This document shows positions 1-60,886 of a stretch of DNA of 60,886 nt, piece by piece. This DNA is from Lysobacterales bacterium (GTDB lineage Bacteria > Pseudomonadota > Gammaproteobacteria > Xanthomonadales > SZUA-36). Numbering within the stretch: the first letter of the stretch is position 1; each line of letters begins with the position of its first letter. Under the pieces are notes generated by a model. That model searched no databases. It saw only the letters and a list, made by a program, of their open reading frames with translations, and was not told where the DNA came from. The translations under genes and the position numbers were made by a program. The stretch spans positions 1 through 60,886 of the forward strand of contig JABAAB010000122.1 in assembly GCA_014238945.1 (NCBI GenBank). The letters run 5' to 3'.

Positions 1-276
1 ACCTTATTTGCAATTCAGCAAAGTATCAGTGACCGTTGACCCCGTGCATATTTGACCTTTGCCGTCCCCGAGCCACCGGTGTACTGGTCATCCGTGCGCC
101 TCAAACCGTCCCCTTTGGCCTCAAATGACTCCATTCCCGTACAGAAATCTGTATGCAGTGATGGCGGAGGTTTGGGTGTTCGCTTTATCCCCGGGTGCGG
201 TCATTAGACCAAAAGTTACTCAACTTATGTGAGCGAGTCGGCCCACTAAAGCCGGCCTAAAGGAATTCGTTGCGCC
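1..276. other. Non-coding flank with no recognised feature
   Basis: I see no credible open reading frame, RNA gene or repeat here. The segment lies downstream of the minus-strand methyltransferase gene, so it should hold the 3' end of the sox operon transcript. A short GGCC...GGCC inverted repeat near 240-257 has no T-run in the right place and is not called as a terminator. Confidence 0.4.
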
Positions 277-942
277 TCAGACAAGCTGACAGATCACGAT
301 CAGAGCTTTGTCGCCCGCATGTTCCAGATTCGGTGTACCCGGGCTGTACATGTTGACTTCAACCAGGTCCGGTTTTGTTATCGTACCCTTGGCAGCATCC
401 TTTGCGAGCTTCTCTCCAAACCCTGCTGACTCAAAGTGAGTGGACCTGACACCAATGGCGCAGTGGGCACCGGGTGCTGCGATGCGCCACAACTCATCCA
501 GTGAAGCGGGTCCGAGATGTCCGAATGTAAAGGTTCCTGCGCTGATCAATCCACCGTACTGATCATCGGCAATCTCCAGCCTCCCGGTGAGATCCGCGGC
601 AATCAGCTTGCGATAAACCGGGGTATTGTCACCTGTTGTCTTCTTGCCGGCCTGATCGAGCATCGACCTTGAAATATCGATGCCGTCAACCGGGTCAATA
701 CCACCTTCCCGCAGGCAGGCTCCCACAACACCGGTACCACAGCCCACATCCAGGACCGCGCCATTGATCCGGGTCCGCTGCTTTAGCAGTTGCTCCGCGA
801 CCCGAAGGTGACAGACGTAATTTTCGCTTGCGACGAAATCCTGGTCATAGGTTGTTGCCCATTCCCCGTAAAGACGAACACTGTCTGAAGGTGTTTTGAT
901 CGAGTAGGCGTCATCGAGCCCAAGTTTTTGTTTTCTGGTCAC
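277..942 (-). CDS. Class I SAM-dependent methyltransferase
   Basis: 221-residue Rossmann-fold methyltransferase. The SAM-binding motif I is LDVGCGTGVVG near residues 64-74, with the acidic strand-2 motif GIDIS about 20 residues later. The upstream YGEWATTYD motif near residue 25 is typical of the WBSCR27-like/UbiE-like small-molecule methyltransferases. It starts with GTG in a GTGA overlap with the stop of the decarboxylase gene, so the two are translationally coupled. It is the last gene of the sox/dimethylglycine operon. Its substrate is unknown; coupling to the decarboxylase suggests it may methylate an amine made by that enzyme, which is inference. Confidence 0.85.
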   Translation of the reverse strand: MTRKQKLGLDDAYSIKTPSDSVRLYGEWATTYDQDFVASENYVCHLRVAEQLLKQRTRINGAVLDVGCGTGVVGACLREGGIDPVDGIDISRSMLDQAGKKTTGDNTPVYRKLIAADLTGRLEIADDQYGGLISAGTFTFGHLGPASLDELWRIAAPGAHCAIGVRSTHFESAGFGEKLAKDAAKGTITKPDLVEVNMYSPGTPNLEHAGDKALIVICQLV

Positions 943-2099
943 ACTGAAGGAGGCCTTTCCGCCGCTGAGGTAATGGTCACAATTCGATCACTGTAGTAGC
1001 CATTGAAATCGGTTCTTCCACTGATGCTGTAGGCACCTATATTTCCAAACTCCAGGTAATCGCCGGCACAAATATCCGCAGGTAAGGGCACCCGACCAGG
1101 CAGCGTATCGGTTGAATCACAGGTGGGACCATTGATTTCAAAGCTGGTCTCGTCACCCTCCAACAAACTCCCATTCCGGTATGCCCGCACGGGATACCGG
1201 TCGTGCCCGTCGATGCGCAGTACCCAGAATACCCCGTACATCCCGTCGTTGATATACAAGCGGTCGTCTTTGCGTAACAGGACTTCGACCAGTGCCGACA
1301 TCCCGGGTGCTGCCAGCGCCCGCCCTGGCTCACCGAGCACTTCTGCGTTATCGGCCAGCGGTAATGTGGCAACAGACTCCTTCACCGCCCTGAAATATTT
1401 CTCGAGCTCCGGGACGATAAAATCAGGGTAGGATTTTGGATAGCCACCGCCGACATCGAGCAAACGTATCCGGAACGACAACTGTTCCAGCGCCGAGCGG
1501 GTGACGGAGATGGAATACCGGTATGCTTCCGGATCGATTACCGACGAACCCACATTGAACGCCAGTGCAGCTTCAGCACCGCTGTCACGTATGGATTGCA
1601 ACAACAACGGCATCTCATCCGGGGGTGCGCCAAATCTTCTCGACAAATCCTCCATTGCGGATTCGTGGTGTACTGCCATGCGGGCAAATATGATGGATCG
1701 GGATGGATCAATTTCTTTCAAAAGTTGTGTCAACCCGCTCAGATGATCAACCAGGAAATGACGCACACCGTGATTTTTCTGTGCCCATTCGGCCGCACCC
1801 CGCAGACGCGTGGGTATCATGAAATACTTGGTCGAAGCGGGATCGATTCGATCTACCAGCTCTATCTCCGGTAATGACGCGCAGTCAAAATGATGTACGC
1901 CTTCAGCCATCAATAACCGAAGCACTCCGGGGTCGGAGTTTGCCTTTACAGCGTACAATACCCGACCCGGGAAACCACCCAGAAAGTCCCGCGCGGTCTG
2001 GCGATATATATGCGGAAAAACACAATAGACAGGTTCTGCAGGACGCTGGCTGCGCAGAAGGTCCCCCACATCGGTGAATTGTTCCCTTGATTCAGACAT
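939..2099 (-). CDS. Fold-III PLP decarboxylase (Orn/DAP/Arg family 2)
   Basis: 386 residues. The N-terminal alanine-racemase-like barrel carries the PLP lysine in YAVKAN (K52), the HFDCAS motif, the glycine-rich DVGGGYP motif and the phosphate-binding GEPGR. The C-terminal beta domain has GPTCDSTD, whose Cys-Asp pair is the active-site element of eukaryotic-type ornithine decarboxylases. The family decarboxylates basic amino acids (ornithine, lysine, diaminopimelate, carboxynorspermidine); the sequence does not let me choose the substrate, though the ODC-like branch is most likely. It lies 20 bases after the dimethylglycine-dehydrogenase-like gene and overlaps the methyltransferase gene, so it belongs to the sox operon. 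That is an unusual partner for sarcosine oxidase. Confidence 0.85.
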   Translation of the reverse strand: MSESREQFTDVGDLLRSQRPAEPVYCVFPHIYRQTARDFLGGFPGRVLYAVKANSDPGVLRLLMAEGVHHFDCASLPEIELVDRIDPASTKYFMIPTRLRGAAEWAQKNHGVRHFLVDHLSGLTQLLKEIDPSRSIIFARMAVHHESAMEDLSRRFGAPPDEMPLLLQSIRDSGAEAALAFNVGSSVIDPEAYRYSISVTRSALEQLSFRIRLLDVGGGYPKSYPDFIVPELEKYFRAVKESVATLPLADNAEVLGEPGRALAAPGMSALVEVLLRKDDRLYINDGMYGVFWVLRIDGHDRYPVRAYRNGSLLEGDETSFEINGPTCDSTDTLPGRVPLPADICAGDYLEFGNIGAYSISGRTDFNGYYSDRIVTITSAAERPPSV

Positions 2100-2119
2100 A
2101 AATCGTTCCAGGCTGGTTG

Positions 2120-4540
2120 CTATGATCGCATACGCAAACCGGTCGGGTCATATGCAGCCCCTGCAGTGATCCTGGCCGGTCTGCGCTGATCAACGACATG
2201 CACGGTAAATTCATTGTCCGCTGAGTCAAGATACTGGCTCCTGACGTAGGCAAGCGCCAGGCTTTTCCCGACGCTGTGGCCATAAGCACCCGAGGTAACG
2301 AAGCCTGCCAGTTGGTCTTTGATCCAGACCGGTTCATAGCCCCAGGCATCGGCATCGAGCGCATCGATCTCGAGGGTGACCAACCTGTGTTCAGGTGTGG
2401 CATCGCGATCGGCCAATGCCGCTTCACGTCCGATAAAACCGGTCTTGTCATAGTCTACGAAACGATCAAACCCACACATGGCCGGGGTATAGTCCGGAGA
2501 AAATTCCCGTGACCAGATACCAAAACTCTTTTCCATGCCCATGGATAACAATGCACGTATCCCAAAAGGCCTGATGCCGAGTTTTGCACCCGCGCGCATC
2601 AGGTGATCATAGAGCGACCGCGCGTATACTGTTGGTGTGTACATTTCATAGCCCAGTTCGCCGGTAAACGACAGGCGTGCCACCTGGCACGGGGCAATAC
2701 CGACATCCATGGATCGCACCGACATGAACGGCACGGACGCCTTGCCCACATCTCCCGATGCCAACTCGCTGATCAACTCCCGAGATCCCGGACCGGCTAT
2801 GACGACCGCACTCAATGTGTCCGATCTGTTGTTGATACGGACTTGATGGCCCGCTGCGTGCTGCTCAAACCACAACATGTGAAACTCCTGCAGGTAGCCG
2901 GAACCAATCACCATGAAGCGATCATCCGCCAGCCGCATGACGGTCATGTCGCCTTTCAGATGTCCGGAAGGCAGCAACATGGGTCCCATACGAATTTTGC
3001 CCGGTTCGGGTAAACGGCTTGCAAACACCCTGTCCATGAAGTGCTCGGCATCGGGGCCGGAAACTTCATACTTGGCAAACGAGGACCCGTCCATGATACC
3101 CACACCATCCCTTACAGCCCGGCATTCCTCCCCCACCGCCTCATGAGCATTTGAGCGACGGAAACTGGGAGTCTCCACCGATTCCGTCCCCTGGGGCGCA
3201 AACCACAAGGGCACTTCAAGTCCATAAGATGATCCGAAAACCGCGTTGGCCTCCTGCAGGCGGTCATGAAACGCGGAAACCTTGTTGGGGCGGGCAGCCG
3301 GCCACTCATCGTTGGGGCACAGCAGAAAAAAACGGTTTTGATAAAACTCGTTAGCCTTTTCGACCGCATAGGTTTTGGTTGCATACGGTCCGAACCTATT
3401 AACATCCATTGCAAAAACATCACCTTCCGGTTCGCCCTCAATCATCCACTGTGACAGGGCCAGCGCGATGCCGCTGCCCTGGCTAAAGCCCGCCATTACC
3501 CCACAGCAGGACCAGTAATTGGGTACCCCGCGCACCGGGCCCACCAACGGGTTTCCATCCGGTGCGAAGGTAAACGGCCCGTTGACAATACGTCGAATTC
3601 CCGCATCGGCTACTGCAGGAAACCTTTCGAAACCACGGACCAGTTCGTTTTCTATGTTGTCCATTCTGGGTTCCAGCAGATCGGACTCACCATATTCCCA
3701 GGGTGTTTGGTCCACTGACCACGGGGTCGAGTTTTTCTCATAGACACCCAGCAGGACCCCGTTACGCTCCTGGCGCAAATACATCTCCCCGTCGAGATCC
3801 AGCACCAGCGGTAACTCTCCTTCCCACTGCGCCAGCTCATCCATGTCACCGGTGAGGATGTAGTGGTGTTCCATCGGCACAATGGGGACGTGCACACCGG
3901 CCATTTTTCCCACTTCCCTGGCCCACAGCCCGGCGGCATTAACCACGTGTTCACACTGGATGTTGCCCTTGTCGGTGACCACGGTCCAACCACCACCTGG
4001 TTTTTGAACCAGGTCATTCACCATCGTATTTACATGGATTTCCGCACCCGCCATGCGGGCCGATTTTGCCAGTGCGTGGGTGGATCCATAAGGGTCCAGA
4101 TTACCCTCATTGTCCACGAACATACCACCGATAACGTCTGATGTATCCATGATGGGACACAGGTCCCTGATTTCACCCGGTGTGACCAGTTGACTGTCGA
4201 TTCCCAGCACCTTGAGCTTCTCATGCTCATAACGGATAACTTCCCAGCGTTCCTTCGTCGCTGCAACATTGAGACCGCCGGTGAGGTGCATACCCACATC
4301 CTGGCCAGAGATTGCCTCGACCTCCTTGTATACGGAAATGGCATAGGCCTGCAGTCGTGCCATGTTGGGATCGCTGTTCATTGAATGAAATCCACCGGCG
4401 GCGTGCCAGGTAGACCCCGCCGTCAGCTGTTTGCGCTCAACCAGTACGACATCTGACCAGCCCAGTTTGGTCAGGTGATACAAAACTGCAGCACCTACTA
4501 TGCCACCACCAATGACCACAACGCGGGTATGTTCTTTCAT
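2120..4540 (-). CDS. Dimethylglycine/sarcosine dehydrogenase-like flavoprotein (FAD + GcvT domains)
   Basis: 806 residues in the usual two-part layout: a DAO-type FAD domain at about 1-390 and a folate-binding GcvT/aminomethyltransferase part at about 430-800. The dinucleotide motif VVVIGGGIVGAA is at the N-terminus. STWHAAG contains H46 at the place where FAD is covalently attached in dimethylglycine and sarcosine dehydrogenases. Family members oxidise N-methyl groups and pass formaldehyde to tetrahydrofolate. The gene starts one base after the soxG stop and is clearly cotranscribed with the sarcosine oxidase genes. The inferred role is dimethylglycine to sarcosine, or a related N-methyl amine, feeding the sox enzyme. 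Exact substrate unproven. Confidence 0.9.
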   Translation of the reverse strand: MKEHTRVVVIGGGIVGAAVLYHLTKLGWSDVVLVERKQLTAGSTWHAAGGFHSMNSDPNMARLQAYAISVYKEVEAISGQDVGMHLTGGLNVAATKERWEVIRYEHEKLKVLGIDSQLVTPGEIRDLCPIMDTSDVIGGMFVDNEGNLDPYGSTHALAKSARMAGAEIHVNTMVNDLVQKPGGGWTVVTDKGNIQCEHVVNAAGLWAREVGKMAGVHVPIVPMEHHYILTGDMDELAQWEGELPLVLDLDGEMYLRQERNGVLLGVYEKNSTPWSVDQTPWEYGESDLLEPRMDNIENELVRGFERFPAVADAGIRRIVNGPFTFAPDGNPLVGPVRGVPNYWSCCGVMAGFSQGSGIALALSQWMIEGEPEGDVFAMDVNRFGPYATKTYAVEKANEFYQNRFFLLCPNDEWPAARPNKVSAFHDRLQEANAVFGSSYGLEVPLWFAPQGTESVETPSFRRSNAHEAVGEECRAVRDGVGIMDGSSFAKYEVSGPDAEHFMDRVFASRLPEPGKIRMGPMLLPSGHLKGDMTVMRLADDRFMVIGSGYLQEFHMLWFEQHAAGHQVRINNRSDTLSAVVIAGPGSRELISELASGDVGKASVPFMSVRSMDVGIAPCQVARLSFTGELGYEMYTPTVYARSLYDHLMRAGAKLGIRPFGIRALLSMGMEKSFGIWSREFSPDYTPAMCGFDRFVDYDKTGFIGREAALADRDATPEHRLVTLEIDALDADAWGYEPVWIKDQLAGFVTSGAYGHSVGKSLALAYVRSQYLDSADNEFTVHVVDQRRPARITAGAAYDPTGLRMRS

Positions 4541-4541
4541 A

Positions 4542-5072
4542 TCAGTTCACCGTGTTTGATTCGATAGTAAGGGGGTCTTCACTGGCATGAGCGATCCAGT
4601 CTTCAAGGTAACCGGCAAGACTCCGGTCAGTGTACAAATCAAAGTGATCTGCCCCGACCGCAACAATTAGCAACAATACGTTGGCAAATTGGGTCCGGAC
4701 ACATTGCCCTTTTACCCATGCACACGGGTGCATGTCAATTCCGCAACCCATCGCCAGAATGCTGCGTGACGCCGGACCTTTCATGGTAAAGCAGGCGCTG
4801 CCGGAAGAAGTGTCCGTGGCTGCATAAAGCTGACCGGCCAGCGCATTATCTATATGACCTAATAATTCCCCGACGGATTGCTTGTCACTGGTCAGCAACC
4901 ACTGGTCCGGACCCAGCCAGTGAACAGCAGGATCCCCGTCCCGCCACCGGTTTGGCTCTCCGGGAAGCAGCAGGGACTTGCAGGCTACTTCAGCGGCGTG
5001 CGGACGCACCCGGAGCCGGACCATGGTTCGGTCATTGATCTGACGGAGTTCAAATCCGGGGTGTTCAGGCAT
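4542..5072 (-). CDS. soxG: Sarcosine oxidase gamma subunit
   Basis: 176 residues, the usual size for SoxG, the GcvT-like small subunit of heterotetrameric sarcosine oxidase. Recognisable features are WLGPDQWLL near residue 55 and DTSSGSACF near residue 88, which match the family core. It overlaps the 3' end of soxA by eight bases and is followed at once by the dimethylglycine-dehydrogenase-like gene. The identity rests as much on its place after soxA as on sequence, because SoxG is poorly conserved. Confidence 0.88.
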   Translation of the reverse strand: MPEHPGFELRQINDRTMVRLRVRPHAAEVACKSLLLPGEPNRWRDGDPAVHWLGPDQWLLTSDKQSVGELLGHIDNALAGQLYAATDTSSGSACFTMKGPASRSILAMGCGIDMHPCAWVKGQCVRTQFANVLLLIVAVGADHFDLYTDRSLAGYLEDWIAHASEDPLTIESNTVN

Positions 5073-8025
5073 TCATCTTCTCCCCGGCGGGGTCATAAAA
5101 TACCGGATCGGTAATACGCACCTCGAAGCTGCGCCCGTCGTCGTAAACCTTCACGGTCTCACCCTTGCGCTGAAAACCACTTTCGAGCAGACCCATGCCA
5201 ATGGACCGCTCCAGGGTCGGGCTGAAACAGGCCGATGTCACCATGCCCTGGCTGCGGCCACCCTGCTCCGGTCCCGTGATGAAATGGGCACCCGGTTCCA
5301 GTTCCTCGTTGGGGTTCAGTGGTTCGACACCTACATATTGCCTCCTGTCTTCACGCTGGTCCTCGGCACGGAGCAGGGATCGTTTTCCAACGAAATCCGC
5401 CTGTTTCCTGGCCACGATCCCGGCGAACCCAACATCCATCGGGTTGGTCGTGCCATCCGTGTCTCCACCCACGTGTAAATATCCTTTTTCTGTACGCAGC
5501 ACCATAAGCGCCTCAGCACCAATGGGTTCGACATGAAAGGCGGACCCTCCTGCAATCATCATGGCTTTCATGACTCTTTCAGCATATAACGCAGGAATAT
5601 TGATCTCGAAACTCATTTCACCTGTAAAACTGACGCGCTGCACCCTTGCAGGTGCTCCAAGAAATGTTCCGGTCGCGATTGACATGTGAGGCAATACCCC
5701 GGCAGAAAAATCAATATCCGACTCAAGTTCCTGCAATATCGCCCGGGAGGCCGGTCCAGCCAGTGTTACCACGGCCCACTGGCTGGTTACCGCAGAAATA
5801 ATCAGCTCAAGATCGGGCCACTCGCACTGGTGCCATCTCTCAAGCCAGTCGGTGAAGTGGTCAGCATTGGCCGATGTGGTGCTGAGCAAGTAGTGATCTT
5901 CTGCGAGTCTGGCAAACACACCATCATCCATCACGATGCCGTTCTCGTTGAGCATCAACCCGTATCGAATGCGACCGGTCTTCAGTGTCAACGCATTGTT
6001 GACGAAAATACGATTGAGAAATTCACCCGCATCGGGACCCTTCAGTTCAATTTTTCCGAGTGGTGAGGCATCGAAGAGACCGGCCTCGCGCCGAACAGCG
6101 ATCGCTTCCTCCCTGATGGCAGTCTCACGATCCCGGCCATCAATCGCATAGTATTCGGGTCTTTTCCAAGGGCCATAGTCTTCAAACACGGCACCATATC
6201 GAACATGCCACTTATGCGCCGGCAACAATCGCGCCGGTGCATAGTGATCCCCGTGACGCTGCCCGGCGATCGCACCCATTGGTACCGGCATGAACTGCGG
6301 TCTGAATGTGGTGGTGCCGACCTCTTCAACGGGTCGGCCGGTCAGTTCTGCCAGCAGGGTCAACGCATTGAGATTGCTGGTCTTGCCCTGGTCAGCGGAC
6401 ATACCGGTGGTGGTATGGCGTTTCAGATGCTCGACGGAAACAAAGTTTTCACGCACCGCGAGTTGAATGTCTGCAACGGTTACGTCATGCATATAGTCAA
6501 CCCACTGACGGGAACTGTCTCCGCAGGGCGTAATCCTCATAGCTTCCAGATTGTACCCCTCGGTTTCCGTTGTCGATATTGCGGTCGGTGTACACGTATA
6601 ACCCGCCCGTGTTGCCGCTTCAGCACCCGCCTTCGCACCATTGTTCAATGCCCCGGACAGAGAAAATTTTCCATTCGCCGCACCGGCAACCGTCACCTTC
6701 TGAAGACCGTGATCCGACCGGAAACAGGCCAACTCGGTGTCATAGCTCAACTTGCCACGCGCCTGGGAAAAAAGATGACAGGTGGGATTGAATCCTCCTG
6801 ACACCGCGAGTCCCTGGCAGGTGATATCGACACCCTCGGGTGTCACGGATTTCCCATCTGCGGCCAACTTGCCAATACGCACACCGGTAAGGGCCCTGTT
6901 GCCGTGGGTATTGAGCACAACCGAACCCGGCATAACCGGGATTCCACGCCGCCTGGCCTCATCGGCAGGTTCATCCGGAACGGTTTTTCTTGCATCGACA
7001 ACAGCCGGTACTTCGATACCATGGTCATCCAGCGTGAAGGCCACCCGGTAGGCTGAATCATTGTTGGTTGCGACCACCATGGCATCCGCCGGTCTGACCG
7101 CATAGCGGTTTACATACTCCATGGCAGCATTTGCCAGCATGATGCCCGGCCGGTCGTTGTTTTCGAACACCAGGGGTTGCTCGATTGCGCCGGTGGTCAG
7201 CAGGACCTGCCCTGCCCTGACTTTCCAAAATCGTTTGACCCCCGGTGTTGAACGATCGGTGATGGTCAGCATATTGTGATCGTAATAACCCGAAACCGTG
7301 GATGAGGTCATGACGGTAAGGTTCGGCTTGTCCTCAATGGCAGCCATGGTCTGGTTAATCCACAGATCGGAATCTACTGAGTCGATGGTGGCACCACAGC
7401 CGAGCAGGCTGCCACCCGTTTCATGGTCCTGTTCAACCAGTACAACCCTTGCACCACTGTCCACGGTACTCAACGCAGCGGCCAGACCTGCTGGTCCTGC
7501 ACCGACAATCAGCAGGTCGCAATGCAGGTTGTGGTGGAAGTAACGGTTGCTGTCCTCACCGGCAGGCAGATGACCCAGACCCGCCATGCGCCTGACCATA
7601 CCCTCGTACCAGTGCCATCCCGGCCATTTGAATATCTTGTTGTAGAACCCCGCCGTCCACAGCCTGTGGGTGAAATCAAGCATACGACCCAGATCGAAAT
7701 TGACATTCGGGAATCCCCCGGGAGACTTGATCCGGTGATCATCGATCAATGCCCGCATGGTGCTGCGTACCACAGGTACATCGCCCTGGCCGTCGTAGAC
7801 ACTCAGTAACGCATTGGTTTCTTCAACACCGGCAGACATGACACCCCGTGGCCGATGATATTTGAAACTCCGGTTGACCGTGCTGACGCCATTGGCCAGT
7901 AATGCTGAAGCGATGGTATCACCCCGGCACCCCTGCAGCTTTCTGCCATTGAAAGTGAATGTGACCGCTTTGCGGCGGTCAATTCGACCACCCGTTTCCA
8001 GTCGGTTTTTTTGGGTGTCAGTCAC
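5065..8025 (-). CDS. soxA: Sarcosine oxidase alpha subunit
   Basis: 986 residues from the GTG chosen at 8025. That start overlaps the soxD stop by eight bases and gives the family N-terminus; the frame stays open upstream to 8088. An N-terminal 2Fe-2S-ferredoxin-like segment (FTFNGRKLQGCRGDTIASAL) is followed by an NAD/FAD domain with LIVGAGPAGLAAA near residue 170 and, from about 600, a GcvT-type tetrahydrofolate domain. The alpha subunit binds NAD and folate. With SoxB it converts sarcosine to glycine, making methylene-THF and hydrogen peroxide in the cytoplasm. The order B-D-A-G is the usual bacterial one. Confidence 0.95.
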   Translation of the reverse strand: MTDTQKNRLETGGRIDRRKAVTFTFNGRKLQGCRGDTIASALLANGVSTVNRSFKYHRPRGVMSAGVEETNALLSVYDGQGDVPVVRSTMRALIDDHRIKSPGGFPNVNFDLGRMLDFTHRLWTAGFYNKIFKWPGWHWYEGMVRRMAGLGHLPAGEDSNRYFHHNLHCDLLIVGAGPAGLAAALSTVDSGARVVLVEQDHETGGSLLGCGATIDSVDSDLWINQTMAAIEDKPNLTVMTSSTVSGYYDHNMLTITDRSTPGVKRFWKVRAGQVLLTTGAIEQPLVFENNDRPGIMLANAAMEYVNRYAVRPADAMVVATNNDSAYRVAFTLDDHGIEVPAVVDARKTVPDEPADEARRRGIPVMPGSVVLNTHGNRALTGVRIGKLAADGKSVTPEGVDITCQGLAVSGGFNPTCHLFSQARGKLSYDTELACFRSDHGLQKVTVAGAANGKFSLSGALNNGAKAGAEAATRAGYTCTPTAISTTETEGYNLEAMRITPCGDSSRQWVDYMHDVTVADIQLAVRENFVSVEHLKRHTTTGMSADQGKTSNLNALTLLAELTGRPVEEVGTTTFRPQFMPVPMGAIAGQRHGDHYAPARLLPAHKWHVRYGAVFEDYGPWKRPEYYAIDGRDRETAIREEAIAVRREAGLFDASPLGKIELKGPDAGEFLNRIFVNNALTLKTGRIRYGLMLNENGIVMDDGVFARLAEDHYLLSTTSANADHFTDWLERWHQCEWPDLELIISAVTSQWAVVTLAGPASRAILQELESDIDFSAGVLPHMSIATGTFLGAPARVQRVSFTGEMSFEINIPALYAERVMKAMMIAGGSAFHVEPIGAEALMVLRTEKGYLHVGGDTDGTTNPMDVGFAGIVARKQADFVGKRSLLRAEDQREDRRQYVGVEPLNPNEELEPGAHFITGPEQGGRSQGMVTSACFSPTLERSIGMGLLESGFQRKGETVKVYDDGRSFEVRITDPVFYDPAGEKMNA

Positions 8026-8308
8026 CGGCGATTTTCTCCACCAATTCGGGCTTGGGGTCTCCCATGGCGTACACAGCATGGATCTCATGGGTCAGGGTAT
8101 CGCGTGCGATATTGAACCAGCGCCCACAGCCATACTTGTGCAGCCAATGCTCGTAATGAACACCTCTCGGATTCTCCTTGTTGAAAAGATAGTCCGACCA
8201 CAGGGCATCATCCGCATCAAGTCCCGGACGTGTAATGTGTGATTCACCTCCGAAGTTGAACTCCACCTCATCTCTCGTTCCACACCAGGGACATCTGATT
8301 CTGAGCAT
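8018..8308 (-). CDS. soxD: Sarcosine oxidase delta subunit
   Basis: 96-residue zinc-binding small subunit. CPWCG near residue 6 and the HKYGCGRWFN element near residue 65 supply the Cys/His ligands known for SoxD. YLFNKENPRGVHYEHWLH in the middle is typical of the family. The start codon overlaps the soxB stop and the stop overlaps the soxA start, which indicates tight translational coupling and a 1:1 complex. Confidence 0.93.
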   Translation of the reverse strand: MLRIRCPWCGTRDEVEFNFGGESHITRPGLDADDALWSDYLFNKENPRGVHYEHWLHKYGCGRWFNIARDTLTHEIHAVYAMGDPKPELVEKIAGD

Positions 8309-9567
8309 CAGTGAGCCACTCCCGAGGCCGCACCCTCGTCCACCAATTTCCCTGATTCGAAGCGATCAAGCCCGAAATCACAGATCAGCGGGTGTGGACG
8401 ATCATTGGCAATCGTATAGGCCATGGTATCTCCACCCGCCGGTATGGCCTTGTAACCACCGGTTCCCCAGCCACCGCTGAAATACAGATTTTGCACGGGC
8501 GTATGCCCCATCAGGGGTGTTGTATCCGGTGTTATATCGGTTATTCCCGCCCATTGCCGCATCAATCTCAAGCGACTGAAAGCCGGTATCAGTTCCAGCA
8601 GTGCAGCCACGTTTTCCTGCAATAATGGAATCCCCCCCCGTTGTGCGTAACTGTTGTAAACGTCTGCACCACCACCGAAAACCAGTTCGCCACGATCGGA
8701 CTGGCTGACGTACATGTGAATAACCGAAGAGGTCAGCACCGTGTGCAGACAGGGCTTGATTGGCTCACTGACCATGGCCTGCAATTGCATACTGGTTATC
8801 GGCACCCGGAATCCCGCCATTTTCGCGATATGAGAAGTGTTACCGGCAACAGAGAAGCTGATCTTTTCAGCCTCAACGGTACCCCGGGTCGTATTCACAC
8901 CGGTTACCCGACCCGACTGTATGTTGAATCCGGTAACCTCGCATTGCTGAATGATGTCCACACCCAGAGAACTGGCGGCGCGCGCAAACCCCCAGGCCAC
9001 GGCATCATGACGGGAGATCCCGGCCCGGCGCTGGATAAAGCCGCCATGCACCGGGAAGCGGCAATCAAGATTGATCATGGGTACGAGCTTTTTGACCTCT
9101 GCGGGTGTCAAAATCTCGGCATCGACCTTATTGATCCTGATGGCGTTGGCCCAGCGTCGCATACCTTCCAGATCGTGCACACTGTGCGCCAGAGTCAGGA
9201 CACCACGCTGGCTTAACATCACATTGAAGTTGAGTTCCCGGCCCAGTCCCTCGTAGAGTTTCAACGAGTGATCAAAGAATGCCGCACTTTGTGGCCAGTA
9301 GTAGTTCGAACGGGTAACTTGTGTATTCCGCCCGGTATTGCCGCCGCCCAGCCAGCCTTTGTCCAGTACGGCAATGTTTTTGACTGCGTGTTTTTTTGCC
9401 AGGTAATAGGCTGTGGCCAGACCATGGCCACCGGCGCCAATGATGACCACATCGTAATTCTTTTTCAGTTCAGGCGAGCGCCAGGCCGCAGGCCACCCCT
9501 TGTGATCGTGCATTGCCTGGCGGGCAAGTGACAGAAATGAATATTTTTTCAAGGGTTCAGCCTGCAC
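8308..9567 (-). CDS. soxB: Sarcosine oxidase beta subunit
   Basis: About 419 residues. It has the FAD-binding VVIIGAGGHGLATAYYLA near residue 40 and GGGNTGRNTQVTRSNYY near 75, a SoxB hallmark, plus HKGW before the FAD domain. The beta subunit holds FAD and FMN and carries the sarcosine oxidation site. It is the first gene of the operon. The start is uncertain: GTG at 9567 and TTG at 9552 are both possible, and neither has a strong ribosome binding site. The upstream gap contains an operator-like palindrome at 9833. Confidence 0.95.
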   Translation of the reverse strand: MQAEPLKKYSFLSLARQAMHDHKGWPAAWRSPELKKNYDVVIIGAGGHGLATAYYLAKKHAVKNIAVLDKGWLGGGNTGRNTQVTRSNYYWPQSAAFFDHSLKLYEGLGRELNFNVMLSQRGVLTLAHSVHDLEGMRRWANAIRINKVDAEILTPAEVKKLVPMINLDCRFPVHGGFIQRRAGISRHDAVAWGFARAASSLGVDIIQQCEVTGFNIQSGRVTGVNTTRGTVEAEKISFSVAGNTSHIAKMAGFRVPITSMQLQAMVSEPIKPCLHTVLTSSVIHMYVSQSDRGELVFGGGADVYNSYAQRGGIPLLQENVAALLELIPAFSRLRLMRQWAGITDITPDTTPLMGHTPVQNLYFSGGWGTGGYKAIPAGGDTMAYTIANDRPHPLICDFGLDRFESGKLVDEGAASGVAH

Positions 9568-9923
9568 ATTTTCCAGGATTTCAGGTGATTCCGGTCACCA
9601 TTCGCTCAGGTGCCTATATATTGGGTTATGGCCTGAGCAACTATAGGCTTATAGCGGGTTTTAATTCAAGTCAAAAATTCAAGATATTCCATAATGTAAA
9701 ACCCACAAAGAATTATCTTCAAAAGACGTCACAGCTCACAAAGTACTATATTTGACAGGAATAATACTCTGAAGACCACTCAACTTCCTGATGCCTTCAG
9801 GCAAACAATTGCAATAAAATAAGATATATCGGTGTACATTGTACAGTATAGAAAACCACCAGCGGACAACTGCTCCAGACAGCAGCAATCCGGCCTGAAT
9901 CAAAATACCAAATAATCTATCTG
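9568..9923 (-). promoter_or_regulatory. AT-rich 5' region of the sox operon
   Basis: About 355 bases without a gene, clearly richer in A+T than the flanks. It should contain the promoter of the 9 kb sox operon. It holds one strong palindrome (9833-9845) and a weaker copy of the same motif in reverse, CATAATGTAAA at 9690-9700, about 144 bases apart centre to centre. I cannot assign -35/-10 boxes with confidence. Confidence 0.5.
9833..9845. promoter_or_regulatory. Operator-like palindrome TGTACATTGTACA
   Basis: Perfect inverted repeat TGTAC-ATT-GTACA. The core GTACATTGTAC and its flanking GGT recur in reverse complement at 19295-19309 before the TonB receptor gene. Related cores lie at 19371, 39082, 50537 and 50679. 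It is likely a binding site for a dimeric transcription factor acting on the sox operon; which factor is unknown. Confidence 0.55.
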
Positions 9924-10862
9924 TCAATCTTTGTAAGGCCAGGGTTCCAGTCCGTGAATGGCATTGCGGATGTCCATGGTCAGGTTGACCGATCCGACTT
10001 TCTGATTACCATTGAGATCATAGAGACTGACGGTTGACGGCGACGAACCGCCAGCCACAAACCGGTCACCCACCGGGCATAGACCACGGCCGAAGCCCTG
10101 GCGGGCGATCCTGGAATCGTCGACACCCGAAAACTCGATATCTGCTTCGTCATAAGTCTCGATCTTGAATGCCACATTGTTGCCATCGCGGCCAGAATAA
10201 CGAAGGCAATCGCTATTGGTGTCGTTGAACAGCAGACCCTCACGATAAGGGCGGGCGTTGTGCGCACCGGAAGGCAGTGAACAGACCTCAGACACCTCCA
10301 TCTTGCCATTGAGATGCAATAGGGCGTTGGTGCGCAAACCACTGAGATATATCCCGGTGTGGTCGACGTGCACCATGTTGATGTGAAATTCATTGACAGG
10401 TAAGGGACCCATAGTGGTGCCCGGGTCGAATGTGTGGCCTGCCCATTGATTGTATTGCCGTTGCAGATGGAAGCCCCAGACAAATTTCATTTTGCCCAGA
10501 TCGAAAGCGAGCAGGCTGTCAAAACCTGTTGAGGTCAGAAAAATCATTTGCTCGAACCGGCAAATCTCGTGGCAGTGCTTCAGGTAGTGGTTCTTATTGG
10601 AAGTCTTGATTTTGAAGCTGCGGTCGTAACGAAAAAGCTCGTCGCTGGCGGCGATCAATATATCGTCACCGTTGAATGCAATACCGCGCAGACCCCGATC
10701 AGCACCCCGGCCATCGAAGTTTATATTGCTCTTGTTCCAGTCGATATGTTGGTCAACCTGCTGTTTTTCAAAGTCGACCGTGTACACACCGCCGTGACTC
10801 TCCCCTTGCTGGCTGCCACGTACAACGGATGTTGCGACCAAAGTGGGCAGTTTTATCGTCAT
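9924..10862 (-). CDS. Uncharacterised propeller-like protein beside sulfotransferases
   Basis: 312 residues with no signal peptide. Short repeated strand-turn units such as GLRGIAFNGDDILIA and GIYLSGLRTNALLHL suggest a beta-propeller, possibly six-bladed; this is inferred from pattern only. I do not recognise the family with confidence. It lies about 80 bases downstream of a sulfotransferase gene on the same strand. It could be a carbohydrate- or peptide-related accessory protein for the sulfotransferase, but no catalytic motif is visible. Confidence 0.6.
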   Translation of the reverse strand: MTIKLPTLVATSVVRGSQQGESHGGVYTVDFEKQQVDQHIDWNKSNINFDGRGADRGLRGIAFNGDDILIAASDELFRYDRSFKIKTSNKNHYLKHCHEICRFEQMIFLTSTGFDSLLAFDLGKMKFVWGFHLQRQYNQWAGHTFDPGTTMGPLPVNEFHINMVHVDHTGIYLSGLRTNALLHLNGKMEVSEVCSLPSGAHNARPYREGLLFNDTNSDCLRYSGRDGNNVAFKIETYDEADIEFSGVDDSRIARQGFGRGLCPVGDRFVAGGSSPSTVSLYDLNGNQKVGSVNLTMDIRNAIHGLEPWPYKD

Positions 10863-10944
10863 ATGCCTGTCAACTTGTTCAATATGGACTTACTTGCGGC
10901 AGACATATTGCATAAATCATGGCGGTTTGCAATAAACAGCATAT

Positions 10945-11916
10945 TCAGTCCCAGGCGTAGGTCTCATTGATCAGGCGGAAAAGACACTGGTTGTGGGGTG
11001 CAAAAAAATCGGTCAGTAATTCGCGTGTCGCATCATCCATCGACTGGTACGCCCGTGGCACCCTTTGGGCATTGGAGGCCCCGGCATCCCAGCTACGCTG
11101 CAACTGGGCCGCTGACTGGAAGTCAAACGGCTCAAGCCCCAGAAATCGCGCTACATCCTGCATCGTGCCCACCCTGTCTTCAAAAAATCGCTCGGATTGA
11201 ATGACCATCACCTGTTGGCCTGGAAACAGACGTGACCAGCGATGCAACTGGTCATGATAAAGCGAGCGAAACAAATAGCTTTGGTAGTAGAAGTCTCTCA
11301 GATCAAGATCGTCGCGAAGTGCCCTCAGAGGCCACCCCGGTTGATGCTTGACCACCTTGATCGGTGAGCCATCCTCGGCAGAATAGCACAACTTCACAGC
11401 ACCGGACGGATCCAGAAATCCCCTTTCATGGGCTGCCAACAGTTCAGGAATCTCATCCATTTCCCGGCGGACGATATCTTCGAAAGAACAGTCTTTTTCC
11501 AGTCCCGAGTTTCTGCACATCATGAAGTGTGAGTAGGCTCGATCAACGGGATTTCTCAACAACACGAAAATCTTGAGCGCCGGCAGATTGGCCAGCACCC
11601 TTCGCGGAACCAGGGGGTGAATCAATGAGGAGGTTGAAAACTCACCACTCAGCCGCTGACCGGGAGCAGGATCAGTTAAGGGAGATTCATTGGCAAAGAA
11701 ATCCTGATACCTGGCGGGATACCGGTGCCAGGACCAATAATGGGGTTCCTTGGGGCCCGTGAGCCTGATTTGAGGATGGGCAGAAAGATACCTCGCAAAG
11801 GACGTGCTACCACATTTCATTCCACCCACCAGCATGAATTCCGGGCGTGACCGCCCATCGGTCAATCTGTAAACCGGGTCATCAAGGACCAATGATTGAT
11901 ACTTTTTCTCGTTCAT
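10945..11916 (-). CDS. PAPS-dependent sulfotransferase
   Basis: 323 residues. The 5'-phosphosulfate loop is GGMKCGSTSFARYL near residue 31, with a Lys in the expected place. The 3'-phosphate motif is VLLRNPVDRAYSHFM near 135. Size and motifs match the heparan-sulfate/NodH-like Sulfotransfer_1 group, which moves sulfate from PAPS to a hydroxyl or amine. It is 31 bases downstream of a TPR-sulfotransferase gene and probably in the same transcript. The acceptor is unknown. Confidence 0.88.
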   Translation of the reverse strand: MNEKKYQSLVLDDPVYRLTDGRSRPEFMLVGGMKCGSTSFARYLSAHPQIRLTGPKEPHYWSWHRYPARYQDFFANESPLTDPAPGQRLSGEFSTSSLIHPLVPRRVLANLPALKIFVLLRNPVDRAYSHFMMCRNSGLEKDCSFEDIVRREMDEIPELLAAHERGFLDPSGAVKLCYSAEDGSPIKVVKHQPGWPLRALRDDLDLRDFYYQSYLFRSLYHDQLHRWSRLFPGQQVMVIQSERFFEDRVGTMQDVARFLGLEPFDFQSAAQLQRSWDAGASNAQRVPRAYQSMDDATRELLTDFFAPHNQCLFRLINETYAWD

Positions 11917-11947
11917 GACGATGTTCAGAGCATCTGCGGCGCGTGGG

Positions 11948-13828
11948 TCAGGAATTCAGTACTTCAATTAATGGATGCAGGTGCTTTTCATAACACTTCC
12001 AACGATCAATGGAATCCTGATACATGGGTCGGCGGACCTGCATGTTACTGGGAGTCATGACATTGCGTTTGTTGTCGTGAAACTCCAGGCATTTCTCATC
12101 CCACTCAAGATCCAGGTAATCGATCATCTGGCTGCTGACCCGTTCCTGGTCCCTGACCAGTTCCTCATATTGCACCGTCAGTATCTGATCCGGAAAAAGC
12201 GCATGCCAATGGCTCATCAGACGCTGGTGGTCACGATAAAAGTGACCAAGTTCAGACAACTCGAAGGAGGCCTGGAAAGCGGTGAAACAATGAAAAAACG
12301 CCGAGATACAGTTATCCAGGGGACTCCGTTGGCAGTTGATGATGTATGCATTGGGAAACAGGGTTTTAATCAGGCCGATCCTGAAGAAATTTCCCGGTTC
12401 CTTGTCCGTTATCCGTGCGGCGGTGGAACAGTGTGATGTCAGTTCGTGCAAATACTGTTCGGCATAGTCCGCACCCATCGTCTTGTCCAGCAGGGCAATG
12501 CATTCCGGGTCGGGTCGCTGGTGCTTGAGTTGATGTGCAATTGTGTAGTTGATGGCGGGACAGGCCCGTATTTCACCGGCTCCATGTATCGCTGAGTGAC
12601 TTGAGATTATCTGCTCAACCAGCGTGGTACCGGACCTGGGCATACCCACGACGAAAACGGGTACTTGAGATGACGACCCAAAGTTTTGCCTGACATCAAA
12701 AAAATCCTTTGAGAAAACCCTGATCAGCCTGTCGGCATATTCGGTATTTTCGTCTGCACGATAGGTCAGTGTTTTACGATGCCGTTCATTGGCCTTGAGG
12801 TAGTGCCCAAACGCTTGATCATACATCTTGCCGCTGTCCATGAAATTGCCCAACGCAAAATGGCAATACATTGCATCTTCATCCGGTAGCTCAGGTATAT
12901 TTATGATCTTCTCGACAGCAGGTATCAATTCCTGTTGTGGCCTGATCATCGAAAGGTGGTACCAGGCCCTCCCACAGGAGGGTCTTCGGGTCAGCAACCG
13001 ATCCAGCTCTTCCATCGCAGATCCCGTTTGCCCGAGTTGCTTCAGGGTCAGAGCCAGGTTGACCCTGGCTTCCTCATCATCGGGTTTGAACAGCAAAACA
13101 TCCTTCAGTGGCTCCACTGCTTCCTCGGCCCTGCCCATTTGTCTCAACGCCAGCGCCAGATCAATCTTTACCGCGAAATAATCCGGTTGCAGAGCCAGCG
13201 CCTGTTCAAAACACGCACATGCCCTGGCTAACTGACCCATGACCAGACACGCAGCGCCCAGACGTCTGTGAACCAGGGCATTGTCGGGCAACAGAGCCAT
13301 GGCCTGCTCATAGATCTGTATTGCCTCCGGAACCAACCTGGCTTCGGAAAGGGCCTGTCCCAGTTTTATCATCGTGCCAACGTCTTGCGGAAGGGCGGCG
13401 AGTACTTGCCGGTATGATTCGATCGCCTCGGTCCAGCGCCCCCGCTCACCACAGGCATCCGCCAGGCGACCATGCACCTGCGGATCATCGGCGGCAATGG
13501 TCAGGGATTTCCTGTAATGTCCAATGGCATCATCAGGGAGTCCCACCTGTTCCATAACCGTACCCAGGTGATAGTGGGTCTGTGCATGATCGGGAACAAT
13601 TTTGAGGAATTGCTGATAATGTTCGACGGCCGATTCAAATTGACGTTGTTCATGGGCTATCTTGGCCAGAATGAGAATGGCGTCGGGACGATGCTCCCTG
13701 CGCAGGATACGCTGACAGGTTTCCCGGGTCAGCTCAAGCTTGCCGGCCTGGTAATGCTGCAAAGCCTCTTGAATCAGGGCGGCTGATTCCCCGTCTGCTG
13801 AACTCTTGTTCTTGTTATCTGGATTCAT
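11948..13828 (-). CDS. TPR-repeat protein with C-terminal sulfotransferase domain (copy 1)
   Basis: 626 residues from the ATG at 13828, chosen because a GGAG lies 10 bases upstream; the frame is open to 13999 but that extension looks non-coding. Residues about 15-330 form a series of TPR units. The C-terminal sulfotransferase domain has the PAPS loop FVVGMPRSGTTLVEQII and the 3'-phosphate motif INCQRSPLDNCISAFF. This architecture may resemble tyrosylprotein sulfotransferases that carry a peptide-binding repeat region. It is more divergent than the two other copies in the window (17233 and 24562). It is transcribed away from the hydroxylase gene at 14073. Confidence 0.85.
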   Translation of the reverse strand: MNPDNKNKSSADGESAALIQEALQHYQAGKLELTRETCQRILRREHRPDAILILAKIAHEQRQFESAVEHYQQFLKIVPDHAQTHYHLGTVMEQVGLPDDAIGHYRKSLTIAADDPQVHGRLADACGERGRWTEAIESYRQVLAALPQDVGTMIKLGQALSEARLVPEAIQIYEQAMALLPDNALVHRRLGAACLVMGQLARACACFEQALALQPDYFAVKIDLALALRQMGRAEEAVEPLKDVLLFKPDDEEARVNLALTLKQLGQTGSAMEELDRLLTRRPSCGRAWYHLSMIRPQQELIPAVEKIINIPELPDEDAMYCHFALGNFMDSGKMYDQAFGHYLKANERHRKTLTYRADENTEYADRLIRVFSKDFFDVRQNFGSSSQVPVFVVGMPRSGTTLVEQIISSHSAIHGAGEIRACPAINYTIAHQLKHQRPDPECIALLDKTMGADYAEQYLHELTSHCSTAARITDKEPGNFFRIGLIKTLFPNAYIINCQRSPLDNCISAFFHCFTAFQASFELSELGHFYRDHQRLMSHWHALFPDQILTVQYEELVRDQERVSSQMIDYLDLEWDEKCLEFHDNKRNVMTPSNMQVRRPMYQDSIDRWKCYEKHLHPLIEVLNS

Positions 13829-14072
13829 GCAGTCATCTCCGGGGAGCTTTCCGGTTGGCCCCGATGTGGCGAAATGATTATGTCTGAATATTCGATAAGG
13901 GTAAATGTGCGTGTTTAACACCATGTTGGCTGGCGGCATCCCCGGTTGCGAGATACACCGGAATGTCTCCATCCGGTGACCCGTGAAATTGACGTTCATT
14001 TATTTGCATTCATACAATGTTCCACATATGCTGCCACGAAAACCCCCTAAGCAACTCATGTAAACCCCGGAC

Positions 14073-14639
14073 ATGGATATTGAATCACCACTGCGCGAAC
14101 TCGGCGCCTTTGACATCAACGCACTGCGCGAGGCCGTGCTTGAACAGGAGGATGTGGCCTGGTTTGAAGATGAAACCCGTCAAAAGTCATTCTATGTACA
14201 TGACCAGACCCGCTCGATCATTCTGATATTCATTGATGATACGAAGTGGCCGGATCGTGTCGTAAGTAAAGGTCCTGGCTGGGACCGTCTGGCCGGGGTG
14301 GCGTTACCGGTCATGAAAGAAATCATCAGCAACCACTATCCGGCCGGTGGCGAGGTAATTCGCGCGGTTGCTGCCGGGCTAAATGCCGGTGGAAAAATCA
14401 AGGCCCACACCGACATGCACCAGTCATTTCACTGTGCACACCGTATCCACGTACCGATCACGACCAATCCGAAAGTCTGGTTCACGATCAACGGCCGCCC
14501 CTACCAGTTCAAGGTCGGAGAAGCTTACGAGATCAACAACCAGATGCAGCACAGTGTGGTCAACAAGGGTGACGAGGACCGGGTAACTTTTATTTTTGAC
14601 TATATCCCACCGGGTCCAATTGCCAATGCGCCCGCCTGA
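14073..14639 (+). CDS. Aspartyl/asparaginyl beta-hydroxylase-like protein
   Basis: 188 residues. HTDMHQSF near residue 111 supplies the HxD iron ligands, and the distal His appears in MQHSVVNKG near 162. RIHVPITTNPKVWF and RVTFIFDYIPP match the Asp_Arg_Hydrox fold, a 2-oxoglutarate/Fe(II) dioxygenase that hydroxylates Asp/Asn side chains or free amino acids. It precedes the halogenase gene by six bases, so the two are surely one transcript. No signal peptide. No strong ribosome binding site is visible at the chosen ATG. The pairing suggests both enzymes act on one peptide or small-molecule substrate (inference). Confidence 0.85.
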   Translation: MDIESPLRELGAFDINALREAVLEQEDVAWFEDETRQKSFYVHDQTRSIILIFIDDTKWPDRVVSKGPGWDRLAGVALPVMKEIISNHYPAGGEVIRAVAAGLNAGGKIKAHTDMHQSFHCAHRIHVPITTNPKVWFTINGRPYQFKVGEAYEINNQMQHSVVNKGDEDRVTFIFDYIPPGPIANAPA

Positions 14640-14645
14640 CCGTTT

Positions 14646-16265
14646 ATGCGCAGACTGAAACGGGTCCTGGTCGTCGGAGGTGGTTCAGCAGGATGGACAG
14701 CCGCGGCCTATTTGAATGCAGCACTCAATACCGGTGGCCGGAAAGTTGCCGAAATCAGCCTGGTTGAGTCGCCGGATGTCCCCCGCATCGGTGTCGGGGA
14801 GGCGACGGTTCCAAACATCAACCGCACGTTGGCCGTCATCGGTATTGATGAACTGGATTTCATGAAGGCCGTTGACGGCACGTTTAAAGCATCCATTCGC
14901 TTCGTCAACTGGTTGGACAATAAGCGCAAGTTTTTCCATCATCCCTTTAGCCGGTTTTCGGCCGGACCCAACGATGATGCTGGCCGAAGATGGCTGATGA
15001 GCGACCGCTCAGTGCCCTTTATGAACACGATGTCGGCACAGCCTGTACTGTGTGAAATGGGTCTTGCACCGAAAGTACTCGAAAAAGTAAACCTCGGTAT
15101 ACCGGTGGGTTATGCATTTCATATGAATGCACTGAAGTATGCAGATTATTTACGGGATTTCTCCACAGCGCGGGGGGTAAGGCACACGCTGGATCACGTC
15201 ACCGACATTGAAATTGCCGGGAACGGCAACATCGCGGCAGTTCAGACCAGGAGTGGCAAGCGTCTGGAAGCTGATCTGTTTATCGATTGCACCGGTTTTG
15301 CCTCCTTGCTGATCGAGAAAAAACTGGGGGTGAAGTGGATCGACTACTCGCAGTGGCTACTGTGCGACCGGGCGCTGGTCATGCCGGTACCCTATGAGGT
15401 CCACTACCCCGGTTTTGTGCGACCCCACACCGTGGCGACCGCTTTGTCGGCGGGCTGGGTCTGGGATATTCCCTTGCAGAATCGACGTGGGGTCGGTTAC
15501 GTACATTCCAGCGCCTTTATCAGCGAGGAGGAGGCAGAACTTGAATTACGCGCTTACGAGGGTGCACATGCGAAGGATCTGGGTGCACGTCTGGTTAATT
15601 TCAAAGTAGGCATGCGTGAAAAAGCCTGGTATAAAAACTGTATCGCGATGGGACTTGCCGGTGGTTTTCTCGAGCCGTTGGAATCGACCGGTCTTTATCT
15701 GAATGAAATCGCTGCGCAAATGCTGACCGAGCATTTTCCCTATGGTGACGACATGGAACCGCTGGCATTTCGATTCAACCGGATTATGCAGAATCGCTAT
15801 TATGAAATTCTGGACTTCATCAATATGCATTACTGTCTGACACGTCGGACGGACAGCGCATTCTGGCGCGAAGTCAGCCGCCCGGAACGGATCAATGATC
15901 GACTGCGAGCCAAACTCGACTATTGGCGCATCAAGCCACCTTCGGCTTCAGATTTCAATGATCAATTCTTCCCGGGACAGTTGAATATGAGCCAGACTGA
16001 TGGTCAGCCCGCATCAGGTGGACAGCATGAGCACAATAGATGTCCCATCGACACCGGTGCGCTGTGGAACCACCACAGCTATGAGGCCATTTTGTATGGC
16101 ATGGACTTTCTTCGGGACGAGTGTCGTCAATGGTACGGCGAGAATCGCCCACGTCCTGCAGTTCACGGGAAGGTCCTTGACGCCGTCAATTCCGCACGTG
16201 TCAAATTGCCACCGCATGACGTGTGGTTGCAGCGTATGGCTGGTATGCCGGACTATTCAAAATGA
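14646..16265 (+). CDS. Tryptophan-halogenase-family flavoprotein
   Basis: 539 residues. The FAD motif GGGSAGW is at 11-17 and GVGEATVP at 49-56. K81 in FKASIRF matches the catalytic lysine of PrnA/RebH, and the glutamate of EPLESTG matches their active-site glutamate. The diagnostic WxWxIP motif is present as WVWDIP. All elements of an active flavin-dependent halogenase are therefore visible. It needs a separate flavin reductase, not seen nearby. Members in TonB-receptor neighbourhoods usually have unknown substrates. The operon continues to an MTHFR-like gene and a TPR-sulfotransferase. Confidence 0.9.
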   Translation: MRRLKRVLVVGGGSAGWTAAAYLNAALNTGGRKVAEISLVESPDVPRIGVGEATVPNINRTLAVIGIDELDFMKAVDGTFKASIRFVNWLDNKRKFFHHPFSRFSAGPNDDAGRRWLMSDRSVPFMNTMSAQPVLCEMGLAPKVLEKVNLGIPVGYAFHMNALKYADYLRDFSTARGVRHTLDHVTDIEIAGNGNIAAVQTRSGKRLEADLFIDCTGFASLLIEKKLGVKWIDYSQWLLCDRALVMPVPYEVHYPGFVRPHTVATALSAGWVWDIPLQNRRGVGYVHSSAFISEEEAELELRAYEGAHAKDLGARLVNFKVGMREKAWYKNCIAMGLAGGFLEPLESTGLYLNEIAAQMLTEHFPYGDDMEPLAFRFNRIMQNRYYEILDFINMHYCLTRRTDSAFWREVSRPERINDRLRAKLDYWRIKPPSASDFNDQFFPGQLNMSQTDGQPASGGQHEHNRCPIDTGALWNHHSYEAILYGMDFLRDECRQWYGENRPRPAVHGKVLDAVNSARVKLPPHDVWLQRMAGMPDYSK

Positions 16266-16319
16266 TGTCTGCCCGGGCTCGGCATGGACCTGTGCATTCC
16301 ACCTGTCAGGAATGTCTGA

Positions 16320-17189
16320 ATGAAATTTAAAGACTCCCTGAGAACAAGAGATTTCGTGGTCACCGCGCATGTGAACCTGGCACAGGCACCGGATGAGGAA
16401 TCGTTGAACAGGCAAGGTGAGATACTGGGCCCGGTGGTGGATGCGGTTCAACTGACCGATACCACCCAGGTGCATATATCAGGTATAGCAGCCGCAGCGA
16501 TGTTAATACAGCAGGGCATAGATCCCATTGTTCACATGAACTGCCGCGACCGAAACCGCATTGCACTGAAGAAGGACTTTCTGGGTGCAGCTGCGCTCGG
16601 TGTGACCAGTGTGCTGGTGATGCGTGGCAAGAAAATTCCGGGCAGCAAGAAACACGGGGTGCGTAATGTCTTCGACACGCCCGCGTTGGAATTCATGACC
16701 TACATTGATAGCTTGAAGCAGTCCAAAAACGCAGCCACCATCCCTGATTTTCTTGTGGGAGCCCAGGCTGAGGTATTTGATCCGGAAGTTGACTGGTTGC
16801 CCAAAAACCTGATTCGCAAGTGCGATGCCGGTGCCAACTTCATCCAGCTGCAGCCCTGCTTTGATATGGACGTGATCCGAAGTTACATGGCCTGCATGGT
16901 CGGCGCAAAACTGACCCACAGGGCGGCATTCATTATGGCCTTGTCTCCACTACCGTCTGCCGAAGTGGCACGCTGGATGCGAGATAACCTCAAAGGGGCC
17001 CTGGTGCCGGAGTCCATTATAGAGCGCCTGGAACAGGCGAGCGATCCGGAGAGCGAGGGTATCGAAATTTGTGCCGAATTCCTGCGCGAACTGGCGTCGA
17101 TTCCCGGTGTTTCCGGTGCCAATTTGTTGACCACCGGAAAGATTGAAACCATGGCGGCTGCGATCGAAGCCTCTGGCGTGCGTAAGTAA
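16320..17189 (+). CDS. Methylenetetrahydrofolate reductase-like protein
   Basis: 289 residues with a TIM-barrel pattern. HMNCRDRN near residue 74 matches the folate/FAD barrel motif of MetF proteins, and FIQLQPCFDMDVI near 177 matches the strand carrying the TQ.(x).F element. It is divergent from standard metF. It probably interconverts methylene- and methyl-THF, linking the demethylation enzymes in this window to the folate pool, but another folate-linked role is possible. It begins 54 bases after the halogenase gene and ends about 45 bases before the next coding start. Confidence 0.78.
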   Translation: MKFKDSLRTRDFVVTAHVNLAQAPDEESLNRQGEILGPVVDAVQLTDTTQVHISGIAAAAMLIQQGIDPIVHMNCRDRNRIALKKDFLGAAALGVTSVLVMRGKKIPGSKKHGVRNVFDTPALEFMTYIDSLKQSKNAATIPDFLVGAQAEVFDPEVDWLPKNLIRKCDAGANFIQLQPCFDMDVIRSYMACMVGAKLTHRAAFIMALSPLPSAEVARWMRDNLKGALVPESIIERLEQASDPESEGIEICAEFLRELASIPGVSGANLLTTGKIETMAAAIEASGVRK

Positions 17190-17232
17190 GAGTACGTTAA
17201 CGTACAGCGCTCAGGATTTGAGGAGAAGATCG

Positions 17233-19257
17233 ATTTCCCAGGAAACAGAACATTTAAAACTTTTCCAGCGGGCCCAGAAATTTCTGCAGACTGGCGAGGC
17301 TGAATCGGCAAAGACCGTCTGTGACGACGCGCTGGACCGGCACCCGGAGGATGCCAATTTCCTGTGCCTGTCGGGTCGTGTGCTGGTCATTCTGAAGAGA
17401 TTTGATGAGGCGAACGCGCGGATCGAACAGGCAATGTCCATCTATCCGGCATTTGCACGCCCTCACGAGGTACGCGGCGACTTGTTGTATGCGAAAGGAG
17501 AATTACCCGACGCCGCCAAGTCATTTCAACAGGCACTGAAACTCGACCCCAAACTGCAACGCACGCGTATGAAACTCGCCCAGGTGTACCTGTATCTGGG
17601 GCGATCGGAAGAAGCACAGGCATTGAAGCAAGAGTTCATGGAACTCAGTGAGGACAACAAGGATATTGCCAGGGCTACCAAGCTGGAAAAGGATGAAAAA
17701 TTCGCGGAGGCGGAACGGATCTACCGGCAAATTCTGACACGCCACCCTGATAATGTATCGGCGATGCGCTTATGGGCCCGACTCGGTATTGAACAAAACC
17801 GGTACGCCGAAGCGGAAGTGCTGTTGCGGCGGGCAGTCGAGTTGGCACCAGGATTCAGCCGGGCCTGGACCGACCTGTGCAAAGTGCAGTTCGAGCAGGA
17901 ACTTCACGATGAAACCATCAAGAGCGCCAAGCGACTTATCACACTGAACCCCCACGCAACCGATGGGCATATCTGGCTGGCAGCTGGCTCTGCATCTTCC
18001 GGTCATCATGGCGATGCTGTCGAAGCTTATGACGCAGCACTTGAAATTGAACCGGATCACGTCGGTGCATTGTGTGGTAAGGGAAACGCCTGTCGCACGT
18101 TTGGAGACCAGGAAGCTGCAGTTGCCGCCTTTCGGGAAAGCATCAAGGTGAATCCGTTACATGCCGAGGCGTACTGGAGCCTGGCGAATATGAAAACGTT
18201 TCGTTTCGAGGACCATGAAGTTGACCAAATGCTGGCGTTACTCCCCGATGAGCGCATCCCAACCGAAGGCCGGGTGCAATTGAACAATGCCCTTGGCCTG
18301 GAGTTCGACGGCCGCAGGGAATTCGACCGTGCGTTCGAGTTCATCGATCATGGCAATATGCTGCGGCGAGGGGAAGAATTCTACGACCGTGTCGAGAACG
18401 AAGAGAAGATCGACTTGTCGATTGACGCTTTTTCGCAGCAGTTTCTTGAAGAAAACGCAGGCCATGGTGACCCTGATCCAGCCCCGATTTTTATCGTTGG
18501 CCTGCCACGGTCAGGTTCAACACTTCTGGAACAGATCCTGTCCAGTCACTCACTGGTCGATGGGACCCACGAACTGGCTGATCTGGGTAAAATAATCCGC
18601 TCCACCCCCCAGTTTACTGGCCCCCGACTGCGCTACCCGACCAGCATTGAGAATCTTGATACAGACGGGTTCAAACGCCTCGGCAAAGAGTATATCGAGC
18701 GTACTCGCCGATATCGCGGCGACCGGGTGTTTTTTACGGATAAAAACCCGAATAACTTCGCGCACGTGGGTTTACTGCACCTGGTTTTACCCAATGCAAA
18801 AATTATCAACGCCAGGCGTCATCCACTGGACAGTTGCTTTGGCAGCTACAAGCAGCTGTTCGCCCAGGGGCAGCCGTTTACCTATGACCTGGTGGAGGTT
18901 GGCGAATACTACCTGCAGTACCAGCGTCTGATGGATCACTGGCACGAAGTCCTGCCCGGCAAAGTCCTGGACGTGCATTACGAAGATGTCGTGGCAGACC
19001 TGGAGGGCCAGGTCAGACGGATCCTGGAATATTGCAAACTCGACTGGGAAGCGTCATGTCTCAGATTTCATGAAACCAACCGATCCGTGAAAACAGCAAG
19101 TTCGGAGCAGGTGCGCCAGCCGATCTACTCAAGTTCCGTCAATGACTGGCGTAATTACGAATCGCATCTGGATTCCCTGATAGATGTGCTCGAACCGTTG
19201 CTGGCAGCGTTGCCTGACAAAGACCGTCCCAGCAATATTGGACCCTCCTCACACTGA
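17233..19257 (+). CDS. TPR-sulfotransferase (copy 2), apparent ATT start
   Basis: 674 residues if read from the ATT at 17233. AGGAG at 17221-17225 lies seven bases before that codon, and the residue aligns exactly with the start position of the paralogue at 24562. The only usual start codons upstream lie inside or beside the previous gene (TTG at 17143, or TTG at 17218 overlapping the ribosome binding site). TPR units fill about 1-400. The sulfotransferase domain has FIVGLPRSGSTLLEQIL and INARRHPLDSCFGSYKQLF. Likely modifies a peptide or glycan with sulfate from PAPS. Closely related to the copy at 24562. Confidence 0.82.
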   Translation: MSQETEHLKLFQRAQKFLQTGEAESAKTVCDDALDRHPEDANFLCLSGRVLVILKRFDEANARIEQAMSIYPAFARPHEVRGDLLYAKGELPDAAKSFQQALKLDPKLQRTRMKLAQVYLYLGRSEEAQALKQEFMELSEDNKDIARATKLEKDEKFAEAERIYRQILTRHPDNVSAMRLWARLGIEQNRYAEAEVLLRRAVELAPGFSRAWTDLCKVQFEQELHDETIKSAKRLITLNPHATDGHIWLAAGSASSGHHGDAVEAYDAALEIEPDHVGALCGKGNACRTFGDQEAAVAAFRESIKVNPLHAEAYWSLANMKTFRFEDHEVDQMLALLPDERIPTEGRVQLNNALGLEFDGRREFDRAFEFIDHGNMLRRGEEFYDRVENEEKIDLSIDAFSQQFLEENAGHGDPDPAPIFIVGLPRSGSTLLEQILSSHSLVDGTHELADLGKIIRSTPQFTGPRLRYPTSIENLDTDGFKRLGKEYIERTRRYRGDRVFFTDKNPNNFAHVGLLHLVLPNAKIINARRHPLDSCFGSYKQLFAQGQPFTYDLVEVGEYYLQYQRLMDHWHEVLPGKVLDVHYEDVVADLEGQVRRILEYCKLDWEASCLRFHETNRSVKTASSEQVRQPIYSSSVNDWRNYESHLDSLIDVLEPLLAALPDKDRPSNIGPSSH

Positions 19258-19294
19258 GTCCGGGAGTGGCTTTCAGCCCCCCAACCCCCCATGG

Positions 19295-19309
19295 GGTACA
19301 ATGTACACC
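19295..19309. promoter_or_regulatory. Operator-like palindrome, reverse copy of the sox site
   Basis: GGTACAATGTACACC reads in reverse complement as GGTGTACATTGTACC, which shares 14 bases with the site at 9832-9845. It lies in the gap between the TPR-sulfotransferase and TonB receptor genes, about 210 bases before the receptor ATG. Confidence 0.55.
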
Positions 19310-19369
19310 ACAACCTTGAGCCTTCTGGGATGATCATACCTCTAACCCTATAAGAGCTTGTGATGATTG

Positions 19370-19382
19370 TTATACATTATAA
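19370..19382. promoter_or_regulatory. Operator-like palindrome TTATACATTATAA
   Basis: Perfect inverted repeat TTATA-CAT-TATAA. The core TATACATTATA occurs again exactly at 50537 and 50679. It lies 75 bases from the other site in the TonB receptor 5' region. Its A+T richness means it could also include a -10 element. Confidence 0.5.
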
Positions 19383-19520
19383 AATTTTTAACACTGTAAT
19401 GTTAAAAAATTGTAACCGCTCAATAATTGTGCATATAATGTCAACCGGGTTTCCGTCTATATGGGCATGGAGGCATACCCTGTTAGGCATCTCAATTGAT
19501 CAATCCATAAGGTACTGAAC

Positions 19521-22331
19521 ATGAGTGCGAACAAAATCTCCCCTAATTTTCAATTTTCCCTTCGTCCAATCGCCGCAGCCGTATCCACTGCATTGGTAGC
19601 GCCTGCGACTGCGATCGCGCAGGAAGAGGATTCAGCTCCCCAGCTTGAAGAAGTCCTCGTTACAGCGACAAAATTCGAGACGGATCTGCAGAAAGTCCCC
19701 TCCAGTGTTCAAGCGATTCCTGAAGCCATGCTGAGGGAAATCGGCGCCCTGAATGCAGAAGATTACGCCCGTTTCATACCCAATGTGAACTGGCTTAATT
19801 TCAATACGGGTGGTAACAACCAGGTCATATTCCGCGGTGTTCACACCTCTACCGGTGCATTCACCATGACGCGGAGTTCATCGGTCTACCTCGACGAGAT
19901 ACCCATCACCTCGACATCCGGAGATTCGGCCGACGTGCGCATGTTGGATGTCAACCGGGTGGAATCTTTGGCGGGACCACAGGGCACACTGTTTGGTGCC
20001 GCCGCACAGTCCGGTGTCCTGCGTCTTATTACCAATAAGCCGGATGCGACCAAGTTCGACGCAAGCGCCGATGTCGAGTTTTTCAATGGCAGTAACAGCG
20101 CAATCAGCCACAAGCTGACCGCCATGATAAACATTCCCCTGGTCGAAGACGTATTTGCCATTCGGGTAGCAGCACAGTCAGGAAAAGATGCCGGCTATAT
20201 CGACAACATTCTGGGCCACACGCCGGATACCTGGTTTGGCCAAACGGCAGCGGAGTCGGCCGCCGGTGCCCCTCCTGCCTACATGTACCCCGACCCGTAC
20301 ATCTGGAGATGTGAACAGGGACAGGGAGATTGTGTATGGGGAACCAATCGACTGGAATGGGGTAACCTTCGCAATGATGACGTCGCTGAGGATGACTGGA
20401 ATTCAGCCGAATACCTTACTTACAGGATATCTGCGCAATGGAACATAAACGAAGATTGGACGGCGACGGCAGCGTATAGCTACGGAGATACCGATTCTCA
20501 GGGGAACAACGCCTACAACCCGTTCGTTGGCGATCTGCAGACTATTCGGCACGTCAAGAACACCTCACGTTCAGAGTGGGATTTGAGTTCACTGACGATC
20601 GAGGGAGATCTTGGCTTCGCCCAGTTCGTGTCGGCGACGAGCTTCTACGAAAACCAACGCACGTACATAATCGACAATACGCTTTATTACAAGTACTACA
20701 CCACCAATTATTGTGGCGACCAGGGTGCGGCTGGCGAAACACGCTACACGTGGTATTACTGGGAAAACCCGGTGAACGGCCGAACTGTCTATTTGCCATT
20801 GTACTGCGTCACACCAGCAGCTGGGAGCCCCTCCGGTGCAGTAGGGCAGATTCCTGATATGGCCGGCTATGGCGCGGGCCCGGAATGGCAGGAGCGGTTT
20901 TCTCAGGAAATCCGTCTGTCACACCAGGGAGAGAATTTCGATTGGCTGGCGGGCCTCTACTATGAAGATTCCAACGATTCATGGAACTCTCTGTGGATGG
21001 CGGACGCACATACGCCCTACCAGGAATCTTTATCTTATGCGTATATGCAAGCGTGTCTGAACGGCACGTCGGTCAACTATACCTGTTACGGTTCCTATAG
21101 CGCGAACGGGCAGGATTTGGTACCTGCTGCAGAAAGAGCTGCCGCGTTGGCGACCGCCGACCATTACTGGGATTCGCGTGACGACACCGACTGGAAACAG
21201 AAAGCCGTGTTCGGCGAGGTCATTTGGCACATGAATGATAAGACCAATGTGACCTTCGGTGGCCGGTACTTCAAAAACAAGAATACGAAACAGTACATCA
21301 AGTATCTGGCAGGCCACACGGGCTCCGATGGCAGGCAAGCCGGCGGCTTTATCCAACCCATCTGGATTGGTAATGAAACCCCTCAGTCGACGTCTCAGTC
21401 TGAATTCGTGCCAAAGTTAAGCATCGACTACCATATCGATGATGAAAAGATGGTGTACGCACTTTACACCGAAGGCTACCGGGTTGGAGGTATCAACCGG
21501 GCCAACAGAAGGGCAGACTGGAGTCGGACACTCTGGGGCCAGGAATGGGATCCGGACCTGCTTAAAAATTACGAAGTGGGTCTCAAGTCCCGCTGGGCCA
21601 ACAATTCTGTACAGCTCAACCTGACCGCTTTCTATATGGATTGGCAAGACTTTCAACATGAAGTCGTCGATCCCAGCGGTGGAACCTGCATTGATATAAA
21701 TGATGCACAGATTCCAGGTGATGATCAGACCTGTTCATCAGGCCAGTCGCTGCCGTGGATATCCATTGTCGGCAACGTGGGCGATGCCCATAACATGGGA
21801 GCCACGATGGAAGTCGATTGGGTTCCGTCAGATGAATGGCGTGTCGGTGCAAACGCCATGTGGCTTGAAGCAGAGCTGGACAGCGTAACATCCGATGAAA
21901 GAGCCGGTCTCGAACCGGGCCAGCAGTTACCCAACTTCCCGAAATTCCAGGGAGCGGCGTGGGCCACGTACACCTGGCCAGTCGATTTTGCCGGGGGTGG
22001 AGAGATGTTCCTGCGAGGTCAGGCTTCGTACATGGGTGAAACGACCACCAAACTCGTTCCGCCGCAGTTTTTGGCCGGTAACCCGCCGTTTACAAACAGC
22101 GCATATACCGTCGCGGATATCCGCATTGGCCTGATCTCGAGCGATGGTGGATGGGAAATTAACCTGTTCGTCAACAACGTCACAGACGAACGCGCACAGG
22201 TCAACCAGGACAATGCCGCAGGTGAATGGGCATGGGGGAGGAGCGGTGAGTATGAGCACTCTCACAATGTGTACACGGTCCGTCCACGCGAATACGGCAT
22301 TCGTTTCTATCACAGATTTGGCGCTAATTGA
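19521..22331 (+). CDS. TonB-dependent outer-membrane receptor
   Basis: 936 residues. A signal peptide of about 34 residues ends ATAIAQ and is followed by a TonB box, EEVLVTATK, and the plug domain (VPSSVQAIPEAML, then FRGVHTS and GPQGTLFGA). The remaining part is a 22-strand-type barrel ending in the usual aromatic-rich YHRFGAN. Extracellular loops near residues 255-275 and 395-435 contain cysteine pairs, which may form loop disulfides. It imports a large ligand across the outer membrane with TonB-ExbBD energy. Ligand unknown; the neighbouring halogenase, hydroxylase and sulfotransferase genes may be linked. A terminator follows directly. Confidence 0.93.
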   Translation: MSANKISPNFQFSLRPIAAAVSTALVAPATAIAQEEDSAPQLEEVLVTATKFETDLQKVPSSVQAIPEAMLREIGALNAEDYARFIPNVNWLNFNTGGNNQVIFRGVHTSTGAFTMTRSSSVYLDEIPITSTSGDSADVRMLDVNRVESLAGPQGTLFGAAAQSGVLRLITNKPDATKFDASADVEFFNGSNSAISHKLTAMINIPLVEDVFAIRVAAQSGKDAGYIDNILGHTPDTWFGQTAAESAAGAPPAYMYPDPYIWRCEQGQGDCVWGTNRLEWGNLRNDDVAEDDWNSAEYLTYRISAQWNINEDWTATAAYSYGDTDSQGNNAYNPFVGDLQTIRHVKNTSRSEWDLSSLTIEGDLGFAQFVSATSFYENQRTYIIDNTLYYKYYTTNYCGDQGAAGETRYTWYYWENPVNGRTVYLPLYCVTPAAGSPSGAVGQIPDMAGYGAGPEWQERFSQEIRLSHQGENFDWLAGLYYEDSNDSWNSLWMADAHTPYQESLSYAYMQACLNGTSVNYTCYGSYSANGQDLVPAAERAAALATADHYWDSRDDTDWKQKAVFGEVIWHMNDKTNVTFGGRYFKNKNTKQYIKYLAGHTGSDGRQAGGFIQPIWIGNETPQSTSQSEFVPKLSIDYHIDDEKMVYALYTEGYRVGGINRANRRADWSRTLWGQEWDPDLLKNYEVGLKSRWANNSVQLNLTAFYMDWQDFQHEVVDPSGGTCIDINDAQIPGDDQTCSSGQSLPWISIVGNVGDAHNMGATMEVDWVPSDEWRVGANAMWLEAELDSVTSDERAGLEPGQQLPNFPKFQGAAWATYTWPVDFAGGGEMFLRGQASYMGETTTKLVPPQFLAGNPPFTNSAYTVADIRIGLISSDGGWEINLFVNNVTDERAQVNQDNAAGEWAWGRSGEYEHSHNVYTVRPREYGIRFYHRFGAN

Positions 22332-22370
22332 TCCCGCGCTATCAGGGCACTCTCTACCGGCATAAACAGG

Positions 22371-22396
22371 AAAACCCCGCACTTGCGGGGTTTTTA
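22371..22396 (+). terminator. Rho-independent terminator of the TonB receptor gene
   Basis: Stem AAAACCCCGC / GCGGGGTTTT with loop ACTT and a T-run at the 3' side, 40 bases after the receptor stop. The A-run on the left arm means it may also act on the minus strand. Confidence 0.9.
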
Positions 22397-22449
22397 TTGG
22401 TAACTATCAGCGCCCCGAACAGAATGAAAACAAGACACAACTATGGGTG

Positions 22450-22514
22450 GTGTATCCCGCCATGACGCGGTCGTGCTGTGTGATGTATCGACGAGTTTGA
22501 GAAATCTGGACTAA
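22450..22514 (+). pseudogene. C-terminal relic of the unknown family (relic 1)
   Basis: The sequence ending DVSTSLRNLD-stop at 22482-22514 is almost identical at the DNA level to the 3' end of the intact copy that follows (22532-23500). Weaker base-by-base similarity extends back to about 22450. There is no matching N-terminal part upstream; the TonB gene and terminator take its place. It is best read as the leftover tail of a deleted or recombined copy. Confidence 0.7.
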
Positions 22515-22531
22515 GGGACCTGAGTCACAAC

Positions 22532-23500
22532 ATGAGACACGACAAGTTCACGCGCCGCCGAATGCTCAAGACGCTTGCCATGGTCGGCTGCGGCGTGGCC
22601 GCAAGTCCTCCACTGGCACGGTTTGCCACCGCCGAATTCATTAAGACTATCGACCTTAAAATGCAGGCGGAGATCATTTTCGAACCGCATATTCCCACCG
22701 CCCTGCGACGGTCCCTGCAATACGCGGGAGATAAAGGCTTCGTGGCATCGATGCCACAACTGCTCCATGCCCGGACGAACGCGTCTTACGACAACATCAT
22801 CTGGAACACCTGGTTCACGGCAAATTCCGAAGAAAGTGTGGTGTCTACAAAGCAGGGAAATCGTGTCGTGGTGGCGGTCCACGGTGGCGGCATATTTGGG
22901 TCGCCGGCGCGATTCGAAAAAAGTTTTTATGCGGATCTGGACCGTTCGAATTCAGAGGGCATTACCGGACAGACTGCCGCCAAGATTTCCACTCGGGAAG
23001 CCCATGATCTGCTGAAAGGCAAATTACCCGATGGCAGCGAAATTCCGATGTACCTGTTCAATGAATTCAAACGGGGCATTACTGACTTGCCAATGCGCTA
23101 TGGTGTCGTGCTGGACTTCGAACTGGCCAAGAGTGCCAAAAGAGGCTTCGAAAGTTTTGATGTCCTGAAGGATGAACCGAACATGATCGTACGCGCCGGG
23201 GGTGTCGAGCCACTGGCCGCTTATCTCGACAAGTTCAGGCACCGCAACAATACGGAATTGATGGGGAACTGGCACCCGTACTTGCGGATCGATCCGAATC
23301 AGCCGCAGACCCGCATATTGTTCCTGGCGGGCAATAAGGGGGGCGTCGGTAGCGAGGGTAAAGACGAGGGCCCGGGCTGGGGTTATGACGCGGAATACGG
23401 TCTGGGTGGCGATGCCAGCATGGTCGGCATGGCCCGCTATGTTGCGGTGGCACCGCGTGATGTATCGACCAGTTTGAGAAATCTGGATTTCGAAATCTGA
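22532..23500 (+). CDS. Unknown paralogous family, copy A, Tat-exported
   Basis: 322 residues. The N-terminus TRRRMLKTLAMVGCGVAAS is a twin-arginine signal. The family core follows: SMPQLLHAR, YDNIIWNTWF, VHGGGIF, a FNEFKRGI element, MIVRAGGVE, GNWHPY, a glycine-rich NKGG segment, GYDAEYG and a C-terminal RYVAVAPRDVSTSLRNLDFEI tail. I do not recognise this family. The conserved His, Trp and acidic residues look enzymatic, but no function is claimed. It is ten bases before copy B, so the two are probably one transcript. Copies C, D and E at 39-44 kb lack the signal. Confidence 0.8.
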   Translation: MRHDKFTRRRMLKTLAMVGCGVAASPPLARFATAEFIKTIDLKMQAEIIFEPHIPTALRRSLQYAGDKGFVASMPQLLHARTNASYDNIIWNTWFTANSEESVVSTKQGNRVVVAVHGGGIFGSPARFEKSFYADLDRSNSEGITGQTAAKISTREAHDLLKGKLPDGSEIPMYLFNEFKRGITDLPMRYGVVLDFELAKSAKRGFESFDVLKDEPNMIVRAGGVEPLAAYLDKFRHRNNTELMGNWHPYLRIDPNQPQTRILFLAGNKGGVGSEGKDEGPGWGYDAEYGLGGDASMVGMARYVAVAPRDVSTSLRNLDFEI

Positions 23501-23509
23501 GGTATTTTT

Positions 23510-24505
23510 GTGAAGCAAGTTGAACCGACTCCATTGTGGAAAAGAAAAACACTGACCCGCCGCCACCTGGTCAAGGTGCTGGCATCGGTTGGCGTCGGCG
23601 CAGCAGCCAGCCCGCTGTTTTCACCGCTCGCGTCAGCAGCCAAATCCGATAATACAAGCAGCACCAGAATGGTGGCGGCCATATTCTTTGAGTCGTATAT
23701 AACCGTCGCATTGCAGCGGGCCCTGCGATACGCAGGTGAGGATGGCTACGTGGCATCGATGCCACAACTGCTGCACGCCCGGGTGAACGCCTCCTACGAC
23801 AATATCATCTGGAACACCTGGTTTACATCACATAGCGAGGAAAACGTGGTGACGACAAAGCAGGGAAATCATGTCGTGGTAACAGTCCATGGTGGCGGCA
23901 TATTTGGGTCGCCGCAGAGAATTGAGAGGAGTTTGCGTGCGGACCTGGACCGTTCGAATCCGGAAGGCCTCACCGGACAATACGCCCCCAAGATTTCCCG
24001 CACCGAAGCCCACGACCTGCTGGAAGGCAAGCTGCCCGATAGCACAGAACTCCCGGTATTCGCGTTCAATGAGTTTAAACGAGGCATCAAGGACTTGCCA
24101 CGGCGCTATGCCGTTGTGCTGGATTTCGAGATGGCGAAGAATTCAAAAAGTGGTTACGAAAATTTCGATATCTTGAAGGATGATCCGAACATGATCGTTC
24201 GGGCCGGGGGAACCGAACCGCTGGCGGCGTATCTCGACAAGGCAAGGGATCGTAACAATACAAAATTGACGGGTACCTGGCACCGCTACGGCCGGATCGA
24301 TCCGGATCAGCCCCAGACCCGTATACTGAGACTGGCCGGTAACAAAGGCGGCAAGGGCAGTGAGGGCAATGACCTGGGGCTGGGCTGGGGATATGATGCG
24401 GATTACGGAATCACAGCCGCGGGCATCATAGGCATGGGTCGCTATGTTGCGGTTGCTCCGAGAATTATGTCGAAAAGTTTGCAGTACCTGGACTTCGAAC
24501 CCTAG
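23510..24505 (+). CDS. Unknown paralogous family, copy B, Tat-exported
   Basis: 331 residues from a GTG at 23510 with GAGGT six bases upstream. A Tat signal (LTRRHLVKVLASVGVG...) is followed by about 20 spacer residues and the family core. All motifs of copy A are kept: SMPQLLHAR, YDNIIWNTWF, VHGGGIF, MIVRAGG, GTWHRY, NKGG, GYDADYG and RYVAVAP. It is a tandem duplicate of copy A, with enough divergence that the duplication is not recent. It should act in the periplasm if the Tat signal is real. No recognised domain. Confidence 0.8.
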   Translation: MKQVEPTPLWKRKTLTRRHLVKVLASVGVGAAASPLFSPLASAAKSDNTSSTRMVAAIFFESYITVALQRALRYAGEDGYVASMPQLLHARVNASYDNIIWNTWFTSHSEENVVTTKQGNHVVVTVHGGGIFGSPQRIERSLRADLDRSNPEGLTGQYAPKISRTEAHDLLEGKLPDSTELPVFAFNEFKRGIKDLPRRYAVVLDFEMAKNSKSGYENFDILKDDPNMIVRAGGTEPLAAYLDKARDRNNTKLTGTWHRYGRIDPDQPQTRILRLAGNKGGKGSEGNDLGLGWGYDADYGITAAGIIGMGRYVAVAPRIMSKSLQYLDFEP

Positions 24506-24561
24506 GCAATAGACGCTAAACTGTACAACCGCATCAGAGCACGATTCACGAGGAAATTACC

Positions 24562-26532
24562 GTCAGCAACTCACCTTCATTACAGACTGCATTCGACCGG
24601 ACGCTCGGTTTTCTGCATGCCGGAGAAATTGAAACGGCAGCAGGGTTTTGCCGTGAAGAACTCGGCAAAGAACCCGGGAACGACAAGCTCCGTCTTCTGT
24701 TCGGGACGATACTGGTAAGGCAGAGCAAATTTACCGAAGCCGAAATCGAGTTGCGCCAGGTGCTGTCACGCAGACCCAATGTTGCCAAAGCAAACCGGGA
24801 ACTCGCACACGCACTGATTGCGCAAGGCCGCTTTGATGAAGCCATTGCCAGCTACAAACGCGTGCTTGAACTAACACCTGAGAACCCCGTTGCCTATCGC
24901 GACCTGAGCATGGCTTATAAGGGGCTCGGGCAGATGAACGAAGCCTACGAGGTACTTGAAGCATCGTTCAGGCTCGACCCGAACCGCGAGGAGCTTGAGC
25001 ACGCAATCCAGCACCTCTTTGCCGGTGACTTCGGTAATGCCGAAACCCTTTGTCGAGGGGTACTGCACAAAGATCCAAACAACGTCAATGCCACACGCCT
25101 GCTGGGCGAAGTGGCTGCGGAACTCGGCAATCAGAAACTGACCATACAGATGCTGCGGAATTCGATCCAATTGGAACCGCGTTTTTTTGGTGCATATATT
25201 GAACTGGCTGGTGAACTGCTGGACACAGATGAGCTGGAGGAATGCCATGCGGTATTACAAGAGGCAATAAAACTGCAGCCGGAACTTGCTTTGCCACGCG
25301 CGCTGCTCGGTATCCTGCACAACAAGGCAGGCCGATTCGAACAAGCAGCCGAAGTATTCAGAACAGTCCTGGAAAAACATCCTGATCACGGTGTGAGTCT
25401 TACCGGTCTTGGTCACGCGCTGAAGACCATCGGCCGTGGTGAGGAGGCCATTGAAATCTACCGACACTGCATCAAGGGGTTCCCGGCCTTTGGAGAGGCA
25501 TACTGGGCACTCGCAAATCTAAAGACGTTTCGCTTCAGCGATGACGAAATTGCCACAATGGAGGAAAATGTCGACGATGGAAATCTGCTCGAGGAATCGC
25601 GTGTCAATTTAAATTACTCACTCGGAAAAGCCTACGAGGATCGCGGCAGTTATGATCAGGCGTTCTATCGATACAACCGCGGAGCCAAACTCAGGTGGTC
25701 AAAAGAAAATTACGATCCCGCTCATACCCGGACCGAACACGATGAGATCATAACAACGATTACGTCTGAAGTTCTGCGGCAAAACACAGGCCTTGGCAAT
25801 CCGGACCCGGCACCGATTTTCATTGTCGGACTACCACGCTCGGGCTCGACCCTGATTGAACAGATTCTGGCCAGCCACAGCGAGGTCGACGGTACCCACG
25901 AACTGCCTGATTTACCCTATGCGATTAACGCAATAAACCAGCAGAAACCGGCAGGTCTCGACTATCCGCAGGCGTTACCACTCTATGGTGAAGCACTTGC
26001 GACAATTGGGCGCCAGTACATTGCCTCGACCCGTCGTTATCGTGGCGACGCCCCGTTTTTCACCGACAAAATGCCGGGTAATTTCGCGAGCGTCGGTCTG
26101 ATCGCTCTCATCCTGCCCAACGCCAAAGTCATTAATGCGCGCCGGAACCCGCTAGATAGCTGTATGAGTTGCTACAAACAGTTGTTCTACAAGGGACAGA
26201 AATTTTCTTACGACCTGGTCAAACTTGGCCAATATTACCTGGAATATCAGCGCATGATGGATTACTGGAATGCGATCCTGCCCGGCAAAGTGTTGGACGT
26301 TCAGTACGAGGATATGGTGGCGGACCAGGAAAATCAGACCCGCCGGCTACTGGAGTATTGCAATCTGGACTGGGAGGAGAATTGCTTACGATTTTATGAG
26401 ACCGATCGTGCAGTGGTTACAGCCAGTTCGGAGCAGGTCCGACTGCCGATTTACTCAGGGTCGGTCAATTCATGGCGCCGGTTCGAGAAACATCTTGGGC
26501 CACTGATCGAAGTGCTGGAGCCCTTACTTTAA
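24562..26532 (+). CDS. TPR-sulfotransferase (copy 3), apparent GTC start
   Basis: About 656 residues. The frame is open from the stop at 24517, but no ATG, GTG or TTG occurs in it until TTG at 24751, which would remove the first TPR units. Comparison with copy 2 places the start at GTC 24562, seven bases after AGGA at 24551-24554. ATT codons at 24544 and 24556 are alternatives. TPR units fill about 1-400. The sulfotransferase domain has FIVGLPRSGSTLIEQIL and INARRNPLDSCMSCYKQLF. The paralogue at 17233 is very similar through the catalytic half. Confidence 0.82.
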   Translation, partial: VSNSPSLQTAFDRTLGFLHAGEIETAAGFCREELGKEPGNDKLRLLFGTILVRQSKFTEAEIELRQVLSRRPNVAKANRELAHALIAQGRFDEAIASYKRVLELTPENPVAYRDLSMAYKGLGQMNEAYEVLEASFRLDPNREELEHAIQHLFAGDFGNAETLCRGVLHKDPNNVNATRLLGEVAAELGNQKLTIQMLRNSIQLEPRFFGAYIELAGELLDTDELEECHAVLQEAIKLQPELALPRALLGILHNKAGRFEQAAEVFRTVLEKHPDHGVSLTGLGHALKTIGRGEEAIEIYRHCIKGFPAFGEAYWALANLKTFRFSDDEIATMEENVDDGNLLEESRVNLNYSLGKAYEDRGSYDQAFYRYNRGAKLRWSKENYDPAHTRTEHDEIITTITSEVLRQNTGLGNPDPAPIFIVGLPRSGSTLIEQILASHSEVDGTHELPDLPYAINAINQQKPAGLDYPQALPLYGEALATIGRQYIASTRRYRGDAPFFTDKMPGNFASVGLIALILPNAKVINARRNPLDSCMSCYKQLFYKGQKFSYDLVKLGQYYLEYQRMMDYWNAILPGKVLDVQYEDMVADQENQTRRLLEYCNLDWEENCLRFYETDRAVVTASSEQVRLPIYSGSVNSWRRFEKHLGPLIEVLEPLL

Positions 26533-26540
26533 AAATCTCG

Positions 26541-26594
26541 ATTGCACCAGGTGATCCGTCGACAAACCTGCAAAACCTGAATTTCGAAATTTAA
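26541..26594 (+). pseudogene. C-terminal relic of the unknown family (relic 2)
   Basis: Starting nine bases after the TPR-sulfotransferase stop, this stretch encodes IAPGDPSTNLQNLNFEI-stop. It matches the family tail VAPRDVSTSLRNLDFEI at 11 of 17 positions, in frame to its own stop. The rest of the gene is missing. The sulfotransferase gene between copy B and this tail may have replaced a third tandem copy. Confidence 0.7.
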
Positions 26595-26657
26595 GGGGGT
26601 AGTATGCATTTAAGTAAACACTCGCTATTGGACAAATCTTTCACTATCTAAGGAGAG

Positions 26658-28286
26658 ATGATCATAAAAACCAAATTATTGACACCCTTTATGATCGTTC
26701 CAGCCCTGGCACTGTTCGTGCTCGTTTTGACAAGCTGTTCTCCTGCGACCGACGAGTCTGCTGAGGGTACCCACGGTGCTACACCCCAACCAGCAGCCCT
26801 GTCAGCCAGCCTTCCCAAACGTGGCGGTACACTGCGCACTGAATCAAACTTTATACCTTATGTGGCGGACCCGGCCACGGATGGCATCGGTACCGGCCAG
26901 GTCGGGTTGTTGATCGCTGAAGCCCTGGTATGGGTTGGGGAAGACGGCGTCCCGCAACCGAACCTGGTTAAATCATGGGAGGTCAGCGAGGACGCGAAGG
27001 AGTGGACGCTGCACCTCCGGGAGGGAGTTAAATTCAACAACGGCAAGCCCTTTGGCGCCGATGACGTGATCTGGAATCTGCGCCACTGGCTGGACCCGGA
27101 TACCGGATCGGCGATGGCAACCCGGCTCAATTTTTTGTCACCCGCCGGCATTGAGAAGGTAGATGACCTGACGATCAAGCTGCATCTTGATCGCCCCTAC
27201 ACCAACGTGCTGCTCTCGCTTTATGGCTATTCGAGCATGATCGCGCCCGAGGGCGGCTGGAAGGATTTTTACAGCGGCGACCCCGCAGATGCGGTCGGGA
27301 CAGGGCCGTTCCTCCTGCAATCCTTTTCTCCCGACGAGCGGATGGTGCTGGTACGGAATCCGAACTATTGGCAGCTTGGTGCCGATGGCCAGCCATTGCC
27401 TTACGTAGACAAGGTCATAGTCACTTCAGGTTGGGATGACGCCGCGCGACTCGCTGCCCTCATTGGAGGCGAGGCAGACTATCTGGCCCCCGGTGAGGGA
27501 ATATTGCCGGTACTCAAAAGGTATGCCGATAAAATCACTGTCAAGACCTATTACACCGGATGGGTTACGCCCATCGTGATGCGCACCGACATGCCACCCT
27601 TCGACGACGTACGCGTGCGCACTGCGCTCAAGTTGGTCCAGGACCGCAAAAGAATACGCGACCTCGTAATGCCGCTGGGCCCGGTGGCCTACGACCACAT
27701 GATACCGTCCGGTGACGGCGCCTATTGTCCCACCACCGATGTCAACCGCGAACAGGATATCGAACAGGCCAGAGCCCTGCTGGCCGAGGCCGGTTATCCC
27801 GATGGAATCGAGCTCGAACTCGCTGTCCCTAACATAGACTTTCGTCCGAACTTCGCTCAGGTGTATCAAGAGATGGCAGCGAAGGCAGGCATCACTGTCA
27901 ACATCAATATCCTGCCCAATTCGGCTTTCTGGGACCAGTGGATGCAGTGGCCGTTTGCCACCAGCGGCTTCAATGGCCGGGTTCCGGCAACGGCGAACAT
28001 GAATCTGGCGCTTCGCTGTGGAGGCGACTGGAATGAATCGCACTATTGCAACGAGCAACTCGACGCCCTTTTGGAGGCGGCCGATAGCGAACTGAATATT
28101 GAGAGACGTCGGAACCTGTATTGCCGGATCCAGACCATCATGCAGGAGGACTCCGGATATATTATACCCTTCTGGGCGGCTACGTTCAGCGCCAGCCCAA
28201 GCAACCTGCATTTTCCAAGCAACTGGCCCAGAGATACCTGGCACTGGCATCTTTACTGGTTTTCGAACCAGGCTGAACGACGCTAA
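26658..28286 (+). CDS. Family 5 extracellular solute-binding lipoprotein
   Basis: 542 residues. The signal ends in a lipobox (LVLTSCS near residue 27), so it is a lipoprotein of the periplasm. The SBP_bac_5 pattern is clear: LVKSWEVSEDAKEWTLHLREG at about 105-125, then VKFNNGKPFGADDVIW, which marks peptide, nickel or opine binding proteins of Dpp/Opp type. AAGGAGAG lies just before the ATG. It is the first gene of a complete ABC importer. The ligand cannot be read from sequence; peptides or opines are most likely. Confidence 0.92.
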   Translation: MIIKTKLLTPFMIVPALALFVLVLTSCSPATDESAEGTHGATPQPAALSASLPKRGGTLRTESNFIPYVADPATDGIGTGQVGLLIAEALVWVGEDGVPQPNLVKSWEVSEDAKEWTLHLREGVKFNNGKPFGADDVIWNLRHWLDPDTGSAMATRLNFLSPAGIEKVDDLTIKLHLDRPYTNVLLSLYGYSSMIAPEGGWKDFYSGDPADAVGTGPFLLQSFSPDERMVLVRNPNYWQLGADGQPLPYVDKVIVTSGWDDAARLAALIGGEADYLAPGEGILPVLKRYADKITVKTYYTGWVTPIVMRTDMPPFDDVRVRTALKLVQDRKRIRDLVMPLGPVAYDHMIPSGDGAYCPTTDVNREQDIEQARALLAEAGYPDGIELELAVPNIDFRPNFAQVYQEMAAKAGITVNINILPNSAFWDQWMQWPFATSGFNGRVPATANMNLALRCGGDWNESHYCNEQLDALLEAADSELNIERRRNLYCRIQTIMQEDSGYIIPFWAATFSASPSNLHFPSNWPRDTWHWHLYWFSNQAERR

Positions 28287-28295
28287 ACGACACAC

Positions 28296-29240
28296 ATGCT
28301 CCTGTTTCTTCTGAATCGCATCGGGACAATGTTGTTGACGATGTTCGTCATCTCGATGCTTGTCTTTACCATCGCGGAGGTGGTTCCTGTCGATCCTGCC
28401 CGAAGCGCTCTCGGTCCATACGCTGCCCAGCAAGCCGTCGACGAGCTGCGCGATCAACTGGGTCTGGATCGCCCCGTGACGGTGCGCTATGCCGACTGGA
28501 TTTCCAATGCCGTGCGCGGGGATTTCGGGCAATCGATCCACTATCGCCGCCCCGTGAATGAACTCGTCGGCGTTCGCCTGGGGCGTTCATTGACGCTGGC
28601 GGCGCTGGCTTTCGCCTTCATGATACCGCTGGGTCTTGCACTGGGATGTATCGCCGGAATCAACGAAGGCAAGTTACCGGACCGCATTATCTCCCTGATG
28701 AGCAGCGTCTTTGTGTCGGTGCCTCCGTTTGCCAGCGGGATTTTCCTGATCTTGATTTTTTCTGTGTGGCTCGGATGGTTTACAGGCGTGAGTATTCCGG
28801 ACCCTGATGCGAGTTTCTTCGAATCCTCGAAAAAGTTGATCCTGCCCATTCTTGTCCTGGCGCTCGACGAGATCGGGTACCTGGCCCGCATGACGCGAAT
28901 CACCATGGCCGAGGTCATGAAGAGCGATTATGTTCGCACGGCGGTGCTGAAAGGGATTCCCAGAAGACGCATCATATGGCGGCACGCGCTGCCCAATGCA
29001 TTGATGGCGCCGTTCACGGCCATCATGTTGCACGTCAATTGGATGATCGGAGGCGTCGTCGTGGTCGAGGTTCTGTTCAACTACCCGGGTCTGGGGCGTC
29101 TGCTGCTCGATGCCGCATTGCGTAACGACATCACGCTGCTCATGGGAGGAACGCTGGTACTCACTTTCGTGGCGGTGGCAACCCAGGTCGTCGCAGACAT
29201 CGGCCTGTATTTCATGAATCCGCGGGTTCGATTCGAATGA
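28296..29240 (+). CDS. DppB-like ABC permease
   Basis: 314 residues, six predicted membrane segments. It begins LLNRIGTMLLTMFVISMLVF, the conserved first helix and N-terminus of DppB/OppB. The EAA loop (RTAVLKGIPRRRIIWRHALPNAL) lies near residue 215 and contacts the ATPase. The gene is nine bases after the binding-protein gene and overlaps the next permease gene by four bases. Confidence 0.93.
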   Translation: MLLFLLNRIGTMLLTMFVISMLVFTIAEVVPVDPARSALGPYAAQQAVDELRDQLGLDRPVTVRYADWISNAVRGDFGQSIHYRRPVNELVGVRLGRSLTLAALAFAFMIPLGLALGCIAGINEGKLPDRIISLMSSVFVSVPPFASGIFLILIFSVWLGWFTGVSIPDPDASFFESSKKLILPILVLALDEIGYLARMTRITMAEVMKSDYVRTAVLKGIPRRRIIWRHALPNALMAPFTAIMLHVNWMIGGVVVVEVLFNYPGLGRLLLDAALRNDITLLMGGTLVLTFVAVATQVVADIGLYFMNPRVRFE

Positions 29241-30088
29241 TCACCCAAGTGTCAACTCCGCTAGCCTGGTTACATTGGGCAATCTCCGATCTCGCCCGCT
29301 CCAAAAGCGCGACGATCGGGGTGATGATCATCCTCGCCTGGGTCTTCGTCGCCATAGCCGCTCCCCTGATATCTCCCTACTCGCCCACCGAGATGCACAA
29401 TGCCAGGCTCGAGCCACCCTCGCCGGAACACTGGCTCGGGACGGACCACCTGGCACGCGACGTGCTGAGCCGTCTGTTCTGGGGCACGCGAGTGGTTGTC
29501 GTGTTGGCACCGCTATCCGTCTTTTTGGGCATATTGATAGCCGCTCCCCTGGGGCTCATCTCGGGTTACGTTGGCGGCAGGGTTGACACTTTAATAATGC
29601 GCGGCGTTGACATCCTGCTGTCATTCCCAACGTTGTTGATCTACATCCTGATCATCACCACCTTCGGCCCTTCGGCAGTTGTCGTCATTATTTCCATTGC
29701 GCTTGGATCTATTCCGCCCATCACCCGCATCGTTCGCAGCCTGGTCCTGGATGTGCGTACAAAAGACTATGTCAGCGCTGCCCGGCTACGCGGTGAGCGT
29801 CGGCGTTATATTCTGCTGCGGGAGATCCTGCCCAATGTGAGCGGGCCGATCATCGTTGATACCATGATCCGGATCGGATACGCGATCATGGCGATCGGCG
29901 CTTTGGGCTTCCTCGGATTGGGAATACCGCCGCCGACGCCCGACTGGGGAGGAATGATCAACGAGGGACGACAATGGATCTTTGCCATGCCCTGGATAGT
30001 ATTGGCGCCGGCCGCAGCTTTGAGTTCGGTCGTTATTGGGCTCAATCTGCTGGCCGACGGGATCAGGGAAATTGCGCAGCAACGTTAG
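29237..30088 (+). CDS. DppC-like ABC permease
   Basis: 283 residues. The DppC/OppC signatures are present: PLISPYSPTEMH after the first helix, then HWLGTDHLARDVLSRLFWG near residue 65, and an EAA loop (AARLRGERRRYILLREILPN) near 180. Start overlaps the dppB-like stop (ATGA). It pairs with the previous gene as the membrane channel of the importer. Confidence 0.93.
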   Translation: MITQVSTPLAWLHWAISDLARSKSATIGVMIILAWVFVAIAAPLISPYSPTEMHNARLEPPSPEHWLGTDHLARDVLSRLFWGTRVVVVLAPLSVFLGILIAAPLGLISGYVGGRVDTLIMRGVDILLSFPTLLIYILIITTFGPSAVVVIISIALGSIPPITRIVRSLVLDVRTKDYVSAARLRGERRRYILLREILPNVSGPIIVDTMIRIGYAIMAIGALGFLGLGIPPPTPDWGGMINEGRQWIFAMPWIVLAPAAALSSVVIGLNLLADGIREIAQQR

Positions 30089-30103
30089 AAGGAAGTCCGT
30101 TAT

Positions 30104-32179
30104 ATGATAAATTCGCCTAAAGCACCCGTTCTCAATGTGGAGGCACTGGAAGTCGTCTACACGACGCGAGCGGGACCTGCCAAAGCGGTCCGGGATGTCT
30201 CCCTTGAGATCTGGCCCGGCAAGGTGCTGGGGCTGGTTGGCGAGTCGGGTTGCGGCAAAAGCACGCTCGCCTTTGCGATTATGAACTATTTGACGGACAA
30301 CGCCGCGATTAGCGCGGGCCGAATCCTGTTTTGCGACCAGGACATCGTGCGGATGAACAGCCGTGAATTGAGACATATTCGTGGCAACGAGATCGCCATG
30401 GTCTACCAGGACCCCATGGCTGCATTGAATCCCTCGCTTCGGATCGGCCCACAGCTCACCGAGGTACTGGTGGAACACAAGGGGTCGAGCGGCGTTGAAG
30501 CCAGGGATGCATGCATCCGTATGTTGCAACGCGTGCACATGCCAGACCCACTAGCAGTTATGGAACGCTATTGCCACCAGTTGTCCGGCGGTCAGCAGCA
30601 ACGCGTTCTGATCGCAATGGCACTGCTGACAAACCCTGCCCTGCTTATCATGGACGAACCGACCACCGGTCTGGATGTCACGGTCGAGGCGGAGATACTG
30701 GACCTCATCAGCGAACTGAAGCGCGAGTTTGACACAACGATTCTTTTCATCAGTCACAGTCTCGGCGTCATCAACAGAGTTGCTGACCAGGTGGTTGTGA
30801 TGTATGCAGGCGAGCTGGTCGAGCAGGGTTCCGCGCAGGACATTTTTCTGGATCCCCGGCACCCATATACCGCAGCACTCCTGCGTTGTGTTCCGAAAAT
30901 AAGCGCCGGTGTGCAACGAACAACAGTGCGGCCGATAAGGGGGAAAGTACCTTCGCTTCACGCCACACCCAGTGGATGCGTTTTTGAGTCACGTTGTGAT
31001 CGCGCCCGTGACCGATGCCGCACCGAGCACCCTGAGATCGAGCAAACCGCTGACGGGCATTGGGCGCGCTGTTTCTATGCTGACAGTCCGGACCCTGCAG
31101 AGCTTGAAGCCCTGCGAGCCGGCCCTGCTGACACCAGAGTCTCGCCAATCGGAGACGCCCCGGTCCTGAAGATTGACGGACTCAGGACCTATTACAAGGC
31201 GAAAGACCAGGGCTTGGCCGGGATTGCAGGCAGACATAAACAAGGATTCGTGAAAGCGGTAGACAATGTAAGTCTGGACCTGGGGAGAAATTCCACGCTG
31301 GGCATCGTTGGTGAATCCGGATGCGGCAAGACTACAATTGCCAAGTGCGTCGCGGGCCTGGTACCACCCAATGCAGGGAAATTAGACTTTATCGGTATTG
31401 ATATAGCGAAGGTCGTTGAGCAGCGTCCCGTCGAGATGCTCAAAGAGCTGCAGATGATTTTCCAAAACCCCGACTCTACGCTTAACCCTAAACGCACAGT
31501 CGGAGAAGCAATCGCACGTCCGTTGCAGCTCTTCGGAACCGTCCCGCAGTCCGAAATCAGGAACGAGGTAGTGCGTCTCCTTGATGCAGTGCGGTTAGGT
31601 GAAGAGTACTACGACCGCTTACCCCGGCAATTGAGCGGTGGCGAGAAACAACGGGTGGCGCTCGCCAGGGCCTTCGCCGGTCGACCGACGCTCGTCCTTT
31701 GTGACGAACCGCTGTCCTCGCTGGACGTATCTGTCCAGGCTGCCGTTATGAATCTGCTGCAGGAATTTCAACAGGAATACGGCACCGCGATGGTGTTCAT
31801 TTCTCATGACTTCGGGGTGGTGAATCAGCTCTGCAGTTCAGTGGCAGTGATGTACCTGGGAAAGATATGCGAGACCGGTCCCACCGAGGCCTTGTTTAAG
31901 CCGCCATATCACCCCTACACCGGGGCTTTACTGGCCGCTATACCGATCCCGGACCCAACGTTGGAAAGAAACAGCATCCGCCTGTTGGGCACAGTTCCGA
32001 GCGCGCTCGATCCGCCCTCAGGCTGCAGGTTCCACACACGCTGCCCGCGCAAGATCGGCCCAATCTGCGAGCAGGAAACTCCCCCGTGGCGCGAGGTAAC
32101 GCAGGAACACCGAATCCATTGCCACATCCCTCTGAAAGAATTGCGAACTGTGGATCCGGTCTTCAGAACCGAGCAGTAA
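30104..32179 (+). CDS. Fused DppD-DppF double ATPase
   Basis: 691 residues holding two ABC ATPases in one chain. The Walker A motifs GESGCGKST (about residue 46) and GESGCGKTT (about 403), the signature motifs LSGGQQQRV and LSGGEKQRV, and both Walker B segments (LLIMDEPTTGLD, LVLCDEPLSSLD) are intact. Each half ends with the oligopeptide-transporter C-terminal Cys-rich element (CVFESRCDRARDRC; CRFHTRCPRKIGPIC), which may bind an iron-sulfur cluster. It powers the importer encoded just upstream. Fused DppDF proteins are well known. Confidence 0.93.
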   Translation: MINSPKAPVLNVEALEVVYTTRAGPAKAVRDVSLEIWPGKVLGLVGESGCGKSTLAFAIMNYLTDNAAISAGRILFCDQDIVRMNSRELRHIRGNEIAMVYQDPMAALNPSLRIGPQLTEVLVEHKGSSGVEARDACIRMLQRVHMPDPLAVMERYCHQLSGGQQQRVLIAMALLTNPALLIMDEPTTGLDVTVEAEILDLISELKREFDTTILFISHSLGVINRVADQVVVMYAGELVEQGSAQDIFLDPRHPYTAALLRCVPKISAGVQRTTVRPIRGKVPSLHATPSGCVFESRCDRARDRCRTEHPEIEQTADGHWARCFYADSPDPAELEALRAGPADTRVSPIGDAPVLKIDGLRTYYKAKDQGLAGIAGRHKQGFVKAVDNVSLDLGRNSTLGIVGESGCGKTTIAKCVAGLVPPNAGKLDFIGIDIAKVVEQRPVEMLKELQMIFQNPDSTLNPKRTVGEAIARPLQLFGTVPQSEIRNEVVRLLDAVRLGEEYYDRLPRQLSGGEKQRVALARAFAGRPTLVLCDEPLSSLDVSVQAAVMNLLQEFQQEYGTAMVFISHDFGVVNQLCSSVAVMYLGKICETGPTEALFKPPYHPYTGALLAAIPIPDPTLERNSIRLLGTVPSALDPPSGCRFHTRCPRKIGPICEQETPPWREVTQEHRIHCHIPLKELRTVDPVFRTEQ

Positions 32180-32223
32180 GTGAATAAGATAGCTGAGGAT
32201 CACTGGCTAGACCCAGGCACGGA

Positions 32224-32254
32224 GCGCCAAAGCTACCGGTTCACGCTTTGGCGC
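32224..32254. repeat. Perfect 10-bp inverted repeat, hairpin before the PrpD-family gene
   Basis: GCGCCAAAGC and GCTTTGGCGC flank an 11-base loop (TACCGGTTCAC). There is no T-run, so a simple terminator is unlikely. It lies between the ATPase and MmgE/PrpD genes and ends about 26 bases before the chosen ATG. It could be an mRNA stabiliser or processing site, or an operator. Confidence 0.6.
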
Positions 32255-32280
32255 ATGTCCTGATGAGGAAAACAACCTTT

Positions 32281-33630
32281 ATGGATGGCAATGAACAGGC
32301 GGCTCAATTTATCCGGGACGCCCACTGGAATGACCTGCCCGATGCGGTGCAGCACCACTCAAAGCAGTGCTTGATCGACATCATCGCTGCGATGGTGAGT
32401 GGGGTCTTGACGCCCATCAGCGACATCACTGCTGGCTACGCCCCAATTACGTGGCCAGGGGACGATGCGACGATCCTGCTGCAGGACAAGCGTGCGAGTG
32501 TTGCCGGAGCGGCCTTCGCCAACGCGTGTGCGGCCAATGCACTGGACTGCGATGACGGTGGCGCCTATACGCGTGGTCATCAGGGAGCGCAGGTTTTTCC
32601 GACCGCGCTGGCACTCTGCGAGACCTTGCGGCTCGGAGGAAGCGAAATGCTCACGGCTGTCGTGGTGGGCTATGAGATCTCCCATCGCTTTGCACGCTGC
32701 TGGCACGATTACCTGCACCCGATTTACCAGGCTGACGGCTCCTGGGGATCGGTCGCCAGCGCAGCGACGGCCGCCAGGTTGATGGGACTCGACATTCCTA
32801 CCATCAAACAGGCTCTGGGTATCGCGGAATACCATGCACCCAACCTCCCAATGGAACGTGACCTGATCGATCCGGCTATGGTCAAGCACGGTCACGGCTG
32901 GGCCGTCATGACCGGAATCGTGGCTGCCGAGCTAGCCGAGCGGGGCTTCACAGCCATCCCCGGTCTGATGGGATCGGAGAAATACAAGGACTGGCTAGCG
33001 ACGCTTGGAAACGAGTACATCATGGTCGATGGCGTCGATTTCAAATCGCATTGTTCTTGTGGCTGGGGTCACACGGCCATTGCGGCGGTGCAGAAATTGC
33101 AGCGCGAACACGATTGGCAAGTCGAGGACATCGCGGCCATCACGGTCGAGGGTCACCACTGGGCGGTGGTGCTCCACACCACGCATCCGACGACCACAGA
33201 GGAGGCGCAGTTCAGCGTCAAGTGGCCATTGGCTGCCTATATGATTGACGGGGAGGTAGGGCCGGATCAAATCCTCGAGCCACGGCTCGGTGACGCTGCT
33301 ATCAATGCATTAGTAGATAAAATCGAGTTAGTGGAGTCGGAGGAGTTCAACGAACTCTACCAACCGAGCTTTGAAGGTGGCGATGAGGGTTACAGCCCGG
33401 GTAGAGTGTTGATTCGTTTTGAGAACGGCAGTGCCATAGACTCAGGAGTGGTTACGGAGTCATGCCGGATCGGGGCGCGCGGGGATGAGGAGCGGCTGGA
33501 GGAGAAATTCCGCTGGCTGACAGGCTATGTCCTGGAGCAGGATCGAATCGACCAACTCCTGGAGATGCTGTGGCACTTTGAGGAAGTTTCGGATGTCAGG
33601 GAACTCACAACCCTGCTTCGGAAACGCTGA
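32281..33630 (+). CDS. MmgE/PrpD family protein
   Basis: 449 residues from the ATG at 32281; the frame extends to TTG 32248, but that start lies inside the hairpin. Helical N-terminal domain with LIDIIAAMVSG, FANACAANALDCDDGG (near residue 85) and a central GSVASAATAARLMGL segment are typical of the 2-methylcitrate dehydratase-like fold. Several family members are hydratases or isomerases of unrelated substrates, so no reaction is assigned. It follows the ABC importer genes and precedes a methyltransferase gene by 18 bases, suggesting that it handles the imported compound. Confidence 0.87.
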   Translation: MDGNEQAAQFIRDAHWNDLPDAVQHHSKQCLIDIIAAMVSGVLTPISDITAGYAPITWPGDDATILLQDKRASVAGAAFANACAANALDCDDGGAYTRGHQGAQVFPTALALCETLRLGGSEMLTAVVVGYEISHRFARCWHDYLHPIYQADGSWGSVASAATAARLMGLDIPTIKQALGIAEYHAPNLPMERDLIDPAMVKHGHGWAVMTGIVAAELAERGFTAIPGLMGSEKYKDWLATLGNEYIMVDGVDFKSHCSCGWGHTAIAAVQKLQREHDWQVEDIAAITVEGHHWAVVLHTTHPTTTEEAQFSVKWPLAAYMIDGEVGPDQILEPRLGDAAINALVDKIELVESEEFNELYQPSFEGGDEGYSPGRVLIRFENGSAIDSGVVTESCRIGARGDEERLEEKFRWLTGYVLEQDRIDQLLEMLWHFEEVSDVRELTTLLRKR

Positions 33631-33648
33631 CAATAACGGAATAGCAAA

Positions 33649-34410
33649 ATGACCGACTTCTATGACCGCCTGAGCCCCGTGTTTCATCACAACATGGGCT
33701 ACGACTGGGAGGCGGGGATGCGCTGGGAAGGCGAATGGCTCGACCACTTCCTGGCGGAGCAGTTGGGAGGCCCGGGTCCCTGGTCAGTCCTTGACTGCTC
33801 CTGCGGAATCGGCACCCAGGCAATCGGCCTGGCGCTTCACGGCCATCAGGTCCATGCCACGGACTTGAGCCCCGTGTCAGTCGACTGCGCCCAGCGCGAG
33901 TCAACCGAATTCGGCGTCACCATCACTTTCGGTGTCGCTGACTTTCGCAATCTGAGCGAAACCATCTCCGCTACCTTCGAGGTCGTCATTTCGTGTGACA
34001 ACTCGTTCGCGCACTGTCTCCACGATGACGATCTCTCGGCCGCTTTGGCCAGCATCAAGGAGAGACTCAAACCCGGTGGCCTCCTGCTTTTAAGCATCAG
34101 GGACTACGATGCGCTGATTGCAGACAAACCCACCTTCAACAGCCAGCACGTCGAAGATAAACCGGACGGTCGCCGTATTGTCTTTCAGGTATGGGACTGG
34201 GCAAACGACGGCTGCAGCTACCGCCTCAATCAATTCCTCATCAGGGAGTATGGCGGCGGCTACGAGATAAAGCATTTCGAGACGGAGCTCCGGGCGCTGC
34301 TGCGTGACGAGATTATTTCCGCCGTCCAGGACGCGGGATTCGAGGAGGCATGCTGGCACGATCCTGAAGCAAACGGCTACTATCAACCAATCGTGACCGC
34401 CCGCAACTGA
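33649..34410 (+). CDS. Glycine-methyltransferase-like SAM methyltransferase (copy 1)
   Basis: 253 residues. Motif I is LDCSCGIGTQAIGLAL near residue 46, followed by HATDLSPVS. VISCDNSFAHCL and LLLLSIRDYDAL match the core of glycine/sarcosine and dimethylglycine N-methyltransferases, in which related motifs line the amine site. It is closely related to the gene at 41103 over the whole length. In both places a member of the unknown family (here a relic, there intact) follows directly. It may methylate a small amine or carboxylate; substrate not known. Confidence 0.88.
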   Translation: MTDFYDRLSPVFHHNMGYDWEAGMRWEGEWLDHFLAEQLGGPGPWSVLDCSCGIGTQAIGLALHGHQVHATDLSPVSVDCAQRESTEFGVTITFGVADFRNLSETISATFEVVISCDNSFAHCLHDDDLSAALASIKERLKPGGLLLLSIRDYDALIADKPTFNSQHVEDKPDGRRIVFQVWDWANDGCSYRLNQFLIREYGGGYEIKHFETELRALLRDEIISAVQDAGFEEACWHDPEANGYYQPIVTARN

Positions 34411-34478
34411 TGAGTGACATGCGCGTTTAGTCGGTGCAAGAGACTCCGAGTGCGTACATCGAATTACAGAACATCCAA

Positions 34479-34736
34479 ATGAAAGCGACCATCATCTTCG
34501 CTTCCTACCACCCCAAGGCCTTGCAATGGGCCCTGCAACATGCGGGAGACGATGGTCTCGTTACATCGATGACGTTTTGACCATCCCACGCCTCACCGAT
34601 GAAAATCTCTACGGCTAGGACACGAAAGGGGTCTGGGTGGCGATGCCAGAGCAGGGTGGGTATGGTCCGCCATGTCGCTGTTGCACCCCATGATGTGGTC
34701 ACCAGCCTGCATTTCCCTGATTTTGAACCTTCTTAG
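34479..34736 (+). pseudogene. Internally deleted copy of the unknown family (relic 3)
   Basis: Begins at ATG 34479 with 33 codons matching the family N-terminus (KATIIFASYHPKALQWAL, AGDDGLVTSM) and then hits a stop. From ATG 34662 a 24-codon stretch, VRHVAVAPHDVVTSLHFPDFE, matches the family C-terminus and ends at 34736. Some 220 internal codons are missing. The gene sits after methyltransferase copy 1 exactly as copy D sits after methyltransferase copy 2, so it is the dead member of a duplicated gene pair. Confidence 0.85.
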
Positions 34737-34755
34737 AGCCTCACAGGAAAATTGT

Positions 34756-36300
34756 CTAAAAGTCAGTTGGCGCCCCGCCCTGCTCCTTGCGCAGCGCGAC
34801 AAAAGCTTCCAGTTCTTCACGAATGGCCTCATCCATCGGTGGGGCCTTGAATTCCTTCAGTATTTGCTTCCACTTACTGTTGGCTCGTTCCGGTGTGGCC
34901 ACACTTCCGGTTTCCTCCCAGGTCTCAAAGTTTCTAAGATCACTCAGAAAGGGTGCATAGAATGCGGTTTCATAACGTTCCAGCGTGTGACTGGCGCTGA
35001 AGAACTGTCCGTCGGATCCGACTTCCCGGATGGCGTCGAAAGCGATTTCGTCTTCACCGGCGCTCATGGGTTGCATGTAGTGAATCATTTGCTGGACGGT
35101 CTCACAGTCCATAAGGAATTTCTCGTAACTGGCGCACAGTCCACCTTCCAGCCATCCGGCGGCATGATAAACAAGGTTGGTCCCGGATGATATGCAGGCC
35201 CACAGTGAAAACGCACTCTCCCAGGCCGCCTGGGCGTCCGGAGTGTTGGCTGCGCAGGCATTGGATGCGCGCAGTGGCAATCCGTAGAAGCGTGCCATCT
35301 GGCCCGAGATCTGCGTCGCACGCATGTACTCCGGCGTACCAAAGGCCGGGGCACCACTGCTCATGTCAACGTTTGAGGTGAATGAGCCGAACATGACAGG
35401 GCAGCCCGGGTTGATAAGTTGCAGCAGCGCAATTGCCGACAGGGCTTCGGCTGTCTGCTGCATTACCGCGCCAACGACTGTTATCGGGGCCATTGCACCG
35501 GAGAGTGTGAACGGGGTCAGAATCACCGGCTGTCCACGGCGTGCCATTCTCATTGCGCCGTCCAGCATATTGAAGTCCCATTTAAGGGGTGATCCGGAGT
35601 TGACGTTGGTGAACATCCTGGGACTGGCTTCGAATTCCTCATGTGACAGGCCGGCAGCGATGCGGACCAATTCCATGCCATCCTCTATGCGCTCCTTGCC
35701 CAGGCTGTAGGCATGGACCACCTTGTCGGTCAGGGTCAGTGCATCAAACAGACAATCAAGGTGACGCACGGACGGATGAATATCCAATGGCTCTACGGGG
35801 TAGCCGAGCACCATGTGCATACAATTGAAATACTGGGTCAGCTTGATCAGGTCCTGGTAACTTTGCCTGTCTCCAACACGACGACCCCGATCGAGGTCGG
35901 AACAGTTCGGTGGGCTGCCCACATTACCAAACAGCACACGATCACCACCCATCTGCACCTGGCGGGCCGGGTTTCTCGGTGTAATGTGAAACATTGGCGG
36001 TGCTTTTTTGACCTGCTCCATGATGAAGTCACGACCCATACGGACGTTGTCTGAGTCAGGGTTCACGATGCAACCGGCCCTGGCGAAGATATCCTTCGCT
36101 TCCTCGCACAGAATTTCAATACCAATCTCTTCAAGCACACGCATGGCACCATCGTGTATGGCATGCACCCCATCCTCATCGAGGGGCTCGGTGGGTGCAT
36201 CGGAATTGACCGGCAGCGCCCAGGGGTTCTGTTTCACGGCAGCTGCGGTTCGGCGTGTATTACCTGATCGTCCTCCATGCCTTCGGCCTCTTCGGGTCAC
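34756..36300 (-). CDS. MttB-family (trimethylamine/betaine) corrinoid methyltransferase, non-pyrrolysine
   Basis: 514 residues from the GTG at 36300, which has GGAGGA five bases upstream; the TTG at 36312 overlaps that site. Residues such as GAMAPITVVGAVMQQTAEALS near 255 and SNACAANTPDAQAAWES near 345 are typical of the MttB superfamily. The frame has no internal amber codon, so it belongs to the non-pyrrolysine branch, which includes glycine betaine (MtgB) and other quaternary-amine demethylases. Those need a corrinoid protein, not seen here. It follows the fused permease by 24 bases and probably acts on the compound that permease imports. Confidence 0.88.
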   Translation of the reverse strand: MTRRGRRHGGRSGNTRRTAAAVKQNPWALPVNSDAPTEPLDEDGVHAIHDGAMRVLEEIGIEILCEEAKDIFARAGCIVNPDSDNVRMGRDFIMEQVKKAPPMFHITPRNPARQVQMGGDRVLFGNVGSPPNCSDLDRGRRVGDRQSYQDLIKLTQYFNCMHMVLGYPVEPLDIHPSVRHLDCLFDALTLTDKVVHAYSLGKERIEDGMELVRIAAGLSHEEFEASPRMFTNVNSGSPLKWDFNMLDGAMRMARRGQPVILTPFTLSGAMAPITVVGAVMQQTAEALSAIALLQLINPGCPVMFGSFTSNVDMSSGAPAFGTPEYMRATQISGQMARFYGLPLRASNACAANTPDAQAAWESAFSLWACISSGTNLVYHAAGWLEGGLCASYEKFLMDCETVQQMIHYMQPMSAGEDEIAFDAIREVGSDGQFFSASHTLERYETAFYAPFLSDLRNFETWEETGSVATPERANSKWKQILKEFKAPPMDEAIREELEAFVALRKEQGGAPTDF

Positions 36301-36336
36301 AATATCCTCCAATTGGTCAAGATTCGAATGCCGGTC

Positions 36337-38100
36337 TCAGTTATTGCTTTGCTGGCTGCCCATACGCCGCAACCATTCAGCGGTGCCGAGCAAAGTAGCA
36401 GAGCCAAGAAAGATACACGAACCAAGAGCCAGAACGACCGGCAGGGTTTCCGGGAATCGGGTCTGGGTAAACATGAAGACCGGCAAGGTCACATGATTGC
36501 CACCCAGGAACAAGGCATACAGAAATTCATCGAAAGATGCTGTAAACGACAGCAACAAGGATGCAATGATGCCGGGCAGAATCAATGGAAAAGTGATCCG
36601 CCAGAATGTCATCCAGCCGTTTTCACCCAAATCCTGTGCCGATTCTTCAAGGCTCCTGGAAAATCCCTCGAGACGGGACATGACGACCAGCATCGAAAAA
36701 GGAAGTGTGGCAACCACATGGGCAATACCGATGGTCCACAGCGAAAGCTGAATCTTCATCGCACTGGCAACCACCAGTAAACCAACCGCCAGGATGATAC
36801 CGGGCATGACCATCGGGAGCAGTATGAAGCCTATTGCCAGACCGCGACCGGGCAGGCGATAGCGGGTCATTGTCCTGGCTGCAATGGTCGCCAGCGAGGT
36901 TGAAACGATCGCAACCGGCAGGGCGACCTTGAAGCTGTTTCCAAGTGCCGTCAACAGGCCGGGTTGCTCCAGGATTCCTGCATACCACCTGGTCGTAAAT
37001 CCCTTCAGTGGCAATGCCATTTGAATACTGTCGTTAAATGAGAAAATGGGCAGCATCAAGGAAGGAATGTAGAGAAACATGAGGTATAGAACCACATAGA
37101 TAAAAAGTGGACTGAACCGGCGCTTATTCAAGACGTTGGTATTCGAGGCGGAAGTGACTGCTTCCATTTCCCGTCGCTTCACCGTGCCCCGTTGGGTAAA
37201 CCAGATAAAGACCAGTGCAAGGCTGGTGACCGTAAACATCATCACGATGGTCAGTGCAGAACCCATCGGCATATTGTTGACCAACATGAATTGCGCCGCG
37301 ATCACCTGACCGATCATGCCATTGGGTGGACCAACCATCATCGGCGTGACATAGTCGGCAACCACCGGGATGAATTGAATCACGGTTGCAGCGATCACCC
37401 CGGGCATTGATAACGGCAAGGTGACCCTAAGGAAAGTCCTCACAGGGTTTTCTCCGAGATCTGCTGCTGCCTCCAGCAGTGAACGGTCTATCTTGGATAG
37501 CGACAGGTATATTGGCAAAATGGCAAACGCAGCCCAGGCGTGGACCAGGGTGAGGATCACCGCAAACTTGCTGTAGAGCAGAAATTCAAGTGGGGCCTGG
37601 ATAAACCCCAATCCTTCGAGACTGGTGTTGATGACACCATTGTTACCCAGCATGATTTTCCAGGCGAGTACCCGCAACAGGTAGCTGGTCCAAAATGGCA
37701 GATTGATCAGGATCAGCCAGGTCATGATGTTCTTCCTGACCCTGAATGCCAGGAAATAGGCAACGGGATAGGCCAGCATGATGGTGATGAAGGTCACCGT
37801 CGCCGACATCCAGACTGATCTCAAGAGCAGCTTGCCGTATATCCACTTGTCAAAGAATGTTTCGTAGTTCTTTAACGTAAAGGTCTTGTCGATTGTGACG
37901 TAATCTTGTGTCCAGAAGCTGTAGACAACGAGTGTGAAGATGGGCAATGCCAGCGCACAGATCATCACCAGCAAGGTAGGTGAAAGCAGCGTGTAGCCAC
38001 GCAGCCATTCGTGTTTCAGGAAAAAAGTCCGAAAACGCGTTATCCAGTTTCGATCATTGGCCCGGGCGGCGTGAATTGCAGGAGGTAAGGCGTTGGTCAC
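36337..38100 (-). CDS. Fused PotB-PotC-type ABC permease
   Basis: 587 residues made of two complete binding-protein-dependent permease domains: about 1-300 and 320-587. Each has its own EAA loop (DLGENPVRTFLRVTLPLSMPGV; DLGENGWMTFWRITFPLILPGI). In most bacteria these are separate PotB and PotC subunits of the spermidine/putrescine/opine class. Starts with GTG overlapping the iclR stop (GTGA). The matching binding protein (39981) and ATPase (49102-50202) are encoded elsewhere in the window. Confidence 0.9.
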   Translation of the reverse strand: MTNALPPAIHAARANDRNWITRFRTFFLKHEWLRGYTLLSPTLLVMICALALPIFTLVVYSFWTQDYVTIDKTFTLKNYETFFDKWIYGKLLLRSVWMSATVTFITIMLAYPVAYFLAFRVRKNIMTWLILINLPFWTSYLLRVLAWKIMLGNNGVINTSLEGLGFIQAPLEFLLYSKFAVILTLVHAWAAFAILPIYLSLSKIDRSLLEAAADLGENPVRTFLRVTLPLSMPGVIAATVIQFIPVVADYVTPMMVGPPNGMIGQVIAAQFMLVNNMPMGSALTIVMMFTVTSLALVFIWFTQRGTVKRREMEAVTSASNTNVLNKRRFSPLFIYVVLYLMFLYIPSLMLPIFSFNDSIQMALPLKGFTTRWYAGILEQPGLLTALGNSFKVALPVAIVSTSLATIAARTMTRYRLPGRGLAIGFILLPMVMPGIILAVGLLVVASAMKIQLSLWTIGIAHVVATLPFSMLVVMSRLEGFSRSLEESAQDLGENGWMTFWRITFPLILPGIIASLLLSFTASFDEFLYALFLGGNHVTLPVFMFTQTRFPETLPVVLALGSCIFLGSATLLGTAEWLRRMGSQQSNN

Positions 38101-38915
38101 CCGCGCTTCCTGGATTTTTGTTTATCCGGCGGTACTGCGCCACCGATCGCGACTGAAATCAAGTTAGCTGCTTTCAGAACATCCGGTGCAATCTCGTCCA
38201 GCATTTCCCTGGTTAGCCGGTTCGAGGGGCCGCATACACTGATCGCTGCAGCAACCCTGCCCAATCCATTGACCATTGCAACACCAATACCATTGACACC
38301 TGGTTCATTTTCCTCTTCATCAATGGCGTACCCCAACTCCAGAAACCTGGCCAGTTGCGCCTCCAGCGTATCGACATCTGTAATCGTGTTCTCTGTTTGT
38401 TGCTCCAGGCCACGCAGGCGGTATACGGTCCGTCTCATTGGCTCATCCCACATTGACATGAACGCCTTGCCCAGGGCAGTACAATGATACATAGACCTCC
38501 AGCCAGCATAGGACGTGGCATGCAGAATCTGGGAACCCTGGAAACTGTCTACCACTGACAAATCCAGGAGATCGGGCAGACCCAGGTTTACCGTCTCATT
38601 GGTCTTCCTGCAAAGTTCAGCCAGTATCGGCCTTGCCAGGTGCGAGATATGCAGTCTTTGCTGAACGATTCGTCCCAATTCGAGGTTACGTAATCCCAGC
38701 CGGTAACGCCTGGTTTTAGCGTCCTGTTCAATGAACCTGAGTGTGACCAGCGAGGCCAGCAAATTGAACGCGGTGGTCTTGTTCAGTGCCGTCGCTCTGC
38801 TGATCTCACTCAAGCCCACGCCATCCTCACTGCCGGCGGCGATCGTGTCGATAATGGCACTGGCGCGCGCCAGTGATTGAATTCTCGGTGGCTTGTTGGA
38901 TGCCGTTGCAGTCAT
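38097..38915 (-). CDS. IclR-family transcriptional regulator
   Basis: 272 residues. An N-terminal winged helix-turn-helix (VGLSEISRATALNKTTAFNLLASL near 33-56) precedes the IclR effector domain; GYAIDEEENEPGVNGIGVAM near 193-212 matches the conserved effector-pocket segment. It is first in a minus-strand operon with the fused permease and the MttB-type gene and divergent from family copy C. The palindrome at 39082 is in the shared promoter gap, which makes this protein the nearest candidate to bind it; that is inference. Confidence 0.92.
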   Translation of the reverse strand: MTATASNKPPRIQSLARASAIIDTIAAGSEDGVGLSEISRATALNKTTAFNLLASLVTLRFIEQDAKTRRYRLGLRNLELGRIVQQRLHISHLARPILAELCRKTNETVNLGLPDLLDLSVVDSFQGSQILHATSYAGWRSMYHCTALGKAFMSMWDEPMRRTVYRLRGLEQQTENTITDVDTLEAQLARFLELGYAIDEEENEPGVNGIGVAMVNGLGRVAAAISVCGPSNRLTREMLDEIAPDVLKAANLISVAIGGAVPPDKQKSRKRG

Positions 38916-39121
38916 AGTCAGTATTTATCCCTTGATTCAATAATGTATTACGCTCTGGCACCCTTGGAAAAGTGCCATAATCATTGACAATATGCAATAA
39001 TAATGAGTAAATCCCATATCTAAGTGAAAATTAACAGGGCAATTACCCGTCTTCAAATTTTATCATAATGTAGATAGCGGTGTATATTATACTATAGCAG
39101 TGGAAAAAGGACGCAATTAGC
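38916..39121. promoter_or_regulatory. Divergent promoter region iclR / copy C with operator-like palindrome
   Basis: AT-rich 206-base gap. GTATATTATAC at 39082-39092 is a perfect palindrome in the context GGTGTATATTATAC, closely matching the sox site GGTGTACATTGTAC. A weaker reverse match, CATAATGTAG, lies at 39064-39073. The palindrome is about 30 bases before the copy C start codon and would overlap its promoter or early transcript. Confidence 0.55.
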
Positions 39122-39973
39122 ATGACCGACATCAGATGGGAAGCAAAAATCATCTTCGAGCCACACGTTCCCAATGCGTTGCGGCAGGCTCTTGATTATG
39201 CCGGTGAGGAAGGCTACGTCGCCTCCATGCCCCAATTGCTACACGCCAGGGCAAACGCGCCTTACGACAATATTATCTGGAATACCTGGTTCACATCCAA
39301 TACCGAGGAAAGCGTGGTAACTACCCCGCAGGGAAACCACGTAGTGGTGGCCATTCATGGTGGGGGGATATTCGCATCTCCTGAGCGCTTTGAGCAAGTC
39401 TATCGTGCCAGTGTGGATCGTTCCAATTCCGATGGTTTTACAGGTCAGTATGCGGGCAAGATCAGTCACAAGGAAGCGCGCAACGTACTTGAAGGCAAAC
39501 TGCCGGATGGTACCGAGGTACCGGTATACCCATTCGATGAATTCAAGCGGGGAATTGCAGACCTGCCGATACGTTATGGCGTTATCCTCGACGTGGAGAT
39601 TGCCAGGAAATCCACCCGGGGTTACGACCCCTTTGAAGTCCTGAAAGATGAGCCAAACATGATCGTGCGTGCCGGCGGAGTTGAAGCGAACGCAGCGTAT
39701 CTCGACAAGGCCAGGGACCGGCACAACACAGAAATCATGGGTAACTGGCATCCCTATAACAGGATCGACCTGGATCAACCGCAAACCCGAATACCGTTCC
39801 TGGCTGGTAATGAAGGGGGACTGTGTACTGAAGACGATGACGACGATCTGTACGGCTATGATGCGGAATATGGCATGGGTGGCGACGCCTGTATCCATAA
39901 CATGGCCCGTTATGTTGCCGTAGCGCCTGTAGATGTGTCGACCAGTCTGCGAAACCTGGATTTCGACCTCTGA
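39122..39973 (+). CDS. Unknown paralogous family, copy C, no signal peptide
   Basis: 283 residues, close to the minimal family core. SMPQLLHAR is at 35-43, YDNIIWNTWF at 48-57 and HGGGIF at 79-84, followed by FDEFKRGI, MIVRAGGVE, GNWHPY, an acidic run before GYDAEYGMGGD, and the tail VAPVDVSTSLRNLDFDL. AAGGA lies ten bases before the ATG. It lacks the Tat signal of copies A and B and should be cytoplasmic. It is eight bases before a polyamine-type binding-protein gene. No known domain recognised. Confidence 0.82.
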   Translation: MTDIRWEAKIIFEPHVPNALRQALDYAGEEGYVASMPQLLHARANAPYDNIIWNTWFTSNTEESVVTTPQGNHVVVAIHGGGIFASPERFEQVYRASVDRSNSDGFTGQYAGKISHKEARNVLEGKLPDGTEVPVYPFDEFKRGIADLPIRYGVILDVEIARKSTRGYDPFEVLKDEPNMIVRAGGVEANAAYLDKARDRHNTEIMGNWHPYNRIDLDQPQTRIPFLAGNEGGLCTEDDDDDLYGYDAEYGMGGDACIHNMARYVAVAPVDVSTSLRNLDFDL

Positions 39974-39980
39974 GAAACAC

Positions 39981-41072
39981 ATGGGAAAAATCGACAATCG
40001 CTCTCGCCGGGTTACGGTCCGTTTAACAGCATTGGTCGGCATGGTCATGCTGGCGAGCCTGCTGATGTCATGCGAGGACAGCGGCGACGACAATAATGTC
40101 GACCTGTCGATACTGGAATGGAGTGGCTACCAGCATGCCAGGTTCCATCCCGAGTACAACGCCAAGTACGGCAGCCAACCGGATGTTGCATTGTTTGCAG
40201 AGGAAAAGGATGCCATGCAGAGGATGCGCAATGGGTACCGGGTTGACCTGGTGCACCTGTGCGTTAACTCCCTTAATGAGGCCCGCGATTCTGGGCTGAT
40301 CAAACCACTTGATATCAGCCGGATTCCACGTTGGGCCGACATCAGCCCCAGCTTGCTTGAAATAAAGGATCTCAAGGCCGAAGGTGAGTATTGGCTGGCC
40401 CCCTGGGAATGGGGGTATTCGACCGTCGCTTACAACCCTGAGGCGGTCGAGATTGAGAACCCTACCTGGAAAATATTCATCAACCCGACTTTTAAAGGTA
40501 AAACTGCGCTCACCTCATCGCTTGGCGTCAATCACATTATTGCCGGGGTCATCGGCGGTTGGGCAGACCCACTCGACCCTACCGAAGCAGAAATGGCAAT
40601 GGCACCTGACATATTCAGGATGATGCTCGAGAATGCGCGTTTCATCTGGTCTGACGGCACTCAGTTAGAACAGGCCTGGGTTTCCGGCGATGTCCATATT
40701 TCCTACGTTTTTGGCAGCGCATCAATGAGGTGGAAAAGGACCGGTATTCCGGTCAGGGTAGTGCAACCATTGATGACCTGGATGTGTGGTCTGTCCCTCA
40801 GCGCCAACGGCGCAGGCTCAGAACAGCAAGCATATGACTACATCAATGCCATGTTGGATCCCGTCAGTGGCGTGGAATTATTCGAGGAGTACCGGTACGG
40901 GCACGGTAATTCCAGGACCGTGGAATTGCTCGATCCTGATGAGATCGAGGGAATGGGCATCAATGACCCGGCCGGTTTTTTCGACCGTGGTCTGTTTACC
41001 GGCTCAACACCACCGGCAAAAGAGGCCAGACTGTACCAGCTTTGGTTCGAGGCCCAGGCCGGGCTCGACTAG
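39981..41072 (+). CDS. PotD-like periplasmic substrate-binding lipoprotein
   Basis: 363 residues from the ATG at 39981 (the frame stays open into copy C). Lipobox LLMSCE near residue 28. The segment LSILEWSGYQHARF and the later WLAPWEWGYSTVAYNPEAV are typical of spermidine/putrescine-type binding proteins (family 1/PotD), which recognise polyamines or related cations. It is the most likely partner of the fused permease at 36337 and the ATPase at 49102. It is followed by methyltransferase copy 2. Confidence 0.87.
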   Translation: MGKIDNRSRRVTVRLTALVGMVMLASLLMSCEDSGDDNNVDLSILEWSGYQHARFHPEYNAKYGSQPDVALFAEEKDAMQRMRNGYRVDLVHLCVNSLNEARDSGLIKPLDISRIPRWADISPSLLEIKDLKAEGEYWLAPWEWGYSTVAYNPEAVEIENPTWKIFINPTFKGKTALTSSLGVNHIIAGVIGGWADPLDPTEAEMAMAPDIFRMMLENARFIWSDGTQLEQAWVSGDVHISYVFGSASMRWKRTGIPVRVVQPLMTWMCGLSLSANGAGSEQQAYDYINAMLDPVSGVELFEEYRYGHGNSRTVELLDPDEIEGMGINDPAGFFDRGLFTGSTPPAKEARLYQLWFEAQAGLD

Positions 41073-41102
41073 GATTCGGTTTATGTCAATCGTGGTGACG
41101 AA

Positions 41103-41879
41103 ATGAGCAATCCGGTAACAGCATTCTACGACGGGCTGAGCCCGGAATACCGTGACAACATGGGATGGGACTGGGATGCAGCCGTGGGCAAAGAAGGTGC
41201 GGCACTCGATCATTTCATCACGCTTCAATTGGGACACAAGGGCCCTCATTCCCTGCTGGACTGCTCCTGTGGAATCGGTACCCAGGCCATCGGCCTCGCG
41301 CTGAAGGGTCATCGGATTCATGCTTCAGACCTGAGCCCGGTGTCAATAGAACAAGCCTCCGGAGAGGCCACCAGGCTCGGTGTCAACATGACCTTTTCAG
41401 TGGCCGATTTTCGTGAATTGGGCGACACAATCTCCGATACCTTTGATGTGGTGCTTACCTGCGACAACTCGATCGCACACTGCCTGAAAGACGACGACCT
41501 CAATGCTGCCCTGGTGAGCATGAAGACGAGGCTCGACCCCAATGGCCTTCTGTTACTGAGTATGCGGGACTACAACGCACTGATCACAGACAAGCCGCGA
41601 TTCAACAACCAGCACGTTCAGGACAAACCAGACGGTCGCCGTGTCGTGTTTCAACTTTGGGACTGGGCGGATGATGGCCGCCGCTACAAGATGAATCAAT
41701 TCCTGATCAGGGAAATTGAAGGCAGTTATGATTTCAAACATTTTCATACCGAGCTGCGTGCCTTGAAACGCAATGAAATAATCACCGCGGTACGGAATGC
41801 GGGATTCGAGGAAGTCAGCTGGCACGTCCCCGAATCCAGTGGCTACTATCAACCGATAGTGACCGCCCGTAAACCATAG
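41103..41879 (+). CDS. Glycine-methyltransferase-like SAM methyltransferase (copy 2)
   Basis: 258 residues, a full-length paralogue of the gene at 33649. LDCSCGIGTQAIGLAL, HASDLSPVS, VLTCDNSIAHCL, LLLLSMRDYNAL and the C-terminal SSGYYQPIVTARK align without gaps of note. It precedes family copy D by 31 bases. The repeated pairing with the unknown family at two loci suggests that the two products act in one pathway. Confidence 0.88.
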   Translation: MSNPVTAFYDGLSPEYRDNMGWDWDAAVGKEGAALDHFITLQLGHKGPHSLLDCSCGIGTQAIGLALKGHRIHASDLSPVSIEQASGEATRLGVNMTFSVADFRELGDTISDTFDVVLTCDNSIAHCLKDDDLNAALVSMKTRLDPNGLLLLSMRDYNALITDKPRFNNQHVQDKPDGRRVVFQLWDWADDGRRYKMNQFLIREIEGSYDFKHFHTELRALKRNEIITAVRNAGFEEVSWHVPESSGYYQPIVTARKP

Positions 41880-41909
41880 CTAAAGGCACCGGGAACAAAT
41901 GAATTCACG

Positions 41910-42818
41910 ATGGAAAATATCATGATGAACGACGTCAAAATGGAAGCGCAAATTATCTTTGAGGCCCACCTCCCGAACGCCTTGCGTCAGGCCCTGGAAT
42001 ACGCAGGTGAAGATGGCTTTGTTGCATCCATGCCGCAATTGCTACACGCCCGGGTTGACGCCGACTACAACAATGAAATCTGGAACAACTGGTTCTTCAC
42101 ATCGAATTCCGAAGAAAGCCTGGCGACCACGAGTCAGGGAACCCGGGTGGCCGTGATGGTTCATGGCGGTGGGATTTTCTCGACACCGGACAGATTCAGG
42201 AAGCTGTATCTTTCAAACCAGAGCCGTGCCAGCAAAACAGGCTTTACCGGACTGTTTGGTGCCAAGATCACCGAACACGAAGCACGGAACCTGGTTGAAG
42301 GCAGACTGCCCGACGGCACCGAAATCCCGATTGTCCCGATCGATGAACTGATTCGGGGTACCACCCAACTGCCGCGCCGCTACGCCATCGTCATGGATTT
42401 TGACCTGGCAAAAAATTCGAAACGTGGCTATGCAACATTCGATGAGCTGAAAAACGACCCCCTGATGATCGCACGCGCCGGTGGTGTCGAAGCGGCGGCA
42501 GCGTATCTCGACAAGGCGCAGGGCTATTACAACACCGAGGTGATGGGGAGTTGGCACCGTTTCAATGACATGAATCCGGATCAGCCCCAGACCTACATAC
42601 AATTCCTGTTCGACTGTCTTGGTGGTGCGAGTAGAAAAGTTGATCCGGCCAGCCGGATGCAGGGTGACTCGGATAGCTGGTTCACCCATTACCGGATATC
42701 AAGAGACTCGGGGTTTGGTCTGCGTGGCGACAGCGCAATGATCAACACGGCCCGCTATGTCGCTGTCGCACCCCGTAATGAGTCGACCGGTGTAAGAAAA
42801 TTATCCTTTATGGCTTGA
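41910..42818 (+). CDS. Unknown paralogous family, copy D
   Basis: 302 residues if started at ATG 41910; ATG codons at 41922 and 41925 are also possible. Core motifs are kept in modified form: SMPQLLHAR, YNNEIWNNWFFTSN (an extra residue compared with copy C), VHGGGIF, MIARAGGVE and GSWHRF. The usual GYDAEYGMGGD segment is replaced by HYRISRDSGFGLRGD, and the NKGG loop by CLGGASRK. This makes it the most divergent intact copy. Cytoplasmic by lack of a signal. It is followed by copy E after 27 bases. Confidence 0.8.
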   Translation: MENIMMNDVKMEAQIIFEAHLPNALRQALEYAGEDGFVASMPQLLHARVDADYNNEIWNNWFFTSNSEESLATTSQGTRVAVMVHGGGIFSTPDRFRKLYLSNQSRASKTGFTGLFGAKITEHEARNLVEGRLPDGTEIPIVPIDELIRGTTQLPRRYAIVMDFDLAKNSKRGYATFDELKNDPLMIARAGGVEAAAAYLDKAQGYYNTEVMGSWHRFNDMNPDQPQTYIQFLFDCLGGASRKVDPASRMQGDSDSWFTHYRISRDSGFGLRGDSAMINTARYVAVAPRNESTGVRKLSFMA

Positions 42819-42845
42819 AAAACCCCACGAACCCAAGAGCGCAAT

Positions 42846-43721
42846 ATGAACTCGACTGATGTAAGAATGGAAGCGGAAATTTTTTACGACTCCTACCTTC
42901 CCGATGCCCTGCAGCGGGCGCTGGAGTACGCAGGTGAAGATGGGTATGTGGCTTCCTTGCCGGCTTTACTGCACGCCCGGGTGAACGCAGCCTACGACAA
43001 TATCATCTGGAACACCTGGTTTAACCCCAATACCGAGGAAAGCCTGATCAGGACACCACAGGGCAATCATGTCGTGGTGACGGTTCACGGTGGCGGCATA
43101 TTCGACTCCCCGGCCAGGTTCACAAGACTGTTCCTTGCGGATACCAGCCGATTTTGCGAAATCGGATTCACCGGCCTGTTCGCAGCCAAGATTACCCGGC
43201 GCGAGTCATACAATGTGCTGGACGGAAAAATGCCGGACGGCAATGAAATACCGGTCTACCCGTTTGACGAGTTTCGCAGCGGTATCAGGAATTTGCCCCG
43301 ACGTTACGCCGTGGTCATGGACTTTGAGACAGCAAAGCAATGCAGAAGCGGTTACGAACCCTTTGAAACTCTGAAGGAAGACCCGTTAATGATCACCCGC
43401 GCAGGCGGGGCTGAAGCGGCCGAAGTCTATCTCGACAAGGCGAGAGATCGGCACCACACGGTAAAAATGGGATTCTGGCACCCGTTCAACAGCATCAATG
43501 ATCTGGACCAGCCCCAGGCGCGTATTCCTGCCCTGGCTGGCAACAAAGGTGGTGTGGGCACCGAGGATAACGATGGTCATCTTTACGGTTATGACGCCGA
43601 ATATGGCATGGGTGGAGACTCCAGTATCCACAATACCAGCATGATCAACGTTGCCCGCTACGTTGCGGTCGCACCAACCAAGGTTGAAAGGAGTTTGAGA
43701 AATCTGCCTTTCAGGGCCTGA
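42846..43721 (+). CDS. Unknown paralogous family, copy E
   Basis: 291 residues. The LLHAR motif is kept but the preceding part reads SLPALLHAR rather than SMPQLLHAR. YDNIIWNTWF, VHGGGIF, FDEFRSGI, MITRAGGAE, GFWHPF, NKGG and GYDAEYGMGGD are present, followed by an insertion (SSIHNTSMIN) before RYVAVAP. No signal peptide. Copy E is followed by three aldo-keto reductase genes. Function unknown. Confidence 0.8.
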   Translation: MNSTDVRMEAEIFYDSYLPDALQRALEYAGEDGYVASLPALLHARVNAAYDNIIWNTWFNPNTEESLIRTPQGNHVVVTVHGGGIFDSPARFTRLFLADTSRFCEIGFTGLFAAKITRRESYNVLDGKMPDGNEIPVYPFDEFRSGIRNLPRRYAVVMDFETAKQCRSGYEPFETLKEDPLMITRAGGAEAAEVYLDKARDRHHTVKMGFWHPFNSINDLDQPQARIPALAGNKGGVGTEDNDGHLYGYDAEYGMGGDSSIHNTSMINVARYVAVAPTKVERSLRNLPFRA

Positions 43722-43767
43722 ATAGAAATAACCAGTGTCATTTGACCACAGGAGCGATAGCCAGACC

Positions 43768-44781
43768 ATGGAAACTGTTTCATTTGGGCGGACCGGTCTC
43801 AAAGTAAGCAAGTTGTGCATGGGTACCATGACCCTGGGCTCCAGCAAATGGAAACCCTGGGCCCTGGATGAGGCGGAGTCGCGGCCAATTCTTGAGCGCG
43901 CCCTTGATCTCGGCATTACATTTTTTGACCTCGCGGACTGGTACTCAGCTGGCCTGGGCGAACAATTGGTGACCTCAGTACTCACAGCAATGGTTCCCCG
44001 TGACCAACTGGTTCTGACCACCAAGGCTTACTACGCCACCAGCGATAACCCCAATGACCAGGGGCTTTCCCGCAAGCACCTTTTGTCCGCCATCGATGCG
44101 AGCCTGGGTCGAATGGGCACCGATTATGTCGACATATTCATGGTGCATGCCTGGGACCCGGGCACACCGGTCGAAGAAACCATGGAGGCGTTGCACGACA
44201 TTGTCAGATCGGGCAAGGCCCGCTACCTGGGTGCGTCAACAATGTTCGCGTGGCAGTTCGCGCAGATGAACCACGTGGCCCGGGAGAATGGCTGGACACC
44301 CTTTGTAAACATGCAGTGCCAGTACAGTCTGCTCTACCGGGAAAATGAGCGAGAATTGATGCCCTATTGCAATGACCAGGGGATCGCTGTGACCTGTTTC
44401 AGCCCGTTGGCCAGGGGCTGGCTGGCCGGAAGTATCGATACACGGTCTCAAACCGACTGGATGTATGCAAACAACTACGGTGACGCACTGGATCGTGAAA
44501 TCTGTGCCCAGGTTCGGGCTATCGCCACAGATCGTGGCACCACGATGGCAGAGGTAGCGCTGGCCTGGGTGTTCTCCAGGGAGGCCATCCGCTGTCCCAT
44601 TATCGGAGCCGGCTCGGTCAAACAGGTTGAAGAGAACGTGCGGGCGATGGATTTTAAACTCAGCCCTTCTGAGATCAAGTCACTGGACGCGATGTACCGT
44701 CCTCGTGATGTCATCAACGACCACGTCCCCGACCCCATGCCACGTCACCTGGGTGGAGTTCGGCCGGAAACCGAGGATTAG
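43768..44781 (+). CDS. Aldo-keto reductase (copy 1)
   Basis: 337 residues from ATG 43768, which matches the N-terminus of the two paralogues; the frame extends to GTG 43735 without a ribosome binding site. The tetrad is visible: D54 and Y59 in FFDLADWYS, K in TTKAYY, H in MVHAWD. The YFHIT-like C-terminal SIIGAGSVKQVEENV is the NADP-binding end. It belongs to the AKR/Kvbeta-like, YajO-type branch that reduces aldehydes or ketones. Four bases separate it from copy 2. Substrate unknown. Confidence 0.9.
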   Translation: METVSFGRTGLKVSKLCMGTMTLGSSKWKPWALDEAESRPILERALDLGITFFDLADWYSAGLGEQLVTSVLTAMVPRDQLVLTTKAYYATSDNPNDQGLSRKHLLSAIDASLGRMGTDYVDIFMVHAWDPGTPVEETMEALHDIVRSGKARYLGASTMFAWQFAQMNHVARENGWTPFVNMQCQYSLLYRENERELMPYCNDQGIAVTCFSPLARGWLAGSIDTRSQTDWMYANNYGDALDREICAQVRAIATDRGTTMAEVALAWVFSREAIRCPIIGAGSVKQVEENVRAMDFKLSPSEIKSLDAMYRPRDVINDHVPDPMPRHLGGVRPETED

Positions 44782-44784
44782 AGG

Positions 44785-45804
44785 ATGGACATTGTCTCTT
44801 TTGGACGTACCGGCCTGAAGGTCAGCAAACTGTGTTTCGGCACCATGACCATCGGTTCCAGTGCGTGGAGACCCTGGGCCCTGGATGAGGCGGATGCCCG
44901 CCCGATCCTGAAACAGGCGCTTGACCTGGGCTTCACATTCTTCGACATGGCGAACTGGTACTCCATTGGTGAATGTGAACGGGTCGTGGCCTCGGTATTG
45001 ACCTCCATGGTTCCACGCGATCAACTGGTACTGACCACCAAGGCCAAGTACCCCATGAGTGACGATCCAAATGACCAGGGCTTGTCCCGTAAGCACCTGC
45101 TGTCGGCTATTGACGCCAGCCTGGGTCGAATGGGTACCGATTATGTTGACATTTTCATGGTGCACGCCTGGGACCCGGACACACCAATCGAAGAAACCAT
45201 GGAGACGCTGCACGACATTGTCAAATCGGGCAAGACCCGCTACCTGGGTGCCTCGACGATGTTCGCCTGGCAGTTCGCGCAGATGAACCACGTGGCCCGG
45301 GAGAATGGCTTGACACCCTTTGTGAATATGCAATGCCAGTACAATCTGCTTTATCGGGAAAACGAGCGGGAGCTGATACCCTACTGCCAGGATCAGGGAA
45401 TCGCGGTGACCTGCTTCAGTCCGTTGGCCAGGGGCTGGCTGGCCGATAGCAGCGATACGAGGTCCCAGACCGATATTTACATAGAAAAAAACTTCGGTGA
45501 TGCACTGGATTGTGAAATCTGTGACCTCGTCAGGGCCATTGCAACAACACATGGCACGACCATGGCCGAGGTGGCCCTGGCGTGGGTGTTCTCAAAAGAA
45601 CATATCTGCAATCCTATAGTCGGTGCCGGCACCGTGAGTCAACTGGACGGGAATATCAAGGCACTGGATCTCGAACTCAGCCCTGATGAGATTAGGTCAC
45701 TTGATGGGATGTACCGGCCACGCGATGTGATCAATGACCATGTCAGCAACCCGATGCCCCGCCATATGGGTGGTGTTTTGAATAATCATCAACTGGACTC
45801 CTAA
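44785..45804 (+). CDS. Aldo-keto reductase (copy 2)
   Basis: 339 residues, a tandem duplicate of copy 1 with long identical stretches (for example around STMFAWQFAQMNHV). Tetrad residues are conserved (FFDMANWYS, TTKAKY, MVHAWD). GAGG lies just before the ATG. The C-terminal NDHVSNPMPRHMGG element is shared with the other copies. It is followed by a PhyH dioxygenase gene after 26 bases. Confidence 0.9.
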   Translation: MDIVSFGRTGLKVSKLCFGTMTIGSSAWRPWALDEADARPILKQALDLGFTFFDMANWYSIGECERVVASVLTSMVPRDQLVLTTKAKYPMSDDPNDQGLSRKHLLSAIDASLGRMGTDYVDIFMVHAWDPDTPIEETMETLHDIVKSGKTRYLGASTMFAWQFAQMNHVARENGLTPFVNMQCQYNLLYRENERELIPYCQDQGIAVTCFSPLARGWLADSSDTRSQTDIYIEKNFGDALDCEICDLVRAIATTHGTTMAEVALAWVFSKEHICNPIVGAGTVSQLDGNIKALDLELSPDEIRSLDGMYRPRDVINDHVSNPMPRHMGGVLNNHQLDS

Positions 45805-45830
45805 CCAGGGACAGATGAGCGTACGCAGCC

Positions 45831-46688
45831 ATGGCACTTCAATATTTTGACCCGATGACATCTCCGCATGATGTTGCTGCGGCCACATTGAAAGACGGCG
45901 CTGCCATCGTGACCGGCCTGGCACCGGCCAGTCTCGCGGAGACCGTCTCGGCTGAACTGCGTGAAAACCTGGATCAGTTTGGCTACAGGAGCAAACGCAA
46001 ATTCTCCGGTCATCTGACCAATCGCTGCCATACCGTGCTGGAAGAGTCCCCAGCCAGTGTTGGTCTCATCGCCCATGACATGGTTATGGGTGTCGCCGAT
46101 GCCGTATTGTTACCACACTGTGAAAGTTACCGGATCGGCAGTATCACCGCCATTGAAATCGGCCCTGGCCAGCCAGTACAAGACCTCCATCGCGATGATT
46201 GTATCTACCCACTGAGTATTCCAGGTCTCGAGACCCTGGTCAGTTGTATGTGGTCGCTTTCGGATTTCACCGTGAAAAACGGTGCAACCCGCGTGGTTCC
46301 CGGTAGTCACCGCCACATAAGCATGGGTGAGCCTGTTGATCTGTCCGAATGTGAGCAGGCAGTCATGCCCAAGGGCTCTGCCCTGTTCTACCTGGGCTCA
46401 ACGATGCATGGTGCAGGCGAAAACCGATGCAAAGAGGCACGTATGGGGCTTATCAATACCTACTCCCTGGGCTGGCTTCGGCAGGAGACCAATCAATACC
46501 TGAGTATTCCTCTGCAACGTGCGCAGACCTACGACGAGCGTATGCGCCGTCTGCTTGGATACACGACCCATGACAGGCTGGGAGATCGTCTTGGCAAGTA
46601 CTATGGCTCCAGTACCTCGTTCATAGACAAGGATGACTACGCAAGACATTACCGGTCCAATCCGCCCGGGTCACAGGGGGAGGATTAA
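45831..46688 (+). CDS. Phytanoyl-CoA dioxygenase (PhyH) family protein
   Basis: 285 residues. The 2-His-1-carboxylate facial triad is visible as H120 and D122 in DLHRDD and H193 in [10 protein letters not shown]; the nearby Arg would hold 2-oxoglutarate. [11 protein letters not shown] is the usual family turn. An Fe(II)/2-oxoglutarate dioxygenase that hydroxylates a small substrate; EctD and phytanoyl-CoA hydroxylase are known members, but neither specificity is evident here. It is placed between aldo-keto reductase copies 2 and 3, which supports a hydroxylation/oxidoreduction sequence. Confidence 0.88.
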
Positions 46689-46691
46689 AGC

Positions 46692-47702
46692 ATGAAGATC
46701 GTTTCGTTTGGACGGACCGGGCTTAAAGTCAGCAAACTGTGTTTCGGTACAATGACCATTGGATCCAGCGCCTGGAAGCCCTGGGTTCTTGATGAAGCCG
46801 ATGCGCGACCCTTACTGGAACGCTGCCTCGACCTCGGCATCACATTTTTCGATACCGCGAACTGGTATTCAAGCGGTGAAAGTGAGCGGGTCGTGGCCTC
46901 GGTATTGAAGTCCATGGTTCCCCGTGATCAGCTGGTTCTGGCTACCAAGGCCTATTACCCGATGAGTGACGACCCCAATGACCGTGGTCTGTCCAGAAAG
47001 CACCTGCTGGCCTCCGTCGATGCCAGCCTGCGCCGGATGGGTACTGACTATATCGACCTGTTGGTGATTCATGCCTTTGATCCCGGCACTCCCATCGAAG
47101 AGACCATGGAAACGCTGAATGACATCGTCAGATCCGGCAAGGTCCGTTACCTCGGTGCCTCGACGATGTTTGCCTGGCAGTTTGAACAAATGAATCATGT
47201 GGCAAAGCTCAATGGCTGGACACAGTTTGTGAATATGCAGTGTCAGTACAATCTGCTCTATCGTGAGGAGGAACGCGAGATGATCCCTTATTGCATGGAC
47301 CGGGGCATTGCCGTTACCGCGTTCAGCCCGCTGGCCAGGGGCTGGTTGTCGGGCAGCAAGAAAGTTCGCTCACAGACCGATGCTTCTTTTGCCCTGTTCC
47401 ATGGTGATGCACTGGATCTTGAAATCATCGCCCGTGTCAAACACATCGCCACGCAACGTCACACCAGCATGGCCGAGATCGCATTGGCCTGGCTTTATTC
47501 CAGGGAGACCGTTTGCTGCCCCATCATCGGTGCCAGCTCCGTCAGCCAACTGGAAAAAAATATCGCCACGATAAATATTGAACTCACAACGGATGAGATC
47601 GAATCACTCGATCGGTTATACAAGCCACGTGATGTCATTAACGACCATGTCCCCAAGCCCATGCCACGCTATCTGGAGAGAAACCAAATTGAAACAGGAT
47701 GA
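46692..47702 (+). CDS. Aldo-keto reductase (copy 3)
   Basis: 336 residues. Tetrad motifs FFDTANWYS, ATKAYY and VIHAFD are intact. It is somewhat more diverged than copies 1 and 2 (for example LLVIHAFD in place of IFMVHAWD). The start is four bases after the dioxygenase stop. Its 3' end overlaps the next cupin gene by 14 bases. Confidence 0.9.
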   Translation: MKIVSFGRTGLKVSKLCFGTMTIGSSAWKPWVLDEADARPLLERCLDLGITFFDTANWYSSGESERVVASVLKSMVPRDQLVLATKAYYPMSDDPNDRGLSRKHLLASVDASLRRMGTDYIDLLVIHAFDPGTPIEETMETLNDIVRSGKVRYLGASTMFAWQFEQMNHVAKLNGWTQFVNMQCQYNLLYREEEREMIPYCMDRGIAVTAFSPLARGWLSGSKKVRSQTDASFALFHGDALDLEIIARVKHIATQRHTSMAEIALAWLYSRETVCCPIIGASSVSQLEKNIATINIELTTDEIESLDRLYKPRDVINDHVPKPMPRYLERNQIETG

Positions 47703-48285
47703 AATCAACCGCACAAGCTCGGACCTGGTCAGCGCGGTCCGGAATATATTTGAAGCCGAAGCAGCCAGGGATCCTGTCAAGGCGCCGCAACTGAAACAAG
47801 CATTGGATCTGATGCTGGAACTGCGACCCGATCCTCAACAGCCCGAAGCGCGCCAGGTACCCGGATGTCGGCACTTTTCCCGCACGCTTGACCTGGGTGT
47901 AGCCGGTCCGGCGGCCGCCGTTGCACGAGCCTTGCGAGATCTCGAACCCACGCTCGCCTGGGCCCAGAACCCACGTTACAACGTGGACAACAAGGGGGCC
48001 GATTTCATGGACAATTACGGCTGGAGCGGTCTGGGTCTGACCGGCAGCCCTGCCATGTCTTTTGGAGTCCTGTTGCTGGGCCCGGAAGTCACCTATCCCC
48101 TGACCAGCTACGAGTCAGAAGGTATTTTCCTCGTGATCGGCGGATCACCGGAATGGATCAGCGGCGACCAGCCCTGGAGGGAGGTCAAGGCCGGTGATGT
48201 CATTTGCCGGCCCTACGGCGGCGCGGAAGGTAAACGTCCCGGGAAGGAACCCTTACTGGCCCTTTACGCCTGGATGTACCGGTAA
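47689..48285 (+). CDS. DMSP-lyase-like cupin lacking the metal ligands
   Basis: 198 residues from a TTG at 47689, with GGAG ten bases upstream; it overlaps the preceding stop by 14 bases. The C-terminal half has the DddL/DddQ-type cupin shape (FGVLLLGPEVTYPL, GIFLVIGGSPEW, VKAGDVICRP). Aligned with the gene at 48448, the zinc/iron ligands H143, E147, Y149 and H182 are replaced by Y141, G145, F147 and E180. A conventional DMSP-lyase reaction is therefore unlikely. It may be a regulator, a structural partner, or an enzyme with another mechanism. The intact frame argues against simple decay. Confidence 0.75.
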   Translation: MKQDEINRTSSDLVSAVRNIFEAEAARDPVKAPQLKQALDLMLELRPDPQQPEARQVPGCRHFSRTLDLGVAGPAAAVARALRDLEPTLAWAQNPRYNVDNKGADFMDNYGWSGLGLTGSPAMSFGVLLLGPEVTYPLTSYESEGIFLVIGGSPEWISGDQPWREVKAGDVICRPYGGAEGKRPGKEPLLALYAWMYR

Positions 48286-48447
48286 GTTGCCGTTACCAGG
48301 ACCATGACTTCCGGGGATCCTTTACTACATGCGTCACTTGAAACTTAAGAGCCGTTAGATGAACACCAGCCACAGGATGTTGTACACGGTGGGTGGTGTC
48401 GTTTCCAGCAGAGACATTCATTGTGATATTCTGGGTTCGCGTCGACT

Positions 48448-49128
48448 GTGCAAGAACTTATGAGCCCGCTGATTTACGCATTCAATGAAATTTTTTCCGC
48501 TGCCGCTGAATCCAGTGGTGCGGTACAAAAAACAGCAAAATTTGTACTGGAAAATGTTGGCTGGAACAGCTCCCTGATGAAGCCCAAACCAACGGGCCAC
48601 CCCGTTGTAGAGGCCTGTCTGCCGACGGCATGCGCGAATACAGACTCGAATGGAAGCGGTTGCCGGGCACTGGCAAGCGCGCTAATGGAAACTCATAAAC
48701 TTCTCGCCTGGCGTGCAACCATAAGACCCCCGGATGAGGGGCCGGATGTCGTGGCCTTTGTGCAAAATTACGCGGTAACTACCATTTTTGGTCCAGGAGC
48801 AGTTTTGCAATCGGACAAGGTTTTAGCCGGATTCACCTTGCAGGCACCCGATACCTATTATCCGCCGCATGCCCATCACGCTGAGGAATCCTACTGGGTC
48901 GTTGGTGGCAATGGCGATTGGAGGGTCGGTTCCAATCCCTGGTACGCAGTGCAGTCGGGAGATACCATCTACCACAAGCCAGATGTACCTCATGCCATGC
49001 AAACCAACCAACTACCCATGCTGTCGGTATGGTTGTGGACCAGCGACCTGGATTCCAAAGTGATCATTGTCCGGGGCCCACCTTTCACATCAATTGCCGG
49101 CTCAATCGGGGTTGAGCAGAACAACTGA
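48448..49128 (+). CDS. DMSP-lyase-like cupin with intact metal site
   Basis: 226 residues from GTG 48448, or 222 from ATG 48460. The cupin core reads YYPPHAHHAEESYW and later GDTIYHKPDVPHAM. H143, E147, Y149 and H182 reproduce the His-x3-Glu-x-Tyr ... His ligand set of DddQ, and Y137/Y138 lie near the catalytic tyrosine position. DddQ/DddL cleave dimethylsulfoniopropionate to DMS and acrylate. Family and metal site are well supported; the substrate is inferred, as this branch has other members of unknown role. Its 3' end overlaps the convergent ABC ATPase gene by 27 bases. Confidence 0.78.
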   Translation: MQELMSPLIYAFNEIFSAAAESSGAVQKTAKFVLENVGWNSSLMKPKPTGHPVVEACLPTACANTDSNGSGCRALASALMETHKLLAWRATIRPPDEGPDVVAFVQNYAVTTIFGPGAVLQSDKVLAGFTLQAPDTYYPPHAHHAEESYWVVGGNGDWRVGSNPWYAVQSGDTIYHKPDVPHAMQTNQLPMLSVWLWTSDLDSKVIIVRGPPFTSIAGSIGVEQNN

Positions 49129-50202
49129 TTTATTGGAAAAGCTCAACCAAACCGTTTGGTCGGATTCAAACTGGGCAGAAGAGTAGCTGTCTGAATTTTG
49201 TACAGCCACGGCCACCGCCTGTTCCCGACCCGCAAGAAAGATATGAAAGTGGCTGCGGTCACCAAGATAGGCCGCCGGGCCCATCCGGCCTTCTATGATA
49301 TTGGCACCCTGCCCGGGTGCTTCAAAATGCAGCATTAGTTTTTCAGGTCGAATTGCAACCACGACTTCTGAACCGGGTGGGCGTTTCTCACCTTCTGTGA
49401 CAGATTCAACGACACCGAGAGGACCCGCATCAATGACTTCGATACCATTCGCGGACTTCTGCATTTTGCCCTCAAAGAAATTCATGGTACCTATAAAATC
49501 GGCAACGAAACGTGAACTGGGCCGCTCGTAAAGACCGTTGGATGATGCCACCTGGAGCACGCGTCCTTTTGACATGACCGCAACCCGATCTGACATGGTG
49601 AGTGCCTCCTCCTGGTCATGGGTGACAAAAAAGAAAGTAATACCCACCGATTGCTGCAAGGCGCGCAGTTCAAGCTGCATCTGTTCACGTAACTTCTTGT
49701 CGAGTGCACCCAGGGGTTCGTCGAGCAGCAGCACTTTGGGTCGTTTGATCAACGCACGGGCCAGCGCAATTCGCTGGCGCTCACCACCGGAAAGTTCCGT
49801 GGAACTCCTCGAGGCATAGCCCGGTAATTTGATCAGATCCAGCATTTCCTCAACACTGGCCTTGATCTCATCTTTAGAAAGCCCCGACTTGCGTAGCCCA
49901 AAGGCAATATTTCCACCAACATCCAGGTGCGGGAAGATGGCATAGTTCTGAAAAACCATGTTCACCGGTCTGCGGTACGCGGGGATTGCCGACATGGGCT
50001 GACCATCGATGTAGATCTCACCTTCAGTGGGGGTTTCCAGTCCGGCAAGAATACGCAGCAATGTCGTTTTGCCGCAGCCTGAAGGACCCAACAGCGAATA
50101 GAATTCGCCACGTTGGATTTCCATATCCACTTCTTCAACAGCTGTAACCGACCCAAATTTCTTGGAGACACCACAAATCGAAATGATACCCTGTTCGTTC
50201 AT
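49102..50202 (-). CDS. PotA-like ABC transporter ATPase
   Basis: 366 residues from ATG 50202, with GGAGG ten bases upstream; the open frame extends to 50355 but adds non-homologous sequence. Walker A GPSGCGKTT, signature LSGGERQRIALARAL, Walker B VLLLDEPLGALD and a C-terminal TOBE domain with VVVAIRPEKL mark the spermidine/putrescine-type ATPase. No permease or binding protein is adjacent; the fused permease at 36337 and the binding protein at 39981 are the likely partners. The promoter gap with the MBL gene carries two operator-like palindromes. Confidence 0.9.
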   Translation of the reverse strand: MNEQGIISICGVSKKFGSVTAVEEVDMEIQRGEFYSLLGPSGCGKTTLLRILAGLETPTEGEIYIDGQPMSAIPAYRRPVNMVFQNYAIFPHLDVGGNIAFGLRKSGLSKDEIKASVEEMLDLIKLPGYASRSSTELSGGERQRIALARALIKRPKVLLLDEPLGALDKKLREQMQLELRALQQSVGITFFFVTHDQEEALTMSDRVAVMSKGRVLQVASSNGLYERPSSRFVADFIGTMNFFEGKMQKSANGIEVIDAGPLGVVESVTEGEKRPPGSEVVVAIRPEKLMLHFEAPGQGANIIEGRMGPAAYLGDRSHFHIFLAGREQAVAVAVQNSDSYSSAQFESDQTVWLSFSNKSVVLLNPD

Positions 50203-50536
50203 GCTCACATGCCCTCCGGGCCATGCATTAAAGTGATCATAGTCATTAACTTGTCCACCCTGGTGAATTAAGCAAAATCGTCTTATTGGGATGGGCAGCG
50301 TAGCGGCTGACCCAACGGGGCAATTCCGTTGGAATGGTGACACAATTGAATTCACAAGGCGAACCCGGCCTTCCGGTCATAGTGCGATGAATGGAAAGGG
50401 CTTTACCTGATGGAATACTCAAATTTCTTCAATTCCAGGGCATAAGGCCAGCCACACCGCAAGCTTATTCTCAAGGTGTTGACGCCACTGGTTCCACATG
50501 ACTCTGGTCATAACAATATTTTCATTGCTTAAATAC

Positions 50537-50547
50537 TATACATTATA
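50537..50547. promoter_or_regulatory. Operator-like motif TATACATTATA
   Basis: Exact copy of the core at 19371-19381 and 50679-50689. The flanking CAC on the right makes its reverse complement GTGTATAATGTATAG, like the GTGTA start of the other sites. Confidence 0.5.
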
Positions 50548-50678
50548 CACTACTACCTAATTTAGAATCGCTAAGTGGAGATCAAGATCTGACGAATACT
50601 CTGACATTATCAGGGAATTAGCTGATTACAGCACCATTTTATCCAATTTGTAGAGAAATTAAAATTCTACGAAAATTT

Positions 50679-50689
50679 TATACATTATA
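50679..50689. promoter_or_regulatory. Operator-like motif TATACATTATA
   Basis: Second exact copy in this intergenic region, 142 bases from the first centre to centre. That is nearly the same separation as between the weak and strong sites before the sox operon (about 144). Confidence 0.5.
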
Positions 50690-50815
50690 GACCATTGATA
50701 ACAATTGAATTGAATTAAGATCAATTTCAAGCCTATAATTGGGCAAGATTTCGGCGAACTGCCACGTGCCCTCCGACAATGGCAGTCACAGGCATCATCA
50801 CCTACATCAATCGTG

Positions 50816-50841
50816 GGGGTGCTGCCGTGCAGCGACACCCC
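50816..50841 (+). repeat. GC-rich hairpin in the MBL gene leader
   Basis: GGGGTGCTGC and GCAGC-GA-CACCCC pair around a CGT loop, with a small bulge. It ends 33 bases before the ATG. No T-run follows, so termination is unlikely unless combined with another factor. I could not match it to a known riboswitch. Confidence 0.5.
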
Positions 50842-50874
50842 GGCAAAACGTCATCTTACGGAAGGAAATAAAGC

Positions 50875-51729
50875 ATGAGCGTGCTTCAATTGGGAGATAT
50901 TGCGATTCAGCGTATCGTCGAGCACGTGATTCCTGTCTATCATCCGTCCGACTTTTTCAAAGAGGCAACTGACGAAGCGGTTAAGCCTTATCGGCAGTGG
51001 CTCGAGCCCAAGGCACTGTGTCCGCAAAGCGGGCTGATGATCATGCCTGTTCTGTCCTACCTGGTAAGAACCCGGCATCACTGTATTCTCATTGATACCT
51101 GTGTTGGTTGCCAAAAATCGTACGCGGAACCAACTGAATGGCACCAGCGCAGCAACAAAGTCTGGTTGAATAACCTCCTGACAGCAGGCGCCCGACCCGA
51201 AGACATTGATTATGTCTTTTGTACACACCTGCACTCGGATCACTGTGGCTGGAATACACAGATGGTAGATGGGCGCTGGGTACCGACATTTCCGAATGCA
51301 AAGTACGTGTTCGCTCGTGAAGAATACCTGGCGATGGAAGCGGAAAACCATCCGATATTCACCGACAACGTACTGCCGGTCATGGAAGCAAGGCAAGCGG
51401 TACTGGTTGATCTGGATTATGCGCTCGATGACCAAATCTGGCTTGAGTCGACACCCGGCCACTCGGCGGGACACGTCGCGGTTCATCTCAGGTCCGGGCT
51501 GAATCATGCGGTTATGTGCGGTGACCTGATCCACACACCGCTGCAACTGGCAGAGCCCGGCTGGACGCCCACCTTCGAATTCGATATGGAAGCATCGACC
51601 AGAACACGTAAGAAATTCCTTTACACACACTGCAACACCGACACACTGATACTCACAGCGCACTTCCCGCTGCCTTCAATAGGTCACATCGTTCCACGCG
51701 GCAATGGCTACGACTTTGGGTATATCTAA
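50875..51729 (+). CDS. MBL-fold metallo-hydrolase (lactonase-like)
   Basis: 284 residues. The zinc motif is HLHSDH at 118-123. Further ligands are in TPGHSAGH near 198, CGDLIH near 216 and the C-terminal TAHFP. The family includes AHL lactonases and other esterases; the size and the GWNT after the HxHxDH motif fit that group. A purine-rich GGAAGGAAA precedes the ATG. It ends one base before the truncated ALDH gene. It may hydrolyse a lactone or ester intermediate. Confidence 0.9.
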   Translation: MSVLQLGDIAIQRIVEHVIPVYHPSDFFKEATDEAVKPYRQWLEPKALCPQSGLMIMPVLSYLVRTRHHCILIDTCVGCQKSYAEPTEWHQRSNKVWLNNLLTAGARPEDIDYVFCTHLHSDHCGWNTQMVDGRWVPTFPNAKYVFAREEYLAMEAENHPIFTDNVLPVMEARQAVLVDLDYALDDQIWLESTPGHSAGHVAVHLRSGLNHAVMCGDLIHTPLQLAEPGWTPTFEFDMEASTRTRKKFLYTHCNTDTLILTAHFPLPSIGHIVPRGNGYDFGYI

Positions 51730-51730
51730 C

Positions 51731-52172
51731 ATGATTGACGTGTACGACCCCGGTAATGATGAATTGATTGGAAGTGTTGCAAGCGCCAGTTTTGAGGATG
51801 TGGAACGGGTCTTGGCCACGGCCAGCAAGGCCGTTGATACCGCCCGCAACATGCCAACCCATCTGCGTATCAGCGTATTGCGCCAGGTGTCCGGGCAACT
51901 TGAGCAACGTCATGCTGAGTTTGCAGAGCTCATTGCCAGGGAGGGTATCAGGACCATCCGCGAGGCCCGCAAAGAGGTGACATGCTGTATCGAAACCATC
52001 CGGATCAGCGCCGAGGAGGCACGTCGATTGGGCGGGGAAACCATCGCTTTTGACCAGATGCCCGGTTCCGAAAACCGCTTTGGCTACTTCAAACGTCTGC
52101 CCATTGGAGTGGTACTCGCCATTACGCCGTACAACGACCCGTTGAACCTGGTGGCCCACAAGATCGGGCCGG
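51731..52172 (+). pseudogene. Aldehyde dehydrogenase, N-terminal fragment only
   Basis: About 147 codons match the NAD-dependent aldehyde dehydrogenase N-terminus: IDVYDPGNDELIGSV, then IREARKEV, and the cofactor-domain segment PIGVVLAITPYNDPLNLVAHKIGPA. Just after HKIGPA the similarity stops and homoserine-dehydrogenase sequence begins in another frame. The catalytic Cys and Glu are missing. The fragment reads on to a stop at 52223-52225. It starts two bases after the MBL stop, so it was once the second gene of that operon. Confidence 0.85.
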
Positions 52173-52548
52173 CGATGTGGATGGCCACGATGCCACCGCC
52201 AAGGTCGTTATGCTGGCCAACCTGATGATGGGTCAAAGCATGACGATGGCGGATGTCAGTTGTACTGGTATCAGTGGGGTCACCCGAGCCCAGATCCAGG
52301 CCGCCAAGGCTGAAAATCAACGCTGGAAACTGATTGGAACCCTGGAAAATGTCGATGGCCGGGTTCAGGGTTCAGTCAAACCGGTCCAGGTGGACACCAC
52401 GCACCCTCTGTATGGAATTGGTGGCGCCACCAATGCCGTCACTTACAGTACCGACCTGCTGGGTGATATTACACTGATCGGTCCAGGCGCCGGCAGAATG
52501 GAAACCGGTTACGCAATTATTGGCGATATTCTGTCGTTTAACGGGTAA
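52172..52548 (+). pseudogene. Homoserine-dehydrogenase-like, C-terminal fragment
   Basis: From about 52172 the frame encodes DVDGHDATAKVVMLAN, the segment that follows the catalytic domain start in homoserine dehydrogenase-like proteins, and ends with ITLIGPGAGRMETGYAIIGDIL, the family C-terminal motif. The NAD domain and the first half of the catalytic domain are absent. It is joined to the ALDH fragment out of frame; one event deleting about 1.6 kb explains both. An assembly misjoin is the alternative. Confidence 0.8.
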
Positions 52549-52583
52549 GGCTGAGTTCCAGCCAGGCAAGGCGTGGGTCTGGA

Positions 52584-53456
52584 TCAGATCAAGCCGAGTT
52601 CCGACATGGCCTCGTGAATTGCGGATTTTGTACCATCGGACAGCGGTACGATGGGTAACCGGCAAAACTCTTCACAAAGACCCAGCAGTGAGACGGCGTA
52701 CTTGACACCCGCAGGACTGGGTTCGGTGAACAGGGCCATATGGAGCGGCATCAGACGTTCCTGTATCCGTGCCGCTTCGGCAAAGTCACCATCCCCGCAG
52801 GCAGCCTGCATCTTTGAGCACATTGCCGGCGCGACATTGGCCGTCACCGAAATACAGCCGTTTCCACCGGCGGCATTGTAAGAGACCGCAGTACCGTCTT
52901 CACCGGAGAGAAAAGCAAAATCCTTATCGATCTGCAATCCTTCCAGGATCGGCCGGGTGAGGTCACCGGTAGCGTCCTTGACTCCAACAACCCGGGGCAA
53001 CGCCGCGATACGGGCCATGGTCTCGGGCAGGATATCCACGATGACCCGGGGTGGAATGTTGTAAATGATAATCGGTATGCTGCTGGCTGCATGGACTGCT
53101 TCAAAGTGTCTGAAAAGACCTTCCTGTGACGGACGGTTGTAATAGCCTGCAACGTGCAGCGCGGCGTCGGCTCCCACGGTCTGAGCACGGTCGTTGTTTT
53201 CTATCGCTGAACGGGTATCGTTTGAGCCCGCACCCGCCACAACCGGTATCCTGCCGGCGGTCTCTTCTACCACTATTTCGGTCACCCGGGTATGCTCTTT
53301 CACATTCAGGGTGGCCGACTCACCGGTGGTTCCCATGGGTACAATGCCATCCGTGCCCTGACCGATGTGCCATCGCACCATTTTACGTATGGCAACCTCA
53401 TCGATTTCCTGATTGCGGAACGGTGTGACCAACGCCACCAGCGATCCTCTTATCAT
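52584..53456 (-). CDS. Dihydrodipicolinate synthase-family aldolase/lyase
   Basis: 290 residues. The Schiff-base lysine is K160 in GVKDATG and the proton-relay tyrosine Y132 in YNIPPR. GTTGES near residue 42 is the carboxylate-binding motif. All DapA hallmarks are present, but the context (MBL, ALDH and homoserine-dehydrogenase remnants, no lysine genes) allows a catabolic member of the class, such as a hydroxyproline or aldonic-acid type enzyme. It is convergent with the broken genes at 51731-52548. Confidence 0.9.
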   Translation of the reverse strand: MIRGSLVALVTPFRNQEIDEVAIRKMVRWHIGQGTDGIVPMGTTGESATLNVKEHTRVTEIVVEETAGRIPVVAGAGSNDTRSAIENNDRAQTVGADAALHVAGYYNRPSQEGLFRHFEAVHAASSIPIIIYNIPPRVIVDILPETMARIAALPRVVGVKDATGDLTRPILEGLQIDKDFAFLSGEDGTAVSYNAAGGNGCISVTANVAPAMCSKMQAACGDGDFAEAARIQERLMPLHMALFTEPSPAGVKYAVSLLGLCEEFCRLPIVPLSDGTKSAIHEAMSELGLI

Positions 53457-53857
53457 TTTTTAACTCCCGTAAACACAGAATCATATCCATACTGTGCTAA
53501 TTTTCCAGTTTTAACACCGACCCGTACATTGCGCCTGCCTGGCACCTGTCCATGCCCCGGCTTCTTCCGGCACAGCAGTATCAGAGATTTTTCAGTGCAT
53601 GAGTATAAATCGGATGAAAGCTCTTTACCCGAAAATCCATACCATTCAATGCTTGCTGGTTTTTCAGTAATAGTTGACTCCAGATCCAGGTGTTCAGACA
53701 CCGGACCCGGTAAGAATTTTCGCAAGGGCAACTAATTGCAATACAATTTTTTACAATACAAAATGAAGTATTAAAACAAGCATATTTCCCCAAGCCAATC
53801 GGATATGTTCAATTTTCCGGTCAAATGAGAGTGGGACCTTAAAATGAGGAAACCATA
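53457..53857. other. Intergenic region with no recognised gene
   Basis: About 400 bases between divergent genes. It must contain the promoter of the DapA-like gene and possibly that of the small membrane protein. A direct repeat ACAATACAA/CAATACAA lies around 53735-53762. It marks the change from pathway genes to the more AT-rich, small-gene segment. Nothing else is supportable. Confidence 0.4.
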
Positions 53858-54211
53858 ATGGATTACGGCCTTGCTGATTATACATCTTCACTGATGAGCA
53901 ACTTTCTTGCCGCTATTACGATCTATTTCTCCGTGGTGACGGCATATGTTGTCGCTGCGTTTGCCGCAGGTGATCGGCTAACGAAGCTACAACTGGCAAT
54001 AGTCAACGCATGTTACGGGATTGCAGCAATGATTATGGGGTCTTTGTCGGTGCTTATTTTTGACCGCTTTTTTTCTTTTGCCAAGCAAATGGGGAATCCA
54101 GAAGATGCCATTGAACCAGTCGATTTCACATTACCCCTGGGGTTACTCGTGCTTATTATCTTTGCGGGAAGCCTTACTTTTATGTGGAGCGTAAGAAAAA
54201 AGGGAGGGTAA
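53858..54211 (+). CDS. Small three-helix membrane protein, unknown
   Basis: 117 residues. Three hydrophobic segments are visible at about 14-36, 45-67 and 92-110, and the protein ends with a basic VRKKGG tail. GAGGAAA lies eight bases before the ATG. I recognise no family. It is the first of a run of small plus-strand genes whose gaps include attC-like repeats, so it may be a mobile cassette gene. Confidence 0.75.
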   Translation: MDYGLADYTSSLMSNFLAAITIYFSVVTAYVVAAFAAGDRLTKLQLAIVNACYGIAAMIMGSLSVLIFDRFFSFAKQMGNPEDAIEPVDFTLPLGLLVLIIFAGSLTFMWSVRKKGG

Positions 54212-54234
54212 CGTTGAACAACCGTCATGTCGGA

Positions 54235-54324
54235 ACATAACAAAGCATTAAAGTGCGGTCTGCCAGCAAGCAGGCTCTACCGGACAGGTGTTGTGCACGC
54301 ACTGCTTTACTAAGACGTTATATG
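54235..54324 (+). repeat. attC-like imperfect inverted repeat
   Basis: The left end is ACATAAC followed by AAAGCA and, after a short gap, AGTGCG. The right arm is CGCACTGCTTT and, after a spacer, GTTATATG. Outer and inner arms pair as in integron attC sites (about 90 bases). The R boxes deviate from the strict RYYYAAC/GTTRRRY consensus. It lies between two unrelated small genes, the right place for a cassette recombination site. Confidence 0.5.
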
Positions 54325-54347
54325 AAGTTATCAAGCAGGGAGGCCCA

Positions 54348-54803
54348 ATGAAATTATTTTTGTCAATTTGGCTGGTTTTGATTTCCAGTGCAGTTAACGC
54401 GGTGGAGTTTAGTCCTGAAAAGTTTGCAAAAGACTATTTTAATGCCTGGACCGCAACCCAAAGTCCTGCTGCAACAAAGGAAGACATAGAAAACTACCTC
54501 TCATTTCTAAGCGAAGATGTTGGGCATCAACATCTCCCCTATGATCCGGACGATACCCGGAGTTCGGATGGTAAAGAAAACATGCGAAAGGGTATGAATT
54601 ATTACCTGGGAGTCCACACCGAATATAAAGGGAATTTGATTGGCCACACAGATGGTCATGGTGTTGTTGTCATAAAATATGAGACATCATCAAAGGGTAT
54701 TCACCCTCAAACCAAGCAAGAAATTACACAGACTTTTATCACTTTAGAAGTTCTCGAACTTGAACATGGTAAAGTTTCTGTTATTCGTAAGTACAGTGAA
54801 TAA
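54348..54803 (+). CDS. Secreted SnoaL/NTF2-like protein
   Basis: 151 residues from ATG 54348, which has GGGAGG just upstream; the frame extends to 54288 without support. A signal peptide (LFLSIWLVLISSAVNA) is followed by a small alpha+beta domain with FAKDYFNAW and FLSEDVGHQHL, which resembles the NTF2-like/SnoaL fold. The specific function is unknown. It lies immediately after the attC-like repeat. Confidence 0.72.
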   Translation: MKLFLSIWLVLISSAVNAVEFSPEKFAKDYFNAWTATQSPAATKEDIENYLSFLSEDVGHQHLPYDPDDTRSSDGKENMRKGMNYYLGVHTEYKGNLIGHTDGHGVVVIKYETSSKGIHPQTKQEITQTFITLEVLELEHGKVSVIRKYSE

Positions 54804-54852
54804 TTCATACAATAAATCGTTCAAGTTTGTTCCGCTTTACCAAAGCGTTTTG

Positions 54853-55347
54853 ATGAAGGAGAGTTGCATTAATATTGATAGAATTATCAGCCTCATCAGA
54901 GGTACGACCGTTCTCATTACAGCGTTAACGCTTGGGGCATGCCAGGAAGAAAACGATCCGCAAACAGCGCTGGAAGAGGCAAATCTGAAGAAGGCAATAT
55001 ACTGCATGGATCTGCTCGAAAACCAGCAAGACCTGGTGGCTTCGCGCCGCGAATGTTTCGCTGAAACCTATATCCAGCACACACCCTGGGTTCCAGATGG
55101 ACGAGATGCGGTGTTAAGTTATTTCGCAACCAGATTTGAAAACTATCCGGATTTTGCAATCGAAATCAAACGCACGGGAGCTGATGGCGATTTGGTTTGG
55201 ATTCATCTTCACGCCAAAAGGACACCGGACGCCCTTGGTAACGCGGTCATCAATATTTTCCGAATGAAAGATGGAAAATTTGCCGAACACTGGAATGTCG
55301 GGCAGGCCGTACCGGCGGAATCAGCGAACGACAACACAATGTTTTAA
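54853..55347 (+). CDS. SnoaL-like lipoprotein
   Basis: 164 residues from ATG 54853. Lipobox LTLGAC near residue 25. The mature part has YIQHTPWVPDGRDAVLSYF and FRMKDGKFAEHWNV, both hallmarks of the predicted SnoaL-like aldol-condensation family. The catalytic His/Asp layout is present, but the activity is not predictable. The 50 bases before it contain a partial attC-like sequence (ATCGTTCAAGTTTGTTCC). The frame is also open upstream into the previous gene. Confidence 0.78.
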   Translation: MKESCINIDRIISLIRGTTVLITALTLGACQEENDPQTALEEANLKKAIYCMDLLENQQDLVASRRECFAETYIQHTPWVPDGRDAVLSYFATRFENYPDFAIEIKRTGADGDLVWIHLHAKRTPDALGNAVINIFRMKDGKFAEHWNVGQAVPAESANDNTMF

Positions 55348-55363
55348 TAATGTGTGTAAGAGG

Positions 55364-55454
55364 GCATAACAAATTATTCAAGTACATTTCGCCAGCAAGC
55401 TGGCTCAAACCGATTCGTTCCTCGCACGCGCGCGGCTAAACCAGAATGTTACGC
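55364..55454 (+). repeat. attC-like imperfect inverted repeat
   Basis: GCATAAC at the left (55364-55370) and GTTACGC at the right (55448-55454) pair with one mismatch. AAATTATTCAAG after the left box is typical of chromosomal integron attC sites. The inner part has GCCAGCAAGCTGGC and GCGCGCG stems. About 91 bases long. It and the similar repeat at 54235 bracket the two SnoaL-like genes. Confidence 0.5.
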
Positions 55455-55484
55455 AGCTGCGCATTCTCCAGGAAAAATCGACAA

Positions 55485-55955
55485 ATGAAAGATTCACCAT
55501 TTAATCCAATCCATGGTCGATGTGAGTGCGCTGGCATGGCTTATAAAGTCATGGCGCCAGCACAAGAACCCTATCATTGTCACTGCTCAAGATGCCGTCG
55601 ACTTCACGGATCGTTGTTTGCCACTTATGCGTACGTACTCCGTGAAGATATTGTGATAATGGAAGGCAGAGAAAACTTATCTGTTTATCACAGCCCCTTG
55701 GCGCAATGGCATTTTTGTCAAACTTGTGGCTGCCATCTGTTTGCAGAGCATGACCACAATCCGGGAGTAATTTGGTATATGCCTGCAACACTCGATGGGG
55801 AAGCGGTTCCTCAGCATCCCAAAAAAAGTGAAAAGCATATTTTCGTTGCATCCAGGTCGCCAATAGAATCAATTAACGATGGTTTACCGCAGTTCGACGA
55901 ATATGCGCCTCCACAAGTCAGTATCACAGCGAGGAAAACTGATGGGGTTGCCTGA
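55485..55955 (+). CDS. GFA-family (glutathione-dependent formaldehyde-activating-like) protein
   Basis: 156 residues from ATG 55485. The zinc-site cysteines are in GRCEC, YHCHCSRCRRLHGS and HFCQTCGCHLF, all at family positions. Members are often annotated as formaldehyde-activating or CENP-V/GFA proteins; real substrates are mostly unknown. A role in handling formaldehyde from the demethylases is attractive but not shown. Confidence 0.87.
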   Translation: MKDSPFNPIHGRCECAGMAYKVMAPAQEPYHCHCSRCRRLHGSLFATYAYVLREDIVIMEGRENLSVYHSPLAQWHFCQTCGCHLFAEHDHNPGVIWYMPATLDGEAVPQHPKKSEKHIFVASRSPIESINDGLPQFDEYAPPQVSITARKTDGVA

Positions 55956-56138
55956 CAGACGCAGGCAGCATGACACATTACCGGTTTCTTCGGGTCGCGA
56001 GCCATGCACGGACAGCGCGGTGTCTCGGTATCGAATCCAGGAAGGAATCAAAAGTTTCCGTGGTAGGCTGGAGGCGAAATAAATGGGCACCCCTGACAAG
56101 ACGATTAATTCACTCGCCTGGCTTAAACTTTATACACA

Positions 56139-56363
56139 ATGAGATTCAAACTTATGTTAAAAACAGTCCTCGTGCTTTCCGTTCTGTCCCTGGTGGTATG
56201 TTCTGGCTGCACCAACAAACAAGTTTATGAAGCAACACAGCAAAAATTCGACCACGCCCAATGTATGAAGCTACCCAGGTCTCAATATGATGAATGTATC
56301 CAGCGAGAACTTCCTTCATATGAGAACTACGAAAGAGAGTCCAAAGAAATCAGTGACCAATAG
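56139..56363 (+). CDS. Small lipoprotein, unknown
   Basis: 74 residues. Signal and lipobox VVCSGC near residue 24, then a short hydrophilic domain with FDHAQCMKLPRSQYDEC containing two cysteines, which may form a disulfide. I recognise no domain, though the central motif recurs in small lipoproteins of marine gammaproteobacteria. The region before it (55956-56138) has no feature I can support. Confidence 0.72.
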   Translation: MRFKLMLKTVLVLSVLSLVVCSGCTNKQVYEATQQKFDHAQCMKLPRSQYDECIQRELPSYENYERESKEISDQ

Positions 56364-56499
56364 AAACAGCAACAAATACTGATTTGGTGCATATCAATGC
56401 AAGCAAGTGCGTTCCGAGCCTGCGGTCCTCCACCGGAGGCAGATTTGCCGCACCGCTAAACCATGGCGTTCTCCCACTAACGTTTCAACAAGGACATCA

Positions 56500-57038
56500 A
56501 TTACAACGTGGATCGCACTATTTCGCGGCATAAATGTCGGTGGAAACAACATCTTGCCCATGGCGGAACTCCGGAGCGATCTCCAATTGCTGCAATTCAG
56601 GAACGTACGCACCTATATTCAAAGCGGAAACATCGTTTTCGACTCTGCATCCAGGACGGCTTCATCACTGACCAGGAAAATCGGCGCACACATTGAAAAA
56701 CAACACGGCTTTCGACCGCATATTCTCATCCTCAATCGAGAGGAGTTGCTAACGGCAATCGTTTCGAATCCATTTCCCAAAGCGATTTCCAATCCGAAAA
56801 CACTGCATTTCTTTTTTCTGGCGGAAGCTGCCACCGTTGCAGATATGAACGCGCTTGAAAATGCAAAGACTCCGACCGAAAAATAAAACTAATGGGTCGT
56901 GTTTTCTATCTTCATGCTCCAGATGGCATTGGAAACTCCAAACTTGCCGCGAACGCAGAAAAGTATCTTGGCGTGGTGACGAGTGCGCGAAACTACCGGA
57001 CCGTTGACAGGCTGTTGTCCATGGTAACGCCAGCTTAA
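56500..57038 (+). pseudogene. DUF1697 protein, frameshifted, ATT in the start position
   Basis: The first part (56500-56886) encodes TTWIALFRGINVGGNNILPM, the DUF1697 N-terminus. The rest continues in the next frame from about 56887 (LMGRVFYLHAPDGIGNSKLA to RNYRTVDRLLSM) and stops at 57038. One missing base in the A-run near 56880 explains the shift. The codon that should be ATG is ATT at 56500, with AAGGA five bases upstream. It may be a pseudogene or a sequencing error. Confidence 0.85.
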
Positions 57039-57170
57039 TGGTGAATTCACGGACATCCAAAACGTTCAAGTGCAATACCACACATCAGGTAAACATAGAG
57101 CAAATGCATTCAACATCGGCGCTCTGGTGCACGCCGGCTAGTTACATCGACAGGTTTCTGGAGAGGACAT

Positions 57171-57674
57171 GTGCTGATTCGAACTGAACAAAAGAATGAT
57201 CATGCCGTCGTGCATGCGGTCAATATATCAGCCTTTTCAACCCCAGCAGAGGCCGAACTTGTAGACGCTCTGCGAGAACAGGTGCAACCCATAATTTCAC
57301 TTGTTGCTGAAGTCAGCGGTGACATTACCGGGCACATCATGTTTTCACCAACTTCCCTGTCAGGAGATGCCAGCCTGAAGATGATGGGACTCGCCCCCAT
57401 GGCTGTGGCACCGGAACAGCAGCGCAAAGGAATCGGCTCGATGCTTGTTCGGGCGGGTCTTGAGGAATGCAGACTACTGGGTGTTGCCGCTGTGGTTGTG
57501 CTGGGGCACCCGGAGTTTTACCCTCGCTTTGGATTCTCTCCCGCTTCCCGATTTGGTATGGACTCTGAATACGATGTGGCAAAGGAACTGTTTATGGCGA
57601 TTGAACTGCAAGCGGGTGCATTGAGTGGGGAATCTGGTACGATCAAATACCATGCTGTTTTCAGCAACCCCTAA
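57171..57674 (+). CDS. GNAT N-acetyltransferase (YhbS-like)
   Basis: 167 residues from GTG 57171, with AGAGGA close upstream. Acetyl-CoA binding motif LAPMAVAPEQQRKGIGSMLVRAGLEE near residues 76-101 is clear (split here by description only), with the later VLGHPEFYPRFGFSPA typical of YhbS-like members. Its acceptor is unknown. Confidence 0.9.
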   Translation: MLIRTEQKNDHAVVHAVNISAFSTPAEAELVDALREQVQPIISLVAEVSGDITGHIMFSPTSLSGDASLKMMGLAPMAVAPEQQRKGIGSMLVRAGLEECRLLGVAAVVVLGHPEFYPRFGFSPASRFGMDSEYDVAKELFMAIELQAGALSGESGTIKYHAVFSNP

Positions 57675-57725
57675 CAAGACCATAAAATTGACCGCGATAC
57701 ACAGCACCCTTACCGATAGGACAAT

Positions 57726-59384
57726 ATGATACTCACTGCTTATAAACTGACACCATTGCGTGTTTTCCTGATGATGATCGTCCTGGTTGCGGGTTCTTGT
57801 AACGCTGCTGAAGACAGGCCAAATATCCTACTCATCGTTGTAGATGATATGGGCTATTCTGATATAGCCCCTTTCGGCGGAGAGATCGATACCCCGAACC
57901 TGGATGCCCTCGCCAAATCAGGCATGTTATTTACCGACTTTCATACCTCGGCATCGTGCTCACCTACCCGCTCAATGATGTTCAGTGGTACGGACAACCA
58001 TCTTGCCGGGGTCGGCTCGATGGGCGAAACAATAACAGCTGAACAAAGAGGCCAACCGGGCTACGAGGGCTATTTGACTGAGCGGGTTGTGAGCATACCC
58101 ACGCTGTTGCAGGATGCAGGTTATTTCACAGCCATGGCCGGCAAATGGCATCTCGGTGAAGAACCCGAACAGGACCCTCCCCGACGTGGCTTTGACAAGG
58201 TGTACACCATGCTCAATGGCGGCGCCAGCCACTTCGATGATGAATGGATGATGTACGCCAATTACACACCCATCTATCGCGAAAACGGGGTGCAGGTTCA
58301 TGTACCCAGGGGCTTTTACTCCTCTGAGTTTTACACCAGCAAGCTGATTGAATATCTCGGCGAACGGCCTGCAGAACAGCCGTTTTTTGGTTATCTCGCT
58401 TTTACCGCCCCACACGATCCTTTACATGCGCCGGATGAATGGGTCGACAAGTACAAGGGAAGGTACGACGCGGGTAATGACGCACTTCGTCAAACCCGTC
58501 TCGAGGCGTTGAAGAAACTCGGCTTTATTGCACCGGATGCACAACCGTTTCCGAGGCTCCCGACCATCCCGGCCTGGGAGGAACTTGACGATCAAACTAA
58601 GATGGTTGAGTCCCGAAGAATGGAGGTCTACGCTGCCATGATCGCAAACATTGATCATCAGTTGGGCAGACTTTTTGACCACCTGAAGAATGAGGGTCAA
58701 TGGGACAACACCCTGGTCATTTTCTTGTCGGACAATGGGGCCAACGGTCTCCAGATGCACCAGTACCCCGGCACCGACAAAGCCTGGGTTGAACGGAATT
58801 CCGATAATCGGATTGAAAATCTTGGACGCCAATATTCACGCATGGCGGCCGGCGCCGCCTGGGCCCAGGTCGCCATGACGCCATACCGGATGTTCAAGGC
58901 ATTTGTTGCTGAAGGTGGAATTCGCTCGCCGTTGATCATTTCCGGGCCAGGGATCGAAAATCCGGACACTGTTAATGGGGCGTTTTCGCATGTCATGGAT
59001 ATTGCCTCCACCATCCTGGAGGCATCTCAAACACAACATCCCGGCACATCGTTCAAAGGGCGTGATATCGAGCCGCTTCGTGGTAAGTCCATGCTTCCTG
59101 TACTCAACGGAACCACCAACGTAGTTCATGCTGGCGATACGGCTGTTAGTTGGGAGTTGTTCGGGATGCGTACGGTTCGAAAGGGTGATTACAAATTACT
59201 CTGGCTGGTCAAACCATTCGGCCCGGAAAACTGGCAACTCTACAATCTGGCTAATGATCCAGGCGAAACAGTTGACCTCTCCGGGCAAATGCCCGAACTA
59301 CGTGATGAAATGATTGAGATCTGGAATCGCTACTCGCGGGAAACAGGCGTCATTTTGCCGTTACAAAACCTGTTATCACCCTGA
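57726..59384 (+). CDS. Secreted type I sulfatase (arylsulfatase)
   Basis: 552 residues. The signal peptide ends near residue 28. The metal site begins with NILLIVVDDMG, and the formylglycine motif is C78-S-P-T-R. KWHLG near 142 and the LVIFLSDNG segment near 334 are further sulfatase hallmarks. It needs an anaerobic or FGE-type maturase, not seen here. It would remove sulfate from glycans or other esters in the periplasm, opposite to the three sulfotransferase groups in this window. Confidence 0.93.
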   Translation: MILTAYKLTPLRVFLMMIVLVAGSCNAAEDRPNILLIVVDDMGYSDIAPFGGEIDTPNLDALAKSGMLFTDFHTSASCSPTRSMMFSGTDNHLAGVGSMGETITAEQRGQPGYEGYLTERVVSIPTLLQDAGYFTAMAGKWHLGEEPEQDPPRRGFDKVYTMLNGGASHFDDEWMMYANYTPIYRENGVQVHVPRGFYSSEFYTSKLIEYLGERPAEQPFFGYLAFTAPHDPLHAPDEWVDKYKGRYDAGNDALRQTRLEALKKLGFIAPDAQPFPRLPTIPAWEELDDQTKMVESRRMEVYAAMIANIDHQLGRLFDHLKNEGQWDNTLVIFLSDNGANGLQMHQYPGTDKAWVERNSDNRIENLGRQYSRMAAGAAWAQVAMTPYRMFKAFVAEGGIRSPLIISGPGIENPDTVNGAFSHVMDIASTILEASQTQHPGTSFKGRDIEPLRGKSMLPVLNGTTNVVHAGDTAVSWELFGMRTVRKGDYKLLWLVKPFGPENWQLYNLANDPGETVDLSGQMPELRDEMIEIWNRYSRETGVILPLQNLLSP

Positions 59385-59559
59385 GCATGAGGTGACCGGA
59401 TTAAAGACCAGTAGCAGGGCCTTGTTGCTACCTTGCACGTCATAACAGAATGGTCTGCAACAGGTGTGCTTCAATTTTTCTGAAGAGTTCCTGAGGGCAA
59501 TTGCCCAGAACGCATTGAGTCAGATCGATACAACTGTAACCAACCAAAGGAAAAAACGA

Positions 59560-60015
59560 GTGCCAATACGACATTACGAACCCTCTGACCTGGATGCGGT
59601 CCTGTCCTCCTGGGAAAGCGCCACCAGATTGGCTCACCCATTCATGACGGATGAATTCCTGGCCCAGGAAAGGATAAATACCACTGAAATTTATCTGCCC
59701 AATACAGATACCTGGGTTATTGATATCAATGGAGAAGTCAGAGGGTTTATTGCATTGATGGGAAATGAAGTGGGCGCCATTTTTCTGCAACCGGAATTCC
59801 ACGGTTTGGGATTTGGCAAAGCGCTCATGGACAAGGCACAGGAGCTACACGGAGATTTGGAAGTTGAAGTATTTAAAACAAACTCCATTGGCCTCGAATT
59901 TTATTTGAAGTATGGTTTTGTGCTGATGCATGAAACATTGCATGATTCGACCGGTCAGCAGTTGTTGCGCCTGAAATTTGCAGCAGACCAGTCAGACCCG
60001 GGAGTTCAGCAATAG
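59560..60015 (+). CDS. GNAT N-acetyltransferase
   Basis: 151 residues from GTG 59560, with AAAGGA about eight bases upstream; the frame extends to 59464 but adds no similarity. The acetyl-CoA motif is FLQPEFHGLGFGKALMDKAQ, and NSIGLEFYLKYGF is the typical late motif. It resembles the YafP/YjaB-like group. Acceptor unknown. Confidence 0.88.
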   Translation: MPIRHYEPSDLDAVLSSWESATRLAHPFMTDEFLAQERINTTEIYLPNTDTWVIDINGEVRGFIALMGNEVGAIFLQPEFHGLGFGKALMDKAQELHGDLEVEVFKTNSIGLEFYLKYGFVLMHETLHDSTGQQLLRLKFAADQSDPGVQQ

Positions 60016-60187
60016 GTGCCCAAAATATGGGGGTCAGGCATTTTCTGGATGCTCCAAATCGACCAATGCCAGCGTATACGGCACACACTGGCTCCGACAG
60101 AATGCTCATCCGGATTTCGGTCCCGACTTACCCTGACACATCTATCCTGATACGATTGTCGGAATACTCACAGGGAAACACGACAGC

Positions 60188-60886
60188 TTGAGCAAAGCGG
60201 ACAGTGAAAAGCGTACGGTGCTGGTAACGGCAGGTGCGGGTGGAATCGGTCGGGTCATTGCGGAGCATTTCCTTGCACACGACTACCGGGTGCATGTCTG
60301 TGATATCAATCCCACGGCCATTGATGATTTTTTACGGATCAATCCAGGTGCTGGTGCATCCACAGCAGACATTTCCGATACCGTGATGGTCGACCAATTG
60401 TTTGATGAATTGGGGCAGCGCTACGGTCAACTGGATGTGCTGGTCAATAATGCAGGTATCGCCGGTCCAACGGTTGCTACTGAAGAAATTGATCCCCTCG
60501 ACTGGGATCGTGTCATCAGCATCAATCTGAGCGGACACTTCTACTGCGCCCGCCGGGCGATACCCCTGTTGAAGAAAGTCTCTGGAGGCAGCATCATCGA
60601 GATTGCATCGACCGCCGGTCTGTTTGGCTGCCCCATGCGCGCACCCTACGCGGCTTCAAAATGGGCATTGATCGGTCTCACCAAGACCCTGGCGATGGAG
60701 CTTGGCCCGCTGGGTATCAGGGTCAATGCGATTTGTCCGGGAAGCGTTGAAGGTGAACGCATCGAACGGGTGATCCAGCGTGAGGCCAGTGAACAGGGTC
60801 GCCCCGCGGAGGATATCCGCAGGGCCTACACAAAACAGACATCGCTGAGGCGTTTTATCAACCCCCAGGACATTGCCGACATGGCA
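60188..60886 (+). CDS. Short-chain dehydrogenase/reductase, cut by the window end
   Basis: At least 233 residues, running off the right edge. Starts with TTG at 60188; the ribosome binding site is weak (AGGGA ten bases upstream). The Rossmann motif reads TAGAGGIG, NNAG follows, and the catalytic set is visible as IASTAG (Ser), YAASK (Tyr and Lys). It is a classical SDR. The C-terminal part that would hint at substrate lies outside the window. Confidence 0.9.
   Translation, partial: MSKADSEKRTVLVTAGAGGIGRVIAEHFLAHDYRVHVCDINPTAIDDFLRINPGAGASTADISDTVMVDQLFDELGQRYGQLDVLVNNAGIAGPTVATEEIDPLDWDRVISINLSGHFYCARRAIPLLKKVSGGSIIEIASTAGLFGCPMRAPYAASKWALIGLTKTLAMELGPLGIRVNAICPGSVEGERIERVIQREASEQGRPAEDIRRAYTKQTSLRRFINPQDIADMA

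Follow-up and report, generated by a model that had tools for sequence, protein, structure and literature searches.

The closest described relative of the proteins analyzed here is AvpA, the variable protein of a nanoarchaeal diversity-generating retroelement (DGR), which has a C-type-lectin fold (PDB 5IOO; PMC5006420). AvpA relatives that lack an attached DGR have already been published from Woesearchaeota (PMC5006420, Table 3), and one homologue from a marine metagenome is also in print (PMC5006420). Here we describe a bacterial family for which an AvpA-like fold is well supported by sequence profiles and a predicted structure. The window under study is the whole 60,886-nt stretch of contig JABAAB010000122.1 from Lysobacterales bacterium GCA_014238945.1.

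Five paralogous reading frames were claimed for this window in the original prediction, and all five are open and present at the coordinates it gave, each on the forward strand and each assigned to a class of the same letter. Copies A (22532..23500) and B (23510..24505) stand in tandem and carry Tat-like signals (TRRRMLK and TRRHLVK, respectively), B having a GTG start. Copy C (39122..39973), in which no Tat motif was seen, is the copy whose structure was modelled. Copy D (41910..42818), with a longer and different loop, is the tandem partner of copy E (42846..43721). The proteins are 283-331 aa long and align end to end, with copy C sharing 69% identity with A, 65% with B, 55% with D, and 63% with E. 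They are conserved globular proteins, in agreement with the earlier view that they are not a repeat product. The core motifs quoted for them are in place overall, with variants in B (WHRY and GYDADYG), D (SRDSGFG instead of GYDAEYG and WHRF instead of WHPY), and E (WHPF). Two decayed pieces on the forward strand had been overlooked: the 3' end of a further copy (about 22441..22517), immediately upstream of A, and a copy behind the first methyltransferase gene (34467..34727) that has lost its middle and stops early, leaving an N-terminal piece at 34467-34574 and a C-terminal piece at about 34630-34727. The resemblance lies well outside what chance would give: with copy C as query, seven places were found in the genome, all at E 2.6e-99 or better, five in the window and two on a second contig (C36, 58088-58924 and 58938-59786).

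The profile search suggested with the original prediction gave only sub-threshold matches of the five copies to Pfam and NCBIfam families. The same was true of PHROGs (three PHROGs at 0.17 or worse) and of a comparison of 49 members with PADLOC, where DruG2 appeared in one of the 49 at E 0.041. Matches to CHASE7, ZSWIM1-3, CILP, and TAT_signal_seq all fell below cut-off and were dismissed. The claim that the family resembles none known nevertheless gave way, since AvpA was matched confidently, over most of the core, by both sequence profile and predicted fold. A sequence profile (hmmsearch) recovered AvpA at E 6.6e-16 and a second profile search did so at E 5.3e-17, with the next sequence at 0.64; the match consists of two stretches, profile positions 8-96 and 138-232, aligned with AvpA residues 5-89 and 97-188. 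The AF2 model of copy C (pLDDT 87.8, pTM 0.87), which is a prediction and not a solved structure, matched 5IOO in Foldseek at E 9.7e-17 and prob 1.00 over 264 columns (TM 0.83 on the target, 22% identity), and the next match stood at E 0.47. Certainty is lowest in the loop of this model, residues 233-247 having a pLDDT under 50. A single-sequence model of copy D was useless (pLDDT 30.2). The predicted fold is not the two-lobed one of periplasmic solute-binding proteins, and no binding-protein family was matched.

The register between copy C and AvpA places G71-H79 at AvpA residues 67-75, T222 at residue 181, where the variable region starts, and F226 at the nonvariable F185 (profile alignment and PMC5006420). 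AvpA and the bacterial copies have in common a Gly-x-x-Val-Val-Val...His strand and the elements GG-E, Y-L-x-K, and G-x-W-H. Among the published motifs, GXXVVVYAH is nearly whole (GNHVVVAIH), RFXGV appears as RYVAV, and HPXXXPFXG keeps only its P and its last G (EPNMIVRAG). Many polar residues are strictly invariant over 49 sequences, and the positions that are invariant in the paralogues and differ in AvpA include N50, W53, E62, E63, R183, and Q221 (copy C numbering). FGE-type enzymes have conserved catalytic cysteines, and FGE-type chemistry is not indicated here because none of the cysteines in the 49 sequences is invariant or nearly so. Calcium-dependent C-type lectins carry EPN/QPD and WND calcium motifs; among the copies, D-Q-P-Q is frequent and acidic loops are present.

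The loop that distinguishes the classes coincides in position with the variable region of AvpA. In copy C most of it is formed by residues 229-262 (39806..39907, forward strand), an acidic segment with a net charge of -10. Loop identity is 0.62 within classes as opposed to 0.36 between them, the largest such gap along the protein, and part of this contrast is circular because classes C, E, and F fail to form clades in a tree built without loop columns. Classes A, B, D, G, and H remain clades in that tree, as do the groupings A+B, D+E, and F+G. Nonsynonymous difference (pN) is lower in the loop than in the rest of the protein in 12 of 13 orthologue pairs, some of these 12 differing very little and several being saturated at synonymous sites. 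Gene places are kept by class, often as tandem pairs. Nine of the 12 class A/B rows bear the Tat-like motif, as do none of the 37 others, and the NCBIfam Tat model stayed below cut-off for copies A and B. The Tat path suits proteins that fold before export, sometimes with a cofactor.

Neighbouring genes support the catabolic surroundings that had been proposed. On the forward strand, the upstream part of the cluster contains an MTHFR-like protein (PF02219; 16320..17189) and, upstream of A/B, a TonB-dependent receptor (PF00593, PF07715; 19521..22331) whose cluster recurs in 5 of 24 loci. A SAM methyltransferase (33649..34410, forward strand), best matched far below cut-off by the NCBIfam glycine/sarcosine N-methyltransferase, is followed on the reverse strand by an MttB-family methyltransferase (PF06253; 34756..36312), a fused PotB-PotC-like ABC permease (36337..38100), and an IclR-family regulator (38097..38915). 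Copy C adjoins a PotD-like solute-binding protein (39981..41072, forward strand), whose frame opens at 39933 and whose start and lipoprotein signal were assigned by reading. Directly before D lies a second methyltransferase of the same kind as the first (41103..41879, forward strand; 68% identity). Note that the names of the methyltransferases, permease, and PotD-like protein rest on below-cut-off NCBIfam scores. After E, the forward strand carries three aldo-keto reductases (43735-44781, 44785-45804, and 46692-47702, the middle one identified by cluster only), a PhyH-family protein between the second and third (45831-46688), and two DMSP-lyase-family cupins (PF16867; 47578-48285 and 48448-49128), and the reverse strand a PotA-like ABC ATPase with a TOBE domain (49102..50355). 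The statement that all copies adjoin transporters, methyltransferases, or oxidoreductases holds for C (PotD-like protein), D (methyltransferase), E (aldo-keto reductase), and A, which comes after the TonB-dependent receptor, itself a transporter. Copy B comes before a TPR-sulfotransferase.

The window's classes are surrounded by Pot-type importers, a glycine/sarcosine-methyltransferase-like enzyme, DMSP-lyase-family cupins, and oxidoreductases, as well as by MttB or homocysteine S-methyltransferase. Nine of 24 loci have a PotD-like protein immediately adjacent to a copy (like the receptor count, a raw figure made without a random-gene control); it lies downstream at six of them, whereas at L018, L019, and L022 it lies upstream. 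The neighbours in L018 and L022 (arginase family, CN-hydrolase, and hydantoinase B) point to amines in general and not to one substrate. Class F/G loci are without this set, no methylamine gene being present among the neighbours scanned there, and the F/G pair of our genome sits near a glucokinase, a sugar-type ABC importer, a sodium-solute symporter, and a beta-lactamase-family protein; this class probably serves something other than cationic N-methyl compounds. A wide vertical family was rejected, our genome being the sole carrier among 61, 369, and 398 genomes (partly overlapping sets). Around another carrier (G432) the family occurs in 2 of 38 genomes, one of them G432 itself, and around a Chloroflexota carrier in 1 of 400, the carrier itself, with at most 6 candidates scored per genome in the 369-, 398-, and 400-genome sets. 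A viral or plasmid origin was rejected as well: no relative appeared in viral contigs (pattern scan), phages, or plasmids. A BFVD fold search gave no match at E 0.001.

We give an even chance to the proposal that these are hard-wired proteins of the AvpA-type C-type-lectin fold that bind cationic N-methyl compounds for uptake and demethylation. Each paralogue would combine the common invariant residues with a fixed loop of its own just ahead of strand b5, the position of the hypervariable putative ligand site of AvpA, and diversity would have arisen by gene duplication and loop divergence instead of mutagenic retrohoming. Copies A and B would be exported by the Tat path and act as a periplasmic pair behind the TonB-dependent receptor. 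Copy C and the D+E pair would be cytosolic and belong to one operon with the PotD-type binding protein, the methyltransferase, the aldo-keto reductases, the PhyH-family protein, and the DMSP-lyase-family cupins. The operon, the cellular locations, and the A/B and D/E pairs as complexes are all putative. The window's classes may bind cationic N-methylated compounds resembling betaines, polyamines, or guanidines, which the cluster would import and demethylate, with the loop as the presumed binding site. That the copies bind a ligand at all is suggested by fold analogy, since the function of AvpA is itself presented as unestablished (PMC5006420).

The original prediction had left the choice between an enzyme and a ligand-binding protein. 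We lean towards a binder, given the C-type-lectin scaffold and the class-specific loop at the putative ligand site of AvpA. Enzymes built on the AvpA scaffold, with E62, E63, H79, R183, H210, and Q221 as a catalytic or metal site acting on class-specific pathway intermediates, are a lesser but serious possibility. Several of the strictly invariant polar residues would suit an enzyme equally, copies C, D, and E lie among catabolic genes with short gaps, and the Tat-like signals of A/B fit folding before export, sometimes with a cofactor. Yet H79 and H210 are present in AvpA too and may therefore be structural, the invariant cysteine is missing, and neither sequence nor fold searches produced a convincing enzyme match. 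A family and fold without known relatives, as first suggested, would agree with the lack of anything over threshold in Pfam, NCBIfam, PHROGs, and PADLOC, but it is refuted by the sequence and fold match to 5IOO and deserves almost no credence.

That the nearest relative of solved structure is the variable protein of a DGR, that 19 of 22 groundwater AvpA homologues come from putative DGRs (PMC5006420), and that the most class-divergent segment falls at the variable-region position could all suggest former DGR targets, or cryptic ones acted on in trans, the retroelement being lost or located elsewhere. We consider this improbable. Our genome, 98% complete, has no match to reverse transcriptase (PF00078), the control having given a match in 3 of 14 genomes; among 17 other carriers a match was found in 7 (over cut-off in 6) and never on the contig that bears the copy, although these contigs are short. 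The loop is under stronger and not weaker constraint in 12 of the 13 pairs. Adenine bias is also absent. No adenine-biased template repeat was found, and the non-coding gene repeats of at least 40 bases in 20000-46500 are the decayed pieces only, which were rejected as a template because their mismatches with copy A are not adenine-biased (remnant-side A at 1/9, 1/11, and 3/15 mismatches). AAY codons make up 90 of 1816 loop codons (5.0%) and 512 of 12304 elsewhere (4.2%), with no clear enrichment. Overall, the copies do not resemble DGR targets; the lack of a DGR is well supported, and current DGR activity is largely refuted.

Returning to hard-wired binding proteins, a broader and more tentative suggestion, which we consider less likely than not, is that the AvpA scaffold and a bacterial family of hard-wired small-molecule receptors are ancestor and descendant, in one direction or the other. 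These receptors, with a constant floor and a class-specific lid, would serve in periplasm and cytosol as paired modules within an island for the uptake and demethylation of methylated amines. If true, duplication would have produced a natural 'germ-line' counterpart of the binding repertoire of a DGR, and the sort of ligand for which the AvpA scaffold first arose would be identified. The bacterial branch, with its fixed loops, stable orthologues, and informative neighbours, offers a route to the ligand of the AvpA subclass of C-type lectins and allows one scaffold to be compared under duplication and under retroelement-driven diversification. A further gain is an uncharacterised component for proteobacterial loci that apparently process compounds of methylated nitrogen.

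Mtd, TvpA, TaqVP, and FGE-type proteins share with this family the broad C-type-lectin fold that displays a binding site, and the first three are of the FGE subtype, to which AvpA does not belong (PMC6328139; PMC5006420). None of these proteins is among the best 50 Foldseek matches listed. With marine glycine-betaine demethylation (MtgBCDE and Bhmt; PMC12478193) our loci share a protein of the MttB or the homocysteine S-methyltransferase family, to which two loci add one that is MTHFR-like; AvpA-like proteins are not among the MtgBCDE/Bhmt components as that report presents them. The Woesearchaeota relatives are likewise AvpA-like and unattached to a DGR, and their published description, in the part concerned with them, considers neither the operon setting nor classes of paralogues nor the loop (PMC5006420). 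Compared with AvpA itself, the family described here is bacterial and without a reverse transcriptase found, and its sequence is much longer where AvpA has insert 3. The loop measures 34-47 residues (eight rows measured) against 23 for the AvpA variable region and is conserved within classes, two classes bear Tat-like signals, and each carrier genome holds 1-8 matches, fragments included.

The five intact genes of the original prediction, copies A (22532-23500), B (23510-24505), C (39122-39973), D (41910-42818) and E (42846-43721), were recovered at these coordinates and align over their full length, with 55-69% identity to copy C. That list had overlooked two decayed pieces. One, at 34467-34574 and about 34630-34727 behind the first methyltransferase copy, carries an early stop and has lost its middle; the other, at about 22441-22517 just upstream of copy A, is the decayed 3' end of a further copy. 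Because the two methyltransferases of the window share 68% identity and are arranged in parallel, the second followed by copy D and the first by the remnant, a unit composed of methyltransferase and family gene was probably duplicated. The genome as a whole (4.85 Mb in 126 contigs, about 98% complete) holds seven full copies, five in the window and two adjacent on contig C36.

No Pfam or NCBIfam model exceeded its cut-off for copies A-E, and PHROGs and PADLOC gave solely weak, chance-like matches. A profile of the five copies searched against all PDB sequences had a single match up to E 10, the protein AvpA (PDB 5IOO, E 6.6e-16), and a profile of 49 sequences recovered it at E 5.3e-17, with the runner-up sequence at 0.64. 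The AlphaFold2 model of copy C derived from the 49-row alignment (mean pLDDT 87.8, pTM 0.87, residues 233-247 poorly modelled) matched 5IOO in a Foldseek search of the PDB at E 9.7e-17, with a target-normalised TM of 0.83 and 22% identity, the second match having E 0.47. It is practically certain that the window family has the AvpA fold.

AvpA belongs to a nanoarchaeal diversity-generating retroelement (DGR) as its variable protein, with residues 181-203 forming the variable region (PMC5006420). The family was tested as a possible DGR target. Reverse transcriptases do occur among the 17 other carrier genomes, seven having a match at E 0.001 and six one over the cut-off, and none lies on the same contig as a family copy, these contigs being short. 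The RVT_1 search of the genome itself, about 98% complete, returned zero matches, with 3 of 14 control genomes positive. The decayed pieces account for the non-coding repeats of the family gene detected in the region, and when these remnants were compared with copy A their base was adenine at 1/9, 1/11 and 3/15 mismatches. AAY codons make up 90 of 1816 in the loop, the segment at the position of the AvpA variable region before strand b5, and 512 of 12304 elsewhere. These tests (reverse transcriptase, repeats, adenine bias and AAY codons) argue against a DGR target, and an active DGR is very probably absent.

A pattern scan of 84,980 species genomes revealed 22 loci in 17 genomes, titled Gammaproteobacteria (nine), Woeseia (one), Proteobacteria (two), Alphaproteobacteria (two), 'bacterium' (two) and Chloroflexota (one). 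The tree defined paralogue groups with recurring gene places: class A is followed by B behind a TonB-dependent receptor in several loci, class C stands ahead of a PotD-like protein in six, class D is followed by E behind a methyltransferase, classes F and G are located outside the A-E contexts, and class H occurs in four loci, of which two carry the title Alphaproteobacteria. Groups A, B, D, G, H, A+B, D+E and F+G stayed clades when loop columns were removed; classes C, E and F did not. Copies are adjacent in 13 of 24 loci, a count that includes L013 and excludes L029, where one gene is split. A twin-arginine-like motif is present in 9/12 class A/B rows versus 0/37 others, and the NCBIfam Tat model remained under its cut-off for copies A and B. 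In locus L027 (7434-9077) a degenerate family domain is followed by a complete one within a single frame of 548 aa, which arose either by natural fusion or through a deletion in a tandem pair. The lone class A copy of L024, a Chloroflexota-labelled MAG, groups with a copy from another MAG of its RHO1 series, a gammaproteobacterial one, by either horizontal transfer or mis-binning.

Neighbours were clustered by blastp across 24 loci (window, C36 and the 22 scan loci), the family of each cluster being read from one or two members. As raw counts, a PotD-like binding protein occurs in 10 loci, a fused PotB-PotC-like permease in 9, a glycine/sarcosine-methyltransferase-like enzyme in 9, aldo-keto reductase in 6, homocysteine S-methyltransferase in 6 (5 once length-filtered), IclR in 5, TonB-dependent receptor in 5, a DMSP-lyase-family cupin in 4, and MttB in 2, the same two having an MTHFR-like protein. 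The PotD-like protein directly adjoins a copy in nine loci: it follows the copy in six and precedes it in L018, L019 and L022; in L025 it lies behind a cut-off copy. Class H loci additionally contain Rieske, DAO-type oxidase, hydantoinase B, arginase-family and CN-hydrolase proteins. The core neighbour set was not found within the stretch covered in L013, L017, L024, L026 and L027. The window encodes two adjacent cupins that match PF16867, the DMSP-lyase family (47578-48285, E 5.8e-17; 48448-49128, E 6.8e-29), with further cluster members in L023, L025 and L027. Consecutive genes at 14073-19257 encode Asp/Asn beta-hydroxylase-like, tryptophan-halogenase-family, MTHFR-like and TPR-sulfotransferase proteins, the last three recurring with A/B and MttB in L020; TPR-sulfotransferases (17143-19257 and 24751-26532) stand on each side of the receptor-A-B group. 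A run of short ORFs, devoid of long genes, spans 53843-57671, and a partial match to PF03536 (VRP3) lies close to family copies in L015 (4300-5709).

We favor, by a modest degree, a binder over the enzyme that the original prediction also entertained. A constant floor would recognize a common moiety and a class-specific loop would read the remainder, with A and B acting in the periplasm and C and D+E in the cytosol. These proteins would handle cationic N-methylated compounds that the Pot-type importer brings in and that enzymes of the MttB or homocysteine-methyltransferase type demethylate; it is tentatively proposed that the window's classes bind a cationic or N-methyl amine. The surroundings of the F/G pair on C36 (L097, 45000-62090) tell against a single ligand type for the whole family and limit the amine proposal to the window's classes. 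Here the neighbours are glucokinase, a sugar-type ABC importer, a sodium-solute symporter, a beta-lactamase-family protein, a cupin and a TonB-type barrel; unlike the window copies, this pair lies near carbohydrate-type uptake genes. Window-type neighbours were absent among the genes scanned around F/G copies, and diverse housekeeping and transport genes flank F/G copies in L014, L016 and L021.

The alignment with AvpA places H79, G185, T222 and F226 of copy C at H75, G147, G181 and F185. With the loop defined as copy C residues 229-262, rows of the same class had a mean identity of 0.62 there and rows of different classes 0.36, which leaves a gap of 0.27; the comparison covered 46 of the 49 rows, spread over eight classes, with two class I rows and the truncated L022 omitted. 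Sliding 34-residue windows approached this gap solely when overlapping the loop, the best non-overlapping value being 0.18 at 81-114. In 12 of 13 selected orthologue pairs the loop showed less nonsynonymous change than the remainder of the protein; the pairs share rows, include three differing by <=0.005 and are saturated at synonymous sites in several cases. Loop net charge is -10 in C, -4 in A, -2 in B, 0 in D and -5 in E. The loop is likely the ligand site.

AvpA inserts 2 (41-57) and 4 (120-179) brace its variable region (PMC5006420). Of the 31 strictly invariant columns, those that differ in AvpA include N50 and W53 (mapping to insert 2), E62 and E63 (just past it), G80, G82, R183 (insert 4) and Q221 (just ahead of the variable region); T107, E118, G125 and P134 lie beyond the aligned stretches. 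Invariant residues common to AvpA (G31, A42, G71, H79, P87, D157, G185, G186, Y193 and H210) may be structural. Archaeal AvpA relatives without a DGR had already been noted and one marine homologue is in print (PMC5006420); the literature searched, which lacked most subscription journals, did not describe any bacterial branch with multiple paralogues. Given the identity gap and the orthologue constraint, the position randomized in AvpA is here conserved within each class and differs from one class to another.
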